In this document: positions 1 through 64,000 of the stretch, one piece after another
Position numbering within the stretch: position 1 is the first letter of the stretch
Layout of the letters: the number at the start of each line of letters is the position of its first letter
NCBI GenBank assembly: GCA_000153385.1
Contig: CH672374.1
Span: 1,490,544 to 1,554,543 of the forward strand
Reading direction: 5' to 3'
Source of the DNA: Flavobacteria bacterium BBFL7
Lineage (GTDB): Bacteria; Bacteroidota; Bacteroidia; Flavobacteriales; Flavobacteriaceae
DNA length: 64,000 bases
Notes under the pieces: model-generated
Databases searched by the model: none
The model's input: only the letters and a program-made list of their open reading frames with translations
What the model was told of the DNA's origin: nothing
Program-made: the position numbers and the translations under genes

Positions 1-2126
1 TTTAATTAACTTATAAGTTGAGTTAGCACTTTCTAGATTTGGAAACACCAACGTATTCACTTTCTTACCAGCCAGCTTAGAAAATGGAAACTTCTTTTTA
101 AGCAGCTCTGGATTTAAAGCAAAATCTGCTTGAATCTCTCCGTCAACAGTGATATCTGGATAGTATCTATGAAGATAATTAACAGCCTCTGTCACTTTAC
201 GAGCATGTGGATGATCTGAAGAACCAAAGTTTGCATAACTTATCATGGCAACCGCTGGATCTATTCCAAACATACGAGCTGTTCGTGCGGTCATTTGAGC
301 AATCTTAGCCAACTCTGTAGCATCCGGATTGATATTAATCGAAGTGTCAGAGACAAAAATGGGTCCGCGATCTGTAATCATCAAATTAGTGGTAGCGACT
401 TTTTGTACTCCAGGAGATTTACCTATAATTTCCATCATAGGCTTAACAGATATAGGAAAAGATTGCGCAACACCTGTGATAACTGCATCTGCATCACCCA
501 GTTTTACCATCATTGCAGCAAAGTAATTACGCTGTCTCATTAATTTCCCAGCATCAAATTCTGTCACACCTTTACGAGCGCGCATTTGCCATAGCTCGTT
601 TGCATATCGATCTTTACGTGGTTTCTCTTCATCAGATTTTGGGTCGATAATTAAAATTTTATCATCCCAATCAATTTCTGTCATCAACTCTTCGATCACA
701 TCTCGCCTTCCTAGCAAAATGGGAGTTGCGATTCCATCTTCATGAACAATTTGCGCTGCTTTTATAACATCTAGATTGTCAGCCTCAGCAAAAACAATAC
801 GCTTAGGATTAGTACGCGCACGGTTTAATATTAAACGGATAAGCTTATTATCTGATCCCATTCTAGACAACAGCTGATCTTCATATTTTTCCCAGTCTTG
901 TATAGGTTCCATAGCCACACCGCTTTCCATTGCCGCTCTCGCCACCGCTGGTGGAATAGTAGAAATCAATCGTGGATCAAAAGGCTTAGGAATTATATAT
1001 TCTCTACCAAAGTTGAGCTTTGTCTCACCATAAGCAATATTAACTTGCTCTGGTACTGGCTCTTTTGCTAGCTGTGCAATGGCATGACAAGCTGCTAACT
1101 TCATTTCTTCATTAATCTTAGAAGCGCGCACGTCTAATGCACCTCTAAAAATAAATGGAAAACCTAAAACGTTATTTACTTGATTAGGATGATCGCTACG
1201 ACCTGTTGCCATTATTAAATCTTCGCGAGTGGCTATCGCTGTGTCATATTCAATCTCAGGATTCGGATTTGCCATTGCAAATACGATAGGATTTTCATTC
1301 ATATCTAGCAACATGGCTGGCGACACAATATTACCTACAGATAGTCCCAGAAAAACATCTGCTCCTTTAAATGCATCTACTAACGTAATAGGATCCATAT
1401 CTCTAGCAAACTCCATCTGTTCAGGACCTAAATCTGTTCGAGAGGTTGTAATCAACCCATCAACATCAAACATGAGGATATTCTCTTTACGAGCACCTAG
1501 TTTTGCATACAGATTTGTACAAGAGATTGCGGCACTACCAGCACCACTAATAACAATTTTTACATCTTCAATTTTCTTGTCAGCAATCTCTAGAGCATTC
1601 AATAATGCTGCACTAGATATAATGGCTGTACCATGTTGATCATCGTGCATTACTGGAATATCCAGTTCCTCTTTTAATCTCTTTTCAATTTCAAAAGCTT
1701 CTGGTGCTTTAATGTCTTCCAGATTAATACCTCCGAAAGTAGGTGCAATGTTTTTTACCGTTTGAATAAACTCATCAACATTTTTAGTATCGATCTCAAT
1801 GTCAAAACAGTCTATGTCTGCAAAAATCTTAAAAAGAAGACCTTTACCTTCCATAACAGGTTTAGAAGCTTCTGGACCTATATCTCCTAGACCTAGAACT
1901 GCTGTACCATTAGTTATAACAGCTACTAGATTCCCTTTTGTGGTGTATTTATAAACATTTGCTTTATCCTTTGCTATTTCAAGACAAGGCTCTGCCACGC
2001 CTGGACTGTAGGCCAATGAGAGATCCCTTTGGCTACTATACTTCTTAGTAGGAACTACTTTTATTTTACCTGGTGTAGGCTTTGCGTGGTACACAAGTGC
2101 TTCACGTCTCTTGCTATCTTTACTCA
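1..2126 (-). CDS. maeB: NADP-dependent malic enzyme with C-terminal phosphotransacetylase-like domain (partial, 3' end outside window)
   Basis: The enzyme oxidatively decarboxylates malate to pyruvate, making NADPH in the cytoplasm. Reading from the ATG at 2126, about 708 residues are visible and the frame is still open at the window edge; the family is usually about 760 residues. The N-terminal malic domain shows YSPGVAEPC and MHDDQHGTA, followed by the dinucleotide-binding stretch [11 protein letters not shown]. From about residue 430 the protein continues into a phosphate acetyltransferase-like domain ([25 protein letters not shown]), the MaeB-type two-domain layout; in MaeB proteins this domain is generally regulatory rather than catalytic. 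It is separated from the fructokinase operon by a terminator and a palindromic repeat, so it is probably its own transcription unit. Identity is secure; only the far C-terminus is unseen. Confidence 0.95.
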
Positions 2127-2156
2127 TAAATAACTGGGTTATTTTTAGTCCAAAAA

Positions 2157-2164
2157 CAAAAGTA
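2157..2164 (-). promoter_or_regulatory. Candidate -7 promoter box of maeB
   Basis: Minus-strand TACTTTTG matches the Bacteroidetes -7 consensus TAnnTTTG and lies 31 bases upstream of the maeB ATG. No clear TTG -33 element sits at the expected spacing, so support is partial. Confidence 0.3.
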
Positions 2165-2213
2165 AGTTATAATGTTCACATGGGTTTTTTGTCTTCGTGA
2201 AAATTGTGTGAAT

Positions 2214-2233
2214 ATCGCTTTCGCGAAAGCGAT
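2214..2233. repeat. Iterated palindrome, exact copy
   Basis: Perfect 20-bp palindrome ATCGCTTTCGCGAAAGCGAT containing the exact 16-bp unit, between maeB and the terminator of the sugar operon. Confidence 0.9.
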
Positions 2234-2251
2234 AATTTGTCACTACTAAAT

Positions 2252-2283
2252 AAAAAAAGCCGTGATTTTCATCACAGCTCTTT
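2252..2283 (-). terminator. Rho-independent terminator of the sugar operon
   Basis: On the minus strand a 9-bp stem (AGCTGTGAT / ATCACGGCT, one G-U pair) with a GAAA loop is followed by a run of seven T. It lies about 20 bases after the fructokinase stop codon. Confidence 0.85.
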
Positions 2284-2301
2284 CTTCCAAAACTTGGCTA
2301 A

Positions 2302-3237
2302 CTAAACTAAATCATTGAAAATATTTTTTAACCCAACCATATCAGGCAATCGGCCCACATTTTGCAACTTAATTGTGGCAAGTTTTTGTGCCATAGAGAT
2401 AGATTCACGTAACGATTTACTTTGAATTTGAGCATATAAAAAACCAGCCCAAAATGCATCTCCAGCACCTGTTACATCTTTTATATCACTAATTTTAAGT
2501 GCTTCTTGATGTAATAGTCCAAAATTGAGATCAGAAACAGTCACGCCTTCCTTGCCTTTAGTAAGACAAATGGTAGTAACTCCCAAAGAATGGAAATAAT
2601 CAAAAATCTCATCATCAGATTTATGTGAATCAAAATATCGGTAGCAATCATCAATACTTATTTTAAGTAATGGATTATAAGAAAGATATTCTGAAATAAC
2701 CTCTTTAGCTTTCTTACGATCTGGCCATATTTTTTCTGAGTAATTGAGATCTATACTTAATTGTAGACCTAATTGGCTAGCGCGTTGCGCTCCTTTTAAA
2801 ATAGTATTTCTAGCAGGATTTTTACTTAAAGCAAAACAAGTTGTATGATAAATTTTTGATAAATCTAATAACGCATCTGTCACTAATTCTTCTGGTATGA
2901 CACAATCTGCTTCTCTATAAGCAGTAAAATCTGGTGTGTCTATTGATTTAGAAACTAAAATGATGGAAGTAGGTAAACCCGATGCTCTATGTATATAAGA
3001 TGTATCAACATCATTATCCTTCAATTTATCGACGATAAAATCTCCTAATCCATCTTTACCACATGAGGCTATTATAGCAGAATTCAAACCTAACCTTGCT
3101 GCATTAACAGCGACATTAGTAGGCGATCCACCTAAAAAGCGATGGTAGTTCTTAGTATCTGAAATACTTGCATTCTTTTCATGACCTATAAAGTCAATTA
3201 ATATTTCCCCTATACACAATATATCAATGGTCTTCAC
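2302..3237 (-). CDS. Fructokinase-like PfkB-family sugar kinase
   Basis: A 311-residue ribokinase/PfkB-fold kinase that phosphorylates a sugar with ATP in the cytoplasm. The sugar-binding signature GGSPTNVAVNAARLG is near residues 36-50, and the catalytic anion-hole signature DVTGAGDAFWAGF is near residue 255, with the family's base Asp in GAGDAF. The start is a GTG at 3235-3237 whose first base overlaps the stop codon of the upstream glycosidase (TAGTG), so the two are translationally coupled. It is the last gene of a permease-glycosidase-kinase operon and ends at a strong terminator. Fructose is the likely substrate because the permease resembles sucrose transporters and a sucrose-cleaving glycosidase would release fructose. 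Substrate assignment is inference; family assignment is firm. Confidence 0.85.
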   Translation of the reverse strand: MKTIDILCIGEILIDFIGHEKNASISDTKNYHRFLGGSPTNVAVNAARLGLNSAIIASCGKDGLGDFIVDKLKDNDVDTSYIHRASGLPTSIILVSKSIDTPDFTAYREADCVIPEELVTDALLDLSKIYHTTCFALSKNPARNTILKGAQRASQLGLQLSIDLNYSEKIWPDRKKAKEVISEYLSYNPLLKISIDDCYRYFDSHKSDDEIFDYFHSLGVTTICLTKGKEGVTVSDLNFGLLHQEALKISDIKDVTGAGDAFWAGFLYAQIQSKSLRESISMAQKLATIKLQNVGRLPDMVGLKNIFNDLV

Positions 3238-4415
3238 TAGTCGACTAATATTTTAAAATTATTATTTAAAGTTTGATGCAGGATTACAGCTCCTGCGGCA
3301 CTCCACGCGCATTTAGGTACACCTATCGGCTCACCTGTCTTGGTATGAAAATTTTCATAAAAAGAAAATTCTTTCTGCTCATTCAAATGGTTTATACTTT
3401 TCAATAATTCTTGAGCGGCATTATCATGTCCCATATGAGCCAAGGCTAAACCATAAAAACCATTTACCATCGGCCAGCTACCAGCATTGTGAAATTCATA
3501 TGGAAAATTCCTGAATTCATATTTGCAGTTATCCTTCAATAAATTCCATTCTTTATCTTCCTCCATCACAGGTGGCCAAAAGGCTGGCAATACTGTAAGT
3601 TTAGTTGTGGATAATAAATTCTGACTATAGGAGATGATATCTTCTTTCAATTCTTGAGTTCCTAAATCTAGTATCACGAACAAACTATTTGCAAACGCAT
3701 CGTATTGTGTTTTATAACCAGATGGTGAAAATGAGGCTGGCAGATAACTTTTCTTATCCATGGCTTCATAAGCTCTAGGATGAAATTTATCGGAGTCTGA
3801 ATCACCTATAAAATTTATACGCAACTGCTCTTCAATAGCTATGATCTTATTGCTAACATCCTTGTTGTTCTTAAAATGATTATAGCTTTTTAAAGCCCAT
3901 AATCTCAAAAGCTGATCGTATAAAACATATCCGTCAGTGATGTATTCATCGGCCCAATTACCAGATAATGGGACGTACATTAGATGCTTATTATTAAATT
4001 CCCATGCATTTAACAGCGCCAGACATTTATCAATATGTGATTTATAAGTCTCTACAATTTGATGATCTTGCTTATAATGTGCCAGCTGGCAAACTCCAAT
4101 AACAAACCAAGTTACCGCATCTACTCTACCTGCTAGACCACCATAACTAACTTCTACTTTCTTGCCTTTAAAAGCCACATTAGACGGTATAGTTCCCATT
4201 GCATGCTGATGGGCAGCCAGTGTATGAATTGTTTTTTCAAAAGTTTTGATCAGTTCGTTATCACCAGAAGCTAGTGCTGCTAGCCCACAAATTACTCCAT
4301 CTCTAGACCAGACTCTTTTATAATTTGAGATATCTAGAGCACTTGCGAGAAAACCATCTGTAGAAGACGCTTTACGGAGTAACTCAATGGATTTTATGTA
4401 ATTATTGTTATTCAT
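3237..4415 (-). CDS. Alpha/alpha-barrel glycoside hydrolase (GH100 neutral invertase / amylo-alpha-1,6-glucosidase-like)
   Basis: A 392-residue protein without signal peptide, hence cytoplasmic. Its composition and motifs fit the six-hairpin alpha/alpha toroid hydrolases: YKRVWSRDGVICGLAAL near residue 32 (the W-x-RD motif typical of this clan), an acidic pair in WADEYITDGYVLYDQLLR near residue 155, and SWPMVNGFYGLALAHM near residue 335. Related proteins are annotated as glycogen-debranching-like or GH100 invertases. Its start overlaps the end of the permease gene by 8 bases and its stop overlaps the kinase start, so it belongs to one sugar operon. Next to a SUT-like permease and a fructokinase, intracellular hydrolysis of sucrose or a short glucoside is the most economical reading. 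The exact GH family and substrate are not proven by sequence. Confidence 0.7.
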   Translation of the reverse strand: MNNNNYIKSIELLRKASSTDGFLASALDISNYKRVWSRDGVICGLAALASGDNELIKTFEKTIHTLAAHQHAMGTIPSNVAFKGKKVEVSYGGLAGRVDAVTWFVIGVCQLAHYKQDHQIVETYKSHIDKCLALLNAWEFNNKHLMYVPLSGNWADEYITDGYVLYDQLLRLWALKSYNHFKNNKDVSNKIIAIEEQLRINFIGDSDSDKFHPRAYEAMDKKSYLPASFSPSGYKTQYDAFANSLFVILDLGTQELKEDIISYSQNLLSTTKLTVLPAFWPPVMEEDKEWNLLKDNCKYEFRNFPYEFHNAGSWPMVNGFYGLALAHMGHDNAAQELLKSINHLNEQKEFSFYENFHTKTGEPIGVPKCAWSAAGAVILHQTLNNNFKILVD

Positions 4416-5715
4416 TTACTACGTGTTTTTTAGTTTGTATAAACATCGTTGCTATGGTAGCAAGAATTAATAATACACCGGCAAATGTGATTGCATTACG
4501 AGGATCATTTCCTAAAAAGTTTTTTAATACGTAACCAAAAGTTAAGGTTTGGAAAATCATAGGAATCACAATCATCATATTTATGATACCCATGTAAACA
4601 CCATATCGTTCTTTAGGAATATTTGAAATCACCATTAGATAAGGAATTCCCATCATACTTGCCCACCCTATACCGAATCCAGTTATAGCAAATAGCAACA
4701 AGTTTTTATCTGCTATATGTGGAAATGCTAGAAATCCCGCCGCCGCAAGTAGCAAACAGACTGAATGAACTAATTTAGGACTATACTTTTTTGCAAAGCC
4801 TACAAGTGCAAAGGCTACTAAAAATGTTACAACATTATACCAGCCATTTACTAAAGCTGTCCAACTCACTGCTTCTTCATAAGCTGCTTCATTACTTGCT
4901 GGTGTAGCATTCCACACAGATAGCGCAACACTTTTTGAAGAATTTTGCCAGTAACAGAATAACGCATACCATTGGAAAAGATAGACTAAAGCTAGTTGCC
5001 ACATAACCTTAGGCATATTTTTAATAGCTGAAGCTATTTCTATTAAAGGACCCAATACTGATCGTTTTTCATTGCGCATTAAAGCAAGTTCTTCATCTGT
5101 AGGCGGAATCTCTTTAGTCTTACTGATGCTCCATAAAATTGTAGCGATAGAACAAAATGCACCAAGGAAAAAAGAAGCATAAACCCATGTAGGTAAAGAA
5201 CCTGTTTTACCGACTATGAAAATCGGAAAAATGAAAATGGAAAGATTTGCAAGCACCTGTCCTAAACCAGTGAAAAAACTTTGCATTTGAAAACCGGTAG
5301 GTTGCTGTTCCGGAATCAATTTATCAGCAATTAAAGCCCTGTAAGGCTCCATTGCAGTATTGTTACCTGCATCTAAAATCCATAATAGACCAGCCGCCAT
5401 CCATAATGAACTACTGAATGGAAACAGCAATAAACTAACACTACATAACAATGCACCTATTAAAAAATATGGTTTGCGTCGACCGAATTTAGGTGACCAT
5501 GTTTTATCACTCATCGCTCCTATAATAGGTTGCACCAGTAATCCAGTCACTGGACCTGCTAGATGTAATATAGGAATTTGATCTGGTGCCGCTCCTAGAA
5601 AATCATAGATAGGCGTCACGGCACTTTGTTGCAATCCAAAACTATATTGAATACCGAAAAAACCAACATTCATATTCAGAATTTGCCAGAAGTTTAATTT
5701 TACTTTCCCTAACAT
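4408..5715 (-). CDS. MFS sugar permease of the SUT/SLC45 type (probable sucrose or alpha-glucoside importer)
   Basis: A 435-residue inner-membrane protein with about 12 hydrophobic segments. The N-terminal half carries the hallmark [10 protein letters not shown] preceded by GAMSDKTW, and [18 protein letters not shown], which closely parallel the GPxxGLLVQPxxG and SD...RFGRRRPF motifs of plant and animal sucrose transporters and bacterial SuxC-like permeases. It likely imports a disaccharide with protons. It is the first gene of the permease-glycosidase-kinase operon, lies downstream of the TonB-dependent receptor on the same strand, and overlaps the next gene by 8 bases. Start ATG at 5715 is followed by a normal first membrane segment. 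Family is clear; sucrose as substrate is inferred from motif similarity and neighbours. Confidence 0.8.
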
Positions 5716-5795
5716 TTCGTTTTTAAGTTTTAAAAAATTGTGGATGTTTTACACCAATAGATTAAAGCAACATTTACTTACACCATTAAATAATA

Positions 5796-5825
5796 GAGTT
5801 AGTATTAAAAAAATAACACTAACTC
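5796..5825. other. Imperfect stem-loop between receptor and permease genes
   Basis: A 12-bp inverted repeat with one mismatch (GAGTTAGTATTA at 5796-5807 and TAACACTAACTC at 5814-5825) with a loop of six A lies in the 238-base gap. It lacks a following T-run on the minus strand, so it may be an mRNA processing or stabilising hairpin or an operator rather than a terminator. Confidence 0.4.
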
Positions 5826-5897
5826 AATTACATTGGTGAAAACAATAAAATAGCTAATTCTAAACTTATATTAAAGCTATATGAAATGTGGCGGACA

Positions 5898-5913
5898 CGC
5901 ATTCGCGAAAGCA
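5898..5913. repeat. Iterated palindrome, degenerate copy
   Basis: CGCATTCGCGAAAGCA differs from the 16-bp unit at two positions. It lies in the 238-base gap between the permease and receptor genes. Confidence 0.6.
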
Positions 5914-5953
5914 CATTTATATCATTACATAGACTTTCACATAAGATAAAGTC

Positions 5954-8566
5954 TTAAAAAGTATATTGCAACCCAAGAGATACAGATCTTCCCGGAAGAG
6001 CCCTTGCTCTCAAGTAATTAGTCTGCCCTTCTACAATTGACCCTTCTTCAGATTCTGTAATTCCTAATGTATCAAAAATATTATTTGCAGATAAATTTGC
6101 ATTTAAATCTTTAGTAATACCAACGTTTAGAAATCCATTTACGATTACAAACCCAGGCATGATTAACTCGTTAGTATCTTGAGCATAAGCTTTAGTCTGT
6201 CCTACAAAGCTTAGACCTACAGAGTTCTTTTGATCAGCTCCGAAATTATAAGAAGGAATTAAATTGTAAATAAAATCTGGTTGTCTTCTAGGAGTATTAC
6301 CGTCGTTATCTCCTGATTCTAAAGTAGCATTTGTATAAGTTACAGCTCCTCTAACTGTAAAATCCTCCATTCTATATGAACCTTCTACTTCAACTCCAAA
6401 TGATTGGTAATCATTATCTATAATTAAGTCTGGATTTGTAGCTTCAAAACCAGCTTGCTCAGTAGTTTTTGAATAAAAACCTGTAATATATAAAGCTCCA
6501 CTATCAAAACCTTGCTTATATCCTATTTCTGCTTGGTTTAAAAAGTCTAATGCATTGATGCGGTCAGAGTTCTGGTAATCTAAACCTGAGAATAAAATAC
6601 GATCTGCCTTTGCAGCTGCTCCTCTACTATACCTTGCAAATACAGCTTGTCTATCCTGAATTTTATAGTTCAAACCCAATGAGTAGGAAACATAGTCATA
6701 ATCATAATTTACTGCTGTAGGTTCAGCATTATTAACACTATAGACACTTAGTTCTGGTGCTGAAATTACGCCATCATTATTAATATCCACAACAGACTCT
6801 GTTCCTCCTGTGAAATTCCCGTCTACTTTACCCATATCAAATCTGATACTAGCATCTATATTCAATTTTTCTGACGCTTCTAGAGCAACATTTACGTACG
6901 GTGCAGAAACATTATATTGTGTATCATAATTTCTAGCTAAGTTACCCCAGAAAGGTGTTCCATAAGCATACAAACCATTTTCACTTAAGGCCGCACCTGT
7001 AGGGTCAAAGGCATTAATTAACCTTGCATTCTCACCTTGAACCTCCTGTAAATAAGAATTCCAAGTCCAGTTCATTGAAATATTTTGAATAGATTTAAAA
7101 TAACCTAGTGTAATATCTAAGTTATCATAAGATTTTGATAATTTTAAATCATTCATGAAGTTGTTGAAGTTCTCTAATTCTACATCAAACATGTGGATTC
7201 GAGCAACTAAGCTTTCATTTGCTACAGGTGTACCATCTATAAGTTGTAATGTGGATCCAGCACCAAACGAATCTGCTATATCAGCTGCGGTAGCAATTTG
7301 TGATGGAAAAGGTGATATGAAAGCTCCATTATTAGAAGAGAAACGACCATTATTAGAAACTTTCCACTCATTACCTAAATCAAAATTTGCAGATATCCCT
7401 ACAGCTGTAGATATAGGATTCATTCCATCGGCTACATCACCTCTCGACGGCTGCCCATCTGAACCTAATCTTAATGTTTGTGTCAAATTAGGTGTATGTA
7501 AAGAACCTGTTGTTGCATCAAAATTTGGAGCACTTTCCCAAGTCGGGTCTGCATTTGTTCCAGTAACTTGAATAGGTCCTGGTAAATAAGCTATAGCTTT
7601 ATCATTAAGATATTTGGCATAAACTCTTACGGAGCCTTTATCAAATTTTTTCATTAGACTAAGTTTAAGCTGTCCTCCATTATTTGCAGTGAATCCAGCA
7701 TCCCTTATTCCTTCTCCTACTCTATAGAAACCACCTGCATGCATATACAAATCATCTGCTATTTCAGTACCGTAGGCAAAGTCTGTTCTAAACGAGTCAT
7801 AATTTGCACCAAATGTAGTTCCAATTGTTCCACCTTCAGATTGTCCAGTTTTGCTAATGATGTTTATAATACCACCTGGTGCATTAGAAGTTTGTGTTGA
7901 AGCAGATCCTCCTCTAATTGCTTCAATACGAGAAACATTTGCATCAAATCTGGTGAAAATATCAGCTGTTGCAAAAGAGATATCACCATATAATAAAACG
8001 GGCAATCCGTCTTCTTGAATTTGAACATATTTAGATCCTCCAGAAGATATGGGCACACCTCTCACAGAAATATTTGAGTTTCCTTCACCACCCGAAGACT
8101 CAGATCTAATACCTGGAATCGTTCTAAAAATTTCGGCAGTAGTTCTAGGCGCGGATTGTGCAATAGATGTTGTCCCCAAAGTGGTTACTGACACACTTGA
8201 TTCGATTTTAGCTTTTGGATTTGTCACACCAGTTACCACAATAGCATCGAGTGACTCTGCATCTTCTTGCATTACAAAGTTATAAGTAGTATTCCCATCA
8301 ATGCTTATTTTTTTAGAATATTTAGAGTAACCTAAAGATGAACCTACTATAGTATAGTCCCCATTTGCTACATTGATGATTTTATAATTACCATCTATGT
8401 CCGTTACAGCTCCTTTACCAGATCCTTTTAAGATGACATTAGCCCCGAAAACAGGCTCACCTGTAACATCCTTTACGTTTCCACTGATAGTGGACTGTGC
8501 AACTACTGACGATATCGTCAATAACATGATAAGCACAAAACTCCACGAAGATTTTAAATTATTCAT
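5954..8566 (-). CDS. TonB-dependent outer-membrane receptor with N-terminal CarboxypepD_reg-like domain, no SusD partner
   Basis: An 870-residue outer-membrane transporter. A signal peptide (MNNLKSSWSFVLIMLLTISS to VVAQ) is followed by a carboxypeptidase-regulatory-like domain at about 25-110 (SGNVKDVTGEPVFGANVIL), a plug domain with the TonB-box-like segment DAIVVTGV, and a C-terminal beta-barrel ending GLQYTF with the usual terminal aromatic residue. It is the first gene after the LacI operators and reads toward the permease, glycosidase and fructokinase, so it probably brings the sugar across the outer membrane. No SusD lipoprotein gene is present, unlike classical polysaccharide loci; that fits a small oligosaccharide. 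The absence of SusD and the LacI control resemble the sucrose sux locus of Xanthomonas. Specificity is inferred. Confidence 0.88.
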   Translation of the reverse strand: MNNLKSSWSFVLIMLLTISSVVAQSTISGNVKDVTGEPVFGANVILKGSGKGAVTDIDGNYKIINVANGDYTIVGSSLGYSKYSKKISIDGNTTYNFVMQEDAESLDAIVVTGVTNPKAKIESSVSVTTLGTTSIAQSAPRTTAEIFRTIPGIRSESSGGEGNSNISVRGVPISSGGSKYVQIQEDGLPVLLYGDISFATADIFTRFDANVSRIEAIRGGSASTQTSNAPGGIINIISKTGQSEGGTIGTTFGANYDSFRTDFAYGTEIADDLYMHAGGFYRVGEGIRDAGFTANNGGQLKLSLMKKFDKGSVRVYAKYLNDKAIAYLPGPIQVTGTNADPTWESAPNFDATTGSLHTPNLTQTLRLGSDGQPSRGDVADGMNPISTAVGISANFDLGNEWKVSNNGRFSSNNGAFISPFPSQIATAADIADSFGAGSTLQLIDGTPVANESLVARIHMFDVELENFNNFMNDLKLSKSYDNLDITLGYFKSIQNISMNWTWNSYLQEVQGENARLINAFDPTGAALSENGLYAYGTPFWGNLARNYDTQYNVSAPYVNVALEASEKLNIDASIRFDMGKVDGNFTGGTESVVDINNDGVISAPELSVYSVNNAEPTAVNYDYDYVSYSLGLNYKIQDRQAVFARYSRGAAAKADRILFSGLDYQNSDRINALDFLNQAEIGYKQGFDSGALYITGFYSKTTEQAGFEATNPDLIIDNDYQSFGVEVEGSYRMEDFTVRGAVTYTNATLESGDNDGNTPRRQPDFIYNLIPSYNFGADQKNSVGLSFVGQTKAYAQDTNELIMPGFVIVNGFLNVGITKDLNANLSANNIFDTLGITESEEGSIVEGQTNYLRARALPGRSVSLGLQYTF

Positions 8567-8654
8567 ATTGAGTAAAATTTAGTTATAAAGTAAAAATTGT
8601 AGTTAATCTTTAGCTAATTTATAATTACAACTAAATAAAAATGCATTATTCGCA

Positions 8655-8670
8655 TCGAAAACGTTTTCGA
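8655..8670. promoter_or_regulatory. LacI-family operator 1
   Basis: Perfect 16-bp palindrome TCGAAAACGTTTTCGA with the central CG typical of LacI/CcpA-type operators. It lies between the divergent receptor gene and LacI gene. Confidence 0.85.
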
Positions 8671-8676
8671 AACGAC

Positions 8677-8690
8677 CGAAAACGTTTTCG
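8677..8690. promoter_or_regulatory. LacI-family operator 2
   Basis: Second palindrome CGAAAACGTTTTCG, centred 21 bp from operator 1, i.e. two helical turns on the same DNA face. It precedes a near-consensus -7 box, so binding here would block the regulator's own promoter as well as affect the receptor gene. Confidence 0.85.
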
Positions 8691-8700
8691 ATATTTTTTC

Positions 8701-8708
8701 TATCTTCG
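8701..8708 (+). promoter_or_regulatory. Candidate -7 promoter box of the LacI regulator gene
   Basis: TATCTTCG differs from TAnnTTTG at one position. It lies directly after operator 2 and 26 bases before the proposed TTG start. Confidence 0.4.
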
Positions 8709-8733
8709 TTTCACAACAACAAATATTGAAATA

Positions 8734-9759
8734 TTGAAGCCTGTAACATTAAAACAAATAGCTGAAGAACTAAATATTTCAATAACTACCGTATCAAAGG
8801 CTCTGAAGGACTATCCCGATGTTAGTCCTAAGACTAAAGGTAGAGTTAAGGAACTAGCAGCAACATTAAATTATAAACCTAATTCATTTGCTGTCAACCT
8901 ACGAACTAAAGAATCTAAAACAGTTGGATTAATCATCCCTGTGATAGTTCATCATTTTTTCGCTAATGTTATTAAAGGAATTTTGTCTCAGGCAGAGAAA
9001 AAAGGCTACTTAGTTATTATTCTTCAGTCTAATGAATCTTATGATTTAGAAAGAAAACAAATTGATTTACTACTAAGAAAAGGAGTTGATGGAGTAATTA
9101 TTTCTCTTGCAAATGAAACAGTAAACTATAATCATTTAAACGAAGTGATTGCTCAAGGGAAGTCACTTGTAATGTTTGATAAAATTGCCAAAACAGTTCA
9201 TTGTTCTAAAATAATTATAAACGATAGGCTTGCAGCATACAAAGCGACACAGCATTTAATTGATACAGGTTGTAAAAAAATTGCACATTTCAGAGGATCA
9301 CTATTACCTCAAAATTCAATAGATAGGTTTTTAGGGTATAGAAAGGCTCTCGAAGATAACAATATACCATATGATCCATCTGTAGTATACATTTGTGAAT
9401 GTGCTGATAAAAGTTTTGAAGAAGGAGAACAAAATGCTTTGAAATTGTTAGAAGAACATGATGATGTAGACGGTATTTTTATTAATACAGATTTAGTCGC
9501 TATAGGTGCTATGTCCGCATTAAAAAAAGCTGGTATAAAAATTCCAGAAGATATTGCAATCGTCGGATTCAGTAATTGGTTTATGTCATCTGTGATATCG
9601 CCTAAGCTTACCACAATCAACCAACCTGGTTTTGAAATGGGTAAGTCTGCTTTTAAGCAATTGTTTAAAGAAATAAAGTTAAGAAAGAAAAATCGCCCTA
9701 TCGAGTTTAAAGAAATAGAGCTAAAAACTGAATTAATAAACAGAGAATCTACTCATTAA
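8734..9759 (+). CDS. LacI-family transcriptional regulator of the sugar locus
   Basis: A 341-residue regulator. The helix-turn-helix is at the very N-terminus (LKQIAEELNISITTVSKAL), followed by a hinge and a periplasmic-binding-protein-like sensor domain starting at about residue 60 (KTVGLIIPVIVHHFFANV). The open frame extends 93 bases further upstream to an ATG at 8641, but that stretch contains both operators and the candidate -7 box and would encode a basic, non-LacI-like tail, so I chose the TTG at 8734 (LKPVTLKQIAEE). Divergent from the receptor gene, with two tandem operators between them, it probably represses the receptor operon and itself until a sugar ligand releases it. Start codon choice is inference; family is certain. 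Confidence 0.9.
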   Translation: MKPVTLKQIAEELNISITTVSKALKDYPDVSPKTKGRVKELAATLNYKPNSFAVNLRTKESKTVGLIIPVIVHHFFANVIKGILSQAEKKGYLVIILQSNESYDLERKQIDLLLRKGVDGVIISLANETVNYNHLNEVIAQGKSLVMFDKIAKTVHCSKIIINDRLAAYKATQHLIDTGCKKIAHFRGSLLPQNSIDRFLGYRKALEDNNIPYDPSVVYICECADKSFEEGEQNALKLLEEHDDVDGIFINTDLVAIGAMSALKKAGIKIPEDIAIVGFSNWFMSSVISPKLTTINQPGFEMGKSAFKQLFKEIKLRKKNRPIEFKEIELKTELINRESTH

Positions 9760-9774
9760 CCAAATTTCACATAA

Positions 9775-11124
9775 TTATACTCTTGGTTTAAAAACCAGAT
9801 TTGCATTCTTAGGCTTCAAGGTAATTAATGGATGGTAATCGATATGATCTTGAACGGTTGTAATCTCAAAACGCTCTACCATTCTTCTTATTACTAACAT
9901 CATTTCCATCATTGCAAAATTATTCCCTACACACATACGTGGTCCTGCGCCAAAAGGGAAATAAAATTCTCTATATGATTTAGCCTTTGAAGGCTCAAAT
10001 CTTGATGGGTCAAATGATTCTGGATTCTCCCATAGATCCTTACGCCTATGCATCTCGTAGAAAGACACTAACCATATACTTCCTTTTTCAATGAAAATAT
10101 CGTCACATTCATCAGCCTCTAAGGCTTCACGGTCTGTTACATAAGCTGGTGGATACAATCTTAGCGTTTCTTCCACGCATTGCTTGAGATATGGCATGGC
10201 CATCAATTGGTTCATTAGTGTTTCGTCAAGATTGGCTTTTGAAACATCTTCTCTAGCCTTTTCTATTGTTTCTGGATGATGTGCTAGTAACTGTACTGCG
10301 AAACTTAAAGCATTTGCGGTTGTTTCATGTCCTGCAATAAATAACACTAGGATTTCATCTACTAATTGGTCATCATCCATATAAGAACCATCTTCATATG
10401 TACTATGCAAAAGCATATCTAGTAAATCGCCAGGTTCATTTTTACTTCTACGACGGTTACTTATAATGGCATAAAGGATATCTCTTGCTTCATCGACCAT
10501 TTTCAAAGCATATGGTACACTATTAGTACCCGACAACCACTCTCTATCAAAGTACCACTTCATCCATGGGATACGTAGTTCTTTAATCAACATGTTTTGA
10601 GCTTGCTCTGTAATTTCCTGAAGTCTAGAAATCTTTTGCTCTAAGTTCTCTATGTCTGCAAAATCAAATAAACTTCTTGCTACAACCTTAAAAGCAAGGT
10701 CATTAAAAATGGCATAAACGTCTGTAATCTCATCTAGTTGAATGCGATCGAGCTCTTCTTTAACTACCACATCCATAGTAGCCATAAAGTTATTAATAGA
10801 CTTTTTATAAAATGCTGGCTGGATCAATTTTCTGTTTGCTCTCCACTTTTCACCATTTTCCGTCAATAACCCATGACCTATATACTTTCCTAAATCCTCT
10901 GTCTGTAAAGATGATTTATGATAATTCTTTTGATTCTTTTGGAGAATGTGCTGTGTGATTTTCTCATCACAGGTAAAGTGAATCATAAGTCCCGGCTTAG
11001 GACTTATCTTAAAGGTGTTCCCATACTTCTCAAAATTCTCTCTGTGGAATGGTAATGGATCTTTGTAAATCTGTCTGGATTTAGCAAGAAAAGTTAAAGC
11101 AGGAACCTGGGCTATTTCTCTCAT
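9775..11124 (-). CDS. Cytochrome P450
   Basis: A 449-residue haem monooxygenase. The oxygen-binding I-helix motif AGHETTANAL is near residue 270, the K-helix ExxR motif ETLRLYPP near residue 320, and the haem-ligand loop FGAGPRMCVGNNFA near residue 391 with Cys398 as thiolate ligand. No membrane anchor is visible, so it is probably soluble. Sequence style (LLTENGEKWRANRKLIQPAF) resembles the fatty-acid or CYP102/CYP4-like bacterial P450s. The ATG overlaps the ruvB stop codon (TAATG), so the gene is translated from the ruvB transcript. No ferredoxin or reductase gene is adjacent. Substrate cannot be told from sequence. Confidence 0.93.
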   Translation of the reverse strand: MREIAQVPALTFLAKSRQIYKDPLPFHRENFEKYGNTFKISPKPGLMIHFTCDEKITQHILQKNQKNYHKSSLQTEDLGKYIGHGLLTENGEKWRANRKLIQPAFYKKSINNFMATMDVVVKEELDRIQLDEITDVYAIFNDLAFKVVARSLFDFADIENLEQKISRLQEITEQAQNMLIKELRIPWMKWYFDREWLSGTNSVPYALKMVDEARDILYAIISNRRRSKNEPGDLLDMLLHSTYEDGSYMDDDQLVDEILVLFIAGHETTANALSFAVQLLAHHPETIEKAREDVSKANLDETLMNQLMAMPYLKQCVEETLRLYPPAYVTDREALEADECDDIFIEKGSIWLVSFYEMHRRKDLWENPESFDPSRFEPSKAKSYREFYFPFGAGPRMCVGNNFAMMEMMLVIRRMVERFEITTVQDHIDYHPLITLKPKNANLVFKPRV

Positions 11125-12152
11125 TACTGATCAAATAATCCACCGATTATATTTCCTTTAATCTTACCTAAATGTTGATAAGCTAACTCTGTCACCTCAC
11201 GTCCACGTGGTGTGCGCATAATAAAGCCTTGTTGAATTAAAAATGGCTCGTACACTTCTTCTATAGTCTCTGCACTTTCAGACACAGCAGTTGCAATAGT
11301 TGTTAGCCCTACCGGTCCACCTTTGAACTTATCGATTATAGTCAGTAAGATTTTATTATCCATCTCATCAAGACCATTTACATCCACATTTAAGGCTTTT
11401 AATGAATATTTAGCGATTTTAAGATCAATACTACCATTACCCTTAATTTGTGCAAAATCACGCACTCTACGCAGCAATGCATTTGCAATACGAGGAGTTC
11501 CTCTACTACGACCAGCGATTTCTATAGCGGCATCTTCATCAATAGGCACTTTTAAAATATCGGCACTACGAGTGACAATAGTAGAAAGTAATTCTGTTGA
11601 ATAATATTGTAATCTAGATTGAATTCCAAAACGGGCACGCATGGGTGCTGTAAGTAAACCAGATCTTGTAGTCGCACCTATTAAGGTGAAAGGCGCAAGA
11701 TTTATTTGAACTGTCCTAGCATTAGGACCAGTCTCAATCATGATATCAATCTTATAATCCTCCATAGCACTATATAAGTACTCTTCAACAATGGGACTTA
11801 ATCGATGTATCTCATCTATAAATAGCACATCACGCTCGTCAAGATTAGTAAGTAATCCAGCAAGATCACCAGGCTTATCCAACACAGGTCCAGAAGTCAC
11901 TTTAATACCAACTCCTAATTCATTTGCAAGAATATGAGCTAGTGTTGTTTTACCTAATCCCGGAGGACCATGAAACAAGGCATGATCGAGTGCATCATCA
12001 CGCTGATTTGCCGCTTCGACAAAAATTTTGAGATTTTCGAGCACCTGATCTTGCCCAGCAAAATCATCAAAACTTAAAGGTCTTAATGCTCTTTCCATAT
12101 CATTTTCTTCATGAGAGAAATGACTTCCAGTGGGATCTAAATGTTCGTTCAT
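11124..12152 (-). CDS. ruvB: Holliday junction branch migration helicase RuvB
   Basis: A 342-residue AAA+ motor that with RuvA drives branch migration of Holliday junctions. The Walker A motif [12 protein letters not shown] lies near residue 65 and Walker [12 protein letters not shown] near residue 110; sensor I is [18 protein letters not shown] near residue 160, and the C-terminal winged-helix domain includes [13 protein letters not shown]. Length is normal for the family. ruvA and ruvC are not in the window. A TATCTTTG box five bases before the ATG would place the transcription start at or next to the start codon. The downstream P450 overlaps by one base, forming a two-gene operon. Confidence 0.97.
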
Positions 12153-12156
12153 GTAT

Positions 12157-12164
12157 CAAAGATA
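12157..12164 (-). promoter_or_regulatory. Candidate -7 promoter box of ruvB
   Basis: Minus-strand TATCTTTG is a perfect TAnnTTTG match ending five bases before the ruvB ATG. If used, the ruvB mRNA would have almost no leader. No -33 TTG is seen. Confidence 0.35.
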
Positions 12165-12207
12165 ATATTCCATCTGTTGCTTTGAGAATATAGAGGTGAT
12201 TTTATTA

Positions 12208-12223
12208 CGCTTTAGCGAAAGCG
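12208..12223. repeat. Iterated palindrome, one-mismatch copy
   Basis: CGCTTTAGCGAAAGCG differs from the unit at one position. It lies in the divergent gap between ruvB and the peroxiredoxin-like gene. Confidence 0.75.
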
Positions 12224-12266
12224 TGATAACAAAAGCTTAACCCTATTTAATATTAACTTATGACTG

Positions 12267-12809
12267 ATGAAGAATCAACAATCGTATATTGAATTAAAAA
12301 CTATGAAACCGAAAGAAATCACACCACAATTAAAAGTATCCATATTAAATCAAAGCGAATGGTCTTTAAAGGAACAAAATCCTGAAAAGTATACAATGAT
12401 AATATTTTATCGTGGATACCATTGCCCAGTATGTAAGAAGCAACTGGAAACAGTTGCAGAGAACTTATCAGAATTCAAACAAAGAGGTATTGATGTTGTA
12501 GCGATAAGCATGGACACAAAAGAAAGAGCCGAAAAATCATTAAATGAATGGAAAATAAACGGACTAGCAATAGGACATGATTTACCATTAGAGACTGCAA
12601 AAGCTTGGGGACTTTATCTATCCAAGGCCATCAGCGATAAAGAACCAGACTTATTTTCAGAACCAGCAATATTCCTAATCAAGCCAAATGGGACTTTATT
12701 CTTTGCGTCGATACAGACCATGCCATTTGCAAGACCTAAAATAACAGACCTAATTAAATCAATAGATTTTGTAGAAGATAAAAATTATCCTGCAAGAGGT
12801 GAGGCTTAA
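12267..12809 (+). CDS. Peroxiredoxin-like AhpC/TSA family protein
   Basis: A 180-residue thioredoxin-fold protein without signal peptide. The active-site region is IFYRGYHCPVCKKQLETV near residues 47-64; the first cysteine takes the peroxidatic position and a CPVC pair replaces the single cysteine of classical peroxiredoxins. The remainder (GIDVVAISMDTKERAEKS, EPAIFLIKPNGTLFFASI) follows the AhpC/TSA fold, and the family is usually annotated as peroxiredoxin-like or AhpC/TSA_2. It probably reduces peroxides or acts as a thiol oxidoreductase in the cytoplasm. It is a single gene, ended by a terminator shared with the convergent oxidase operon. Confidence 0.8.
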   Translation: MKNQQSYIELKTMKPKEITPQLKVSILNQSEWSLKEQNPEKYTMIIFYRGYHCPVCKKQLETVAENLSEFKQRGIDVVAISMDTKERAEKSLNEWKINGLAIGHDLPLETAKAWGLYLSKAISDKEPDLFSEPAIFLIKPNGTLFFASIQTMPFARPKITDLIKSIDFVEDKNYPARGEA

Positions 12810-12820
12810 TAAATAGACAT

Positions 12821-12852
12821 AAAAAAAGGCCGCTAAATAGCGGCCTTTTTTT
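12821..12852. terminator. Bidirectional Rho-independent terminator
   Basis: Perfect hairpin AGGCCGCT-AAAT-AGCGGCCT with seven A before and seven T after. It serves the peroxiredoxin-like gene on the plus strand and coxA on the minus strand. Confidence 0.92.
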
Positions 12853-12866
12853 ATTTATAATCATTA

Positions 12867-14687
12867 CTAATGATTCATTTCTTCTTCTCCATCTTGTAAT
12901 GGAATATGTTGTGGAGTATAATCCTGTCCAGGTATTACATACTCACCATTGTCATTAACTTTTGAATAGTCATATGCCCATCGATGAACGTGAGGAATAG
13001 GTCCATCCCAGTTACCATGAATGTGCTTATCACCTGTAGTCCATTCTAAGGTATTCGATTTCCAAGGATTTGCTGGCGCTTTCTTACCGTAGAAAATAGA
13101 CTTAACAAAATTGTAAACAAATATCAATTGGGCAAGAGCTGTAGCGATTGCAAAGTATGTGATCAACTGATTTGTATCTGCTAAATCGTCAAAATATGGG
13201 AAGTTAGTATTAGTATAATAACGTCGTGGTAAACCAGCCATCCCGATAAAATGCATTGGGAAAAAGACACCGTAAGCTCCTATAGCAGTTAACCAAAAGT
13301 GTGCATAACCTAAGTTTTTATTCATCATCTTATTGAACATCTTAGGGAACCAGTGATAAACTCCAGCAAATAAACCGTAAAGAGCAGATATACCCATTAC
13401 TAAGTGAAAGTGAGCCACGACAAAATATGTATCATGTACATTTATATCAAGAGTACTATCTCCTAATATAATACCCGTTAATCCACCTGTAATAAACGTA
13501 GATACTAATCCAATCGAGAATAGCATTGCTGGATTGAGTTGCAAATTACCTTTCCATAAAGTAGTAATATAATTAAAAGCTTTTACGGCTGATGGAATGG
13601 CAATCAATAGAGTTGTAAACGTAAATACTGAACCAAGGAAAGGATTCATACCTGATACAAACATATGGTGACCCCATACAATTGTAGATAAAAAGGCAAT
13701 TGCTAAAATAGAAGCAACCATCGCTCTATACCCAAAAATAGGTTTACGAGAATTAGTCGCGATAATCTCAGAAGTAATACCTAATGCAGGTAATAATACA
13801 ATATAAACTTCTGGGTGACCTAGAAACCAAAAAAGGTGTTCAAATAAAACAGGAGAACCTCCTTGGTGAGCTAATACTTCACCTTTAATATAAATATCTG
13901 ACAAGAAAAATGATGTTCCAAAACTTCTATCCATGATTAATAAAAGTGCCGCAGCAAATAATACTGGGAAAGAAACAACACCAATAATAGCCGTTACAAA
14001 AAATGCCCAAATAGTTAATGGAAGCCTAGTCATAGACATTCCTTTTGTTCGCATATTGATCACCGTTACTACATAGTTCAAAGAACCTAACAAAGAGGAA
14101 GCAATGAAGATGGCCATAGACACTAACCATAATGTCATCCCCATTCCAGATCCAGGCATTGCTTTGGCAACTGCACTTAAAGGAGGATAAATAGTCCATC
14201 CAGCTGCTGCTGGTCCTAACTCGACAAATAAAGAACTTATCATTATCGCAGATGAAAGGAAAAATAACCAATACGAAACCATGTTAAGGAATCCAGAAGC
14301 CATATCACGAGCTCCAATCTGTAGTGGTATCAGAAAGTTAGAAAACGTTCCACTTAAACCAGCTGTTAGTACAAAGAATACCATAATGGTACCATGTATA
14401 GTTACTAAAGCCAAATAGATATTAGGATCCATAACACCACCTGGTGCCCATTTTCCTAAAAGAGCTTCAAAAATTACATTAGGTTGTTCTGGATTTGCAA
14501 TCTGCATTCTCATTAATACAGACATCAAGATACCAATGGCACCCATAATAAGTCCTGTAATAAGATATTGCTTAGCAATCATCTTATGATCAGTAGAGAA
14601 AATGTATTTTGTTACAAATGTTTCTTTGTGATGGTGATGACCATCATCATGTCCATGCTCTGTTGCTGCTGCAATCACTTGTCCCAT
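12867..14687 (-). CDS. coxA: Cytochrome c oxidase subunit I
   Basis: A 606-residue integral inner-membrane haem-copper oxidase subunit with about 12 membrane segments, reducing O2 to water and pumping protons. GHPEVYIVLLPALG near residue 285 holds the cross-linked His-Tyr pair and the channel Glu of A1-type oxidases; WGHHMFVSGM supplies CuB histidines and HDTYFVVAHFHLVMG the haem ligands. A His-rich N-terminus (HGHDDGHHHHKE, residues 10-21) precedes the first membrane segment. It is last in the act-cox operon, six bases after coxB, and ends at a bidirectional terminator; no subunit III gene follows. Confidence 0.97.
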   Translation of the reverse strand: MGQVIAAATEHGHDDGHHHHKETFVTKYIFSTDHKMIAKQYLITGLIMGAIGILMSVLMRMQIANPEQPNVIFEALLGKWAPGGVMDPNIYLALVTIHGTIMVFFVLTAGLSGTFSNFLIPLQIGARDMASGFLNMVSYWLFFLSSAIMISSLFVELGPAAAGWTIYPPLSAVAKAMPGSGMGMTLWLVSMAIFIASSLLGSLNYVVTVINMRTKGMSMTRLPLTIWAFFVTAIIGVVSFPVLFAAALLLIMDRSFGTSFFLSDIYIKGEVLAHQGGSPVLFEHLFWFLGHPEVYIVLLPALGITSEIIATNSRKPIFGYRAMVASILAIAFLSTIVWGHHMFVSGMNPFLGSVFTFTTLLIAIPSAVKAFNYITTLWKGNLQLNPAMLFSIGLVSTFITGGLTGIILGDSTLDINVHDTYFVVAHFHLVMGISALYGLFAGVYHWFPKMFNKMMNKNLGYAHFWLTAIGAYGVFFPMHFIGMAGLPRRYYTNTNFPYFDDLADTNQLITYFAIATALAQLIFVYNFVKSIFYGKKAPANPWKSNTLEWTTGDKHIHGNWDGPIPHVHRWAYDYSKVNDNGEYVIPGQDYTPQHIPLQDGEEEMNH

Positions 14688-14692
14688 ATATC

Positions 14693-15769
14693 TTAATTTT
14701 CAGCGTTAGCTAAAGTTGTTTCAAAAGTTGTTTGTGTTTCTAACCACTTGTTGTAATCTTCTTCAGATTCAACTACTATCTTCATTTGCATATTGTAATG
14801 TGAAGCACCACAAATCTTGTTGCACAATAAATAGTATTCAAATTCATAAGGATCTAAAGCTACATCACCAGCAGCTTCCAGCTCTTTACTCTTCTGTCGT
14901 CTTATTTCATTAATCTTACTAACTTTTTCAGTCATAAATTCCGTAGACTTATAATCTTCAGAAGTTACTGTAGGAGTAAAACTAAATTTAGTTACCATAC
15001 CAGGCACTACATTCATTTGAGCCCTAAAATGAGGCATGTAAGCAGAGTGTAAAACATCTTGGCTACGGAAATTAAATACTACTGGTCTGTTAACTGGTAA
15101 GTGTAACTCAGTAGCAACCATATCATCTTTACCATCTGCATCGGTAGGGTCGATACCTAAGACATTAGCACCTTCAATGAAACGTACGTTTGCATCACCT
15201 AAAGTATTATCTGATCCACTATATCGAACTTTCCAACCAAATTGGTAAGCATAAACCTCTACTACTAATGGATCCTCATGCTTATCAACATCCATAATAT
15301 CATTCCATGAGAATAAGCCCCACAAAATCAACCCTGCTAACACTACAACAGGAATAGCTGTCCAAATAAACTCTAAACGATCATTATCAGCATAGAATAA
15401 AGCTTTTTGACCTTTTCTACCACGATATTTATAACTAAACCAGTGCAACAATGCTTGAGTTAAAAACTGAACTATCATTATAACAACGGTTGTTAATAAT
15501 AATAATGAATCATACTCTGATCCATGAGCTGATGCTGCATCAGGTAAGAAATAGTCTTGGTAACCTATGAAACAAGCAATCATCATTACATACATCGCTA
15601 TTACAAAATATAGCATGAATTTTCCTTGACGATCGTTATCAGCGTCGTTTGCGATTTCACCATCAGCACCATTAGCTTCAGGAGATTTACCTAGCTGAAC
15701 GATTTTTGAAATTTGCCATAAGGCAATTACAAACAAAGCAGCAATTAATATGATAAGAAATGCAGTCAT
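14693..15769 (-). CDS. coxB: Cytochrome c oxidase subunit II (CuA)
   Basis: A 358-residue protein with an N-terminal membrane segment (MTAFLIILIAALFVIALW), two further hydrophobic hairpins, and a periplasmic cupredoxin domain from about residue 170. The CuA site is formed by DVLHSAYMPHFRAQM and CNKICGASHYNMQM near residue 315, giving the C-x3-C-x3-H...M ligand pattern; it accepts electrons from cytochrome c or directly from alternative complex III. There is one extra N-terminal membrane segment relative to the simplest family members, and an acidic insert between the first two. It lies between actF (22-base gap) and coxA (5-base gap). Confidence 0.95.
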   Translation of the reverse strand: MTAFLIILIAALFVIALWQISKIVQLGKSPEANGADGEIANDADNDRQGKFMLYFVIAMYVMMIACFIGYQDYFLPDAASAHGSEYDSLLLLTTVVIMIVQFLTQALLHWFSYKYRGRKGQKALFYADNDRLEFIWTAIPVVVLAGLILWGLFSWNDIMDVDKHEDPLVVEVYAYQFGWKVRYSGSDNTLGDANVRFIEGANVLGIDPTDADGKDDMVATELHLPVNRPVVFNFRSQDVLHSAYMPHFRAQMNVVPGMVTKFSFTPTVTSEDYKSTEFMTEKVSKINEIRRQKSKELEAAGDVALDPYEFEYYLLCNKICGASHYNMQMKIVVESEEDYNKWLETQTTFETTLANAEN

Positions 15770-15791
15770 TTCAGTGTTTTTCTATAATTAA

Positions 15792-17171
15792 TTAATAGTG
15801 AAAATGTTTACTTTCTCCAATGAAAGGATCTCCCTTAGCAAGCAATGGAGCTTTTGAAATAGTATTAAATATTACAAGCAAGAAAATTCCAGCAAACAAC
15901 ATAAAAGATCCTATTTCAGGCATACCGATAAACCAAGACTCACCTACTGTAGCTGGCATTACCATTACATAAATATCAAGATAGTGACCTAATAAGATAA
16001 ATATCCCTGCAGTGATTACGAACCAATTCACTCGTTTAAAGTCGGAATTCATAAGAATTAATAACGGGAATAAGAAGTTAATTGCAACCATTCCAAAGAA
16101 CAATATGTTATAGTCTTCTATTCTTGTAATGAAATATGTTACCTCTTCTGGAATATTAGAATACCAGATCAACATAAATTGAGAGAACCATAAATATGTC
16201 CAGAATATACTGATACCAAACATAAATTTAGCTAAATCATGAATGTGTGAATCATTGATGAATTCAAGATGTCCTCTAGATTTCAAATAAATAGTCACTA
16301 ACGCAATTACAGTGATCCCACTAACAAACATACTAGCAAATACATACCAACCGAATAATGTAGAGAACCAGTGTGGATCAAAACTCATGATCCAGTCCCA
16401 AGACATAATAGATTCAGTAACAATAAAGAAAACTAAAAACATAGCAGAATGCTTGAAACCTTTCTTATACCAAACATTTCCTTCTGGCTCTTCATCTTGC
16501 TTTAATGAGAATTTACGAATATTCCATCTATATAAATTCCATCCTACTAAAAATGCTCCTGCTCTAATTAACCAAAAAGGAACATTTAAGAAACCAGTTT
16601 TTCCAGCTACTAAAGCATCATAATTTTCATGACCAACTTCGGCAACACCTGGGTTCATCCAAGTGAAGATATGATTTGCACCTAAACCTGTTGCTAGAAG
16701 TAAAAGGAACATTAGGATACCACCTACTAATAAATAACTACTGATTCCTTCCATTACTCTAAATAATCCAGGAGACCAACCAGCTTGCGCAACTTTTTGT
16801 ATAGCATAAAATGCTGTACAACCTAAAGCAATCATGAAAAAGAAGAAACAAGCTACGTAAAGTGCTGACCATGGCTTGTTAGATAATTGATGATATACAT
16901 GCTCAACATGATTTGAATCATGATCTGAAGCATGTGATTCTCCATGACCTTCAGAGGCATGAGCGTCGTCATGAACATCACCTGAAGAAACCTGATGAAC
17001 ATCTGTTGTAGCAGCACTATGTCCATCCCCATGCGAGTCATCATGTGCTAACATTTCTCTTACTGCATCTTCAGAAGCTGGTGCGCTTAAAAACCCACCA
17101 ATGGTAAGTAAAGCCCCTAATCCTATAAGGACAAATGCGAAAATTTTTAATTTACTTGAAACTTTGTACAT
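15792..17171 (-). CDS. actF: Alternative complex III subunit ActF (NrfD-like membrane quinol oxidoreductase subunit)
   Basis: A 459-residue polytopic membrane protein of the NrfD/PsrC-like type, one of the two large quinol-binding subunits of alternative complex III. About ten hydrophobic segments are visible, for example LFFGMVAINFLFPLLILM and MLFAGIFLLVIFNTIS. After the first membrane segment, residues about 35-93 form a His/Asp/Ser-rich loop (HDDSHGDGHSAA, EGHGESHASDHD), expected outside the membrane and possibly metal-binding. Order and spacing match the conserved actABCDEF operon: actE lies 21 bases upstream and coxB 22 bases downstream. The complex passes electrons from menaquinol to cytochrome c or the oxidase. 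Confidence 0.93.
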   Translation of the reverse strand: MYKVSSKLKIFAFVLIGLGALLTIGGFLSAPASEDAVREMLAHDDSHGDGHSAATTDVHQVSSGDVHDDAHASEGHGESHASDHDSNHVEHVYHQLSNKPWSALYVACFFFFMIALGCTAFYAIQKVAQAGWSPGLFRVMEGISSYLLVGGILMFLLLLATGLGANHIFTWMNPGVAEVGHENYDALVAGKTGFLNVPFWLIRAGAFLVGWNLYRWNIRKFSLKQDEEPEGNVWYKKGFKHSAMFLVFFIVTESIMSWDWIMSFDPHWFSTLFGWYVFASMFVSGITVIALVTIYLKSRGHLEFINDSHIHDLAKFMFGISIFWTYLWFSQFMLIWYSNIPEEVTYFITRIEDYNILFFGMVAINFLFPLLILMNSDFKRVNWFVITAGIFILLGHYLDIYVMVMPATVGESWFIGMPEIGSFMLFAGIFLLVIFNTISKAPLLAKGDPFIGESKHFHY

Positions 17172-17192
17172 ATAATAAAATTTCGTGGTCGA

Positions 17193-17927
17193 TTACTCGC
17201 CTTCAGTTGATGAATGATTTTCTTCTTGACTATCGTGGTCGCCATCATGAGAATCCTCATTGTGCATTTCAACACTATGCTCTTCTACAACGTGACCTTC
17301 AGTATGAGTATCTAAACTTGTAACATCTTCAACGGTAACAAATTCTTGAACATCCTGACCTTTTAAATCTCTAGTTAAAGCATCTACATGATGAGCTATT
17401 TGCCATCTTTCTTCTATTGAAGTCTGAGATGCGTAAGAACCCATATAATTAATTCCCCAATACATCACGTGATAGATCGAACCTTGAGAAATATCGCGAT
17501 CTGCATAAGATGGTACTCCTAAAATCTTTTCAGTTTTTACTAGGTGTCCTTTTCCATCTCCCTTAGTACCATGACAAATTGCACAGTATATATTATAAAG
17601 CTCTTGACCAGAGGCAAGATTTTCTTCCGTATATGGTAAAGGATTCTTTAAATCTGCTTTCGCGGAAGCGTATCCTTCATTGCTATTAGCATATTCATAT
17701 GGCAACCAACCTCTATTTACAGTTCCTTCAACAGGTAGTTGAGCTTCTACATTTCCTTCAAATATATCACCTTCCTGATAGGTTTCATAACCTACAGATT
17801 CATACATATTTGGAAAATATTGTACACTTCTATCCGACTTAGCATCTACTGCATTACTATCCCCACCACATGATACAATCACAAGTGAAGCAAAGGCGTA
17901 AATGAATGTTTGAAAATATCTATTCAT
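17193..17927 (-). CDS. actE: Alternative complex III subunit ActE, monohaem cytochrome c lipoprotein
   Basis: A 244-residue secreted lipoprotein. The N-terminus ends in a lipobox (LVIVSCGG, Cys at about residue 20), and a single c-type haem motif CAICHGTKGDGKG is near residue 116, with HVMYWGINYMGSY supplying a distal Met. The C-terminal 35 residues are strongly His- and acid-rich (HVVEEHSVEMHNEDSHDGDH). A degenerate copy of the genomic palindrome lies inside the gene and encodes the segment ASAKA near residue 90. The ATG overlaps the actD stop codon by one base. It is the electron-carrying exit subunit of alternative complex III. Confidence 0.93.
   Translation of the reverse strand: MNRYFQTFIYAFASLVIVSCGGDSNAVDAKSDRSVQYFPNMYESVGYETYQEGDIFEGNVEAQLPVEGTVNRGWLPYEYANSNEGYASAKADLKNPLPYTEENLASGQELYNIYCAICHGTKGDGKGHLVKTEKILGVPSYADRDISQGSIYHVMYWGINYMGSYASQTSIEERWQIAHHVDALTRDLKGQDVQEFVTVEDVTSLDTHTEGHVVEEHSVEMHNEDSHDGDHDSQEENHSSTEGE
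17655..17670. repeat. Iterated palindrome, degenerate copy inside actE
   Basis: TGCTTTCGCGGAAGCG, two differences from the unit; encodes ASAKA in ActE. Confidence 0.7.
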
Positions 17928-18460
17928 TAGTGTGCGTCTTTGTCAATTATTTTAATCTCTACAGCTCCTGTGTCGTGTAGAAACTTACTCATCTCTTCAA
18001 TATCCTTTCCAGAAGCGTCAATTTCCATAAGAAAATGATCATCTGTTGTACGTACATCTGGATTCTCAGCAGACTTGAAAGGCCATAATCTACTTCTTAA
18101 ATAAAAAGTGATAACCATTAAGTGAGCAGCAAAGAATACTGTTAATTCAAACATAATTGGCACAAAAGCAGGCATGTTTTCTAAATAAGAAAAACTAGGC
18201 TTTCCACCTATATTCTGTGGCCAGTCTTGAATCATTATGTAATTCATCATAACAGTCGCAACTGTTAATCCGACTAACCCATATAGAAATGCGTTAATAG
18301 CTAAACGAGTATCTGCGATACCCATAGCTTTCTCTAATCCGTGCACAGGAAAAGGTGTAAAAACCTCTTCAATGTGATAATGCTTTTCTCTGACTTGTTT
18401 TACTGCACCGAGTAAAACATCATCATCAGTATAAAGAGCGTGTATAGTTTTATCTGACAT
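17927..18460 (-). CDS. actD: Alternative complex III subunit ActD (DUF3341)
   Basis: A 177-residue protein with a cytoplasmic N-terminal domain (IHALYTDDDVLLGAVKQVRE) and two membrane segments (LYGLVGLTVATVMMNYIM and MFELTVFFAAHLMVITFY) joined by the conserved WPQNIGGKPSF loop. This is the standard ActD layout; the subunit has no cofactor and stabilises the quinol module. It lies five bases after actC and overlaps actE by one base (TAATG). Confidence 0.93.
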   Translation of the reverse strand: MSDKTIHALYTDDDVLLGAVKQVREKHYHIEEVFTPFPVHGLEKAMGIADTRLAINAFLYGLVGLTVATVMMNYIMIQDWPQNIGGKPSFSYLENMPAFVPIMFELTVFFAAHLMVITFYLRSRLWPFKSAENPDVRTTDDHFLMEIDASGKDIEEMSKFLHDTGAVEIKIIDKDAH

Positions 18461-18465
18461 AATTA

Positions 18466-19905
18466 CTACTTTGAAGGATGAGCAATAGGATCACCAGATG
18501 CGGTATCCGATTCAACATTAGTTCCTTTTTGTTCTCTTAATTTCTTGTACTTACTTCCGCTAGACTTTAAGATTGACTTAACTTCTGCTTGTGCTATAAC
18601 TGGGAATGTTCTAGAGTATAATAGGAATAATACAAAGAAGAAACCTATTGTTCCAATAAAAATACCTATATCAACAAAAGTAGGTGAGAACATTGTCCAT
18701 GATGATGGCACATAATCCCTATGAAGAGATGTAACAATAATTACAAATCGCTCAAACCACATACCGATGTTTACAACGATAGAAATCACAAATGAAAACA
18801 TGATACTAGTTCTTAATTTCTTAAACCACATAAATTGCGGAGAGAACACATTACAAGTCATCATAGCCCAATATGCCCATGCATAAGGTCCTGTTGCTCT
18901 GTTTAAGAAAGCGTATTGCTCATATTCCACACCGGAATACCATGCAACAAAAAGCTCAGTAATGTAAGCTACACCAACTATTGAACCTGTAATCATAATT
19001 ACGATGTTCATTAATTCGATGTGTTGAATAGTGATATAATTTTCAAGACTTACTACTTTTCTCATTACAATAAGAAGAGTATTTACCATTGCAAATCCTG
19101 AGAATACAGCTCCAGCAACAAAATAAGGCGGAAATATTGTTGTGTGCCAACCTGGTATAACTGAAGTTGCAAAGTCAAAAGATACAATTGTGTGAACGGA
19201 CAGTACTAACGGTGTCGCTAAACCGGCAAGAACTAGAGAAACCTCTTCAAATCGTTGCCAATCTTTTGCTCTACCAGACCAACCGAAAGATAGAATCCCG
19301 TATATCTTCTTATTAAATGGTGTAATCGCTCTATCACGTATCATCGCAAAGTCAGGAAGCAATCCTGTCCACCAGAATACTAAAGAAACCGAAAGATAAG
19401 TTGATATCGCAAATACATCCCAGAGAAGAGGTGAATTAAAGTTCACCCATAGTGAACCAAATTGATTAGGAATAGGTAATACCCAATATGCTAACCAAGG
19501 ACGTCCCATGTGAATAATTGGAAACAAACCTGCTTGTATTACAGAGAATATTGTCATCGCCTCTGCAGAACGGTTAATCGCCATTCTCCATTTTTGACGG
19601 AAAAGTAACAATACCGCAGAAATCAGTGTTCCCGCGTGCCCGATACCAACCCACCAAACAAAGTTGGTGATGTCCCAAGCCCATCCAATTGTTTTGTTAA
19701 GACCCCAAACACCTATACCAGTGGAGATCGTATAAATAATGCATCCTATTCCATAAAGAAAAGCTACAAGAGCGATTGTAAATACAATCCACCATTGTTT
19801 ATTAGCAGCACCTTCTACAGGGGCAGCAATATCTCTTGTTACGTCTGAGTAAGACTTATCTCCTGTAACTAGAGCTCTTCTTATGGGCGCTTCGTAATGA
19901 GCCAT
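18466..19905 (-). CDS. actC: Alternative complex III subunit ActC (NrfD family)
   Basis: A 479-residue NrfD-family membrane protein with about ten hydrophobic helices, the principal menaquinol-binding subunit of alternative complex III. Recognisable segments include NFVWWVGIGHAGTLISAVLL, which carries the His near the quinol site, FPIIHMGRPWLAYW and VSVHTIVSFDFATSVIPGWH. The C-terminal tail is hydrophilic. It sits between actB (27-base gap) and actD (5-base gap). Length and order are normal for the flavobacterial operon. Confidence 0.95.
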   Translation of the reverse strand: MAHYEAPIRRALVTGDKSYSDVTRDIAAPVEGAANKQWWIVFTIALVAFLYGIGCIIYTISTGIGVWGLNKTIGWAWDITNFVWWVGIGHAGTLISAVLLLFRQKWRMAINRSAEAMTIFSVIQAGLFPIIHMGRPWLAYWVLPIPNQFGSLWVNFNSPLLWDVFAISTYLSVSLVFWWTGLLPDFAMIRDRAITPFNKKIYGILSFGWSGRAKDWQRFEEVSLVLAGLATPLVLSVHTIVSFDFATSVIPGWHTTIFPPYFVAGAVFSGFAMVNTLLIVMRKVVSLENYITIQHIELMNIVIMITGSIVGVAYITELFVAWYSGVEYEQYAFLNRATGPYAWAYWAMMTCNVFSPQFMWFKKLRTSIMFSFVISIVVNIGMWFERFVIIVTSLHRDYVPSSWTMFSPTFVDIGIFIGTIGFFFVLFLLYSRTFPVIAQAEVKSILKSSGSKYKKLREQKGTNVESDTASGDPIAHPSK

Positions 19906-19932
19906 AATGTATCGATTAGTTTTCTTTAATTA

Positions 19933-22900
19933 TTATGCGTTTCTTACTTTAACCTGGTATATCACGTTAGGTTCTGTTCCTACTTCTTCTAACAAGTGAT
20001 ACATACGGTCGCTATTTTTAAGCTTAGTGATCTCAGCATCTTTATCATTGATATCACCAAATTTGATAGCTCCTTCTGAACATGCATTCGAACATGCTGT
20101 AGCAAATTCACCATCTTTAATCATACGACCATCTTTCTTAGCTTCAAGAATTGTCATTTGCGTCATTTGCATACACATAGAACATTTCTCCATCACTCCT
20201 CTTGATCTCACAGTAACATCCGGATTGATCACCATACGACCTAAGTCGTTATTCATATGGTAATCAAACTCATCATTTCCGTTATATAAGAACCAGTTAA
20301 ATCTACGTACTTTATATGGACAGTTGTTTGCACAGTAACGTGTACCTACACAACGGTTGTAAGCCATATGATTTTGACCTTGACGGCCATGTGAAGAAGC
20401 CGCCACTGGACATACTGTCTCACATGGTGCATGGTTACAGTGCTGACACATCACTGGCTGGAACGCTACCTGAGGATTATCGGCTGGGTTTTCCAACTCA
20501 CCAAAACCACCTAAAGAACCATTATCACCAAATAAACCTTCAAATCCATCCTTCTTCTCTTCATCAGCCTCAAAGCTATCTGTAGAGGAATAATACCTAT
20601 CAATACGTAGCCAATGCATATCACGAGATTTTCTAACCTCATCTTTACCTACAACTGGCACGTTATTTTCTGCGTGACAAGCGATAACACAAGCAGCACA
20701 ACCTGTACAAGCATTAAGGTCTATAGACATATTGAAATGATGACCCGTTGAACGATCAAAGCTAGTCCACAAATCTACGTCTGGTGATGTAACAGGAGTC
20801 TCTATATGATTAAGAGAAACTTCCGGCATCGGATTAAAGTCATGCTTATCACCGTTAATGTATGTTGCTAGATCAGTCTCGCGAATAATATCACGACCCA
20901 TCATAGTATTTTGTAATTGAGTACAAGCAAATTCATGCTCACCACCAGCGTTTTCTACTGATACCGTTTGAACAGAAGATCCACCTTTAAAAAATGGATA
21001 AGCATTCACACCAGTCTGCATTTCTGATTGTATAGAAGCTGTCTTACCATAACCCAAAGCGATACCAATAGTACCTTGTGCCTGGCCTGGCTGAATTAAA
21101 GCTGGCAACTTGCGCTCAACACCATTCATTTTAACCACTACATAGTTACCATTCAAACCTCCGTTTGCTACGTTTTCATTTTCAACACCTAGTTGCTCAG
21201 CATCTTTTTGCGAAATAGTAACGTAATTATCCCACGTTGTACGTGTGATAGGATCTGGAAGCTCTTGTAACCATGGGTTATTAGCTTGCGCACCATCACC
21301 CAAACCTGTTTTAGTATAAAGCGTCAGCTCAAAGCCAGATGGCTTTTTAGAACTTACTAATTGTGAAAGTGCACTGTTATTTGAAACTGAAGCTACAAAT
21401 TCAGCTGTATTTTCATCTGATTTCAATCCAGTATTTGAGGTGAAAAAACCATCTTGTAAAGCTTGAGACCAGCTCGCACCACTATTAACAGATGATTCTT
21501 TTAAAAAGTCTTTATAAGATTGATCACTACCCGACCAAATCAACAAAGTGTCCTGCATTTGACGAGTATCAAAAATCGGACGAATTGTAGGCTGTGCTAA
21601 AGAAACTAAACCTTTCTTTATTTCAGTATCTCCCCAAGACTCTAAATAATGAGGTGTCGTTGCAACATAATCACATTTCTGTGCAGTCGCATCTTCACGA
21701 GAAGCAAACGAAACAGTTAACGACACATTCTCCATCGCTTTCGCGAAAGCGTCACTATCATCATAACTATAGATTGGATCAACGCCTGCTACAAACAACG
21801 CACCTACAGCTCCAGCGTGCATTTCTTTAACCAACTGATCAACAGCTAAACGATTACCTTGACGGGTCATTATAGGAGCAGCAGTATCTACTATAGAACT
21901 ATTTAATTTTTCATTAATAGCTAGCACTAATTGCTGAGCAGCCTGGTCAGGAAGACCACACAACACAACTGCCTTACTACCAGCTTTTGAAAGCTTTTGA
22001 GCAGTTTGCTCAACTACTTTAGAAACCTTATCACTCAAAGAAACATTTGCAGCACCACCAACTAACTTACTATATAAAGCAGCAAGGATATGTTTTTGCT
22101 CTGTAGGAGTAACAGGATATCGTAAATCAGCATTTGCACCAGAAAGAGTCATGTTAGACTCGAACTGAACATGATGCGACATACTTTTACTAGTAGGAAT
22201 TCTTGATGCAGAATATCCTTTGTCGAATCCGCCACCTTGCCAGTTACCTACAAAATCAGCTCCTATTGAAACAATTGTTTCAGCATCAGTAAAATCATAG
22301 TCTGCAAGACCACGAACACCATACTTTGCTTCAAACGCATTCAATGCTCCATCTTCACCTACAGTATCATATGTTACATGACGTACGTTAGGATACTTAG
22401 CCTTCAACATATCAATGATAGCTAAAGTAGAAGGACTAGCAAACGTCTGAGTCAACACAGCAAGTGTCTTACCATTTAAATCATTCAACTTTTGACTAAC
22501 CTCTTTATCCAAAGTCTCCCATGTAGACTCAACACCTTTTACCAGCGGAGTTTTCAAGCGGTTATTATCATATAAAGACAAAACAGAAGCATGAACACGC
22601 GCATTGGCATGACCACGATATTGTGCATCTTTATTACTCTCAATTTTAATTGGTCGACCTTCACGAGTCTTAACTAATATACTAGCAAAATCATAACCAT
22701 CTGCGATAGTCGTTGCATAGTAGTTAGCCATTCCAGGAATAATTTGTTCTGGTTGATTAACGTAAGGCACAGAATGTATAACAGGTCCTTCACATGCCGC
22801 TAGCGATGCTGCAGCAGTACTAAAACCAACATACTTTAAAAAATCACGACGTGTGGTAGAAGACTCTTCCATCACCTCATTATTTCCTAAAAATTCTTCA

Positions 22901-23004
22901 GTAGGAATTGGTGTAGCAAATTCGTTTTGCTCAAGATTTTTTACAATCTCATTGCTTTCATCGAGTTGCGCTGTACTTTTCCAATATTTCTTAGTAGTAG
23001 CCAT
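19933..23004 (-). CDS. actB: Alternative complex III subunit ActB (molybdopterin-like plus 4-cluster Fe-S protein)
   Basis: A 1023-residue fusion of a molybdopterin oxidoreductase-like domain (about 90-720, a relic that in this family holds no molybdenum) and a C-terminal ferredoxin-type domain. The Fe-S cysteines are in CTGCAACVIACH, CQHCNHAPCETVC, CVGTRYCANNCPYK and CSMCMQM...CSNAC. The N-terminal segment around residue 52 (TTRRDFLKYVGFSTAAASLA followed by AC) is Tat-like with a following Cys, so the protein is probably exported folded and lipid-anchored. An exact palindromic repeat lies inside the gene and encodes AFAKA. It lies 21 bases after actA. Confidence 0.95.
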   Translation of the reverse strand: MATTKKYWKSTAQLDESNEIVKNLEQNEFATPIPTEEFLGNNEVMEESSTTRRDFLKYVGFSTAAASLAACEGPVIHSVPYVNQPEQIIPGMANYYATTIADGYDFASILVKTREGRPIKIESNKDAQYRGHANARVHASVLSLYDNNRLKTPLVKGVESTWETLDKEVSQKLNDLNGKTLAVLTQTFASPSTLAIIDMLKAKYPNVRHVTYDTVGEDGALNAFEAKYGVRGLADYDFTDAETIVSIGADFVGNWQGGGFDKGYSASRIPTSKSMSHHVQFESNMTLSGANADLRYPVTPTEQKHILAALYSKLVGGAANVSLSDKVSKVVEQTAQKLSKAGSKAVVLCGLPDQAAQQLVLAINEKLNSSIVDTAAPIMTRQGNRLAVDQLVKEMHAGAVGALFVAGVDPIYSYDDSDAFAKAMENVSLTVSFASREDATAQKCDYVATTPHYLESWGDTEIKKGLVSLAQPTIRPIFDTRQMQDTLLIWSGSDQSYKDFLKESSVNSGASWSQALQDGFFTSNTGLKSDENTAEFVASVSNNSALSQLVSSKKPSGFELTLYTKTGLGDGAQANNPWLQELPDPITRTTWDNYVTISQKDAEQLGVENENVANGGLNGNYVVVKMNGVERKLPALIQPGQAQGTIGIALGYGKTASIQSEMQTGVNAYPFFKGGSSVQTVSVENAGGEHEFACTQLQNTMMGRDIIRETDLATYINGDKHDFNPMPEVSLNHIETPVTSPDVDLWTSFDRSTGHHFNMSIDLNACTGCAACVIACHAENNVPVVGKDEVRKSRDMHWLRIDRYYSSTDSFEADEEKKDGFEGLFGDNGSLGGFGELENPADNPQVAFQPVMCQHCNHAPCETVCPVAASSHGRQGQNHMAYNRCVGTRYCANNCPYKVRRFNWFLYNGNDEFDYHMNNDLGRMVINPDVTVRSRGVMEKCSMCMQMTQMTILEAKKDGRMIKDGEFATACSNACSEGAIKFGDINDKDAEITKLKNSDRMYHLLEEVGTEPNVIYQVKVRNA
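21736..21751. repeat. Iterated palindrome, exact copy inside actB
   Basis: Exact CGCTTTCGCGAAAGCG; read on the minus strand it encodes AFAKA within DSDAFAKAMEN of ActB. Confidence 0.9.
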
Positions 23005-23025
23005 ATATCTCTCTAAAACTATTTA

Positions 23026-24369
23026 TTAATAGTGGCATTTACCACATTCAAGACCGCCTAAATCTGCAATAGTAAGTTGCTTACCACCACGTTGTTTAGA
23101 CAACTCTTCATGAATTTTCTCGTAGTATCCATTATTTGCTAGATCCACGTTGGTTTCTCTGTGACAATTGATACACCAACCCATAGTTAATGGAGAGTAT
23201 TGATACATCACTTCCATTTCCTCAACAGGACCATGACATTGCTGACATGCGATATTACCAGCCGTCACATGCTGCGCGTGATTAAAATACGCAAGATCTG
23301 GCAAGTTATGAATACGAACCCATCTTACCGGCTGAGTCTCACCTGTAAAAGCCTGCTCATCTGAATCCCATCCAGTCGCAGCATAAAGCTTTTCAATTTC
23401 TTTATTATAATCGATACCATACTCGGTCATACCTTCTTGATAGGTCGCATCAGCAACTTCACCGATCGACTTATGGCAATTCATACACACATTTAAAGAA
23501 GGAATACCAGAATGCTTAGACTCACGAGCACTAGAGTGACAGTACTTACATTCAATCTCATTAGCCCCAGCATGTATTCTATGCGAATAATGAATAGGTT
23601 GCACTGGTGCATAACCTTGATCTACACCTACTGACATCAAAGCACCGTAAGCGAAATAAGCACTTGCTAATAATAAAAAGACAGCACTCACTAGAACCAA
23701 AAATTGATTCTCAGCAAAAGCTTTCCATAATGGACGGCGAACTTCCTTCTCATCTTCAAAATCAGTTTGTATACCATTAGCATCAGCAAACCTTTTTAAA
23801 GTACTATTTACAACAAACAACAAGGCTACTAATAAAACTAATATAAGAGCAAGAGCTGCAAGCACAATACTGTTTAACGTATTGTCAGACGCACCACCAG
23901 ACTGTACATCACCAGTTGCTCCCGCAACAGCAGCTGCTGGAGCAGGCTTAGGTGTATCTGTATAAGCTAAAATATTATCAATATCCACATTTGACAACTG
24001 TGGAAAAGCATTCATCGCAGTCTGATTGTATTCATTATAAACAGCAATCGCTTGAGCATCTCCACTAGCAATTAATGCTGCAGAATTTGAAATCCACTTA
24101 TACAACCATTCACGGTCATACTTTTGAGATACTTCATGTAACGCTGGTCCAACCGCTTTTTTATAAAGTTTGTGACAAGACGCACAGTTTGCTTTAAATA
24201 AAGCTTCTCCTGCCGCTGCATTTCCAGAACCGGCTGCTTCAACAGGTGCCGCTGGCTCGCCATCACTTGTGGCTGCATCCTGACCGTAAACGCTTAATGT
24301 AGAAAACGTTACAAAAACAGATGCAAGTATAATTTGCCAAGCGGAAAAATGTAATTTCCTTTTTATCAT
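23026..24369 (-). CDS. actA: Alternative complex III subunit ActA, multihaem cytochrome c with fused N-terminal cytochrome domain
   Basis: A 447-residue exported protein from the ATG at 24369, which gives a clean signal peptide (KLHFSAWQIILASVFVTF to YGQ); a GTG 33 bases upstream is possible but would put extra residues before it. Six CxxCH haem motifs are visible: CASCH in an N-terminal class I cytochrome c-like domain (about 50-130), then CKYCH, CMNCH, CQQCH, CINCH and CGKCH in the C-terminal pentahaem part. A membrane segment (LNSIVLAALALILVLLVALL) and another (FLVLVSAVFLLLASAYFAYG) separate the two parts. It begins the actABCDEF-coxBA operon and relays electrons in alternative complex III. 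Confidence 0.92.
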   Translation of the reverse strand: MIKRKLHFSAWQIILASVFVTFSTLSVYGQDAATSDGEPAAPVEAAGSGNAAAGEALFKANCASCHKLYKKAVGPALHEVSQKYDREWLYKWISNSAALIASGDAQAIAVYNEYNQTAMNAFPQLSNVDIDNILAYTDTPKPAPAAAVAGATGDVQSGGASDNTLNSIVLAALALILVLLVALLFVVNSTLKRFADANGIQTDFEDEKEVRRPLWKAFAENQFLVLVSAVFLLLASAYFAYGALMSVGVDQGYAPVQPIHYSHRIHAGANEIECKYCHSSARESKHSGIPSLNVCMNCHKSIGEVADATYQEGMTEYGIDYNKEIEKLYAATGWDSDEQAFTGETQPVRWVRIHNLPDLAYFNHAQHVTAGNIACQQCHGPVEEMEVMYQYSPLTMGWCINCHRETNVDLANNGYYEKIHEELSKQRGGKQLTIADLGGLECGKCHY

Positions 24370-24440
24370 GTCTTTTACTGAATATTGCAATAAATTTGGC
24401 ACAATAATTACGGTATTTTACCGTATCGTAAATGCTGCCG

Positions 24441-24448
24441 CAAAAATA
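24441..24448 (-). promoter_or_regulatory. Candidate -7 promoter box of the act-cox operon
   Basis: Minus-strand TATTTTTG matches TAnnTTTG and lies 71 bases upstream of the actA ATG. No -33 TTG at standard spacing. Confidence 0.4.
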
Positions 24449-24515
24449 AGGTATAAAGTCTATAATTTTGCAGCAGTTATTTTGAACAAAATAATTTATA
24501 TCAATTCTAAATAAA

Positions 24516-24535
24516 TACGCTTTCGCGAAAGCGTA
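24516..24535. repeat. Iterated palindrome, exact copy
   Basis: Perfect 20-bp palindrome TACGCTTTCGCGAAAGCGTA in the divergent gap between actA and the SPOR protein gene. Confidence 0.9.
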
Positions 24536-24553
24536 CTAACAAAATCAACAGTT

Positions 24554-24928
24554 ATGCATAAGCACCTGAATTCAAGAATAATAGTTACCACAGCCTTAAT
24601 CCTGATGAGCTCAATAGGGATTGCACAACAATCAAATCAAGTTGAGGAAAACAAAATAGAGAGCCTTATTTCTAAAAAAATTAGCATGGATAAGGAAGGA
24701 AAATTCAAAGATCGATACACTATTCAGTTATTTTATGGTGAAATAGAAGGCGCTAGAAAGATAGAATCCCAATACAAGGCTAGTACTATGACATGGGAAT
24801 CGAATCTGGAGTATGAAGCACCCAATTTCAAGTTATGGATAGGCAGTTACAGAGATAAATTAGAAGCCGAAAGAGCATTAATAGTTATTAAAGAGGAATT
24901 TCCAAACGCCTTTATTTTAAAACCCTAA
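24554..24928 (+). CDS. Small secreted SPOR-domain protein
   Basis: A 124-residue protein with a signal peptide (IIVTTALILMSSIGIAQQ) and a C-terminal SPOR fold at about 50-124: DRYTIQLFYGEIEGARKI forms the first half and FKLWIGSYRDKLEAERAL the second, with the family's typical GSY-R-x4-A pattern. SPOR domains bind denuded glycan strands of peptidoglycan, often at division sites. It is divergent from actA and convergent with infB, sharing a bidirectional terminator with the latter. Function beyond periplasmic peptidoglycan association is not visible. Confidence 0.8.
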   Translation: MHKHLNSRIIVTTALILMSSIGIAQQSNQVEENKIESLISKKISMDKEGKFKDRYTIQLFYGEIEGARKIESQYKASTMTWESNLEYEAPNFKLWIGSYRDKLEAERALIVIKEEFPNAFILKP

Positions 24929-24946
24929 AAGATGAATATCTTACGC

Positions 24947-24980
24947 AAAAAAGGCGATTTCTAATGAAATCGCCTTTTTT
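24947..24980. terminator. Bidirectional Rho-independent terminator
   Basis: Perfect stem AAGGCGATTT / AAATCGCCTT with flanking A and T runs; serves the SPOR gene (plus) and infB (minus). Confidence 0.92.
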
Positions 24981-25002
24981 ATTATAATTATAATACAAAG
25001 TA

Positions 25003-27864
25003 TTACTTCAACTTCTTCTTCACCTCAACTTCTCTGAAACATTCAATAATATCTCCTTCTTGAAGGTCATTATAGTTTTTGATTTGCATACCGCACTCAT
25101 AACCCTTTGCAACCTCCTTGACATCATCTTTAAACCTCTTTAAAGCAGAAAGCTCGCCAGTATAAACAACAACACTATCACGTATTAATCTAACACCGCT
25201 GTTGCGATAAATCTTACCGTCCGTCACCATACAACCAGCAATAGTTCCGACTTTAGATATTTTAAATGTAGCTCTTATCTCCGCATTACCGGTTATCTCT
25301 TCCTTAAGTTCTGGAGAAAGCATTCCCTCCATAGCATCTTTAAGATCATTGATTGCATCGTAAATAATTGAGTACATACGGATATCAACTTCTTCTTGCT
25401 CTGCTACAGATCTTGCATTTCCTTGAGGCCTTACATTAAACCCAATAATAATCGCGTCAGATGCTGATGCAAGAAGCACATCACTTTCTGTAATCGCTCC
25501 TACCGCTTTATGGATAATATTCACCTGTATTTCTTCAGTAGATAACTTCTGGAACGAATCTGTTAATGCTTCAACAGAACCATCCACATCACCTTTAAGA
25601 ATTAAATTCAATTCTTTAAAGTCTCCTAAGGCAATACGACGTCCAATCTCATCAAGAGAAAGTGTTTTCTGCGTTCTAACAGATTGCTCGCGTTGTAATT
25701 GAGTACGTTTTGAAGCAATATCTTTTGCCTCTTTTTCATCTTCAAAAACATGGAATTTATCACCAGCAGTAGGCGCACCGTCTAAACCTAGTATAGATAC
25801 CGGTGTAGAAGGACCTGCAACATCAACGTTATTACCACGTTCGTCTTGCATAGCCTTAACCTTACCATGATTTCTACCAGCTAAAACATAATCACCTATT
25901 CTTAGTGTACCAGCTTGAACTAATACAGTAGAAACATATCCACGACCTTTATCTAAAAACGCTTCAACAACAGTTCCTACGGCAGGCTTATCTGGATTTG
26001 CTTTAAGATCTAATAATTCTGCCTCTAATAATACTTTTTCTAATAACTCTTCAACACCTTGCCCAGTCTTTGCAGAGATGTCATGAGATTGAATTTTACC
26101 ACCCCAATCTTCTACTAATAAATTCATTTGAGCAAGCTTCTCTTTAATCCTTTCAGGATTAGCCGCTTCTCTATCAACCTTATTTATCGCAAAAATAATA
26201 GGTACACCAGCCGCTTGTGCGTGACTTATTGCTTCTTTAGTTTGAGGCATAACATCATCATCTGCCGCGATAACGATAATAGCTAAGTCAGTTACTTGTG
26301 CCCCACGAGCTCTCATGGCTGTAAACGCTTCGTGACCAGGAGTATCTAAGAAAGCAATTTTTTGACCATTCTTAAGTTGAACTCCATAAGCTCCGATATG
26401 CTGAGTAATTCCACCACTTTCACCTGCTATTACGTTCTCTTCACGAATGTAATCCAGTAATGAAGTTTTACCATGATCAACATGCCCCATTACGGTAACA
26501 ATTGGCGCTCTAGTAGTTAAATCTTCCTCATTATCTTCAATTTCAGTAATACTTTCTTCAATATCCGCATTTACGAACTCCACATCGTAACCAAATTCTT
26601 CTGCAACTATTGATATAGTTTCTGCATCTAAACGTTGGTTCATTGTCACCATCATACCTAATGACATACAAGCACCAATCACTTGATTCACAGCAACATT
26701 CATCATTGTAGAAATATCACTTACGGTTACAAACTCTGTAACTTGTAAGATTTTTTCTTCAGAATCAGCTTGTTCCTGAGCTTCAACTTTTTCACGGTGA
26801 GAATCTCTTTTATCTCGACGATACCTTGCAGCTTTAGATTTAGAAGACTTTCCTTGAAGCTTTTCAAGAGTTTCTCTTACCTGCTTTTGGATTTCTTCTT
26901 CAGTAGGCTCTGCCTTTACTATAGGAGCACGCTTTTGACCTGGTCCGCGTCTATTTCCACCTGAACGATTACCACCTGAACCAGATTGTCCTGGTGATTT
27001 AGTGATCCTTTTACGCTTACGCTTATTAGGATCCTCCTTTTTCTTAGGCTTTTTGAATTGAGATAAGTCTATTGTTTTTCCAGTAACCTTAAGCCCACCT
27101 AATTTTTGATACTCTGTTTTTATTTTTTCAGGCTCTTGATTAACCTCAGGAGTTTTAGCCTCAGCAGGCTTTGCTTCCTTAGACTTAGAGTCAGTAGATT
27201 TTATCGACGGAGTTTGAGCTACAGATTCTTTCTTTACTGGAGCCTTTTCAGATTTCTGCTTATCAACCGCGGCCTCAACTTTAGAAGACTTTTCTACTTT
27301 AGGCTTATGCGAAGCAGGACCCTTCTTTTTAGAACTAGGTCTCTTTTTAGGTTCAAGATCTATTTTCCCCTTCACCTTAGTTTCTTGCACCTTAGGACGG
27401 TTAGAAACTACTTTTGGAGAAGAGTCATCGACATCTTCAGCTTTGGGAGTTGGCTCGACTTTCTTCTCAACTGGTTTTTGAGGCTCGTCTTTCTTTTCAA
27501 CTGGTTTTGCTTCAGCACCACCAGATAAATCAACTTTACCTACCTGTTTAGGACCGTCAAGATTAGCTTTAGCTTTAATAACTTCTTGCCTTTTCTGCTT
27601 TTCTTCTTGCTCTTTTTCTCGCTGCTCACGCAATTCTTCCTGCTCTTTACGACGCTCCTTACCAACTTCCTTAGAAGCCACCTTTTTACTCTTGTCAGTT
27701 TGAAACTCATCTGCAAGAGCTTTGTACACATCTGCATCGATTTTTGTAGTAGGTCTTGCTTCTATCTCAATTCCTTGAGCAGCTAGATGTTCTACAGCAC
27801 GATCCAGAGATATATTAAATTCTCTTAGCACCTTATTGAGTCTCATGTTCTTTACTTCGGCCAT
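25003..27864 (-). CDS. infB: Translation initiation factor IF-2
   Basis: A 953-residue GTPase that places initiator tRNA on the 30S subunit and promotes subunit joining. The first 55 residues ([20 protein letters not shown]) are the flavobacterial IF2-N domain, followed by a long Lys/Glu/Pro-rich low-complexity region to about residue 360. The G domain has [29 protein letters not shown] and NKVDRE; C-terminal beta-barrel and IF2-C domains complete the family layout. Last gene of rimP-nusA-infB, 29 bases after nusA. Confidence 0.97.
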
Positions 27865-27893
27865 AAATGGTTATGGGTTGACTTTTATTTTAT

Positions 27894-29126
27894 CTAATCT
27901 TCAAATTCTGATTTAAGGATAGTTACAACCGCAATGACTGTTTCTTCCTCTAAATCGGTACGCTTTACTAAGTCAGCAATATCTTGTTCAAGAATACTTT
28001 TTGCAGTATCTAAACCGATTTTACTGAATTCTTCAATGATCCAAGGCTCGATCTCATCGCTAAACTCAGTCAGCTCAACATCTTCCTCTGCACCATCTCT
28101 AATGACATCTATATCATAACCGGTTAATTTACCAGCTAGTCTAATATTATGACCTCTCCTACCTATTGCTTTAGAAACCTCTTCAGGATTCAATCTCACT
28201 TCAGCTTTTTTAGTCTCTTCATTTATTTCCATAGAAATAATTTTAGCTGGACTTAAAGCTCTAGCAATATACAACTGTGTATTTGAAGTATAATTGATTA
28301 CGTCAATATTTTCATTTCCTAATTCACGAACAATTCCATGTATACGAGAACCCTTAACACCTACACAAGCTCCTACTGGATCGATTCGATCATCGTAACT
28401 ATCGACAGCTACTTTTGCCTTTTCACCTGGCTCACGAACAACAGCTTTAACAGTAATTAAACCGTCAAAAACTTCTGGAATCTCTTGTTCAAATAACTTT
28501 TCTAAAAACTTAGGTGAAGTACGAGAAAGTATGATATTAGGTTTATTACCTCTTAACTCAACACTCTCGATTATACCTCTAACGTTCTCTCCTTTTCTAA
28601 AGAAATCAGAACCAATCTGACGATCTTTAGGCATAATTATCTCATTCCCTTCATCATCTAGCAGTATAATGGCTCTATGACGTATATGATGAACCTCAGC
28701 ACTATACAATTCTCCTTCAAGCTCTTTAAATTGCTTGTAAATATTAGTATTATCATGCTCGTGAATTTTAGCAATAAGATTTTGCCTTAATGCTAAAATC
28801 GCACGTCTACCTAACTGAATCAATTTAACTTCTTCAGCCACATCTTCACCAACTTCATAATCTGGCTCAATTTTACGAGCTGCAGTCAATTCAATTTCAG
28901 AATTGTCATCTTCAACTTCACCATCAGCGACCACAACACGGTTACGCCAGATCTCTAAATCTCCTTTGTCTGGATTAATAATAATATCAAAGTTATCGTC
29001 ATCGCCGTACTTTCTTTTGAGAGCACTTCTAAAAACATCTTCTAAGATCGCCATCAACGTGACACGATCTATCATTTTATCATCTTTAAACTCAGAAAAA
29101 GACTCGATCAATGCGAGATTTTCCAT
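27894..29126 (-). CDS. nusA: Transcription termination/antitermination factor NusA
   Basis: A 410-residue RNA polymerase accessory factor. The N-terminal polymerase-binding domain (MENLALIESFSEFKDDK, ATG at 29126) is followed by an S1 domain around residues 130-205, and two KH domains (GACVGVKGSRIHGIVREL and KAIGRRGHNIRLAGKL, around 245-345). The acidic tail with a helix-hairpin-like segment ends the protein; it lacks the long C-terminal repeats of E. coli NusA. A GTG two codons upstream is possible, but the ATG gives the family's normal N-terminus. In E. coli NusA represses its own operon by promoting termination in the leader; here a terminator-like hairpin lies in the leader of rimP. Confidence 0.96.
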   Translation of the reverse strand: MENLALIESFSEFKDDKMIDRVTLMAILEDVFRSALKRKYGDDDNFDIIINPDKGDLEIWRNRVVVADGEVEDDNSEIELTAARKIEPDYEVGEDVAEEVKLIQLGRRAILALRQNLIAKIHEHDNTNIYKQFKELEGELYSAEVHHIRHRAIILLDDEGNEIIMPKDRQIGSDFFRKGENVRGIIESVELRGNKPNIILSRTSPKFLEKLFEQEIPEVFDGLITVKAVVREPGEKAKVAVDSYDDRIDPVGACVGVKGSRIHGIVRELGNENIDVINYTSNTQLYIARALSPAKIISMEINEETKKAEVRLNPEEVSKAIGRRGHNIRLAGKLTGYDIDVIRDGAEEDVELTEFSDEIEPWIIEEFSKIGLDTAKSILEQDIADLVKRTDLEEETVIAVVTILKSEFED

Positions 29127-29135
29127 ATTCACTTA

Positions 29136-29603
29136 TTAATTAAATGTTATAACCACTTTTGCTTGTTTAATGTCGTCATATTTGAGCGACCACTCTTTCT
29201 CAACTGTCACTTTTCCCTTTCCAATAGGCTTAGGCTCTCTAGCCTTCCATTGAATGGCAATACTCTCATCATCTGCAGAGACCAATTGACCTACTACTTT
29301 TCTCTTCTCTCTATTAATAACTTCTAACTGCCTACCAACATTTCTCTTAAATTGCCTAGGCAATGTAAGTGGAGCGCTGGCACCAGCACTAGCTACTTCA
29401 AGTGAAAAGTCAAGCTCATCTCGATCTAAGTTATGCTCAACTGCTCGAGATATAAAAATACAATCAGCAACCGTCACTCCTTCATCTCCATCGATGATAA
29501 CTTTTATCTCATTAGCCCCATCAATACTCATCTCCATAAGGAACAAATCTGGTCGTTCCTCAAAAGCATCATCTAGTAAATCTTGTACCGTTTCTTTCAG
29601 CAT
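29136..29603 (-). CDS. rimP: Ribosome maturation factor RimP
   Basis: A 155-residue protein for 30S subunit assembly. The N-terminal alpha/beta domain includes EVKVIIDGDE-like residues (NEIKVIIDGDEGVTVADC) and FSLEVASAGASAPLTLPRQF, and the C-terminal half is an Sm-like barrel. It is the first gene of rimP-nusA-infB, the classic order. Upstream are a consensus TTG-N19-TATATTTG promoter and a strong GC-rich hairpin followed by T-run between the promoter and start codon. Confidence 0.93.
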   Translation of the reverse strand: MLKETVQDLLDDAFEERPDLFLMEMSIDGANEIKVIIDGDEGVTVADCIFISRAVEHNLDRDELDFSLEVASAGASAPLTLPRQFKRNVGRQLEVINREKRKVVGQLVSADDESIAIQWKAREPKPIGKGKVTVEKEWSLKYDDIKQAKVVITFN

Positions 29604-29615
29604 ATTTTATAAAAA

Positions 29616-29635
29616 GAGGGGACATCTGTCCCCTC
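29616..29635 (-). promoter_or_regulatory. Terminator-like hairpin in the rimP-nusA-infB leader (candidate attenuator)
   Basis: GAGGGGAC-AGAT-GTCCCCTC on the minus strand forms a perfect 8-bp GC-rich stem, followed at once by TTTTTAT and then the rimP ATG 12 bases after the stem. It lies between the rimP promoter and start. No gene on this strand lies upstream that it could terminate, so it is more likely a leader control element than a terminator of another gene. Confidence 0.7.
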
Positions 29636-29654
29636 ATATTGTTTAAATACTTTG

Positions 29655-29684
29655 CAAATATACGACTTTTTTAAGCTTTTGCAA
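29655..29684 (-). promoter_or_regulatory. Promoter of the rimP-nusA-infB operon
   Basis: On the minus strand TTG (29684-29682), a 19-base spacer, then TATATTTG (29662-29655) match the Bacteroidetes -33/-7 promoter. The predicted start near 29648 leaves a leader of about 45 bases holding the hairpin. Confidence 0.75.
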
Positions 29685-29748
29685 GTGATTTTTAACACTG
29701 TCAGCTTGAAACAGAATTACTTATCTTTATAGTCCTAAATCCAACTCT

Positions 29749-30570
29749 ATGAAAAAAATAATCGTACCTACTGATTTTTCAGAACAAGCAGACAACGCAT
29801 TGCGTGTAGCTGCAGATATAGCTCGTGAAAACAATGGCGAAATTTTCTTACTCCACCAACTAGATCTTCCTTTACATCTAGCCAATAATGCCAGCTCTAA
29901 CTTACCTGAAGCTGTTTTCTTTATGAAATTAGCAAAAGAGAAATTTGATAACCTATTAAAAGCTGACTATTTAGATGATGTAACCATTCATGGCGATGTG
30001 GAAACTGGAGCCGCTTTTAGCGGTATAATGGATACCGTAAAGAGACACAATGCAGACCTTATTGTTATGGGTAGTCATGGTGCCAGCGGTATGAAAAATA
30101 TTTTTATAGGTTCCAACGCAGAGAAAGTAGTACGCAATTCTGAAATACCTGTATTAGTAATTAAAGATCGTAAAAAAAGGCTCGATGTCAATGAGTTTGT
30201 ATTTGCCACAGACTTAGACCCACAATCCAGTAACGCTCTTAAAGAAGCTGCTGAATTTGCTAAAGGAACTGGATGCAACTTACACCTACTTTACGTAAAT
30301 ACCCCATCGAACTTTCTAAACACTCAAAAAGCAGAATCGAAAGTAAAAGAATACCTTAAAAATATCAATGTAGAACCTGCAGATTATACGATTTATAATG
30401 ATTTCTCAATAGAAGAAGGTGTTTTTAACTTTACAAAAGATATTAAGGGCGATTTAATAGGAATGGCCACTCATGGTAGACGTGGAATTTCTCACTTTTT
30501 CAACGGCAGTGTCAGTGAAGATATCGTCAACCACTCCTCATTACCAGTAGTTACATTTAGAATAAAATAA
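29749..30570 (+). CDS. Tandem universal stress protein (UspA family)
   Basis: A 273-residue cytoplasmic protein of two UspA domains. The first (about 1-140) starts KKIIVPTDFSEQADNALR and has the ATP-binding signature GSHGASGMKNIFIGS-NAEKVV; the second (about 145-273) has ATHGRRGISHFFNGSVSEDI. Both G-x2-G-x9-G(S) nucleotide motifs look intact. The protein is single-gene, divergent from rimP, and ends before a palindrome remnant and terminator. It is likely a stress-related nucleotide-binding protein; no more specific role can be seen. Confidence 0.92.
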   Translation: MKKIIVPTDFSEQADNALRVAADIARENNGEIFLLHQLDLPLHLANNASSNLPEAVFFMKLAKEKFDNLLKADYLDDVTIHGDVETGAAFSGIMDTVKRHNADLIVMGSHGASGMKNIFIGSNAEKVVRNSEIPVLVIKDRKKRLDVNEFVFATDLDPQSSNALKEAAEFAKGTGCNLHLLYVNTPSNFLNTQKAESKVKEYLKNINVEPADYTIYNDFSIEEGVFNFTKDIKGDLIGMATHGRRGISHFFNGSVSEDIVNHSSLPVVTFRIK

Positions 30571-30580
30571 GACACCTATT

Positions 30581-30596
30581 CGCTTTCGCGAAAATG
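30581..30596. repeat. Iterated palindrome, half-degraded copy
   Basis: CGCTTTCGCGAAAATG keeps the left arm and centre; the right arm has decayed. The copy at 60492 shows the same variant. Confidence 0.65.
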
Positions 30597-30601
30597 AAAT
30601 A

Positions 30602-30634
30602 AAAAAGCACCTTAATTATGTTAAGGTGCTTTTT
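30602..30634 (+). terminator. Rho-independent terminator of the Usp gene
   Basis: Stem AAAGCACCTTAA / TTAAGGTGCTTT with a five-base loop and T-run, 32 bases after the stop codon. Confidence 0.88.
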
Positions 30635-30658
30635 AGTTTACCCTTTAAAAAAAGGTGT

Positions 30659-30692
30659 AAAAAAATCCTGACTCAATAAAGAGTCAGGATTT
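30659..30692 (-). terminator. Rho-independent terminator of tRNA-Gln
   Basis: Perfect 12-bp stem AAATCCTGACTC / GAGTCAGGATTT, followed on the minus strand by a T-run, immediately downstream of the tRNA gene. Confidence 0.88.
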
Positions 30693-30697
30693 ACGAG

Positions 30698-30768
30698 TTG
30701 TCCCACAAGGACTCGAACCTTGAATGACGGTACCAAAAACCGGAGTGTTACCATTACACCATGGGACA
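30698..30768 (-). tRNA. tRNA-Gln (anticodon UUG)
   Basis: The 71-base minus-strand sequence folds as a cloverleaf: acceptor UGUCCCA / UGGGACA, D arm with GGUA, anticodon stem CCGGU with loop UUUUGGU giving anticodon UUG, T arm CAAGG-UUCGAGU-CCUUG, discriminator A. CCA is not encoded. The anticodon stem has one mismatch at its outer pair (C27-U43). It stands alone, between the Usp gene and the GT117-type gene, with its own promoter and terminator. Confidence 0.95.
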
Positions 30769-30778
30769 AATTCGGATG

Positions 30779-30809
30779 CAAATTTAAAACAAATTAGTTT
30801 TTGAGCAAA
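30779..30809 (-). promoter_or_regulatory. Promoter of tRNA-Gln
   Basis: Minus-strand TTTG (30809-30806), 19-base spacer, TAAATTTG (30786-30779): a full match to the Bacteroidetes promoter, about 10 bases upstream of the tRNA 5' end. The remaining gap sequence from 30810 to 30965 shows nothing else I can name. Confidence 0.8.
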
Positions 30810-30965
30810 CAGAAATCGTTTTTTTTCTTAATAAATATCATTTTTTTAAAAATGACACGTTGAATATTACTTTCACACCAATCCAACTTAATTATAACTG
30901 AGTAAGTTGAGTTACATTATGTAGGTTAGATATATTAATATTATTTTCGCCTAAGCTAAAAAAAT

Positions 30966-33900
30966 ATGAAATTGAATTACAATCAACTTAATAAAATAGC
31001 AGGCTGGGTCGTGTTTGCGATAGCCTTATTCACTTATTGGCTTACTGTCGAACCAACTGTGAGCTTTTGGGACGCAGGGGAATACATTGCTACATCTTCC
31101 GGACTTCAAGTTGGGCATCCACCTGGGGCACCGCTTTACCAAATGCTAGGTGCATTTTTTTCCATGTTTGCTTTAGACAAGAGTCAGATTGCTTACATGG
31201 TAAATATGATGTCAGTTTTCTCTAGTGCATTTACTATTTTATTTATGTTTTGGTCATTAACATTATTGTTGAAAAGGCATATCATTAAAGAATCTAGTAA
31301 CGATGTAATGATCCTAGGAGCTGCCGCAATAGGTAGTCTTGCGTACACATTCTCTGACAGCTTCTGGTTTAATGCGGTAGAGGCAGAGGTTTACGCACCT
31401 GCAGCATTATTAATGAGTGCATTGTTTTATATGGGGTTATTGTGGGAACGAGATATGTTTTTACCTCGTGGCAATAAATGGCTAGTCCTGATATCTTTTA
31501 CGGTTGGTCTATCATTTGGAGTCCACTTTATGGGAATACTTACTATACCGGCAATTGGAATGCTTTGGTACTTTAAGCACTACAAAAAAATCACTCCTTT
31601 AAATTTTGTTATAGCAAATATTTCGGTGGTTGCTGTATTACTTTTTGTATTCAAGCTACTACTACCCTACACTTTATCCATTTTTGGATATATGGAAGTG
31701 TTCTTTGTAAATGACATAGGACTACCTTTTAATTCTGGTTCCATTATCATGTTACTATTAGTAGTAGCATTATTTGTTTTTTTGATTCGATTTTCGCGCA
31801 AGCGAAACAAACCATTATTGAATACTATCACACTATGTGTCATGTTTGTATTAATAGGTTTTTCTTCATGGACCATGTTACCCATACGTGCTAATGCCGG
31901 CACACCTATTAATGAAAATAATCCAAATGACGCCCGTGCTCTGTTAGCTTATTATAATCGTGAACAGTATCCAGCACCAGCATTATTTTATGGAGAAGCA
32001 TTTACAGATATTTATGCTGGATTAGATCCAGAAAATCCATATTTAGATGAAAAACCTAAATATGAAAAGGATTATGAACTAGGTAAATATGTGATTGTAA
32101 ATAATTATAAGAATTCTTTACAAAACACCCATGATGATCACAAGGGATTATTTCCGAGAATGACAGACCCTTCTAGAGCCACCAATTATATAGACTTTAT
32201 GGGTGGTTTAAATTACTATGTTAAACCAGAGTACGCCTCTAGCATGGAACTTCAAACCGTACTTGCTGACTATAAACGTAATTATGAAAACGGCCGCATA
32301 GGCGCTCAAGAATATGTAGATTTTCTCGTTGAATTAAGAGAAGCCGTTGTAATTGAAAAACCTGATGGCCTAGATAATGCTTCATACTTTTTTAATTATC
32401 AAGTACAGTATATGTACATGAGGTATTTTATGTGGAACTTTACAGGTAGACAAAATGATATTCAAGGTGAAGGAGATCCTTTTAATGGAAACTGGATTAG
32501 TGGAATACCATTTATAGACGAATGGCATCTAGGAACTCAAGATAATTTATCAGAGGATATGTTAAATAATAAAGGTCGCAACACATATTTTTTCCTTCCT
32601 CTTATTTTAGGATTAATAGGAATGATTTTTCATGCAAAGAAGGATTTAAAATCATTTTACAGCACTCTTGTACTCTTCCTTTTTACAGGTCTTGCTATTA
32701 TTGTTTACCTAAATCAAAGTATGTATCAAGTACGTGAAAGAGATTATGCTTACGTGGGTTCTTTCTTGGTTTTTGCTATGTGGATAGGAATGGGTGTGTA
32801 TGCCATTTATGAAGGCATAAAAGATAGTATTTCGGCTAAAACTGCAAGAATCCTTTCTCTCACAATATGTTTTGCAGCAGTACCTCTATTAATGGCTTTT
32901 CAAAACTGGGATGATCATGATCGATCGGGAAAATACTCTGCATTAACAAGTGCTAAAAAATATTTAGACAGTTGTTTACCTAATGCTCTCATCTTTACAA
33001 TTGGAGATAACGACACTTTCCCATTATGGTATTTACAGGAAGTAGAAGGTTATAGAACAGATGTGAGAGTAGTTTGTACATCATTACTTGCTACAGATTG
33101 GTACATGGACGACATGAAGAAGAAAGCGTGGGATAGTGATCCAGTACCTTCTACATTAACTCATGATAAGTACACCTATGGTACCAGAGATGCCTTATGG
33201 TTTGCAGATAAAGAGCGTGTATTGCAGCGTACCGGTGGAAAAAGTTCTTTACCTGACACCTTAGACCTCAAAGACTGGATGGAATGGGTGGCAAGTGATA
33301 AGAAAATTACTCAAGAACAAATGCGTAACGATCATTGGGAACATACTTTCCCTACAAAATTCATACGCATACCTGTAAATAAAGAAGCGGTTCTTAAAAA
33401 TGGCGTTGTACCTCAACGAGACGCTGATAAGATAGTTGATGAAATTGTCATTGAAATTAATAGCAGCTTAGTTTATAAGAACAGAATGTTTATGTTAGAT
33501 ATTATCAATGCAAATAACTGGGAACGCCCGATATATTTTTCTGGTGGAGCATTTGGAGATGATGACTATATATGGATGAAAGATTACCTACAACTAGACG
33601 GATGTGCATTTAGATTATTACCTATTAAAACAGAGCCGGAGAATAGACGTGATCCATTTGACATGGGACGTGTAGATCCAGATCATGGTTATGAGATACT
33701 TAAAAAATGGGATTGGAGAAATAGTGGCGATCCTGATTTATACTATGATGTAGAAACAAGACGTAACAGTGTAGGCTACCGCAGTAATGTAACACGAGTA
33801 GCAGAAGCTCTTACCAAAGCAGGAGATTTTGACAAAGCGGAAGAGATTCTAGATTTAGGTATGGAGAAAATGCCTCTAGACCTTTATGGACATTATTCAA

Positions 33901-34310
33901 TGATAGAACCTTTTGTAAATGGATATTATGAAGTAGGCCAGATTGATAAAGCTCAAAATCTTTTAGATCGTGTAATTTTAAAATACCAAGATGAAATCGA
34001 TTTCTATAAAGCTCTTAATATTGATGAACGTAGAGCAAGTTACTCAGACATTATTGCTGCAGTTGAACGTTACAGAAGTCTTGTAGAATCTGCTATCTTT
34101 TATGAAGACGATAAAATGGTACAAAAACACAAGGACGTTTTCAATCAATATGTTCTAGAATTCACTCAATTCTATAGCCCAGAAGAGACAATAGGCGGAT
34201 CGAGTAGAGAAGAAATTCCAACAAGTGAACTGGATAATATTTTTCAAGAGGCAACTGACAATACAGTTACTGAAGATGTTATCGAGACCAATCCGCAAGA
34301 TACACCATAA
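30966..34310 (+). CDS. GT117/TMEM260-type membrane O-mannosyltransferase-like protein (DUF2723)
   Basis: A 1114-residue inner-membrane protein. The N-terminal half has about 11-13 hydrophobic segments in a GT-C-like fold and the DUF2723 hallmark SFWDAGEYIATSSGLQVGHP near residue 33, whose acidic residues follow the first membrane segment as in GT-C catalytic loops. The long second half is periplasmic and soluble, ending with helix pairs at about 950-1090 resembling TPR repeats (AEALTKAGDFDKAEEILDLG). The eukaryotic relative TMEM260 mannosylates proteins; the bacterial family is proposed to glycosylate exported proteins. A variant palindrome lies within the gene. The deacetylase gene starts five bases downstream, so the pair is an operon. 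Donor and acceptor are unknown. Confidence 0.85.
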   Translation: MKLNYNQLNKIAGWVVFAIALFTYWLTVEPTVSFWDAGEYIATSSGLQVGHPPGAPLYQMLGAFFSMFALDKSQIAYMVNMMSVFSSAFTILFMFWSLTLLLKRHIIKESSNDVMILGAAAIGSLAYTFSDSFWFNAVEAEVYAPAALLMSALFYMGLLWERDMFLPRGNKWLVLISFTVGLSFGVHFMGILTIPAIGMLWYFKHYKKITPLNFVIANISVVAVLLFVFKLLLPYTLSIFGYMEVFFVNDIGLPFNSGSIIMLLLVVALFVFLIRFSRKRNKPLLNTITLCVMFVLIGFSSWTMLPIRANAGTPINENNPNDARALLAYYNREQYPAPALFYGEAFTDIYAGLDPENPYLDEKPKYEKDYELGKYVIVNNYKNSLQNTHDDHKGLFPRMTDPSRATNYIDFMGGLNYYVKPEYASSMELQTVLADYKRNYENGRIGAQEYVDFLVELREAVVIEKPDGLDNASYFFNYQVQYMYMRYFMWNFTGRQNDIQGEGDPFNGNWISGIPFIDEWHLGTQDNLSEDMLNNKGRNTYFFLPLILGLIGMIFHAKKDLKSFYSTLVLFLFTGLAIIVYLNQSMYQVRERDYAYVGSFLVFAMWIGMGVYAIYEGIKDSISAKTARILSLTICFAAVPLLMAFQNWDDHDRSGKYSALTSAKKYLDSCLPNALIFTIGDNDTFPLWYLQEVEGYRTDVRVVCTSLLATDWYMDDMKKKAWDSDPVPSTLTHDKYTYGTRDALWFADKERVLQRTGGKSSLPDTLDLKDWMEWVASDKKITQEQMRNDHWEHTFPTKFIRIPVNKEAVLKNGVVPQRDADKIVDEIVIEINSSLVYKNRMFMLDIINANNWERPIYFSGGAFGDDDYIWMKDYLQLDGCAFRLLPIKTEPENRRDPFDMGRVDPDHGYEILKKWDWRNSGDPDLYYDVETRRNSVGYRSNVTRVAEALTKAGDFDKAEEILDLGMEKMPLDLYGHYSMIEPFVNGYYEVGQIDKAQNLLDRVILKYQDEIDFYKALNIDERRASYSDIIAAVERYRSLVESAIFYEDDKMVQKHKDVFNQYVLEFTQFYSPEETIGGSSREEIPTSELDNIFQEATDNTVTEDVIETNPQDTP
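31788..31804. repeat. Iterated palindrome, degenerate copy inside the GT117-type gene
   Basis: CGATTTTCGCGCAAGCG resembles the unit with several changes; encodes RFSRKR in the protein. Possibly coincidental. Confidence 0.35.
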
Positions 34311-34315
34311 CAACA

Positions 34316-34966
34316 ATGCATTGGTATCCTGATCGTATAGGAGACTGGTTTTCTAGTCTATTTTCAGGATACCTATGGCATGGTTCCCGAACAGATAAAA
34401 TAGTTTATATCACCTTTGATGACGGACCACATCCTATTGTAACGCCTTATGTCTTAACTCAATTAGAAAATTATAAGTTTAAAGCCAGCTTCTTTTGTAT
34501 AGGAGATTGTGTACAACGACATGAGCAGCTATATCATCGTATTATAAAAGAAGGTCATGCAGTAGGCAATCATACTTATCATCATTTAAATAGTTGGAAG
34601 ACTTCATCTACAGTTTATCTAGATGATGTAGAAAAGGCAAGCTCTGTGATTGAATCACACCTATTCCGTCCACCATATGGTAGAATTACATCTACAATTG
34701 CAAAAAAATTAAGAAATAAAGGTTATAACATCATTTTATGGGATGTTTTATCTGGTGATTTTGACATTAATCGTACTGCCGCATCCTGCTTAAAAAAATT
34801 AAAAAAAAACACTCGAAATGGAAGCATTATCGTTTTTCATGATAGCGAAAAATCGTTCGAAAAATTGAAAACAATCCTTCCTTCTTATTTTGACTACTTA
34901 AAGAATGAAGGTTATCATACAGCGGTTATTAAACATACTGCTTCATTATCGCAATTAAAGAATTAG
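34316..34966 (+). CDS. Polysaccharide deacetylase (NodB-homology, CE4)
   Basis: A 216-residue deacetylase. The metal-binding motif YITFDDGPHP near residue 27 supplies the catalytic Asp pair, HTYHHLNSW near residue 80 the two histidines, RPPYGRITS near residue 115 the third motif, and WDVLSGDFD and VFHDSE the remaining two. No signal peptide or anchor is obvious, though the N-terminus is short (MHWYPDRIGDWFSS). The gene follows the GT117-type gene by five bases and its last 38 bases overlap the convergent thioredoxin-like gene. It probably removes N-acetyl groups from a cell-surface or peptidoglycan sugar; substrate unknown. Confidence 0.9.
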   Translation: MHWYPDRIGDWFSSLFSGYLWHGSRTDKIVYITFDDGPHPIVTPYVLTQLENYKFKASFFCIGDCVQRHEQLYHRIIKEGHAVGNHTYHHLNSWKTSSTVYLDDVEKASSVIESHLFRPPYGRITSTIAKKLRNKGYNIILWDVLSGDFDINRTAASCLKKLKKNTRNGSIIVFHDSEKSFEKLKTILPSYFDYLKNEGYHTAVIKHTASLSQLKN

Positions 34967-35225
34967 GATCCTGAACACCACTTTGCCTCCATTTCATCTC
35001 ACCATTTCTGTATATAATAAGAGTAGGCAAACCTTTAATACGCAAAGCATCGCTTAATTCTTGATTCTTATCTACATTAATTTTAATAACTTTTGCGTTG
35101 TCACCTAGCGCGGCCGCAACATCTCGTAAGATTTCATGCATTCCTACAGAATCTTCATTCCATTCTGTAAAGAAGTTGAGTAAAACTGGCACATCGGCAC
35201 TTATAAGTTCCCCAAATTTTGACAT
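34929..35225 (-). CDS. Thioredoxin-fold protein lacking the CxxC active site
   Basis: A 98-residue protein starting at the ATG at 35225 (MSKFGELISADVPVLLNFF). The sheet and the cis-proline region (IKGLPTLIIYRNGEMKW) are clearly thioredoxin-like, but the position of WCGPC reads EWNEDSVGM, and the protein has no cysteine at all. It therefore cannot be a dithiol reductase; it may act as a binding or chaperone-like thioredoxin-fold domain. Its 3' end overlaps the convergent deacetylase by 38 bases. A TACATTTG box (35252-35245) lies 20 bases upstream of the start. Such Trx-like proteins occur in flavobacteria; role unknown. Confidence 0.85.
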   Translation of the reverse strand: MSKFGELISADVPVLLNFFTEWNEDSVGMHEILRDVAAALGDNAKVIKINVDKNQELSDALRIKGLPTLIIYRNGEMKWRQSGVQDPNSLIAIMKQYV

Positions 35226-35244
35226 AATCAACTAGTTAGCTTAT

Positions 35245-35252
35245 CAAATGTA
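35245..35252 (-). promoter_or_regulatory. Candidate -7 box of the thioredoxin-fold gene
   Basis: Minus-strand TACATTTG matches TAnnTTTG, 20 bases before the ATG at 35225. Confidence 0.4.
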
Positions 35253-35316
35253 CGCAAAAAGCTTTATAGAAACCATAATGTATTCTTAACAAGCGTTAAA
35301 CGCGTGTCAGATTGAG

Positions 35317-36555
35317 CTACTTGGAACTCTTTTTAAGAGTAATTACTGTAATTTCGGGCCATATTCCTGCTCTTCCAGAATATCCTAAAAAGCCAAAACC
35401 ACGATTCACGTTAATGAACCTACCGAATTCTTTATAAATTCCTGCCCATTTTTTATAAACAAACCATGCTGGACTTAACTTAATGAATCCTGGAATCTCT
35501 ATACCAAATTGCATTCCATGAGTATGACCACTTAACGTTAAATGATAGTTCAGGTCGTTAGATTTCACATCATCTTCCCAGTGAGATGGATCATGGCTCA
35601 GCAATATTTTAAAATCACTCTTTTTCAAGCCTACAGACGCTTTATTTAAATCACCATATTTGGGAAACCTACCATTACCTATATTTTCTACACCTACAAT
35701 ATTTAAAGAGTCTGCCCCACGTTTTATAGCTATATTTTCATCTCGCAATAATCGCCAGCCCATCTGTTTTTGTATACCATATAGCTGTTCCATATTTGCT
35801 TTCTTTAAAGCAACCACCTCTTCTCTAGATCCTTCCCAACCATAATAATCGCCATAATCATGATTACCCAGTACAGAATAAACACCATCTCTAGCACTTA
35901 ATTTGCCAAATATACTTTCCCATCCATGCATCTCTGTGCTGATGTTATTGACTAAGTCTCCTGTAAAGAAAATAGCGTCACTATTTTGTTTATTAACCAA
36001 GTCTATCGCATACTCGACTTCTTCCCTATCATCAAAACTACCTACATGAATATCACTTATCTGCGTGACTTTATAACCGTCAAAAGCCTGTGGCAAGTCA
36101 TTAAAACTCAACTCATACTCACGTACTTGATAATTATATTTACCTTTCCACGCCCCATAAAGTATAGCACCAAATGGCAGTGCCGCAAGTCCTAAACCTA
36201 CTTTTGAGATAAACTCTCGCCTACTGGGCAAGAAGGCTGTATTTTCTTGCTTTCGCGAAAGCGTATTAACTATACCTTCCACAACTCTATAAATATCCTC
36301 ACCCAACATAATAATCACCATGACAAATTGGGCGGCTAGGAAACCAAGAAATAGAGTTACTGCTATATCTCTTGTAACACTTACCTGACCTCTATCGGGA
36401 TGCCATACAAATTGCATTATCAAATTAACTAATATTAAAACAGTAGCAGCTAGATAGATCCATTTCCACCAGTGACCACGGGAAAGTGTTCTAATCAATT
36501 GAAAAGAATAAACTTGAAAGACAATAAATAGAATTATAGGGATAATGAAACGCAT
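35317..36555 (-). CDS. Membrane-anchored metallophosphoesterase (calcineurin-like)
   Basis: A 412-residue protein with about three to four membrane segments in the first 140 residues (MRFIIPIILFIVFQVYSFQL, WIYLAATVLILVNLIMQFVW), then a Tat-like stretch SRREFISKVGLGLAALPFGA. The catalytic domain from about 155 holds the five phosphoesterase motifs: QISDIHVGSFD, TGDLVNN, LGNHDYGDYYGW, LLSHDPSHW and LSGHTHGMQFG. It resembles YaeI-like phosphodiesterases of unknown, possibly lipid, substrate. An exact-core palindrome interrupts the linker between membrane and catalytic parts and encodes LSRK. Single gene on its strand. Confidence 0.9.
   Translation of the reverse strand: MRFIIPIILFIVFQVYSFQLIRTLSRGHWWKWIYLAATVLILVNLIMQFVWHPDRGQVSVTRDIAVTLFLGFLAAQFVMVIIMLGEDIYRVVEGIVNTLSRKQENTAFLPSRREFISKVGLGLAALPFGAILYGAWKGKYNYQVREYELSFNDLPQAFDGYKVTQISDIHVGSFDDREEVEYAIDLVNKQNSDAIFFTGDLVNNISTEMHGWESIFGKLSARDGVYSVLGNHDYGDYYGWEGSREEVVALKKANMEQLYGIQKQMGWRLLRDENIAIKRGADSLNIVGVENIGNGRFPKYGDLNKASVGLKKSDFKILLSHDPSHWEDDVKSNDLNYHLTLSGHTHGMQFGIEIPGFIKLSPAWFVYKKWAGIYKEFGRFINVNRGFGFLGYSGRAGIWPEITVITLKKSSK
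36248..36263. repeat. Iterated palindrome, exact core, inside the phosphoesterase gene
   Basis: TGCTTTCGCGAAAGCG (14-bp core exact); read as NTLSRKQ in the linker region. Confidence 0.85.
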
Positions 36556-36687
36556 GATGCGAAACTATAGCATATTTACATTTCAAACTGTTGGTAGATT
36601 GTTAAACTAAGTTAGATATAAAGGTAAACTACTATCTTGCCACTCATAGCAATAGCTTTCTTATAGACATAAGCACTCGAGAGTTAC

Positions 36688-37944
36688 ATGACAAAAAACG
36701 ATCCCTACGCAGCACTACGTTTTCAAGAGTTCAACATCTTTTTATTAATGCGCTTCTTATTAGTATTTGGATGGTCTATGCAATTTATAGTTATTGAATG
36801 GCAGGTATATTCACTTACTAAAGATCCATGGTCACTGGCTCTAATAGGTTTAATGGAGTTTGTACCAGCATTTTCTATGGCACTATTTGCCGGACATATT
36901 GTGGATCAAAGTGAAAAGCGTAATCTATTAGCTATTTGTATAGGTGCATTTTCTTTAATAAGTCTTGGCCTATTTTTATTGACCTGGCCAGAAGTTGTAG
37001 GGGAATGGTCTACTGATTCTATCTTATATTGTATTTATGGGTTAGTATTCTTTGGTGGATTCTTAAGATCTTTTTTTGGTCCCATTCTATTTTCCTTAAT
37101 CGCCTTACTAGTTCCTAAAAATGCATACCCTAATGCTGCTACATGGAGTAGCTCTGCATGGCAAATTGCTTCGGTTGTTGGACTAGCATTTTCTGGTTTC
37201 TCCATTAGCTGGTATGGAGTCCATTGGTCTTTAGGCATCGTTTTCACTTTAGTATTTCTAGCGTTTATCACTGTTTTTTTGATATCTAAAAAACCTATCC
37301 TCAATACTAAAATTAATGAACCAATTATGCAAAGCTTGAAAGAAGGATTGAGTTTTGTTTTAAAAACTAAAGCCATTTTAGGAGCTCTTACTCTCGACAT
37401 GATTTCGGTACTCTTTGGTGGTGCTGTAATTCTTTTACCTGTTTTTGCTCAGGATATCTTAACAGTAGGAAGTGAAGGTTTTGGAATTCTTAGAGCAGCT
37501 CCATCAATAGGTGCTATACTCACCATGATTGCGACAGCTTACATACCCATCAGTAAAAATGCTGGAATGAAATTGTTACTTGCCATTTTTGGTTTTGGAA
37601 TTAGCATTATCATTTTTGGCCTTTCTACTTCTTTTTGGATTTCTGTTGTGGCTCTATTTTTTAGCGGTGTAACTGACGGTGTCTCTATGGTCATTAGACA
37701 AACTATTCTACAACTTAAAACTCCTGACCATATGCGTGGTCGTGTCGCCTCTGTCAATTCTATGTTTGTAGGCTCCTCAAACGAATTAGGAGCTTTTGAG
37801 AGTGGAGTTACTGCAAAATTAATGGGAACAGTTACCGCTGTAGTTTTTGGAGGCTCGATGACATTAATTACCGTAATTACCACTGCTATTATTTCTCCCA
37901 CCTTTAGAAAACTAGATTTAAGAGAAGATTTTAAATCTAAATAG
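36688..37944 (+). CDS. MFS transporter, EntS/DUF894-like
   Basis: A 418-residue permease with about 12 membrane segments. The opening LRFQEFNIFLLMRFLLVFGW and ALIGLMEFVPAFSMALFAGH are characteristic of the EntS/macrolide-type drug exporter branch (DUF894), as are the MRGRVASVNSMFVGSSNELG segment near residue 350. It probably exports a small molecule (siderophore, drug or metabolite). It stands alone between the phosphoesterase and polA, without clear co-transcribed partner; specificity unknown. Confidence 0.85.
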   Translation: MTKNDPYAALRFQEFNIFLLMRFLLVFGWSMQFIVIEWQVYSLTKDPWSLALIGLMEFVPAFSMALFAGHIVDQSEKRNLLAICIGAFSLISLGLFLLTWPEVVGEWSTDSILYCIYGLVFFGGFLRSFFGPILFSLIALLVPKNAYPNAATWSSSAWQIASVVGLAFSGFSISWYGVHWSLGIVFTLVFLAFITVFLISKKPILNTKINEPIMQSLKEGLSFVLKTKAILGALTLDMISVLFGGAVILLPVFAQDILTVGSEGFGILRAAPSIGAILTMIATAYIPISKNAGMKLLLAIFGFGISIIIFGLSTSFWISVVALFFSGVTDGVSMVIRQTILQLKTPDHMRGRVASVNSMFVGSSNELGAFESGVTAKLMGTVTAVVFGGSMTLITVITTAIISPTFRKLDLREDFKSK

Positions 37945-38034
37945 GATTGACTTTCAATATAAGTACTTATCCAAATGGCACAACATTGCTAGATTAATTC
38001 CAAGAGGTCAATAAGGTAAGATGAAGTGAAGGTT

Positions 38035-38050
38035 CGCTTTCGCGGAAGCC
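38035..38050. repeat. Iterated palindrome, degenerate copy
   Basis: CGCTTTCGCGGAAGCC, two differences from the unit, in the 242-base gap before polA. Confidence 0.65.
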
Positions 38051-38186
38051 TAATAAACCATCTTCTTCCTACCCATGTAGATTTACTCAACTGCAGACAC
38101 CTTGTGCATAAAATGTCATAATTGAAGTTGATATCTTCAATTTTCCTTGGTTCATTTTTTATCTTTAGCATTCATAAATTTTTACG

Positions 38187-41027
38187 ATGACTAACGACGG
38201 TTCTAACGATAAAAGATTATTTCTCCTCGACGCTTATGCCTTGATATTTAGAGGTTATTATGCGCTTATTAAAAACCCTAGAATTAATAGTGCTGGTATG
38301 GACACTAGTGCAATTATGGGTTTTACAAATTCATTATTTGACGTCATAAGAAGAGAAAAGCCAGAATATCTTGCGGTTGCTTTTGATAAAGAAGGAAGTA
38401 AAGAACGTGTAGAACTCTATGCAGATTATAAAGCAAACCGTGATGAAACGCCTGAGGCTATAAAAATTGCTGTGCCCTATATTCAACAAATCCTAAAGGC
38501 GATGCATATTCCTATTGTCGAAGAAGCAGGAATAGAAGCTGATGATCTAATCGGGACTCTAGCAAAACAAGCAGAAAAAGAAGGTTTTACGACCTATATG
38601 GTCACACCAGATAAAGATTATGCCCAACTAGTATCTGACAACATTTTTATGTACAAGCCTGCCAGAATGGGAAACGGTATCGAGATATGGGGAATTCCAG
38701 AGGTGCAGAAAAAATTTGAAGTGGAGCGACCAGAACAAGTGATCGATTATCTAGGAATGATGGGAGATGCGAGTGATAATATACCGGGATTGCCTGGTGT
38801 AGGTGATAAGACGGCAAAGAAATTTATTGCAGCTTATGGTTCTATGGAAGGTCTATTGGATAACACAGACCAGCTGAAAGGTAAAATGAAAGAAAAAGTT
38901 ATTGCAAATGCAGAGCTTGGTCTACTTTCTAAAAAACTAGCGACAATCAGATTAGATTGTCCTGTGAGCTTTAATGCCAGTAATTATACATTAGATGATC
39001 CAGACGTAGAAGCTGTTCATGAAATTTTTGATGAACTAGAATTCCGTAGAGCTAAGGAAACTCTTGCCAAGATTTTCTCAAAAGAAGTTGCGCCTACTAG
39101 TTCTTCAAGCAGCAATTCAAATACAAGTTCAAATTCCTCTGCAGGAGCTGGTCAGTTTTCTTTATTTGACACACCAGGTTCAGGAACTGCAGCCGAATCT
39201 GAATCTACTGGTCGCAAAACGCTAGCCACTAGCGATCATTTGTACCAACTCGTGCAAGAAGGAATGGGAACTAAATTGTTCTTACAATCGTTGATGCAAC
39301 AATCAAGTGTTTGTTTTGATACAGAAACAACAGGACTAGATCCACTTACCGCAGAATTAGTAGGAATCGCATTTTCTTGGGAAAAAGGAAAAGGATTTTA
39401 CTTACCGATTCCTGAAGATCGAGAGGCTGCACAGGTTATTGTCGATCAATTAAAACCATTCTTTGAGAGTGCATCCATTGAGAAAGTAGGTCAAAACTTA
39501 AAATATGATATTAAAGTACTGGATAAATATGGCGTCGATGTTAAAGGACCTATGTTCGATACCATGCTAGCTCATTATCTTATAAATCCTGATATGCGTC
39601 ATAACATGGACGTACTGGCCGAAACGTATTTAAATTACACACCACAATCTATAGTTGAACTAATAGGTAAAAAAGGAAAGAACCAACTTTCTATGCGTGA
39701 TGTGGATCTGGAAAAACAAAAGGAATATGCGGTTGAGGATGCCGATATTACTTTACAACTCAAAGAACATTTTACACCAGAACTAGCTAGTGCAGGAACG
39801 GACAAGTTGTTTAAGGATATAGAAATGCCTTTACTAGATGTACTAGCTGCCATGGAAATAGAAGGGATTAATCTAGATGAAGATTTTTTGAGCTCACTAT
39901 CTGGTGATTTAGAAACAGATATCACTCAACTAGAAAAAGACATTTATGAGGTCGCAGGAGAAGAATTCAATATAGGTTCTCCTAAACAACTAGGTGTTAT
40001 TCTTTTTGAAAAACTCAAGCTTGTTGACAAACCTAAAAAAACCAAAACTGGGCAATATTCAACGGCTGAAGATGTCCTAAGTTACCTCGCAAAAGATCAT
40101 GCAATTATTCAAAATGTGCTCGATTATCGTGGCTTGAGTAAATTGAAATCTACTTATGTTGATGCTTTACCTAATCAGGTAGATGCCAAAACGCAACGCA
40201 TTCACACGAACTATATGCAAACTGTTGCGGCAACTGGCCGTTTAAGTTCTACAGATCCTAACTTGCAAAATATCCCTATACGTACAGAACGTGGTCGCCA
40301 GGTGCGTAAAGCATTTATCCCTAGAGATGAAAATTACACATTGATAGCTGCAGATTATTCTCAAATAGAACTACGTATTATTGCTGCGTTAAGTGAAGAA
40401 GAAAATATGATTGCTGCATTCCAAAGCGGTGAAGATATTCACGCGTCGACCGCTGCAAAAGTTTTTAATGTTGCTCTAGAAGATGTGACAAGAGAACAAC
40501 GTAGTAATGCCAAGACAGTGAACTTTGGAATCATCTATGGAGTAAGCGCTTTTGGTCTTAGCAATCAGACCGACTTATCTCGTGGCGAAGCTAAAGAGTT
40601 AATTGATACCTATTATGCTACCTATCCTAAACTCAAAGCATATATGCAAGATCAAGTAGATTTTGCTCGTGAGAATGGTTATGTAGAAACAGTTCTAGGT
40701 AGACGTCGTTATTTAAAAGATATCAATAGTTCTAATGCCGTTGTTCGTGGTGCTGCAGAGCGTAATGCTGTTAATGCACCTATACAAGGAAGCGCTGCAG
40801 ACATTATCAAGATTGCAATGATTAACATTCACAAAAAGTTTGAAGAAATGAATTGCAAGTCTAAAATGTTGCTTCAAGTGCATGATGAACTTGTTTTTGA
40901 TATTCATAATGACGAGTTAGAAGATATGAAAAAACTGATTCAGGGCGAGATGCAAAATGCTTATAAAATGACCGTTCCACTTGATGTGGAAGTTGGAACT
41001 GGACAGAATTGGTTAGAGGCTCATTAA
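38187..41027 (+). CDS. polA: DNA polymerase I
   Basis: A 946-residue repair and primer-removal polymerase with all three domains. The 5'-3' exonuclease (about 1-290) begins LFLLDAYALIFRGYYALI and has AFDKEG, DDLIGTLAK and TPDKDYAQL; the 3'-5' exonuclease (about 360-550) retains an apparently active FDTETTGLDPL motif; the polymerase (about 560-946) has motif A AADYSQIELRIIAAL, motif B RSNAKTVNFGIIYG and motif C LLQVHDELVFDI. A Ser-rich linker (about 304-320, SSSSNSNTSSNSSA) joins the first two domains and makes the protein slightly long. Followed by a strong terminator. Confidence 0.98.
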   Translation: MTNDGSNDKRLFLLDAYALIFRGYYALIKNPRINSAGMDTSAIMGFTNSLFDVIRREKPEYLAVAFDKEGSKERVELYADYKANRDETPEAIKIAVPYIQQILKAMHIPIVEEAGIEADDLIGTLAKQAEKEGFTTYMVTPDKDYAQLVSDNIFMYKPARMGNGIEIWGIPEVQKKFEVERPEQVIDYLGMMGDASDNIPGLPGVGDKTAKKFIAAYGSMEGLLDNTDQLKGKMKEKVIANAELGLLSKKLATIRLDCPVSFNASNYTLDDPDVEAVHEIFDELEFRRAKETLAKIFSKEVAPTSSSSSNSNTSSNSSAGAGQFSLFDTPGSGTAAESESTGRKTLATSDHLYQLVQEGMGTKLFLQSLMQQSSVCFDTETTGLDPLTAELVGIAFSWEKGKGFYLPIPEDREAAQVIVDQLKPFFESASIEKVGQNLKYDIKVLDKYGVDVKGPMFDTMLAHYLINPDMRHNMDVLAETYLNYTPQSIVELIGKKGKNQLSMRDVDLEKQKEYAVEDADITLQLKEHFTPELASAGTDKLFKDIEMPLLDVLAAMEIEGINLDEDFLSSLSGDLETDITQLEKDIYEVAGEEFNIGSPKQLGVILFEKLKLVDKPKKTKTGQYSTAEDVLSYLAKDHAIIQNVLDYRGLSKLKSTYVDALPNQVDAKTQRIHTNYMQTVAATGRLSSTDPNLQNIPIRTERGRQVRKAFIPRDENYTLIAADYSQIELRIIAALSEEENMIAAFQSGEDIHASTAAKVFNVALEDVTREQRSNAKTVNFGIIYGVSAFGLSNQTDLSRGEAKELIDTYYATYPKLKAYMQDQVDFARENGYVETVLGRRRYLKDINSSNAVVRGAAERNAVNAPIQGSAADIIKIAMINIHKKFEEMNCKSKMLLQVHDELVFDIHNDELEDMKKLIQGEMQNAYKMTVPLDVEVGTGQNWLEAH

Positions 41028-41041
41028 TCAATGATTAAATA

Positions 41042-41074
41042 AAAAAAAGACCTGTATGATGCAGGTCTTTTTTT
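41042..41074. terminator. Bidirectional Rho-independent terminator
   Basis: Hairpin AAGACCTG / CAGGTCTT with long flanking A and T runs, between polA (plus) and the convergent secreted protein gene (minus). Confidence 0.9.
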
Positions 41075-41098
41075 GACATATATTTTAAATCTACGCTA

Positions 41099-41926
41099 TT
41101 ATCTGTAAGCTTTAAAAATAACCACAATCTGATTTGTTCTTGAGCTAGTTGTTGAACCTGCAAGAAAATTATCGACATCTAAGTTAAAACCATCATTAGT
41201 GAAGTTTAATAAAGAAGCAGATATTAATCCTCCTTGCTCATCAGTACCACCAGTTGGAGATCCATTATCATGGATTGGCTCACCATTATTGTTTACAAAA
41301 TAAGCTGCTATACAGTGACTGGTAGAAGAATATGTTCCAATATTATTGATACTAGAACCATTTGCACCAGTAGAAATCACTTGTTGGTCAATACCTGATC
41401 CATTATCCTGTGCGTACCCTATAGTATGACCACCTGCCATTCTAATATCATTAGAATTGTTAGAAGCAGACCTATATTCACCATCATTAACACCTTGAAT
41501 TCTGTTAATAGCAGTAAATTCAATTGCTTTAGGTTGAAAAGGCAAGTCTTCAATAGTAATAGTACCTGACGCACTAATTAATATAGTTCCAAAAAATACT
41601 TGAGGTTGATTATCACTAAGCGTAAGATTCCACTTACTATCTTGCCAATAATAAAATCCTACTAATGGAACACCACCAGTTCCCGTATTCCATATCATCG
41701 TACCATCAACTAGACCAGCTCCATTAGGGTTAGTCACAGGTGAGGCCGTCGACAAATCGGTTAAAGCGACACGTGGAACTAAGATTCCCGAATCTGAAGA
41801 GGAAATATCTAGAGCTGCCATCGGTACTTCTGTACCAATTCCAACTTGTGCATGACTATAGATGCTCGCCAGCATAACAATCATTAAAGGATAAATAAAT
41901 TTGAGCATTATTTTAGGGGTTTTCAT
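41099..41926 (-). CDS. Secreted hypothetical protein with VGIGT-type N-terminus
   Basis: A 275-residue exported protein. The signal peptide (LKFIYPLMIVMLASIYSHAQ) is followed by VGIGTEVPMAALDISSSD and GILVPRVALTD, an N-terminal signature common to many secreted Bacteroidetes proteins that are often labelled tail-fibre- or adhesin-like. WNTGTGGVPLVGFYYWQDSK is the usual repeat-end segment. The rest is Gly/Asn/Ser-rich with beta-strand character. No T9SS sorting domain is visible at its C-terminus (ends TNQIVVIFKAYR). ATG at codon 7 is an alternative start. Nearest relatives have no known function; surface role is plausible. Confidence 0.7.
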   Translation of the reverse strand: MKTPKIMLKFIYPLMIVMLASIYSHAQVGIGTEVPMAALDISSSDSGILVPRVALTDLSTASPVTNPNGAGLVDGTMIWNTGTGGVPLVGFYYWQDSKWNLTLSDNQPQVFFGTILISASGTITIEDLPFQPKAIEFTAINRIQGVNDGEYRSASNNSNDIRMAGGHTIGYAQDNGSGIDQQVISTGANGSSINNIGTYSSTSHCIAAYFVNNNGEPIHDNGSPTGGTDEQGGLISASLLNFTNDGFNLDVDNFLAGSTTSSRTNQIVVIFKAYR

Positions 41927-42239
41927 AATTCAATTTGCTAATTGTACCATCCAAATTTCACTAATAAATTGAGTACTAGATAATTTAACATAATTGAGCC
42001 TTAATAAAATCGATTAAAAACAAATAAAACCGACATAATGCATTAGTTATGTGAAATTGAACTAGGAATTATTAAAAAGACTTTGGATAACTACAACGTA
42101 CATAACGCAAATTACATACCATTTTCACTAGAATTAACCATTTTAAGATAATAATAATTAATGACGCTATAAGCAGGATTTACAAAGCTTATCTAGACTA
42201 ATTTTATAATATTTAGAAAATGAACTGGAATGATTTATT
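41927..42239. other. Gene-free AT-rich gap
   Basis: The gap between the secreted protein gene and the T9SS-sorted protein gene (341 bases in all) is AT-rich and holds no convincing ORF, RNA or promoter box I could identify. Its right end is the exact palindrome at 42240. Confidence 0.6.
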
Positions 42240-42255
42240 CGCTTTCGCGAAAGCG
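42240..42255. repeat. Iterated palindrome, exact copy
   Basis: Exact CGCTTTCGCGAAAGCG, 12 bases after the stop codon of the T9SS-sorted protein gene. Confidence 0.9.
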
Positions 42256-42267
42256 TCTAAAAAATAA

Positions 42268-44355
42268 TTATCTTTTTAAAGCAAAATATCCTTTTACCAA
42301 TGGCTTACCTTCAATCTTAATAGTAAACCAGTATGTGCTAGATGGCATAGGAGCATCTATAAAAGTTCCGTCCCAACCGATACCATCTGGAGCCATTTGA
42401 TGTAATAACTTCCCATACCTATCGTATATAAAAACAATCGCACTTGGATAGTCTGTTAGTCCATCCAGCGTCCAGAAATCGTGAAAACCATCTCCATTAG
42501 GTGTAAAAAATCGCTGATAATCCAGTACAGCAAACTCTTCAGTTATTGTTCCGCATCCATTCTTATCTCTTATTCTAACTGTGTGAAAGCCTTTATAAAG
42601 CCCATTGAAGAAATTAGAATCTTGAAAAGGACTATTATCAACTGAAAATTCATAATCACCAGGTCCCGAAACAATGAATTGTGCAGTGTTATCGCCATGT
42701 CTGAAGTCTTGGGTGATAATTTCATCTATAGTTGCAACGTCAGATGGTAATGCAGTAATGGTTAAAGAGCTCTCACACCCAAAATTGTTAGTTACCGTAA
42801 CGATATAATCTCCTGGTTGATTGATATCAATACTATTTGTCGTTGCGCCCATTTCACCAGTACTCCATTCATAGAAATCAAATCCTGCAGCGACACTAAT
42901 GGTTGAAGGAACCACTGCATCAACACATACTATAATATCTTCCTGACTTTGTAAAACAGGTCTAGGTCTTATCGTAATTTGATAATCAACATCACTAAAA
43001 CAAGAGGTACTCGTTTCTGTTACTCTCACATAAATGCGCTGCGGATTTTGTGTCGTAGTAAAGCTATTGTTTAGAGAGTTCTGCCCGGCAGTCCTGTCTG
43101 CTGCACTCTCATAAAAGGTCACTTGATGCAATAATGGATCTAAACCATTTAAAATTTCTCCATTTTGATTTGTTAATGCAACATTCAAAAAACCATCAAA
43201 ATCATCATCACATAGAAATAAATCTATAGGTGTTGCTATTGCAGGTGGATTTGCAATAAAGACAGATGTGTTTAACACATAATCACATGATAGTCCAGAA
43301 GGGTCGACAACTCTGATAAAGTAAAATTCTTCAGTTGTGGTTGCAGTAACCATTGAACTTTGCGGATTTAATCCATCTTGTGCATCAGTCTGTGTTGCGT
43401 GATATGTAATATTAAAACTACTGGCATTGGGTAAAATGGAATCAATGACCGTATTGTAATCAAATGGCTCTGAAGCATTGTCTGAACAAATAATAAATGG
43501 ATCAACATCTGTATCGATATTAGGATCATCGACTAATATCGTAAAATCTGTAAAATCAGTACAATCAGAATCGTTTCTAATTACTCTAACATAGATATCC
43601 TGCGGATTTGTAATATTAGTATATGGAAAAGTAATGGCATTGATTCCTATGTTTGCATCGTTAAGTGATTCGTGATAAGTCACTGTGGTATTCGTCTGAC
43701 CTAATAACACATCAGAGTTTAATGAACTAAAATCAAATTCTCTGAAACCATCTTGTGCACCAACATTATCGCAAACTTCCAAATCCATTAGAGGATTTGC
43801 TACTGGCGCAGGTGGTAAGTCTGCAGTTCCACTTGTACTAATAGTAAAACCACCGGTACCTACAGCAAGTGCGACTATCACATAATATACCTCGCCAGCA
43901 TTAACGGTAAGTTCTTGTAAAAAACCATTACCATTTGCTCCTGGACCTTCTATAAAATCCGTTTCTACATTATTTAAACCTGTTTCACCAGTTACACCTG
44001 CATCGCGCGGATTTGTACTAGAACATCGTATGGCAGCACCTAAATTATCACAATCCACTACAGGTCCGAAAACTGCAAAATCATAATCTGCTTGAGCTGT
44101 ATCTGGTGTTAATGCAAAACTAAAAGTACCCGTAGTTTGTATTTCTACTCTAAACCAAGCTTGATTAGTCTGAAAAGAGAAACAAGTAGGCACAGGATTA
44201 CCAGCTTGTGCAAATTCATTAACTCCTATACCTGAAGGACTGATCCCAAAACTTGTATCACCACATAGTAATATAGCATCTGTACAATCATTAGGATTTT
44301 GAGAATACCCTATAATAGAGTATAAGAAAAGGAAGAATAAATATGTATATTTCAT
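42268..44355 (-). CDS. Cell-surface protein with type B (CHU_C-like) T9SS sorting domain
   Basis: A 695-residue exported protein. A signal peptide (YTYLFFLFLYSIIGYSQ) leads into an N-terminal domain on about 20-180 (NPNDCTDAILLCGDTSFG) of the kind that precedes repeats in gliding-associated proteins. Three tandem beta repeats of about 95 residues follow, each opening with a Cys-Asp pair and containing VTYHES- or FYES-like strands, then a PKD-like domain (YEWSTGEMGATTNSIDI). The C-terminus has FTPNGDGFHDFWTLDG, IYDRYGKLLHQ and WDGTFID, the type B T9SS sorting domain that sends proteins through the type IX system. It lies 18 bases after the aminotransferase gene. Role unknown; probably a surface adhesin. 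Confidence 0.92.
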   Translation of the reverse strand: MKYTYLFFLFLYSIIGYSQNPNDCTDAILLCGDTSFGISPSGIGVNEFAQAGNPVPTCFSFQTNQAWFRVEIQTTGTFSFALTPDTAQADYDFAVFGPVVDCDNLGAAIRCSSTNPRDAGVTGETGLNNVETDFIEGPGANGNGFLQELTVNAGEVYYVIVALAVGTGGFTISTSGTADLPPAPVANPLMDLEVCDNVGAQDGFREFDFSSLNSDVLLGQTNTTVTYHESLNDANIGINAITFPYTNITNPQDIYVRVIRNDSDCTDFTDFTILVDDPNIDTDVDPFIICSDNASEPFDYNTVIDSILPNASSFNITYHATQTDAQDGLNPQSSMVTATTTEEFYFIRVVDPSGLSCDYVLNTSVFIANPPAIATPIDLFLCDDDFDGFLNVALTNQNGEILNGLDPLLHQVTFYESAADRTAGQNSLNNSFTTTQNPQRIYVRVTETSTSCFSDVDYQITIRPRPVLQSQEDIIVCVDAVVPSTISVAAGFDFYEWSTGEMGATTNSIDINQPGDYIVTVTNNFGCESSLTITALPSDVATIDEIITQDFRHGDNTAQFIVSGPGDYEFSVDNSPFQDSNFFNGLYKGFHTVRIRDKNGCGTITEEFAVLDYQRFFTPNGDGFHDFWTLDGLTDYPSAIVFIYDRYGKLLHQMAPDGIGWDGTFIDAPMPSSTYWFTIKIEGKPLVKGYFALKR

Positions 44356-44373
44356 ATAGTGGCAATCATTGCA

Positions 44374-45447
44374 TTACAAATCTAATACTTCCAGTAGTCT
44401 AGCAAAGTCTTTATTATCATTAAAATAAGAAAAACTAACTCTTATTCCATCACCTCTTAGCGAAGTAATAACGCCATGATTTAATAGCTTATTATATAAA
44501 TCATGACTTCCTTTAATATTGAAAATGGTAGAATGTTGTTTTCTATTCACTACAGCTTTCTCTAGTAAACCACGACTTTCAAATTCGACCTTAGCCGTTT
44601 CAGACCAGTGTTGCAGCTCGTTTTGTATTTTATCTAGACCTATTTTTAAAACCACTTCCATCGCAAGTTTCAAACTACCAAAAGCGATCATATCTTGATG
44701 CCCAGGTTCAAATCTGCCTATAAATTCAGGTATTGCATTTATTACATTTTTAGTACTACGATAACCTATTCTATTAGGATTAATAAGCTCTTTAACTCGT
44801 TCTTTAACACAAATAAACGCATTTCCATCACCAGCATTCAACCATTTATAACAACTTGCTAGCATGATATCTAGTCCGCTTTCGCGAAAGCGGAATCGCT
44901 CAGTCCCTACGTATTGCGTTAAATCACCAATGATTACCATCTCTGGGAACTGATCTTTAAGCTGCTTTACAAATTCTAAGTCAATTTTAATTCCAGAAAT
45001 ATATTGAACGACAGAAAAGCAGAAAATATCTGGCTCGTGTTGTTCGCAAGCGATTTTAATATTTGACTCTAAATTTTCATTAATTGAGGCATAAACACAG
45101 TTAAAACCGCGAGTCTCTACTGGCGAGTTTACAGATGGATAATCACCATCTAGTAATAAAAATTTAGACTGTTTATCAATCCCTTCTATAAGCGTGTTGA
45201 ATCCTGTTGAGAAATTAGGAATAACAGCAGTGTTTTCAATCGTCGCATCTACAAATTGCGCTATTGTAGACCGTACTTCATCAATAAAAACATTTCTAGT
45301 ATTGGTGTATAAACTAGCCTGATCTCGCATTTGCTCCATCACATTGATTCTATAATCAATCAATTCTTGAGAAATTAAGCCATGGTTTGCCGTATTGAGA
45401 TAGGTGTATTTATCAAGAATGGGATACTGAGACCTTATTTTATGCAT
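44374..45447 (-). CDS. PLP-dependent class V aminotransferase (cysteine desulfurase-like)
   Basis: A 357-residue enzyme. Start chosen at the ATG at 45447 (MHKIRSQYPILDKYTYLNTA), since upstream in-frame codons reach across the divergent DHFR gene. The PLP lysine is in ASCYKWLNAGDGNAF near residue 205, the ring-contacting Asp in VIIGDLTQYVG near residue 180, and the class V phosphate region in NFSTGFNTLIEG near residue 75. Fold-family examples include SufS-like desulfurases and kynureninases; lacking the usual catalytic-cysteine loop, it may be another type. An exact palindrome interrupts it and encodes RFRES. It precedes the T9SS protein gene by 18 bases. Confidence 0.85.
   Translation of the reverse strand: MHKIRSQYPILDKYTYLNTANHGLISQELIDYRINVMEQMRDQASLYTNTRNVFIDEVRSTIAQFVDATIENTAVIPNFSTGFNTLIEGIDKQSKFLLLDGDYPSVNSPVETRGFNCVYASINENLESNIKIACEQHEPDIFCFSVVQYISGIKIDLEFVKQLKDQFPEMVIIGDLTQYVGTERFRFRESGLDIMLASCYKWLNAGDGNAFICVKERVKELINPNRIGYRSTKNVINAIPEFIGRFEPGHQDMIAFGSLKLAMEVVLKIGLDKIQNELQHWSETAKVEFESRGLLEKAVVNRKQHSTIFNIKGSHDLYNKLLNHGVITSLRGDGIRVSFSYFNDNKDFARLLEVLDL
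44876..44893. repeat. Iterated palindrome, exact copy inside the aminotransferase gene
   Basis: CCGCTTTCGCGAAAGCGG, an 18-bp perfect palindrome; read on the minus strand it encodes RFRES, a different frame from the AFAKA copies. Confidence 0.9.
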
Positions 45448-45503
45448 TTGTAAAGATTGAAAAGAGCTAGAACTGCTTAAATTTGAATATAAAAGTACGT
45501 CAT

Positions 45504-46406
45504 ATGTTCGGTAGAAAGAAAAAAGAAACGCCTGCGATTGATCCTGTTCAAAAGGAAATGATTGAAAATGCACAGCGTCGCATTAAAGAAAAACGTGGTT
45601 TATTTACACATTTTGTTGTTTTTCTAGTTGGTGCAGTAGGTTTGATTATCATCAGTCAGGTATTAATGCAACAAGAGCCCATGCGTATTCTTAATGTAGA
45701 ATGGTGGATTTGGGTCTTATTTGCGTGGTTGCTCTTTTTAATTTATCATGCCTTTAAGGTGTTTATTACTAACAGACTACTAGGTCCAGGATGGGAGAAA
45801 CGTCAGTATGAAAGGTTGGTCCAAAAACAAAAAGATCGCATTGCTCAAATAGAAGAAAAAGTAACTAAATCAAATCCTTTACCGGAAACCAAAATTATAA
45901 ATACACCTGTTTCTAAAAAACGAGTTATTACCATGATAGCTGCTGCTGGAGCAAACAACGAGTTAGGTAAAGACGGCGATCTCGTATGGCACTTGCCAGA
46001 TGATTTTAAACGTTTTAAATCTCTCACAACTGGACATCACATTATAATGGGTCGTAAAACCTTTGAAAGTTTTCCTAAGCCGCTTCCTAATCGCACTCAT
46101 ATCATACTCACTAGAGATGCTAATTATAAAACTGATGGTGGAATCGTAGTACACGATTTGTCAACAGCACTGGCAGCGGCATCTAGTGATGAAGAACCCT
46201 TTATTATAGGTGGTGGAGAAATCTATAAACTAGGGCTTGAAATAGCTGACCGTATTGAACTTACTAGAGTTCACGGTAGTTTTGATGTCGACACCTATTT
46301 TCCCGAGTTTGACGAGAAACAGTGGAAGCTTATACGCACAGAGCATCATCCAGCAGATGATAAACATGAATATGCTTTTGACTTTGAAACTTGGGAGCGC
46401 ATCTAA
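45504..46406 (+). CDS. Dihydrofolate reductase fused to an N-terminal two-transmembrane domain
   Basis: A 300-residue protein. From the ATG at 45504, residues 1-100 form a 2TM-type domain: a basic helix (MIENAQRRIKEKRGLF), two membrane segments (about 35-54 and 67-86), then GPGWEKRQYERLV and a charged coiled linker to about 135. Residues 141-300 are a complete dihydrofolate reductase: MIAAAGANNELGKDGDLVWH, LPDDFKRFKSL with the substrate-binding Asp, GRKTFESFPKPLPNRTHII and IIGGGEIYKLGL. It reduces dihydrofolate to tetrahydrofolate with NADPH. The 2TM part would tether it to the inner membrane. A TTG seven codons upstream is possible but the ATG is preferred. Divergent from the aminotransferase. 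Confidence 0.9.
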   Translation: MFGRKKKETPAIDPVQKEMIENAQRRIKEKRGLFTHFVVFLVGAVGLIIISQVLMQQEPMRILNVEWWIWVLFAWLLFLIYHAFKVFITNRLLGPGWEKRQYERLVQKQKDRIAQIEEKVTKSNPLPETKIINTPVSKKRVITMIAAAGANNELGKDGDLVWHLPDDFKRFKSLTTGHHIIMGRKTFESFPKPLPNRTHIILTRDANYKTDGGIVVHDLSTALAAASSDEEPFIIGGGEIYKLGLEIADRIELTRVHGSFDVDTYFPEFDEKQWKLIRTEHHPADDKHEYAFDFETWERI

Positions 46407-46494
46407 ATTTTAATACTAATCAACAATAATCAAGGCTTAGATTTTAAGATTAATGGCAATATTGAAATCAATAAACCTAGTAACTACTTTTCAT

Positions 46495-46502
46495 TAAATT
46501 TG
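46495..46502 (+). promoter_or_regulatory. Candidate -7 box of fabD
   Basis: TAAATTTG matches TAnnTTTG, 23 bases before the fabD ATG; no clear -33 element. Confidence 0.4.
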
Positions 46503-46525
46503 CCACTCCAATTAACAACTACAAT

Positions 46526-47413
46526 ATGAAAGCATACGTTTTTCCAGGTCAAGGAGCCCAATTCACAGGAATGGGTAAAGACTTATATAATCAATTTCCA
46601 GAGGCAAAAGCACTTTTTAATAAAGCAGATGAAATTCTAGGTTTTGAAATTTCAAAAATCATGTTCGAAGGAACTGCTGAAGAATTAAAGGAAACCAAAG
46701 TAACCCAACCTGCTATCTTTTTACATTCTGTAATTCTTGCAAAAATGATGGGTGACTCTTTCCAACCAGAAATGGTGGCAGGTCACTCACTAGGTGAATT
46801 AAGTGCACTTACCGCAGTAGGAACCCTAAGTTTTGAAGATGGATTAAAGATAGTTTCTAAGCGTGCTCTTGCGATGCAAGCCGCTTGCGAACATCAATCG
46901 AGTACCATGGCAGCAATTTTAGGATTAGACGATGCAGTAGTAGAAGATGTATGTAAAAGCATAGATGGTATTGTCGTTGCAGCTAACTATAACTGTCCAG
47001 GACAACTTGTAATATCTGGCGCTACTAAAGCGGTAGAAGAAGCTTGCGAAGCTTTAAAAGAAAAAGGTGCAAAACGCGCCTTAATGCTACCAGTAGGTGG
47101 AGCATTTCATTCTCCATTAATGGAACCGGCACGTGAAGAACTTGCGGCAGCTATAGAAGCTACAGAATTTGAAGCTCCTTCATGTCCTGTATATCAAAAC
47201 GTAACCACGCTAGGGACAACAGCAGTTGATGAGATTAAAACAAATCTTATTTATCAACTTACTGGTCCTGTAAAATGGACACAATCTGTTCAAAATATGA
47301 TTGCAGATGGTGCTACTGAATTTATAGAAGTTGGGCCAGGAAGAGCATTGCAGGGAATGATTAAAAAGATTGATCGCACGGCTCAGGTGAGTGCTGGTGC
47401 AGTTGGTGAGTAA
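46526..47413 (+). CDS. fabD: Malonyl-CoA:ACP transacylase
   Basis: A 295-residue enzyme that moves malonyl from CoA to acyl carrier protein for fatty-acid synthesis. Motifs are FPGQGAQFTGMGKDLYN at the N-terminus, the nucleophile elbow VAGHSLGELSALTAVG near residue 91, and the catalytic His in GGAFHSPLMEPAREEL near residue 197; VGPGRALQGMIKKI is near the C-terminus. Length is normal. Single gene with its own promoter box and a strong terminator shared with convergent sucB. Confidence 0.96.
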   Translation: MKAYVFPGQGAQFTGMGKDLYNQFPEAKALFNKADEILGFEISKIMFEGTAEELKETKVTQPAIFLHSVILAKMMGDSFQPEMVAGHSLGELSALTAVGTLSFEDGLKIVSKRALAMQAACEHQSSTMAAILGLDDAVVEDVCKSIDGIVVAANYNCPGQLVISGATKAVEEACEALKEKGAKRALMLPVGGAFHSPLMEPAREELAAAIEATEFEAPSCPVYQNVTTLGTTAVDEIKTNLIYQLTGPVKWTQSVQNMIADGATEFIEVGPGRALQGMIKKIDRTAQVSAGAVGE

Positions 47414-47427
47414 ATCACAAAATCCAT

Positions 47428-47466
47428 AAAAAAACCCCAAAGATTTGAAAATCTTTGGGGTTTTTT
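47428..47466. terminator. Bidirectional Rho-independent terminator
   Basis: Stem ACCCCAAAGAT / ATCTTTGGGGT with A- and T-runs; serves fabD (plus) and sucB (minus). Confidence 0.93.
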
Positions 47467-47485
47467 AATTCTATTTCTGGAATCT

Positions 47486-48772
47486 CTACATTTCCAACGC
47501 TTTCTTAACGTCTCCATCCATTAAGATGTTGATAGGATCTTCTAGTGCTTCTTTAATTGCTACTAAGAAACCTACAGATTCTTTACCATCGATGATACGG
47601 TGGTCATAAGAAACCGCTAGATACATCATAGGTCTAGCAACAATATTTCCATCTACGACCACTGGACGCTCGATAATGTTGTGCATTCCTAGAATCGCAC
47701 TCTGTGGTGGATTGATAATAGGTGTACTCATCATACTACCGAAAACTCCACCATTAGTAATGGTAAAGGTACCACCAGTCATTTCGTCTACTGTGATGTT
47801 TCCATCACGAGCTCTTAGTGCAAGTCTTTTTACCTCAGCTTCTACACCTCTAAAAGATAAGTTCTCTGCGTTTCTTATTACCGGTACCATTAATCCTTTA
47901 GGACCTGATACAGCAATAGAAATATCTTTATAATCAAAAGAAACCATCTCCTTACCGTCAATCATAGAATTAACAGCAGGATACATTTCTAGTGCTCTAG
48001 TAACCGCTTTAGTAAAGAAGGACATAAATCCTAATCCTACACCATGCTTTGCTTTAAAGTCTTCTTTGTACTCTTTACGTAAGTCAAAGATAGGCTTCAT
48101 GTCTACCTCATTAAAAGTAGTCAACATCGCTGTGTCGTTCTTAACGCTTACCAGACGTTCTGCAACTTTTCTACGTAACATAGAAAGCTTAGTACGAGAT
48201 TCACCACGTGATCCAGCACCTGGTGTTCCCATAGATGGTTTTGCGTTTACAGCATCGTCTTTAGTAATACGACCATCGCGACCAGTTCCAGAAACAGACT
48301 TTGCATCTACACCTTTCTCATCTAGAATCTTTTTTGCAGCAGGACTTGCCGTACCGCTAGCATAAGTTTCTTTAGCTTGTGCAGGTTGCGGAGCTTTTTC
48401 AGAGTTTGCAGACTTATCAGCCGGAGCATTCTTTTTCATTTCCGTTGCAACGTCGCCATTGTTTCCTCCTTCATCGCCACCGCCCATACTAGATGGAGCG
48501 TTCTCAACATCTTGAGATCCACCATTAGGATTTGCAGCCTCGGTATCAATTAGACAGACTACAGCACCTACAGCAACTGCGTCACCTTCTTCAGCTTTTA
48601 AGGTAATGATACCACTAGCCTCGGCAGGTAATTCAAGTGTTGCTTTATCGCTATCCACCTCGGCAATTGCTTGGTCTTTTTCAACCCAATCGCCAGTGGC
48701 AACTAGCCATTCTGCTATTTCTACTTCTGTAATCGACTCGCCCGGTGAAGGCACTTTCATTTCTAGAGCCAT
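47486..48772 (-). CDS. sucB: Dihydrolipoyl succinyltransferase, 2-oxoglutarate dehydrogenase E2
   Basis: A 428-residue E2 subunit. The lipoyl domain has Lys in [12 protein letters not shown] near residue 43, followed by an acidic/Ser-rich linker, a peripheral-subunit-binding domain ([20 protein letters not shown] near residue 145) and a catalytic acyltransferase core ending with [20 protein letters not shown]. It transfers succinyl groups to CoA in the TCA cycle. It lies four bases after sucA; no lpd gene is adjacent. Confidence 0.96.
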
Positions 48773-48776
48773 AATC

Positions 48777-51524
48777 TTATTTGTTGGTATTAAATACGTC
48801 TTCTATTATTCTTGCTTGTCTTGCCTTAGATCGTGTTGAACTACCAGAGGCTGGTGCTGCATACATATTTCTTGAGCACACGCGCCAGTTTCTAGTCTCT
48901 GGCATGTGTAACATAAGATGTGCATAAGCACCCATATTTCTAGGTTCTTCTTGTGCCCATACGACATCTTTAGAACCATATTTTTTCATCACTTCTTGTA
49001 TTTGCTCAATCGGTAATGGGAACAATTGTTCAAGTCTTACCAGCGCAACGTCTGTGCGATTATTTTCTTCTCGATATTCTAGTAAATCATAATAGAACTT
49101 ACCAGATACGAATACTAGTGTTTCTGCTTTCGCGAAAGCGTCTCCATCAACATCTATTACTTCTTGAAAATGTCCGTTTACTAATTCATCTACTGCACTT
49201 ACCGCTTTAGGATAACGCAACAAAGACTTAGGTGTAAACACAACTAATGGTTTACGATAATTTACTAACATCTGACGACGTAGTAAATGGAACATGTTTG
49301 CTGGCGTTGTACAGTTTGCCATAAACATATTATCCTTGGCACATAGTTGCAAGTAACGCTCTATTCTAGCACTTGAATGCTCAGCTCCTTGACCTTCATA
49401 ACCGTGTGGTAATAATTTAACCAGACCGTTTTGATTTTTCCATTTATCCTCACCAGCACTGATGTATTGATCCATCATGATTTGTGCTCCATTTGAAAAA
49501 TCACCAAATTGTGCTTCCCAGATAGTAAGTGTTTGTGGTTGTGCTAGTGCATATCCATATTCAAAACCTACAACACCATATTCTGACAGGTGTGAGTTAT
49601 AAATATCCATTTTACCTTTAACACCATCTATAAGATTATGTAAAATAAACTCGTGTTCACTATTCTCTGATTTTACCACAGCGTGACGGTGTGAGAACGT
49701 ACCACGTTCTACATCTTGTCCACTCATGCGCACATTGTAACCTTCCATCATTAAACTACCATAGGCTAGGTGTTCTCCCATTGCCCAGTCCAGTTTATCT
49801 GCATCAAACATTTTGCGACGGTCCAGAATCAACTTCTTAATTTTTCTAAAGAAATTTTCATCTTCAGGCAGTTTAGAAATCGTTGCTGTAATTTTTTCTA
49901 AGGTTTTGCGGTCTACACCTGTCTCCACCTTTTTCATCATCTCTACCTCAGTAGCTTGTTCAAAACCTTGCCACTCATCTTGCATAAATGGTGTGATGAT
50001 GGTATTTTCTTTTTCACGAGAGGTAGCAAGTTGTTCCTCAAGTTCGCTTTTGTAAGCAGTCTCAAACTTCTCTACCGTATTCTTATCTATAACGCCTTCT
50101 TTAAGAAGTCTATCAGCATAAATATCACGCGGATTCTCATGCTTCTTGATAGCTTTATATAATTGAGGCTGTGTGAACATAGGTTCATCACCTTCATTAT
50201 GACCGTACTTTCTATATCCTAATAAATCTATAAATACATCACGACCAAATTCCATACGGTAATCTAGAGCAAAGTTCATAGCATGTACTACAGCCTCTGC
50301 ATCATCTGCATTAACATGTAATACTGGTGACAAGGTTACTTTTGCGATGTCTGTACAATACGTTGAAGAACGAGCGTCTAAATAATTAGTTGTAAAACCT
50401 ACTTGGTTATTAACCACCATGTGAATGGTACCAGCAGTTTTATAAGCATCGAGTTGTGCCATTTGCACTACTTCATATACAATACCTTGACCAGCGATAG
50501 CCGCATCTCCATGTAATACAATAGGCAACACTTTAGAGAAATCTTCTGGAGAATGCATGTCTTGCTTTGCACGTGCTATTCCTTCTACTACAGCTCCTAC
50601 AGTTTCAAGGTGTGATGGATTAGGCACAATATTAATATTGATATCCTTACCACTATCTGTTTTACGTTTACTGGTATAACCTAGGTGATATTTTACATCA
50701 CCATCAAAAATGTCTTGTTCATAATCTTTTCCATCAAATTCAGAAAAGATATCAGTTACTGGCTTACCAAAGATATTAGTCAGCACATTTAATCTACCAC
50801 GGTGAGCCATTCCTAAAACAAAGTGATTAACACCTTTATTTGCAGCATTTTCCACTAAGGAATCAAGCGCAGGAATTAAAGACTCATTTCCTTCTAATGA
50901 AAAACGTTTCTGACCAACATATTTTGTGTGTAAGAAGGATTCAAAAGAAACAGCCTCATTTAATTTCTTAAGAATTTGCAATTTATCATCCTTAGAAAAA
51001 CTAGGGTGATTATTATTTTTATGTAACCAGTTTTGTATCCACTTCACCTCTGCAGGCTTACGTATATACATATACTCTACACCTATACTCTCACAGTATA
51101 CTTGCTTTAAATGAGCAATAATATTATTAAGGCTAGTTTTCCCTATACCTATTAAGTCACCACTGTCAAACTCTGTATTTAAGTCTGCATCTGACAGACC
51201 AAAGTTGACCAAATCAAGTGTAGGCTCATAAGTACGACGATCTCTTACAGGATTAGTCTTGGTAAATAAATGACCACGTGTGCGGTAGGCATCTATTAAT
51301 TTAACAACCTGAAATTCTTTTTGAACGTGAGCAGGAATTGCAACTGGTGCTGCGGCCTGATCCATCTCAAAATCACCTTCATGGGCGCTTTCCATCCCAA
51401 AGTCGAAACCTTGAAAGAAAGCTCGCCAAGATGGCTCTACTCTATCTGGATTGATTAAATATTCGTCGTATAGTTGTGCAAAGTGCGCTGTATGTGCGGC
51501 GTTCAGAAATGAAAACTTGTCCAT
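48777..51524 (-). CDS. sucA: 2-oxoglutarate dehydrogenase E1
   Basis: A 915-residue thiamine diphosphate enzyme that decarboxylates 2-oxoglutarate and succinylates E2. The N-terminal helix [20 protein letters not shown] is the E2-binding segment; the ThDP region includes [29 protein letters not shown] and [12 protein letters not shown], and the C-terminal transketolase half has [20 protein letters not shown] and [14 protein letters not shown]. An exact-core palindrome lies near residue 800 and encodes AFAKA in [14 protein letters not shown]. First gene of a sucA-sucB operon. Confidence 0.97.
49125..49140. repeat. Iterated palindrome, exact core, inside sucA
   Basis: TGCTTTCGCGAAAGCG; on the minus strand encodes AFAKA in SucA. 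Confidence 0.85.
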
Positions 51525-51549
51525 ATATCGAAGGAATTCTCCTTTTTAT

Positions 51550-51569
51550 CAAATGTAAGAGCAAAAATA
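51550..51569 (-). promoter_or_regulatory. Two candidate -7 boxes of the sucAB operon
   Basis: Minus-strand TATTTTTG (51569-51562) and TACATTTG (51557-51550) both match TAnnTTTG, 37 and 25 bases before the sucA ATG. No standard -33 TTG found. Confidence 0.4.
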
Positions 51570-51638
51570 AAGAAAACAGCTCGGATGACATCGACTTTTG
51601 TATATTTATAACTATTGAATTTGCTAAAAAACAGCATT

Positions 51639-52172
51639 ATGAAAAACACATCTACCCTATCAATTACGATATTCTTAATTTGTAGCCTATTTTTTTATCA
51701 ATCTAATGGTCAACAAGATAAAGAAGGCTCTAATTTTTGGAATAATGTAAGATTTGGAGGAAATGTAGGAGCAAATTTCGGTAATAACTTTACGTCCATT
51801 TTAATTGCTCCACAGGCAATTTATCAAATTAACAACAACGTAGGGTTAGGTGTTGGACTTAATTACAGTTATTCTGAAAGAGATTTAAATCGTTTTGATG
51901 ATTTTAAATCAACGGTAGCTGGTGGTAGTTTAATCGCGATAGCATCTCCTATTGATTATCTACAAGTTAGTGCAGATTTTGAGTACCTCAATGTAAATAG
52001 GAACTTTGCTGACTCCAGTTTTGATGATAATTATTGGGTTCCTGCGCTATTTTTAGGTGCCGGATATCGACAAGGTAATTTTGTCATAGGTGCTCGTTAT
52101 GATATATTATATGATAACGACCGTAGCATTTACAATAATGGTATTCAACCCTTTGTGAGATTCCTTTTTTAG
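51639..52172 (+). CDS. Small outer-membrane beta-barrel protein
   Basis: A 177-residue exported protein starting at the ATG at 51639 (MKNTSTLSITIFLICSLFF), with a signal peptide ending near SNGQ. The rest is alternating beta strands with aromatic girdles (GGNVGANFGNNFTSILIAPQ, YLQVSADFEYLNVNRNFADS, FVIGARYDILYDND) and the terminal Phe typical of outer-membrane barrels (QPFVRFLF). About eight strands are expected. Related proteins are annotated as outer-membrane beta-barrel or alpha-ketoglutarate-like proteins of unknown function. Divergent from sucA. No partner gene. Confidence 0.8.
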   Translation: MKNTSTLSITIFLICSLFFYQSNGQQDKEGSNFWNNVRFGGNVGANFGNNFTSILIAPQAIYQINNNVGLGVGLNYSYSERDLNRFDDFKSTVAGGSLIAIASPIDYLQVSADFEYLNVNRNFADSSFDDNYWVPALFLGAGYRQGNFVIGARYDILYDNDRSIYNNGIQPFVRFLF

Positions 52173-52177
52173 AAATA

Positions 52178-52191
52178 CGCTTCCGCAAGAG
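52178..52191. repeat. Iterated palindrome, strongly degenerate copy
   Basis: CGCTTCCGCAAGAG resembles the unit only loosely; in the short gap between the barrel gene and the convergent hypothetical gene. Confidence 0.3.
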
Positions 52192-52199
52192 TCCAGCGT

Positions 52200-52505
52200 C
52201 TACTGCCTCAACCTAAACTGAATCTTAATCCATTCTCGATTTATAAATCCGAGAATAATGCCATGTTGTAAATGGCGTTCTTGAACATCGGCTAGATAGT
52301 AGAGTTGTTGTAACTTAGGATTTGAATCCTCTATCGCTTCATTAAGTAACGACGCTAGCTCTATTAAAAACTCTTTAGGATTGTTTTCTTCAATAGCTTC
52401 AAATCCAGATCGCTCCAGATCCTTGTTTACTTGATTTTTATAAATCGTAAACACATGATGTCTAGACTCTAACTTTTCTTGTATTTGTGGTAGTAAATCA
52501 CTCAT
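52200..52505 (-). CDS. Hypothetical alpha-helical protein downstream of polyprenyl synthetase
   Basis: A 101-residue soluble helical protein I do not recognise. It has charged amphipathic helices (LLPQIQEKLESRHHVFTIYK, KEFLIELASLLNEAIED) and ends FINREWIKIQFRLRQ. No signal peptide, membrane segment or cysteine is present. Its ATG overlaps the upstream synthetase stop by one base (TAATG), so translation is coupled and the two probably work in the same condition. Coding looks real given the overlap and clean start. Conserved status cannot be judged from sequence alone. Confidence 0.65.
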   Translation of the reverse strand: MSDLLPQIQEKLESRHHVFTIYKNQVNKDLERSGFEAIEENNPKEFLIELASLLNEAIEDSNPKLQQLYYLADVQERHLQHGIILGFINREWIKIQFRLRQ

Positions 52506-53488
52506 TAACTCACACGACTCATTAAATCAAGTGAAAAAGCAGTAAGCTGTTTTTTAGAATCATCGCTTATAGCTAATTGCTCTATAATATTGAGTGCTTT
52601 ATCTGTGTAAGATTTAATAGCATCTTGAGTTGCCAATGCACCACCACTTTCTTCAAAGAAAACTTTTACAGTTTCTTTCTTTGTTTCTATTTGCTCTTCA
52701 TTCATTTCTTGATAATCCATCGCAAACCATTCTTTAAGCTCAGTAGCACAACCTTGATCTTCAACACTCTTAAGGTATAAGTAGGTCTTTTTATTTTCTC
52801 TAATGTCGCCACCTACTTCTTTACCAAAGGTCGCTGGATCTCCAAAAGCGTCTAGATAATCATCCATTAACTGAAATGCCAGCCCTATATTGATCCCATA
52901 GTCATAAATAAGCTGTTGTTCTTTTTTATTTACACCAGCGATAATCGCACCCATTTGCAACGCACAACCTACCAAGACAGATGTTTTTAACTTGATCATA
53001 TTAATATACTCAGATATTGTAACATCATCTCGAGTTTCAAAATCTACATCATATTGCTGTCCTTCACACACTTCAAGCGCTGTCTTAGAAAAAACCTGAT
53101 TCAACCAATAAAAAGTTTCAGGATCATAAGAATTAAATAACTGATAAGCCATGATTAACATCGCGTCACCAGATAAAATACCCGTATTTACATCCCATTT
53201 AACATGTACTGTTTCTTTACCACGACGCAAATCTGCATCATCCATAATGTCATCATGTAATAAAGTAAAGTTGTGAAATACCTCAACCGCAATCGCAGCA
53301 TCCATCGCCTTATCGATCTTTCCTCCATACATCTGTGCACTCATAAGAGTAAGTATAGGACGTAATCGTTTACCACCTAACTGTAATATATAATGAACTG
53401 GATCATATAACGATGCAGGCTCTTGTGCGGTAACTCTAGAGTTTAATGCTTCTAGAAAAACGGTTCTTAACTGGGATATTTCATTCAT
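52505..53488 (-). CDS. Polyprenyl diphosphate synthase
   Basis: A 327-residue trans-isoprenyl diphosphate synthase that chains IPP onto an allylic diphosphate. The first aspartate-rich motif is LLHDDIMDDADLRRGKE near residue 80 and the second FQLMDDYLDAFGD near residue 210; the arginine pair for IPP lies in LGGKRLRPILTL. Residues before the first motif include HNFTLLHDDIMDD, with Phe at the position that in short-chain enzymes helps set chain length, so product may be C15-C20. It precedes the hypothetical gene by overlap and is divergent from the TetR gene. Confidence 0.92.
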   Translation of the reverse strand: MNEISQLRTVFLEALNSRVTAQEPASLYDPVHYILQLGGKRLRPILTLMSAQMYGGKIDKAMDAAIAVEVFHNFTLLHDDIMDDADLRRGKETVHVKWDVNTGILSGDAMLIMAYQLFNSYDPETFYWLNQVFSKTALEVCEGQQYDVDFETRDDVTISEYINMIKLKTSVLVGCALQMGAIIAGVNKKEQQLIYDYGINIGLAFQLMDDYLDAFGDPATFGKEVGGDIRENKKTYLYLKSVEDQGCATELKEWFAMDYQEMNEEQIETKKETVKVFFEESGGALATQDAIKSYTDKALNIIEQLAISDDSKKQLTAFSLDLMSRVS

Positions 53489-53560
53489 ACGGTAAAAGTA
53501 ATCATACCTAAAGGATCAGAAAAGAATCTTTTACTTACAGGTAATGTTAAACAATTGTAA

Positions 53561-53600
53561 AACTTAGGAAACTTTGCACGTTTTTAAAGTTTCCTAAGTT
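53561..53600 (+). promoter_or_regulatory. TetR operator: perfect 15-bp inverted repeat over the efflux promoter
   Basis: AACTTAGGAAACTTT (53561-53575) and AAAGTTTCCTAAGTT (53586-53600) are exact reverse complements separated by ten bases. The repeat ends where the -7 box begins and 27 bases before the regulator's ATG. Position and symmetry fit the operator of the adjacent TetR regulator. Confidence 0.85.
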
Positions 53601-53608
53601 TATATTTG
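53601..53608 (+). promoter_or_regulatory. -7 promoter box of the tetR-RND operon
   Basis: TATATTTG matches TAnnTTTG exactly. A TTTG lies at 53573-53576, inside the inverted repeat, with a slightly long 24-base spacer. The predicted start near 53615 gives a leader of only about a dozen bases. Confidence 0.65.
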
Positions 53609-53627
53609 CAGCTGCTTAAATTAAAAC

Positions 53628-54242
53628 ATGACTAAAATAAAATCTGAAATATTAGAGAAATCTATGGAGATGTTCTTAGACCTAGGGTTTAAGAGTGTGA
53701 CCATGGATGATATATCTTCAGAAATGGGAATGAGTAAAAAGACGCTTTATAGTTATTTTAAAAATAAAGAAGAACTGATTACTGAGGTAACTCTTAAAAT
53801 CTCAGACACTGTATGCGGTGGAATAGATAAAATATGTAGCACCTCATCTAACCCCATAGAAGAATTGTACGACATTAAGAAGATGGTCTTGCAATATATT
53901 AAAGGAGATAAAACCTCACCGATTCATCAATTACAACGTTATTATCCTCGTGTATATCAAAAGGTAAATGCCATACAATTTGAATATATGAAAGAGTGTA
54001 TTAATAAAAATCTAGAGTTAGGTATGGAACAAGGTTTATATCGTGATAATCTCGATAAAGATTTTGTGTCTAGAATCTACCATGTAGGTTTACAAGGAAT
54101 TAAAGATTTGCATCTATTCCCTAACACTCAATTTCCAGTACAAAAATTACATGACCAATATTTAGATTATCACCTGCGCGGTATTGTAACTCCTGCAGGA
54201 CGTAAAATTCTCAACCAAATCACTAACACAAATCACGATTAA
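53628..54242 (+). CDS. TetR/AcrR-family repressor of the efflux operon
   Basis: A 204-residue regulator. The N-terminal helix-turn-helix is VTMDDISSEMGMSKKTLYSY at about 23-42, followed by FKNKEELI; the rest is the all-helical ligand-binding domain, with TetR_C-type residues up to the C-terminus (TPAGRKILNQITNTNHD). It is first in the operon and stops immediately before the ATG of the TolC gene (TAA-ATG), so translation is coupled. The perfect inverted repeat just upstream is its likely autoregulatory operator. Ligand unknown. Confidence 0.93.
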   Translation: MTKIKSEILEKSMEMFLDLGFKSVTMDDISSEMGMSKKTLYSYFKNKEELITEVTLKISDTVCGGIDKICSTSSNPIEELYDIKKMVLQYIKGDKTSPIHQLQRYYPRVYQKVNAIQFEYMKECINKNLELGMEQGLYRDNLDKDFVSRIYHVGLQGIKDLHLFPNTQFPVQKLHDQYLDYHLRGIVTPAGRKILNQITNTNHD

Positions 54243-55613
54243 ATGCCCTTTAAAATTAAAATAGCAATACTGCTTTTAGGTCTCGCTTTCGCGAAAGCGT
54301 ATAGCCAACAATCATCACCATCCAGTTATAGCCTGACATTAGATCAAGCGATCGAGCATGGTTTAGAACACAATTATCAATCCATTAACGCAAAACGTGA
54401 TGTAGCTATAGCACTGAAACAGAAGTGGGAAACGACTGCTACAGGATTACCACAAATTAACGGGTCAGTGGATTACACTAATCAACTTAAACAACCCGTA
54501 ACACCATTACCAGGCGAACTCGCTGGTGGCGATCCTGGAACTTTTGTACCTGTTGTTTTTGGACCTAAACAAAATATGACCCTAACAGCAACCTTATCAC
54601 AATTGATATTTGACGGTTCTTATATTGTTGCTTTAGAAGCTTCTAAAACTTTTCTAGACTTTTCTGAAAATGCAAATAATAAAACAAAATTAGAAGTTAG
54701 AAAAGGTATTATTAATGCTTATGGAGGTGTTTTACTGACTGAAGAAAACATCGAGATCATCACTAAAAACCGTAATACACTTCAAAAGAATCTAGATGAG
54801 ACTACAAAAATCTTTGAAAATGGACTTGCCGAAGAAGAAGATGTAGAACAATTACAAATAACATTATCTCAACTGGACAATCAATTAAATAGTGCTACTA
54901 GACAAAGAGAAATAGCTTTAGACATGTTAAAACTAGCATTGGGTATTGAACTATCTATCCCAGTCACTTTAACTGATGATTTAGAAGCACTTACCATGCG
55001 CAACATTGACCCATCTGTAACAGAAGAGTCATTAGATATGGATAAGACCGTGGATTATCAAATTGCCTATAATTTCACTCAGCAAAGACGATTAGAACAT
55101 AAACTAGAACTTGCAAAAGGTTTACCTACTGTTAGCGGTTTTATCAATTATGGAACACAATCATTTGATAGTGATTTTTCGTTTTTCAACAGCAATCAAC
55201 CATGGTATCAACAATCTGTAGCAGGCGTAAGTATTAATGTTCCTATTTTCAGTTCTTTTGCTAGAAAAGCAGCACAGGACCGTACTAAAATAGCTTGGGA
55301 TCAAGCAGAAACTGATTTACAGCGCACCATGGAAGAGATACGTTTAAACTATGCAACAGCTGTAAATAATTATCAAACTGCAATTGACAATTACACCACT
55401 AGTAAAAATAATCTTGCACTGGCAGAACGCATTGAAAATAAGAACACTATAAAATTCAGAGAAGGAATCGCTACCAGTTTTGACCTTAGACAGGCACAGA
55501 CTCAATTATACAGTACTCAAGCAGAATACCTGAATAGTATGTATCAAGTAATTACTGAAAAAGCAAATCTGGAAACCATCCTTAATATACCCAATTACAC
55601 AACCAAAAACTAA
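54243..55613 (+). CDS. TolC-family outer-membrane efflux channel
   Basis: A 456-residue outer-membrane factor. The signal peptide (FKIKIAILLLGLAFAKAYS) contains AFAKA encoded by an exact palindromic repeat at 54284-54299. The mature part opens LTLDQAIEHGLEHNY and repeats the TolC pattern of two similar halves (e.g. KNNLALAERIENKNTIKFRE and SFDLRQAQTQLYSTQAEYLN), giving coiled helical barrel segments. It forms the exit duct for the adaptor and RND pump encoded next. Confidence 0.93.
   Translation: MPFKIKIAILLLGLAFAKAYSQQSSPSSYSLTLDQAIEHGLEHNYQSINAKRDVAIALKQKWETTATGLPQINGSVDYTNQLKQPVTPLPGELAGGDPGTFVPVVFGPKQNMTLTATLSQLIFDGSYIVALEASKTFLDFSENANNKTKLEVRKGIINAYGGVLLTEENIEIITKNRNTLQKNLDETTKIFENGLAEEEDVEQLQITLSQLDNQLNSATRQREIALDMLKLALGIELSIPVTLTDDLEALTMRNIDPSVTEESLDMDKTVDYQIAYNFTQQRRLEHKLELAKGLPTVSGFINYGTQSFDSDFSFFNSNQPWYQQSVAGVSINVPIFSSFARKAAQDRTKIAWDQAETDLQRTMEEIRLNYATAVNNYQTAIDNYTTSKNNLALAERIENKNTIKFREGIATSFDLRQAQTQLYSTQAEYLNSMYQVITEKANLETILNIPNYTTKN
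54284..54299. repeat. Iterated palindrome, exact copy inside the TolC signal peptide
   Basis: Exact CGCTTTCGCGAAAGCG encoding LAFAKA in the signal peptide of the TolC-family protein. Confidence 0.92.
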
Positions 55614-55637
55614 ATTTCACCGCAGAACATTCTTATC

Positions 55638-56798
55638 ATGAAAAAAATATTAATAATACTTACTACAGCATTCATCGTTTCTTGTGGTGGTAAAGCTCCT
55701 TCTATAGACGAATTATTATCACAAGGTGATAAAAAGGCTATCGCTGCAAAAAAGACTGAACTGAATAATCAAAAAGCAACGATCGAAGAAAACCTTCAAA
55801 AAATACAGGATTATCAAAATGAGCATGGTGATCAACCTATCAATACACAGGTAAGCACGATGACGGTTAATGATACCTTATTTGATCATTTTGTAGAATT
55901 ACAAGGTAGTGTTGACACTAAACAAAACATCACTATTATGCCAGAGATGTCTGGACTATTAACACAGGTATATGTTAAAGAAGGACAGAAAGTAGCCGCT
56001 GGACAGATTCTTGCAAAAATTGATGATGGTGGATTATCACAACAAATTCAACAGATGCAAGTACAAGAGCAACTTGCTAAAACTACCTTCGAACGTCAAA
56101 AAAGATTATGGGATCAAAATATAGGATCTGAAATTCAATATTTACAAGCTAAAGCTAACTATGAAGGTCAGAGTAAAGCCATAAGCTCTATGCAACGTAC
56201 CTTATCTAAAACGACTGTTAGAGCACCATTTGCTGGGACAATAGATGACGTCATTACAGAACAAGGTAATGTAGTAAGCCCAGGAATGACAGCATTATTT
56301 AGACTGGTTTCTTTAAAAGACATGTACATTAATGTTGATGTTCCAGAAACTTATATTACATCTATTAAAAAAGGGACTGAAGTTAATATAGAATTCCCTG
56401 TACTATCAGAGAAAATGAAAAGTACTATTAGACAAACTAGTAGTTATATCAATCCTGCAAATCGCTCATTTTCTATTGAGATACCGGTAGAGAATAAATC
56501 TGGAAACATCAAACCTAACCTTACCGCTAGACTAAAAATTAATGACTACACGTCAGAAAACGCTATACTAGTACCCTTAAGTGTTATTAGTGAAAACCAA
56601 GATGGTGAGCAATATGTAATGATTGTAGATGAATCTGAAAATGGCTTACAAGCTATAAGACGTAAAGTGATAACAGGTAAATCAAGCGGAGACTTCATTG
56701 AAATTATCGAAGGACTTAAGAAAGGTGATCAGGTAATCACTGAAGGTGCTAGAACCGTAAGAGAAGGACAATTAATCGATATTAAAAACTCATTATAA
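55638..56798 (+). CDS. RND efflux periplasmic adaptor lipoprotein (MFP family)
   Basis: A 386-residue inner-membrane-anchored lipoprotein: lipobox FIVSCGG with Cys16, a Lys/Gln-rich coiled region, a biotinyl-lipoyl-like domain (MPEMSGLLTQVYVKEGQKVA and GQILAKIDDGGLSQQIQQM), a hairpin, and beta-barrel and membrane-proximal domains (ILVPLSVISENQDGEQYVM, KKGDQVITEGARTVREGQL). It links the RND pump to the TolC channel. It is separated from the TolC gene by 24 bases and overlaps the RND gene by one base. Confidence 0.93.
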   Translation: MKKILIILTTAFIVSCGGKAPSIDELLSQGDKKAIAAKKTELNNQKATIEENLQKIQDYQNEHGDQPINTQVSTMTVNDTLFDHFVELQGSVDTKQNITIMPEMSGLLTQVYVKEGQKVAAGQILAKIDDGGLSQQIQQMQVQEQLAKTTFERQKRLWDQNIGSEIQYLQAKANYEGQSKAISSMQRTLSKTTVRAPFAGTIDDVITEQGNVVSPGMTALFRLVSLKDMYINVDVPETYITSIKKGTEVNIEFPVLSEKMKSTIRQTSSYINPANRSFSIEIPVENKSGNIKPNLTARLKINDYTSENAILVPLSVISENQDGEQYVMIVDESENGLQAIRRKVITGKSSGDFIEIIEGLKKGDQVITEGARTVREGQLIDIKNSL

Positions 56799-59700
56799 TG
56801 GCTACCAAAAAGAAAAGCGATAAAGAGTTTAAACTCTCTTCATGGGCCATAGATAACTCCACAGTTGTTTATGTGATGATGGCCATAATCTTCTTTTTAG
56901 GATTAAGTGCATATAACAATATGCCACGTGAAGATTTTCCTGAAATTAAGGAGACGAAAATATATATATCAAGCGTATGGCCTGGTAATACCGCTGAAGA
57001 TGTCGAGAGACTTATTACTGACCCATTAGAAGATAAATTAAAAAATATCTCAGGTGTTACAGAGACTGAGTCCACGTCACAAGAAGATTATTCTATTATA
57101 ATCGTTGAGTTTGACGAAGATATTGATGTTGAAACAGCAAAACAATTAGTAAAAGATGAAGTAGATTCTGAAAGTGCTGGTGAAGACTGGCCTACTTTTA
57201 ATAATAAACCTGTCACACCTAATGTTTTTAATCTAACATTAAGTGAGGAAATGCCTATAATGAACATAAACATTAAAGGTGATTACACAGTTAGAAAATT
57301 AAAAACGTATGCAGAGTATCTCGAGGATGAGATTGAAGACGTAGAGCAAATTAAACAAGTTGACATACGTGGTGCACAAGATCTAGAAGTTGAGATCGCA
57401 GTGGATATTTATAAAATGACTGCAGCACAAATAAGTTTTGATGACATATTGAATACTATTCGTGGTGGTAATGCAACAGTAAGTGCTGGTAATTTAAAAT
57501 CTAGTGGTCAACGACGTACAATTAGAATAGTAGGTGAAATAAGTGATCCTAAAGAATTGGAAAACTTTGTTATCAAAAATGAAAATGGACCTATCTATAT
57601 AAGAGATGTAGCGACTATAACTTTTAAAGAAGAAGATAAAAATACTTTTGCAAGAGAGTATGGTGATCAAGTTGTGATGCTAGATGTTAAGAAACGATCT
57701 GGTAAAAACATGATTGTTGCGGCAGAAGCCATTAGAGAAATCGTAAAAGAGTCTCAAGAATCTGGTGCTTTACCTGCAGATCTTGATATCACTATCGCAA
57801 ATGATCTATCTTCAAAAACATTAAATCAAGTCGATGACCTTGTCAACAATATCATCTTTGGTATTCTTTTAGTTGTCGGTGTATTAATGTTCTTTTTAGG
57901 ATTCAGAAATGCTCTTTTTGTAGGTTTTGCGATACCTATGTCCATGTTCATGTCTTTTGCTATCATTAGCTTTTTTGGATACACTTTAAATACTATGATT
58001 CTTTTTGCCATGATTATGGGGTTAGGAATGTTAGTAGATAATGGTATTGTAGTAGTTGAGAACGTATATCGATTGATGGATGAAGAAGGTATGTCTCGTA
58101 TTGAAGCAGCTAAAAAAGGTGTTGGTGAAATTGCCATACCTATTATTATCTCCACACTTACTACGGTAGCAGCCTTTGTACCATTAGGTTTATGGCCTGG
58201 ATTGATGGGACAATTTATGATCTATTTCCCTATAACTTTATCTATAGTTTTAGGTAGTTCATTATTTGTTGCCATTTTCTTTAACTCCATGTTAGTTTCT
58301 AAATTTATGGAAATTGAAGATCGCAACCTTAAGGTAAAACAACTGCTCTATTTAACAGCAATAATGGGTTCTCTAGGAATTTTTATTTTGATAGTAGGTG
58401 GTCCGGTAAGAGGTTTAGGTAGCGTTATGTTACTTACCGTTATTCTTTTCTGGTTATATAAATATCTTATCAAACCATTAACCCGAGGATTTCAAAAAAC
58501 ATTCCTAGCATGGTTAGATAGAATATATGAAAGCTTCTTAAAATTTGCCTTAAGTGGTATCAAACCTTATTTATTTATAGGTGGGATGTTTATCATGTTC
58601 GTTGCCGTGTTAATGGCTTTCGGAAGCTCTATAGGTTCTGGTAGAACAAAGATTGAATTTTTCCCAGATAACAAGCCTACTCAAATTATAGTCTATATAG
58701 AATATCCTCAAGGTACCGCTATTGAAAAGACCAATCAGATCACTAAAGAAATTGAAGCTCGTGTCTTTGATATTATCAATGCAGATGAGTACATGGATGG
58801 TGATCGTAATTTTCTAGTAGAAAGTGCCGTTTCTCAAGTAGGAATGGGAGCGGGAAATCCGCAGACTGATGGTGGTAGTTCTGCAGAGATGCCACATAAA
58901 GGAAAGATTACTGCTAGCATGCGAGAATATAAATTCCGTAATGGAAAAGATAGTGAAGTATTGCGTAAGAAAGTACAAGAAGCTTTGGCTGGAGTTTATC
59001 CAGGTGTATCCATATCAGTTGAAAAAGACGCCGCTGGTCCACCACAAGGCTATCCTGTAAATATCGAGCTAGAAGGAAATGACTATGGCGAGCTAATCGT
59101 TACTGCAGAGCAAATGGTGAAATTCCTAAACTCTCGTAATGTAGCTGGTGTTGATCAATTAAAAGTTGATGTAAATAGAAGTAAACCATCTATGCTAGTA
59201 ATGGTTGATCGTGAAAAGGCCGGTGAACTAGGTGTAAGCAATAGCCAGGTAGGTATGCAATTGCGTCGTGCTGTCTTTGGAGAAAAAGCTGGTATTTATA
59301 AGAAAGATGGAGAAGATTATGATATCAATATCCGTTTTAATGAAGAACAACGTTATGACCGCAGCGCTATTTTTAATCAACGCATCACTTTTAGGGATAT
59401 GGCAACAGGTCAGATTAAAGAAGTACCTGTTAGCGCCATTGCACAACAGAAAAACACCTCGAGTTTTAGCGCAATTAAACATAAAGATGCAAAACGTGTA
59501 GTAACCGTATATTCTGCATTAAAACCAGGATTTACAGATGCTGGTGCTGTCGTAGCAGACATTCAAAACGAAATGTTAGATTTTGATACACCTAAGGATA
59601 TTAAAATAGATTATACAGGTCAAATTGAGGAACAAAATAAAGAAATGGCCTTTTTAATGAGTGCTTTATTTGGTGGGTTATTTTTAATCTTCCTAATACT

Positions 59701-60298
59701 TATTTTCCAATTTGGTTCTATATCTAAACCTACCATAATAATGGTAGCTATCTTCTTAAGTTTCATAGGTGTATTCTTGGGACTGATTGTCACAGGTGAC
59801 TCCTTTGTTATTTTAATGACTATGATGGGAATAATCTCCTTAGCTGGTATTGTGGTGAATAATGGTGTGGTACTGATTGATTACATTGATATTCTCAAGC
59901 TGCGACGTAAAGAGCAGTTAGATTTAGAAGATGATGAGATCATCGGTAAAGAAGACATGTTTAATGCCATTGTAAAAGGTGGTAAGGCACGTTTAAGACC
60001 AGTGATTCTAACAGCGATCACAACAGTACTAGGTCTTATCCCACTAGCTATAGGTTTAAATATCAATTTCTTTACATTATTTAGCGAGTTTGACCCTAAG
60101 ATTTTTATAGGTGGAGATAATGTAATTTTCTGGGGACCACTAGCGTGGACTGTGATCTACGGATTAATATTTGCTACATTCTTAACTTTAATTATTGTGC
60201 CTGTACTATTATACATGGTACATAGAGTGAAGTTAAGGTGGAGAAGATTTAGGTCACCTAATACTGTTGAAGTTGAAGAACAAATTGAAGCAGCCTAG
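56798..60298 (+). CDS. RND efflux permease
   Basis: A 1166-residue inner-membrane pump of the AcrB/HAE family, about 12 membrane segments with two large periplasmic loops. TM1 and the start of the porter domain are YVMMAIIFFLGLSAYNNMPR and EDFPEIKETKIYIS; the TM4 relay segment is GLGMLVDNGIVVVENVYR, with Asp-Asn where AcrB has Asp-Asp, and TM10 reads GIVVNNGVVLIDYIDILK with Asn at the usual Lys position. So the canonical proton-relay set is changed. The protein is longer than AcrB (extra C-terminal insert before the final TMs). Overlaps the adaptor gene by one base; a terminator follows. Confidence 0.93.
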   Translation: MATKKKSDKEFKLSSWAIDNSTVVYVMMAIIFFLGLSAYNNMPREDFPEIKETKIYISSVWPGNTAEDVERLITDPLEDKLKNISGVTETESTSQEDYSIIIVEFDEDIDVETAKQLVKDEVDSESAGEDWPTFNNKPVTPNVFNLTLSEEMPIMNINIKGDYTVRKLKTYAEYLEDEIEDVEQIKQVDIRGAQDLEVEIAVDIYKMTAAQISFDDILNTIRGGNATVSAGNLKSSGQRRTIRIVGEISDPKELENFVIKNENGPIYIRDVATITFKEEDKNTFAREYGDQVVMLDVKKRSGKNMIVAAEAIREIVKESQESGALPADLDITIANDLSSKTLNQVDDLVNNIIFGILLVVGVLMFFLGFRNALFVGFAIPMSMFMSFAIISFFGYTLNTMILFAMIMGLGMLVDNGIVVVENVYRLMDEEGMSRIEAAKKGVGEIAIPIIISTLTTVAAFVPLGLWPGLMGQFMIYFPITLSIVLGSSLFVAIFFNSMLVSKFMEIEDRNLKVKQLLYLTAIMGSLGIFILIVGGPVRGLGSVMLLTVILFWLYKYLIKPLTRGFQKTFLAWLDRIYESFLKFALSGIKPYLFIGGMFIMFVAVLMAFGSSIGSGRTKIEFFPDNKPTQIIVYIEYPQGTAIEKTNQITKEIEARVFDIINADEYMDGDRNFLVESAVSQVGMGAGNPQTDGGSSAEMPHKGKITASMREYKFRNGKDSEVLRKKVQEALAGVYPGVSISVEKDAAGPPQGYPVNIELEGNDYGELIVTAEQMVKFLNSRNVAGVDQLKVDVNRSKPSMLVMVDREKAGELGVSNSQVGMQLRRAVFGEKAGIYKKDGEDYDINIRFNEEQRYDRSAIFNQRITFRDMATGQIKEVPVSAIAQQKNTSSFSAIKHKDAKRVVTVYSALKPGFTDAGAVVADIQNEMLDFDTPKDIKIDYTGQIEEQNKEMAFLMSALFGGLFLIFLILIFQFGSISKPTIIMVAIFLSFIGVFLGLIVTGDSFVILMTMMGIISLAGIVVNNGVVLIDYIDILKLRRKEQLDLEDDEIIGKEDMFNAIVKGGKARLRPVILTAITTVLGLIPLAIGLNINFFTLFSEFDPKIFIGGDNVIFWGPLAWTVIYGLIFATFLTLIIVPVLLYMVHRVKLRWRRFRSPNTVEVEEQIEAA

Positions 60299-60327
60299 TT
60301 TATCCCTATAAAACTGGTTGTTGATAG

Positions 60328-60358
60328 AGCCCTTTTCTATATTGAAAAGGGCTTTTTT
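60328..60358 (+). terminator. Rho-independent terminator of the RND operon
   Basis: Stem AGCCCTTTTC / GAAAAGGGCT with six-base loop and T-run, 29 bases after the stop codon. Confidence 0.9.
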
Positions 60359-60580
60359 GTGTCATTACCTCAACTACAAGTGACTTTGACAGACTGCAAT
60401 TACATTCCTTTTCGATTTATTTATAGAGTCTATTTAAAATAAGAATATACTCCATATCTTTTATAGATCATCCATTATACATCTTCTTTTACGCTTTCGC
60501 GAAAATGTACCTGAATTACCTACTAGTATAATAAAGCTATGATCTACTGTGAAGTTGGTAGTTGACATATAATGCAAACA
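60359..60580. other. Gene-free gap with one palindrome remnant
   Basis: The 334-base gap between the RND and PiT genes contains two facing terminators and a half-degraded palindrome at 60492. I see no ORF or RNA gene in it. Confidence 0.6.
60492..60507. repeat. Iterated palindrome, half-degraded copy
   Basis: CGCTTTCGCGAAAATG, the same variant as at 30581. Confidence 0.65.
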
Positions 60581-60613
60581 AAAAATCCTGCCTTAAAGAA
60601 AGGCAGGATTTTT
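60581..60613 (-). terminator. Rho-independent terminator of the phosphate transporter gene
   Basis: Perfect stem AAAAATCCTGCCTT / AAGGCAGGATTTTT with T-run on the minus strand, 20 bases after the stop codon. Confidence 0.9.
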
Positions 60614-60632
60614 AAATTTAATACAATACGTT

Positions 60633-62894
60633 TTAGTCTTCAAAACGTTTTGCGTCATACTCTGTATAATAGCGTTCTACTACATTCATTGCCGCATTCA
60701 TTAGGTCGCGAGTTTCTAATAAAAGACCAAAGTACAAGGTCGTATTTTTAGGAGAATTCTCAGTATCCTTTGTACGTTTTACTTGCTTATCAATCTTTTG
60801 ATCAATCAGCCCTAGAAGCTCTTGTTTTAAAGTGATGATTTCAGCCAGTTTACCAAAATCCTTTTTAGTAAATATGGTTTGAGATACCGCAAAGACTTCG
60901 TGACTTCTCAATATGATCTCTTTAAGATCTTTAATTTGAGTAAACTTTAAGCTCTTATGATTGTTATCAATGTGTGTCGTTGCAGATTTTGAAATGTAAT
61001 CTAGTGATTGTGATATATCCTGCAAGTTTCCTAATACTTCAATATAGAACTTAGATGCACCTAGGTGTTGTTCATCTAGATTACGAATTAGATAGAAGAT
61101 ATTATTGCGCAATCCATCGATCTCGCTACTTAACTTATTAGCTTCTTTCTTTGAGGATTTTAAGATATTTAAATCCTGAGATATTAATCCATCTAATGTA
61201 TTTTTATAAATACGCTTAGAACGTTTGAAAACTGCAGCAACATTTTCAGAACTTTCATCGATGATACCTTGAATGGTATTACTCTCAGCCTTTTTAAGCT
61301 CTTCTGTTTCCTTTTCTACCTGTTGACTATTCTTATGATTTACAAAGCTGCGTACTAACAAAACAATAGCTATTACCACTAAACCTAGTATTGCATAAAA
61401 ACCACCATAGTATATAACTGCAGCAAATATGGCAGCTGCTGTAAAGGCACTAAAAGCTGTAAAAAACCATCCACCTATTACGTTAAGCACACCTGCAATA
61501 CGATATACAGCACTTTCTGTTCCCCATGCTCTATCTGCTAGTGATGTACCCATGGCAACCATAAAAGTCACGTAAGTAGTTGATAGAGGTAATTTGAATG
61601 AAGTGGCAATCGATATTAATATACTAGCAACCATTAAGTTTACACTAGCTCTCACATAGTCGAACGATGGTTTATCGGCATGCTTAGGTAAAACCGCCGG
61701 TTCTGGTAATTTCTCAAATCTAGATGCGATATAATTAGTAGCTGAATCTGGTAGTACGTGCTGTATAGCCTCTGCAGCATTGAGCGAATAACGTACTAAA
61801 ATTCTAGAAAGAGCATTAGATTGAAAACGCTCTGCTCCACTATCTTGTCTTGCTAAGTCTACAGATGTTTTCACTACAGCCTGTGCTTTTGAAGAAAACC
61901 ATAGCGTAACCACCATCACAATACCAGCAATGACTAGTAACCATTTATTAGATGGTAATTTTTCTCCTAGTGCAGCCATACCATAAGTTGTGGCATCCAC
62001 ACCACTACCGCTCCATGCTTCCCATGCCTGATAAGCACCAATAGGCACACCTATAAAATTAACCAGATCATTTCCTGCAAATGCCATTGCTAGGCCGAAA
62101 GTCCCTAGAATAATAATTAACCTATAGATATCTAATTTTAAGACATACACATATATATAACTGAATAACATCCAAAACACAGTCGCATAGCTTATTAAAG
62201 TAACAACATCCATCTCTGTAAGAAAACTAGTCAGACCACCTAAGTCTGCACCTTTTAATCCCTTAACGATGATAAAGTAGAATAAACTCGTCAAGGATAA
62301 ACCACCGAAAAATCCTGCTAAATAAGCTGGCCTTTTAGAATAATTAAAGGTTAACATCAATCTTGAAAGGAATTGTACCACTGCTCCTATAGTGAAGGCG
62401 ACAACTACCGATAAAATAATTCCCAAAATTATTTCAATAGCCTTATCACTAGCGATGTATTTCCCTAAGTCCAGGATTGTTTCACCAGTCTCACTTTCTC
62501 CATAAATTTTAATTAATGACATAGATACGGCTGCACCTAATAACTCAAACACAATGGATACAGTTGTTGAGGTAGGCAATCCCATGGAGTTAAAGAAGTC
62601 TAATAATAAGACATCAGTAATCATCACTGCCATAAAGATGATCATGACCTCATCAAAATAGAACTCACTAGGCACAAAAATCCCTTTACGCGCAACTTCC
62701 ATCATACCACTAGAAGATAATGCACCTACTGCAATACCTATACTGGCTATAATCATTATAGTCTTAAAGCTTATCGCTTTAGAACCTATAGCACTGTTTA
62801 AAAAGTTTACTGCATCATTACTTACTCCTACGACTAAGTCAGTGATGGCGAGGCCGGCAAGTATAACCAGCATATAAACATAAATATCTCCCAT
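60633..62894 (-). CDS. PiT-family inorganic phosphate transporter with C-terminal PhoU/DUF47-like domain
   Basis: A 753-residue inner-membrane protein. The first half carries the PHO4 signature, with VVGVSNDAVNFLNSAIGSKA near residue 22 and a second copy FAGNDLVNFIGVPIGAYQAW near residue 270, in about 11 membrane segments including MGLPTSTTVSIVFELLGAAV. From about residue 545 the protein continues as a soluble helical domain (ESSENVAAVFKRSKRIYKNT, FYLIRNLDEQHLGASKFYIE) like PhoU or DUF47. Fused PiT-PhoU proteins occur in Bacteroidetes; the fused domain may control the transporter. It is monocistronic with its own terminator, followed upstream by the secreted protein gene on the same strand. 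Confidence 0.93.
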   Translation of the reverse strand: MGDIYVYMLVILAGLAITDLVVGVSNDAVNFLNSAIGSKAISFKTIMIIASIGIAVGALSSSGMMEVARKGIFVPSEFYFDEVMIIFMAVMITDVLLLDFFNSMGLPTSTTVSIVFELLGAAVSMSLIKIYGESETGETILDLGKYIASDKAIEIILGIILSVVVAFTIGAVVQFLSRLMLTFNYSKRPAYLAGFFGGLSLTSLFYFIIVKGLKGADLGGLTSFLTEMDVVTLISYATVFWMLFSYIYVYVLKLDIYRLIIILGTFGLAMAFAGNDLVNFIGVPIGAYQAWEAWSGSGVDATTYGMAALGEKLPSNKWLLVIAGIVMVVTLWFSSKAQAVVKTSVDLARQDSGAERFQSNALSRILVRYSLNAAEAIQHVLPDSATNYIASRFEKLPEPAVLPKHADKPSFDYVRASVNLMVASILISIATSFKLPLSTTYVTFMVAMGTSLADRAWGTESAVYRIAGVLNVIGGWFFTAFSAFTAAAIFAAVIYYGGFYAILGLVVIAIVLLVRSFVNHKNSQQVEKETEELKKAESNTIQGIIDESSENVAAVFKRSKRIYKNTLDGLISQDLNILKSSKKEANKLSSEIDGLRNNIFYLIRNLDEQHLGASKFYIEVLGNLQDISQSLDYISKSATTHIDNNHKSLKFTQIKDLKEIILRSHEVFAVSQTIFTKKDFGKLAEIITLKQELLGLIDQKIDKQVKRTKDTENSPKNTTLYFGLLLETRDLMNAAMNVVERYYTEYDAKRFED

Positions 62895-62983
62895 TTGAGG
62901 CTAATTTAAGAGTGCAAAAATCATACTTTATTAGTTACTGTACGTTACCTAAGTGTTATAAATTCATCTCACTTGTAAGATTC

Positions 62984-62999
62984 CGCTTTCGCAAAAGCG
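62984..62999. repeat. Iterated palindrome, one-mismatch copy
   Basis: CGCTTTCGCAAAAGCG, one difference from the unit, between the PiT gene and the terminator of the upstream gene. Confidence 0.8.
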
Positions 63000-63041
63000 T
63001 TTATGGATAAAACCTGAAGAACTTAACCTATTCTCAAAAAA

Positions 63042-63067
63042 AAAAGCCACTCTATTGAGTGGCTTTT
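63042..63067 (-). terminator. Rho-independent terminator of the secreted repeat protein gene
   Basis: Stem AAAAGCCACTC / GAGTGGCTTTT with TATT loop and long T-run on the minus strand, 22 bases after the stop codon. Confidence 0.9.
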
Positions 63068-63089
63068 AATATGATTATGATTTGTATTC

Positions 63090-64000
63090 CTAGAAAACAT
63101 ATCCAGTCCAAGAAAATGCAGAAGTATCTGCTCCTGTATTAGACGCTGTAACTGTAATCGTAGCTCCTGGTGCGTTTTTAAGATCTGTACCATCAGCAGT
63201 TCCACCAGCTGTTACATCAATAGAAGTAGCTGCTGTAGAATCACCTTTTGAATCTTCTAAATCTACAAAGTCAGATGCTGTTGCAGTTCCAGATGTACTT
63301 GCTAATGCATTTGTAATTGTTGCAGTTGCACCACGACGTACTTTAATCAAGTCTGAAAAGTCTACTGTATTTGCTTCATGGCGTATCGTTAATCCATTAA
63401 TTGTAAATACAGATTGATTTAAATCTGTTGGTGAATTTCCATCTAGGTTACCATCTGCTTCTATACCTCTTGGGTCAGAAGTCACAGCGTTATAACCATT
63501 TTCACGTATTCCATAAAGATTTGTACATGTACCTCTATAACCTTGTGTAAAGTCAAACATATCGTCTTTTGCATTCAATACAAAGATGTTAGATGCATTT
63601 ACAGACCCACCGAAGAATTCAATACCATCATCATCACCGTTTGCAATCCAAATGTTAGAAAGAGTTGTACCTGAACCAACGCCATTAAGAGTTAATCCAT
63701 TATGCTCTGCCTCACCATCTATACGTGCTCCTGTATATTCAATGATAACATATTGCATAGATCCTGAACTATCAGCATCATCAGACCCACCAAATAATAA
63801 ACTTGCGTTTACTTCAGTTCCTGCCTCATTACCAGTAGCGGCCTGACCAGAGATTAATGCTTTACCATTTAAGATAATTCCACCCCAAGCAGCAGGAGTT
63901 TGTTGCGTACTTGTAAATTTAATAGGTGATGCAGCAGTCCCATTTGCAATAATTTTACCACCAGTTTCTACTAAAAGATAAACAGATGTTCCACCAGCTT
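63090..64000 (-). CDS. Secreted beta-helix-like protein of unknown function (partial, 5' end outside window)
   Basis: The last about 303 residues of a long protein; the frame stays open to the window edge, so an internal Met at 63758 is not the start. The sequence is Gly/Asn/Asp-rich with short strand repeats (GGKIIANGTAASPIKFTSTQ, AAWGGIILNGKALISG, LSNIWIANGDDDGIEFFGGS, NASNIFVLNAKDDMFDFTQG), typical of right-handed beta-helix folds, and ends FSWTGYVF. Similar proteins in Bacteroidetes are often labelled multidrug transporter by mistake and lie beside TonB receptors or phosphate genes. No T9SS sorting domain is present at the end, so outer-membrane or periplasmic location is more likely. It lies 195 bases upstream of the PiT gene, with a terminator between them. 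Confidence 0.75.
   Translation of the reverse strand, partial: AGGTSVYLLVETGGKIIANGTAASPIKFTSTQQTPAAWGGIILNGKALISGQAATGNEAGTEVNASLLFGGSDDADSSGSMQYVIIEYTGARIDGEAEHNGLTLNGVGSGTTLSNIWIANGDDDGIEFFGGSVNASNIFVLNAKDDMFDFTQGYRGTCTNLYGIRENGYNAVTSDPRGIEADGNLDGNSPTDLNQSVFTINGLTIRHEANTVDFSDLIKVRRGATATITNALASTSGTATASDFVDLEDSKGDSTAATSIDVTAGGTADGTDLKNAPGATITVTASNTGADTSAFSWTGYVF

Follow-up and report, generated by a model that had tools for sequence, protein, structure and literature searches.

Does the palindrome that recurs along this DNA reflect base composition, or is it a site with a function, and which function could that be? The window, i. e. the whole stretch of 64,000 nucleotides analysed, belongs to the genome of a Nonlabens (G000), a marine member of the Flavobacteriaceae. 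The first-pass annotation had described a 16-bp palindrome iterated far above chance, with eight exact copies of the 14-bp core and about nine degraded ones. All eight exact cores were recovered, compared to a shuffle mean of 0.00. With up to three mismatches to the 16-mer the window contains 15 copies, where 0.11 are expected (Table 1). These include seven of the degraded copies; the other two, at 31788 (best match with 4 mismatches) and 52178 (5 mismatches), are not credible. It had also been claimed that ten of 17 copies lie in the approximately 6% intergenic sequence. Most copies are indeed outside genes, but the figures are 9 of 15 copies and 8.9% noncoding sequence when simple ORFs are used.

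Table 1. Copies of the palindrome in the window
Position	Copy and location	Basis or remark
2216..2231	exact 16-bp palindrome, intergenic	motif search
5898..5913	2-mismatch copy, intergenic	motif search
12208..12223	1-mismatch copy, between divergent ORFs	motif search
17655..17670	2-mismatch copy, within ORF	motif search
21736..21751	exact copy within ORF 19933-23004	ORF is a molybdopterin oxidoreductase/iron-sulfur protein by family matches
24518..24533	exact copy, between divergent ORFs	motif search
30581..30596	2-mismatch copy, intergenic	exact core at the aligned place in all 4 aligning relatives (L144, L145, L148, L161)
36248..36263	exact 14-bp core, 16-mer with 1 mismatch, in ORF 35317-36555	of 18 blocks aligned from relatives, 9 have the exact core
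38035..38050	2-mismatch copy before polA	aligned place exact in both aligning relatives (L144, L145)
42240..42255	exact copy, intergenic	of 10 blocks aligned from relatives, 9 have the exact core
44877..44892	exact copy in ORF 44374-45573 (reads ...RFRES...)	of 21 blocks aligned from relatives, 20 have the exact core
49125..49140	exact 14-bp core, 16-mer with 1 mismatch, in 2-oxoglutarate dehydrogenase E1 ORF	motif search and family matches
54284..54299	exact copy near start of ORF 54243-55613	motif search
60492..60507	2-mismatch copy, intergenic	motif search
62984..62999	1-mismatch copy, intergenic	motif search

Copy number and architecture of the site

In the 3.10 Mb of G000 the core GCTTTCGCGAAAGC occurs 551 times exactly and its reversed control not once. 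In 864 kb of samples, 151 cores were exact and 27 had one mismatch; extrapolated to the whole genome, this corresponds to about 640 cores at up to one mismatch. Thus the high genome-wide count predicted by the first-pass annotation was found, but at a lower value than 700-900. All 23 genomes of the genus Nonlabens contain between 288 and 857 exact copies. The counts in window, genome and genus therefore bear out an iteration far above chance, and strong genome-wide over-representation in a lineage is a property expected of uptake sequences.

The copies also persist at their positions. In 17 distant relatives the core was exact in 34 of 40 aligned blocks, compared to 2.3% of control 14-mers. 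From these alignments, it looks as if the copies were held in position by selection.

The site is larger than the 16-bp palindrome noticed initially. The core, which usually reads CGCTTTCGCGAAAGCG, is central in a stretch of roughly 50 bp that has two-fold symmetry. Each arm comprises 18 bp and is T-rich and C-poor, with T-rich flanks before the core and A-rich flanks after it; this is a base preference and not a common sequence. Both arms occur together and are used equally and independently. Within one-mismatch cores, the mismatch positions are non-random along the half-site. Pairing between the arms (0.345) does not exceed the value given by composition (0.348). Since the site is two-fold symmetric and its arms are not complementary beyond composition, we infer a protein site in duplex DNA rather than a hairpin. 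The symmetry and the joint presence of the arms suggest that a dimeric protein would read both halves of the duplex. The earlier proposal that the palindrome could be a protein-binding site is supported, and the symmetric arms strengthen it.

Spacing in the genome is uneven neither between samples nor at short range. Each of 40 samples of 20 kb from G000 holds one to six exact copies, with a variance-to-mean ratio of 0.25 at up to one mismatch (38 samples with <1000 N). In 400 kb of this genome no gap was shorter than 1 kb, whereas 15.4 such gaps were expected, and 70 of 82 gaps measured 2-7 kb; the copies repel each other locally, and long-range order is absent. The claimed density of roughly one per 4 kb proved close to the observed one per 4-5 kb. 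No density trend was apparent along the samples, with ori and ter not located. In another Nonlabens, G296, long gaps bring the gap variation close to random, and in G488 the regularity does not reach significance. One of the four long gaps in G296 is a SecY/RpoA operon, and one contains an integrase and a relaxase.

In the G000 samples, 92 of the 151 copies lie within ORFs. The other 59 fall into 11.7% of the bases, i. e. they are enriched outside ORFs. Tandem, divergent and convergent gaps contain 33, 10 and 8 sites on 40761, 14973 and 11978 gap bases, respectively; these 51 classable copies ignore gene orientation, with neither convergent nor divergent gaps being preferred. An even spread that includes genes and is independent of transcription units, as would be expected of an uptake sequence, is hence found in G000, with G488 and G296 being less regular.

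Distribution in the family and in mobile DNA

Among 397 family genomes, two genera besides Nonlabens are rich in the motif: a relative of Dokdonia (857 copies) and one further genus (g262; 408 copies). In 391 of the 397 genomes only 0-19 copies were found. A lack of the motif in related genera with the same base composition had been named as an observation that would speak against it. This is literally the case for most genera; it rules out that base composition is the cause, and the motif remains a real feature all the same. Between the Dokdonia group and Nonlabens only two homologous sites were comparable, one with 13 of 14 bases alike and the other not kept; G488 provided none. In two genomes of the genus Leeuwenhoekiella, one-mismatch copies outnumber exact ones. 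These copies look like remnants, and the motif is apparently decaying there.

Part of the copies in the genomes with 0-19 copies sit on metal-resistance islands, which Nonlabens has as well. Such motif-bearing islands are present in several genera of the family, and Blast of the islands against carrier stretches yielded short or weak matches only. A plasmid search using one ORF gave no match. Two near-identical Nonlabens phages contain no site at up to two mismatches in the 35 kb covered of each. Sites with flanks are present on phage contigs with an integrase or transposase. In the viral scan, which covered 80 of 120 stretches, 11 of 85 matches had good flanks, and many matches were in DNA of other base composition. 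Scarcity in new DNA, lytic phages and constrained genes, as would be expected of an uptake sequence, would fit the two phages and two of the four long gaps of G296, but islands and temperate-looking phages carry sites.

In the open-licence PMC literature the motif string had no match, and TTTCGCGAAA was not found among the matches listed. Nonlabens and Dokdonia were absent among the further matches listed, and for Nonlabens combined with palindrome, titles and abstract beginnings held nothing on the motif.

Possible functions

The first-pass annotation had assigned no function and had listed HIP1, DNA uptake sequences and the nucleoid sites of Noc or SlmA as analogues. The recognition of self-DNA is favoured, tentatively, over the organisation of the nucleoid. 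For the latter, a dimeric DNA-bending protein with one site per 4-5 kb would fold or mark the chromosome; close redundant sites would decay and wide gaps be disfavoured. This is possible but somewhat doubtful. It agrees with the two-fold symmetry of the roughly 50-bp site and the joint presence of its arms, with the regular, uniform and position-stable distribution and with the lack of sites in the two Nonlabens phages. Yet a motif that is rich in three sampled genera and apparently decaying in another would be unusual for a core chromosome function, the density shows no trend along the samples, and mobile islands and some phages keep sites as well. If true, it would be a rare example of a system that spaces sites over the whole chromosome and whose sequence is known. 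The sites of Noc/ParB (parS, NBS), matS and SlmA are likewise palindromic and read by dimers, and parS and NBS have TTTC/GAAA half-sites as the motif does. The spacing of these half-sites differs from that in the motif, which moreover has hundreds of uniformly spread copies. A ParB paralogue, as would be expected for the Noc analogue, was not seen: each of six carriers tested has a single ParB match and no additional ParB-like gene. In the 8 readable entries of 16 (4 carriers, 4 non-carriers), sequence differences of ParB do not track the motif either, and a ParB/Noc paralogue as the reader is not supported. Chi of E. coli has a similar density of about one per 5 kb. It is a short, oriented, non-palindromic octamer, whereas the motif is symmetric and evenly spaced.

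Enrichment by an orphan methyltransferase that has TCGCGA or the longer palindrome as its target, together with repair or regulation, is improbable. The perfect palindrome with its TCGCGA centre would fit, as would the high genome-wide copy number, which is also described for HIP1, GCGATCGC, a palindrome that is likewise highly iterated in certain cyanobacterial genomes (parts of PMC4390886). The motif, however, differs from HIP1 in sequence, is longer, and has extended symmetric arms and a strong spacing repulsion (HIP1 spacing not compared). A short methylation site does not account for 14 fixed bases and 18-bp arms. The modification site suggested earlier gained no support from the mutation pattern: in the one-mismatch copies of G000, C>T at CpGs is not in excess and the m5C signature is absent, so an m5C hotspot was rejected. 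Of 14 one-mismatch copies from the Dokdonia group, 5 have C>T at position 6. A bidirectional terminator, RNA hairpin or regulator site is very unlikely, although the palindrome is foldable and copies are enriched between genes. Most copies are in ORFs, the others follow the gap bases across all three gap classes, the arms do not pair beyond composition, and no T-run follows the core. Terminator, hairpin and promoter were rejected since the gap classes show no preference and only the 14-16 bp core itself is palindromic. That the copies are what is left of a dispersed mobile element or a repeat family is hardly credible. Hundreds of copies, some on mobile islands, would be in line with this, but the flank profiles show no longer shared sequence or target-site duplications, the spacing is regular, and positions are kept.

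The motif may thus be a genome-wide self-address site, with self-DNA recognition in natural transformation as its likeliest, though by no means assured, function. About one site per DNA segment of 4-5 kb would suffice, as the observed spacing suggests, and a second close copy would be redundant. Fragments bearing the site would be preferentially taken up or processed and would then recombine with the resident copy. By this, sites would build up and persist wherever the encoded protein tolerates them. Like the USS of Pasteurellaceae and the DUS of Neisseriaceae, the motif is genome-wide and high in copy number. Unlike these, it is a perfect palindrome of 14-16 bp with arms on both sides, strong local repulsion and more regular spacing, and it occurs in Bacteroidota. 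To our knowledge, no uptake signal has been described beyond Pasteurellaceae, Neisseriaceae and Campylobacter; a two-armed palindromic uptake sequence would be the first. Known uptake sequences are asymmetric as a general rule, which speaks against this function for a site with both arms used alike. The uptake motifs in parts of PMC7811141 and PMC1939737 are asymmetric, too; they have an even spread, AT-tracts and copies within genes in common with our motif. They are also scarce in new DNA and in constrained genes, which may hold for our motif in part. According to the former, the USS of H. influenzae occurs about once per 1 kb, compared to 4-5 kb here.

More specifically, and with somewhat greater reserve, Nonlabens, the Dokdonia relatives and the further genus could use the two-armed palindrome as an uptake or self-recognition sequence read by a putative dimeric receptor that would belong to the pilus-independent competence machinery of Flavobacteriaceae. 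Family relatives are naturally competent via an unusual machinery (described in part of PMC8459023). Riemerella columbina prefers its own DNA, and its k-mer table contains only A/T-rich repeats and no such motif (that part of PMC7965970); such a preference without the motif speaks against an uptake function. Among the open-licence PMC matches listed, none described competence for Nonlabens or Dokdonia, and for Dokdonia with an uptake sequence there was no match. ComEC and DUF5689, parts of the Riemerella-type apparatus, are present in ten of ten genomes tested (five carriers, five non-carriers). It also counts against uptake that neither these competence genes nor a secretin track the motif, that sites in temperate-looking phages and islands require an extra step, and that the spacing in G296 and G488 and the few good flanks among viral matches fit poorly.

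As to a type IV pilus/secretin receptor, a G296 operon with a secretin and a weak ComP-like pilin match (below cut-off) looked promising and was rejected by the secretin distribution. The G296 secretin had no match in G000, G311 and G306, and G503 and G488 were absent among the matches listed; a fourth Nonlabens, G317, has a match, and 73 of 74 secretin-matching genomes are non-carriers. No cognate receptor on such an apparatus was found, and neither the ParB nor the secretin candidates yielded a binding protein for the motif.

If the motif is an uptake signal, it would be a self-recognition code for natural transformation in Bacteroidota and provide a handle on their DNA receptor; it would also be a tracer of DNA-donating genera in the sea. 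Whether it serves self-recognition or the nucleoid, the motif probably marks DNA that once resided in a carrier genome. Hence it could trace gene flow, since metal-resistance islands bear it in several genera of the family.

Distribution of the palindrome

The palindrome is real and dense in the window: at up to three mismatches, 15 copies of the 16-mer were found where 0.11 are expected. All eight exact 14-bp cores listed by the first-pass annotation are present where it had placed them, as are its degraded copies except those at 31788 and 52178, which have four and five mismatches and were left uncounted. Nine of the 15 copies lie outside ORFs (noncoding share of the window 8.9%). The whole genome (3.10 Mb) holds 551 exact cores and none of the reversed motif, our control.

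This genome belongs to Nonlabens, as judged from DNA polymerase I of named relatives, and the motif is restricted to few genera. All 23 Nonlabens genomes examined carry 288-857 exact copies and no control copy, the smallest count coming from a genome only 78% complete. Within the family, 80 of 397 genomes have any copy: four Nonlabens, a Dokdonia relative (G503, 857 copies), a genome of a further motif-rich genus (G488, 408) and 74 others with 1-19. In the order-level sample it was 20 of 296, with a maximum of six, the window's own genome aside. In a quick DNA polymerase tree, whose deep branching order is weakly supported, G503 fell next to Dokdonia (support 99), and G488 next to Leeuwenhoekiella and others (support 89). 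TTTCGCGAAA occurs four and six times in two named Dokdonia loci of 22.6-22.8 kb; among 74 other named loci outside Nonlabens, two have one copy each and the rest zero.

At up to one mismatch, copies in motif-rich genomes are mostly exact (857 of 1017 in G503, 408 of 536 in G488). At the same threshold, one genome of the genus Leeuwenhoekiella shows 29 places (9 exact, control 0) and another 23 (6 exact, control 1), and a further genome, G241, has 25 with six exact. Such a low exact share is what decay would be expected to leave once a maintaining force was lost. Metal-resistance islands may add to the remnant-like places in non-carriers; one genome, G450, matches an island at 73%.

A maintained, symmetric site

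Sites are maintained at their positions. The three exact sites near polA, the one region from which these figures come, are exact in 34 of 40 aligned blocks from 17 distant Nonlabens, against 2.3% for control 14-mers, a few places being covered by two blocks.

Flanks were analysed around 151 exact cores in 864 kb of the window's genome. Outward from the core, both sides show one preference: C (about 0.9), non-G, T, T and A, followed by a T-rich stretch (-7 to -13), with C depleted as far as about -18. This preference is present alike within and outside ORFs, as defined by a simple length rule. The mean flank score was 10.0 at these training copies and -12.5 at random places (not cross-validated). 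Under cross-validation, left and right scores were uncorrelated (0.02) and both flanks were good in 125 of the 151 copies, with 126 expected under independence. Arm-to-arm matching was 0.345, with 0.348 predicted from composition. The score test and the arm matching thus indicate a symmetrically read duplex site of about 50 bp and give no hint that a longer hairpin is selected for. The arms are the same in G503 and weaker in G488. By half-site position, the 27 one-mismatch copies of the window's genome deviate at 5 (14), 6 (six), 1 (five) and 3 (two), and never at 2, 4 or 7; mismatches are distributed somewhat differently in the Dokdonia group.

Spacing and gene context

Copies are spread uniformly and repel each other. 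Over 400 kb, the 82 gaps between copies at up to one mismatch average 4.8 kb; 70 of them measure 2-7 kb and none is below 1 kb (15.4 expected), and their coefficient of variation is 0.45 versus 0.98. Consecutive gaps are uncorrelated, which argues for local repulsion rather than a lattice. Around the genome, 40 samples of 20 kb contain 1-6 exact copies apiece; at up to one mismatch, the 38 samples with fewer than 1000 N give a variance/mean of 0.25. Gaps below 1 kb between exact copies are also scarce in G503 (1 vs 8.2 expected), G488 (0 vs 4.5) and another Nonlabens genome, G296 (5 vs 18.7). The overall regularity of exact copies in G488 was not significant (p 0.13), and gap variation in G296 is near random (0.92 vs 0.99) owing to long gaps.

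Four of these long gaps were examined through five stretches. One is a SecY/RpoA operon, with near-matches of one and two mismatches; its small neighbours are taken to be ribosomal-protein genes. Another contains an integrase and a relaxase, and the remaining two an SbcC-like protein, OmpH-like and RHS-repeat proteins and a secretin operon. Secretin occurs in 74 of the family's 397 genomes, and its occurrence does not follow that of the motif. Tandem, divergent and convergent gene gaps are used according to their base counts (51 classed of 59 copies outside ORFs).

Coordinates of individual sites and other features
Location	Feature	Observation
Window 36249	Exact site	Least kept; exact in 9/18 over all 20 relatives
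Window 44878	Exact site	14/14 bases invariant in distant relatives; many adjacent positions vary
Window 30966-34310	1114-aa ORF	No NCBIfam match at E 0.001
L365:106-6299 (G296)	Secretin/T2SSE operon	Weak PilN-like match; pilin-like protein weakly matches ComP_DUS, below cut-off
L363:17623-18785 with L364; L365:6525-17760 (G296)	Two similar clusters	OmpH-like protein, 203-aa protein without family, large 1406-1793-aa proteins, one with RHS repeat
L124-L139 (Flavobacteriaceae); also G310, G301, G316, G503	Motif-bearing metal-resistance islands common to several genera	One 19.5-kb stretch 99.97% identical between two genera

Possible function and occurrence on mobile DNA

We infer that a dimeric reader recognises the symmetric site and that one site per DNA segment would be sufficient. 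Published work describes uptake sequences as evenly spread, provided with AT-tracts, present in genes and scarce in new or constrained DNA, and the site features match much of this description. Natural transformation in Flavobacteriaceae uses a machinery that includes proteins not resembling known ones; a relative prefers its own DNA, although its k-mer table contains no comparable motif. However, the palindrome, the two arms and the strong regularity speak against an uptake sequence, and competence genes fail to track the motif. The main rival is a site that organises the nucleoid. HIP1 and uptake sequences are known genome-wide iterated motifs; the sequence, size, symmetry, spacing and host group of the present motif set it apart from them. 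Our literature search, including a targeted one, found neither the motif string nor a report of the motif.

The motif is also present on islands. Copies in other genera are often clustered, and a pair 933 bp apart is common to five genomes. Among 18 loci around clustered copies there are related stretches with 66-99.97% identity between genera; the annotated ones encode efflux pumps, multicopper oxidase and metal P-type ATPases, and in one case RteC. Flank scores are good at 32 of 46 island sites. The island also occurs in motif-rich genomes, because a 2-kb piece of it was matched in two Nonlabens genomes (94 and 92% identity), a third (92% over 1447 bases) and G503 (85%). We infer that motif-rich genomes were the donors.

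Two Nonlabens phages, P12024S and P12024L (35 kb each), have no copy at up to two mismatches. They are nearly identical, with no integrase among the annotated products, and we take them to be lytic. TCGCGA is absent from both (L361, L362), with about three expected per phage from composition, which amounts to one observation given their near-identity; avoidance of TCGCGA is possible. In 80 viral loci, 11 of 85 sites have good flanks, and the viral contigs bearing such sites encode integrase, transposase, terminase, portal, tape-measure and baseplate proteins.
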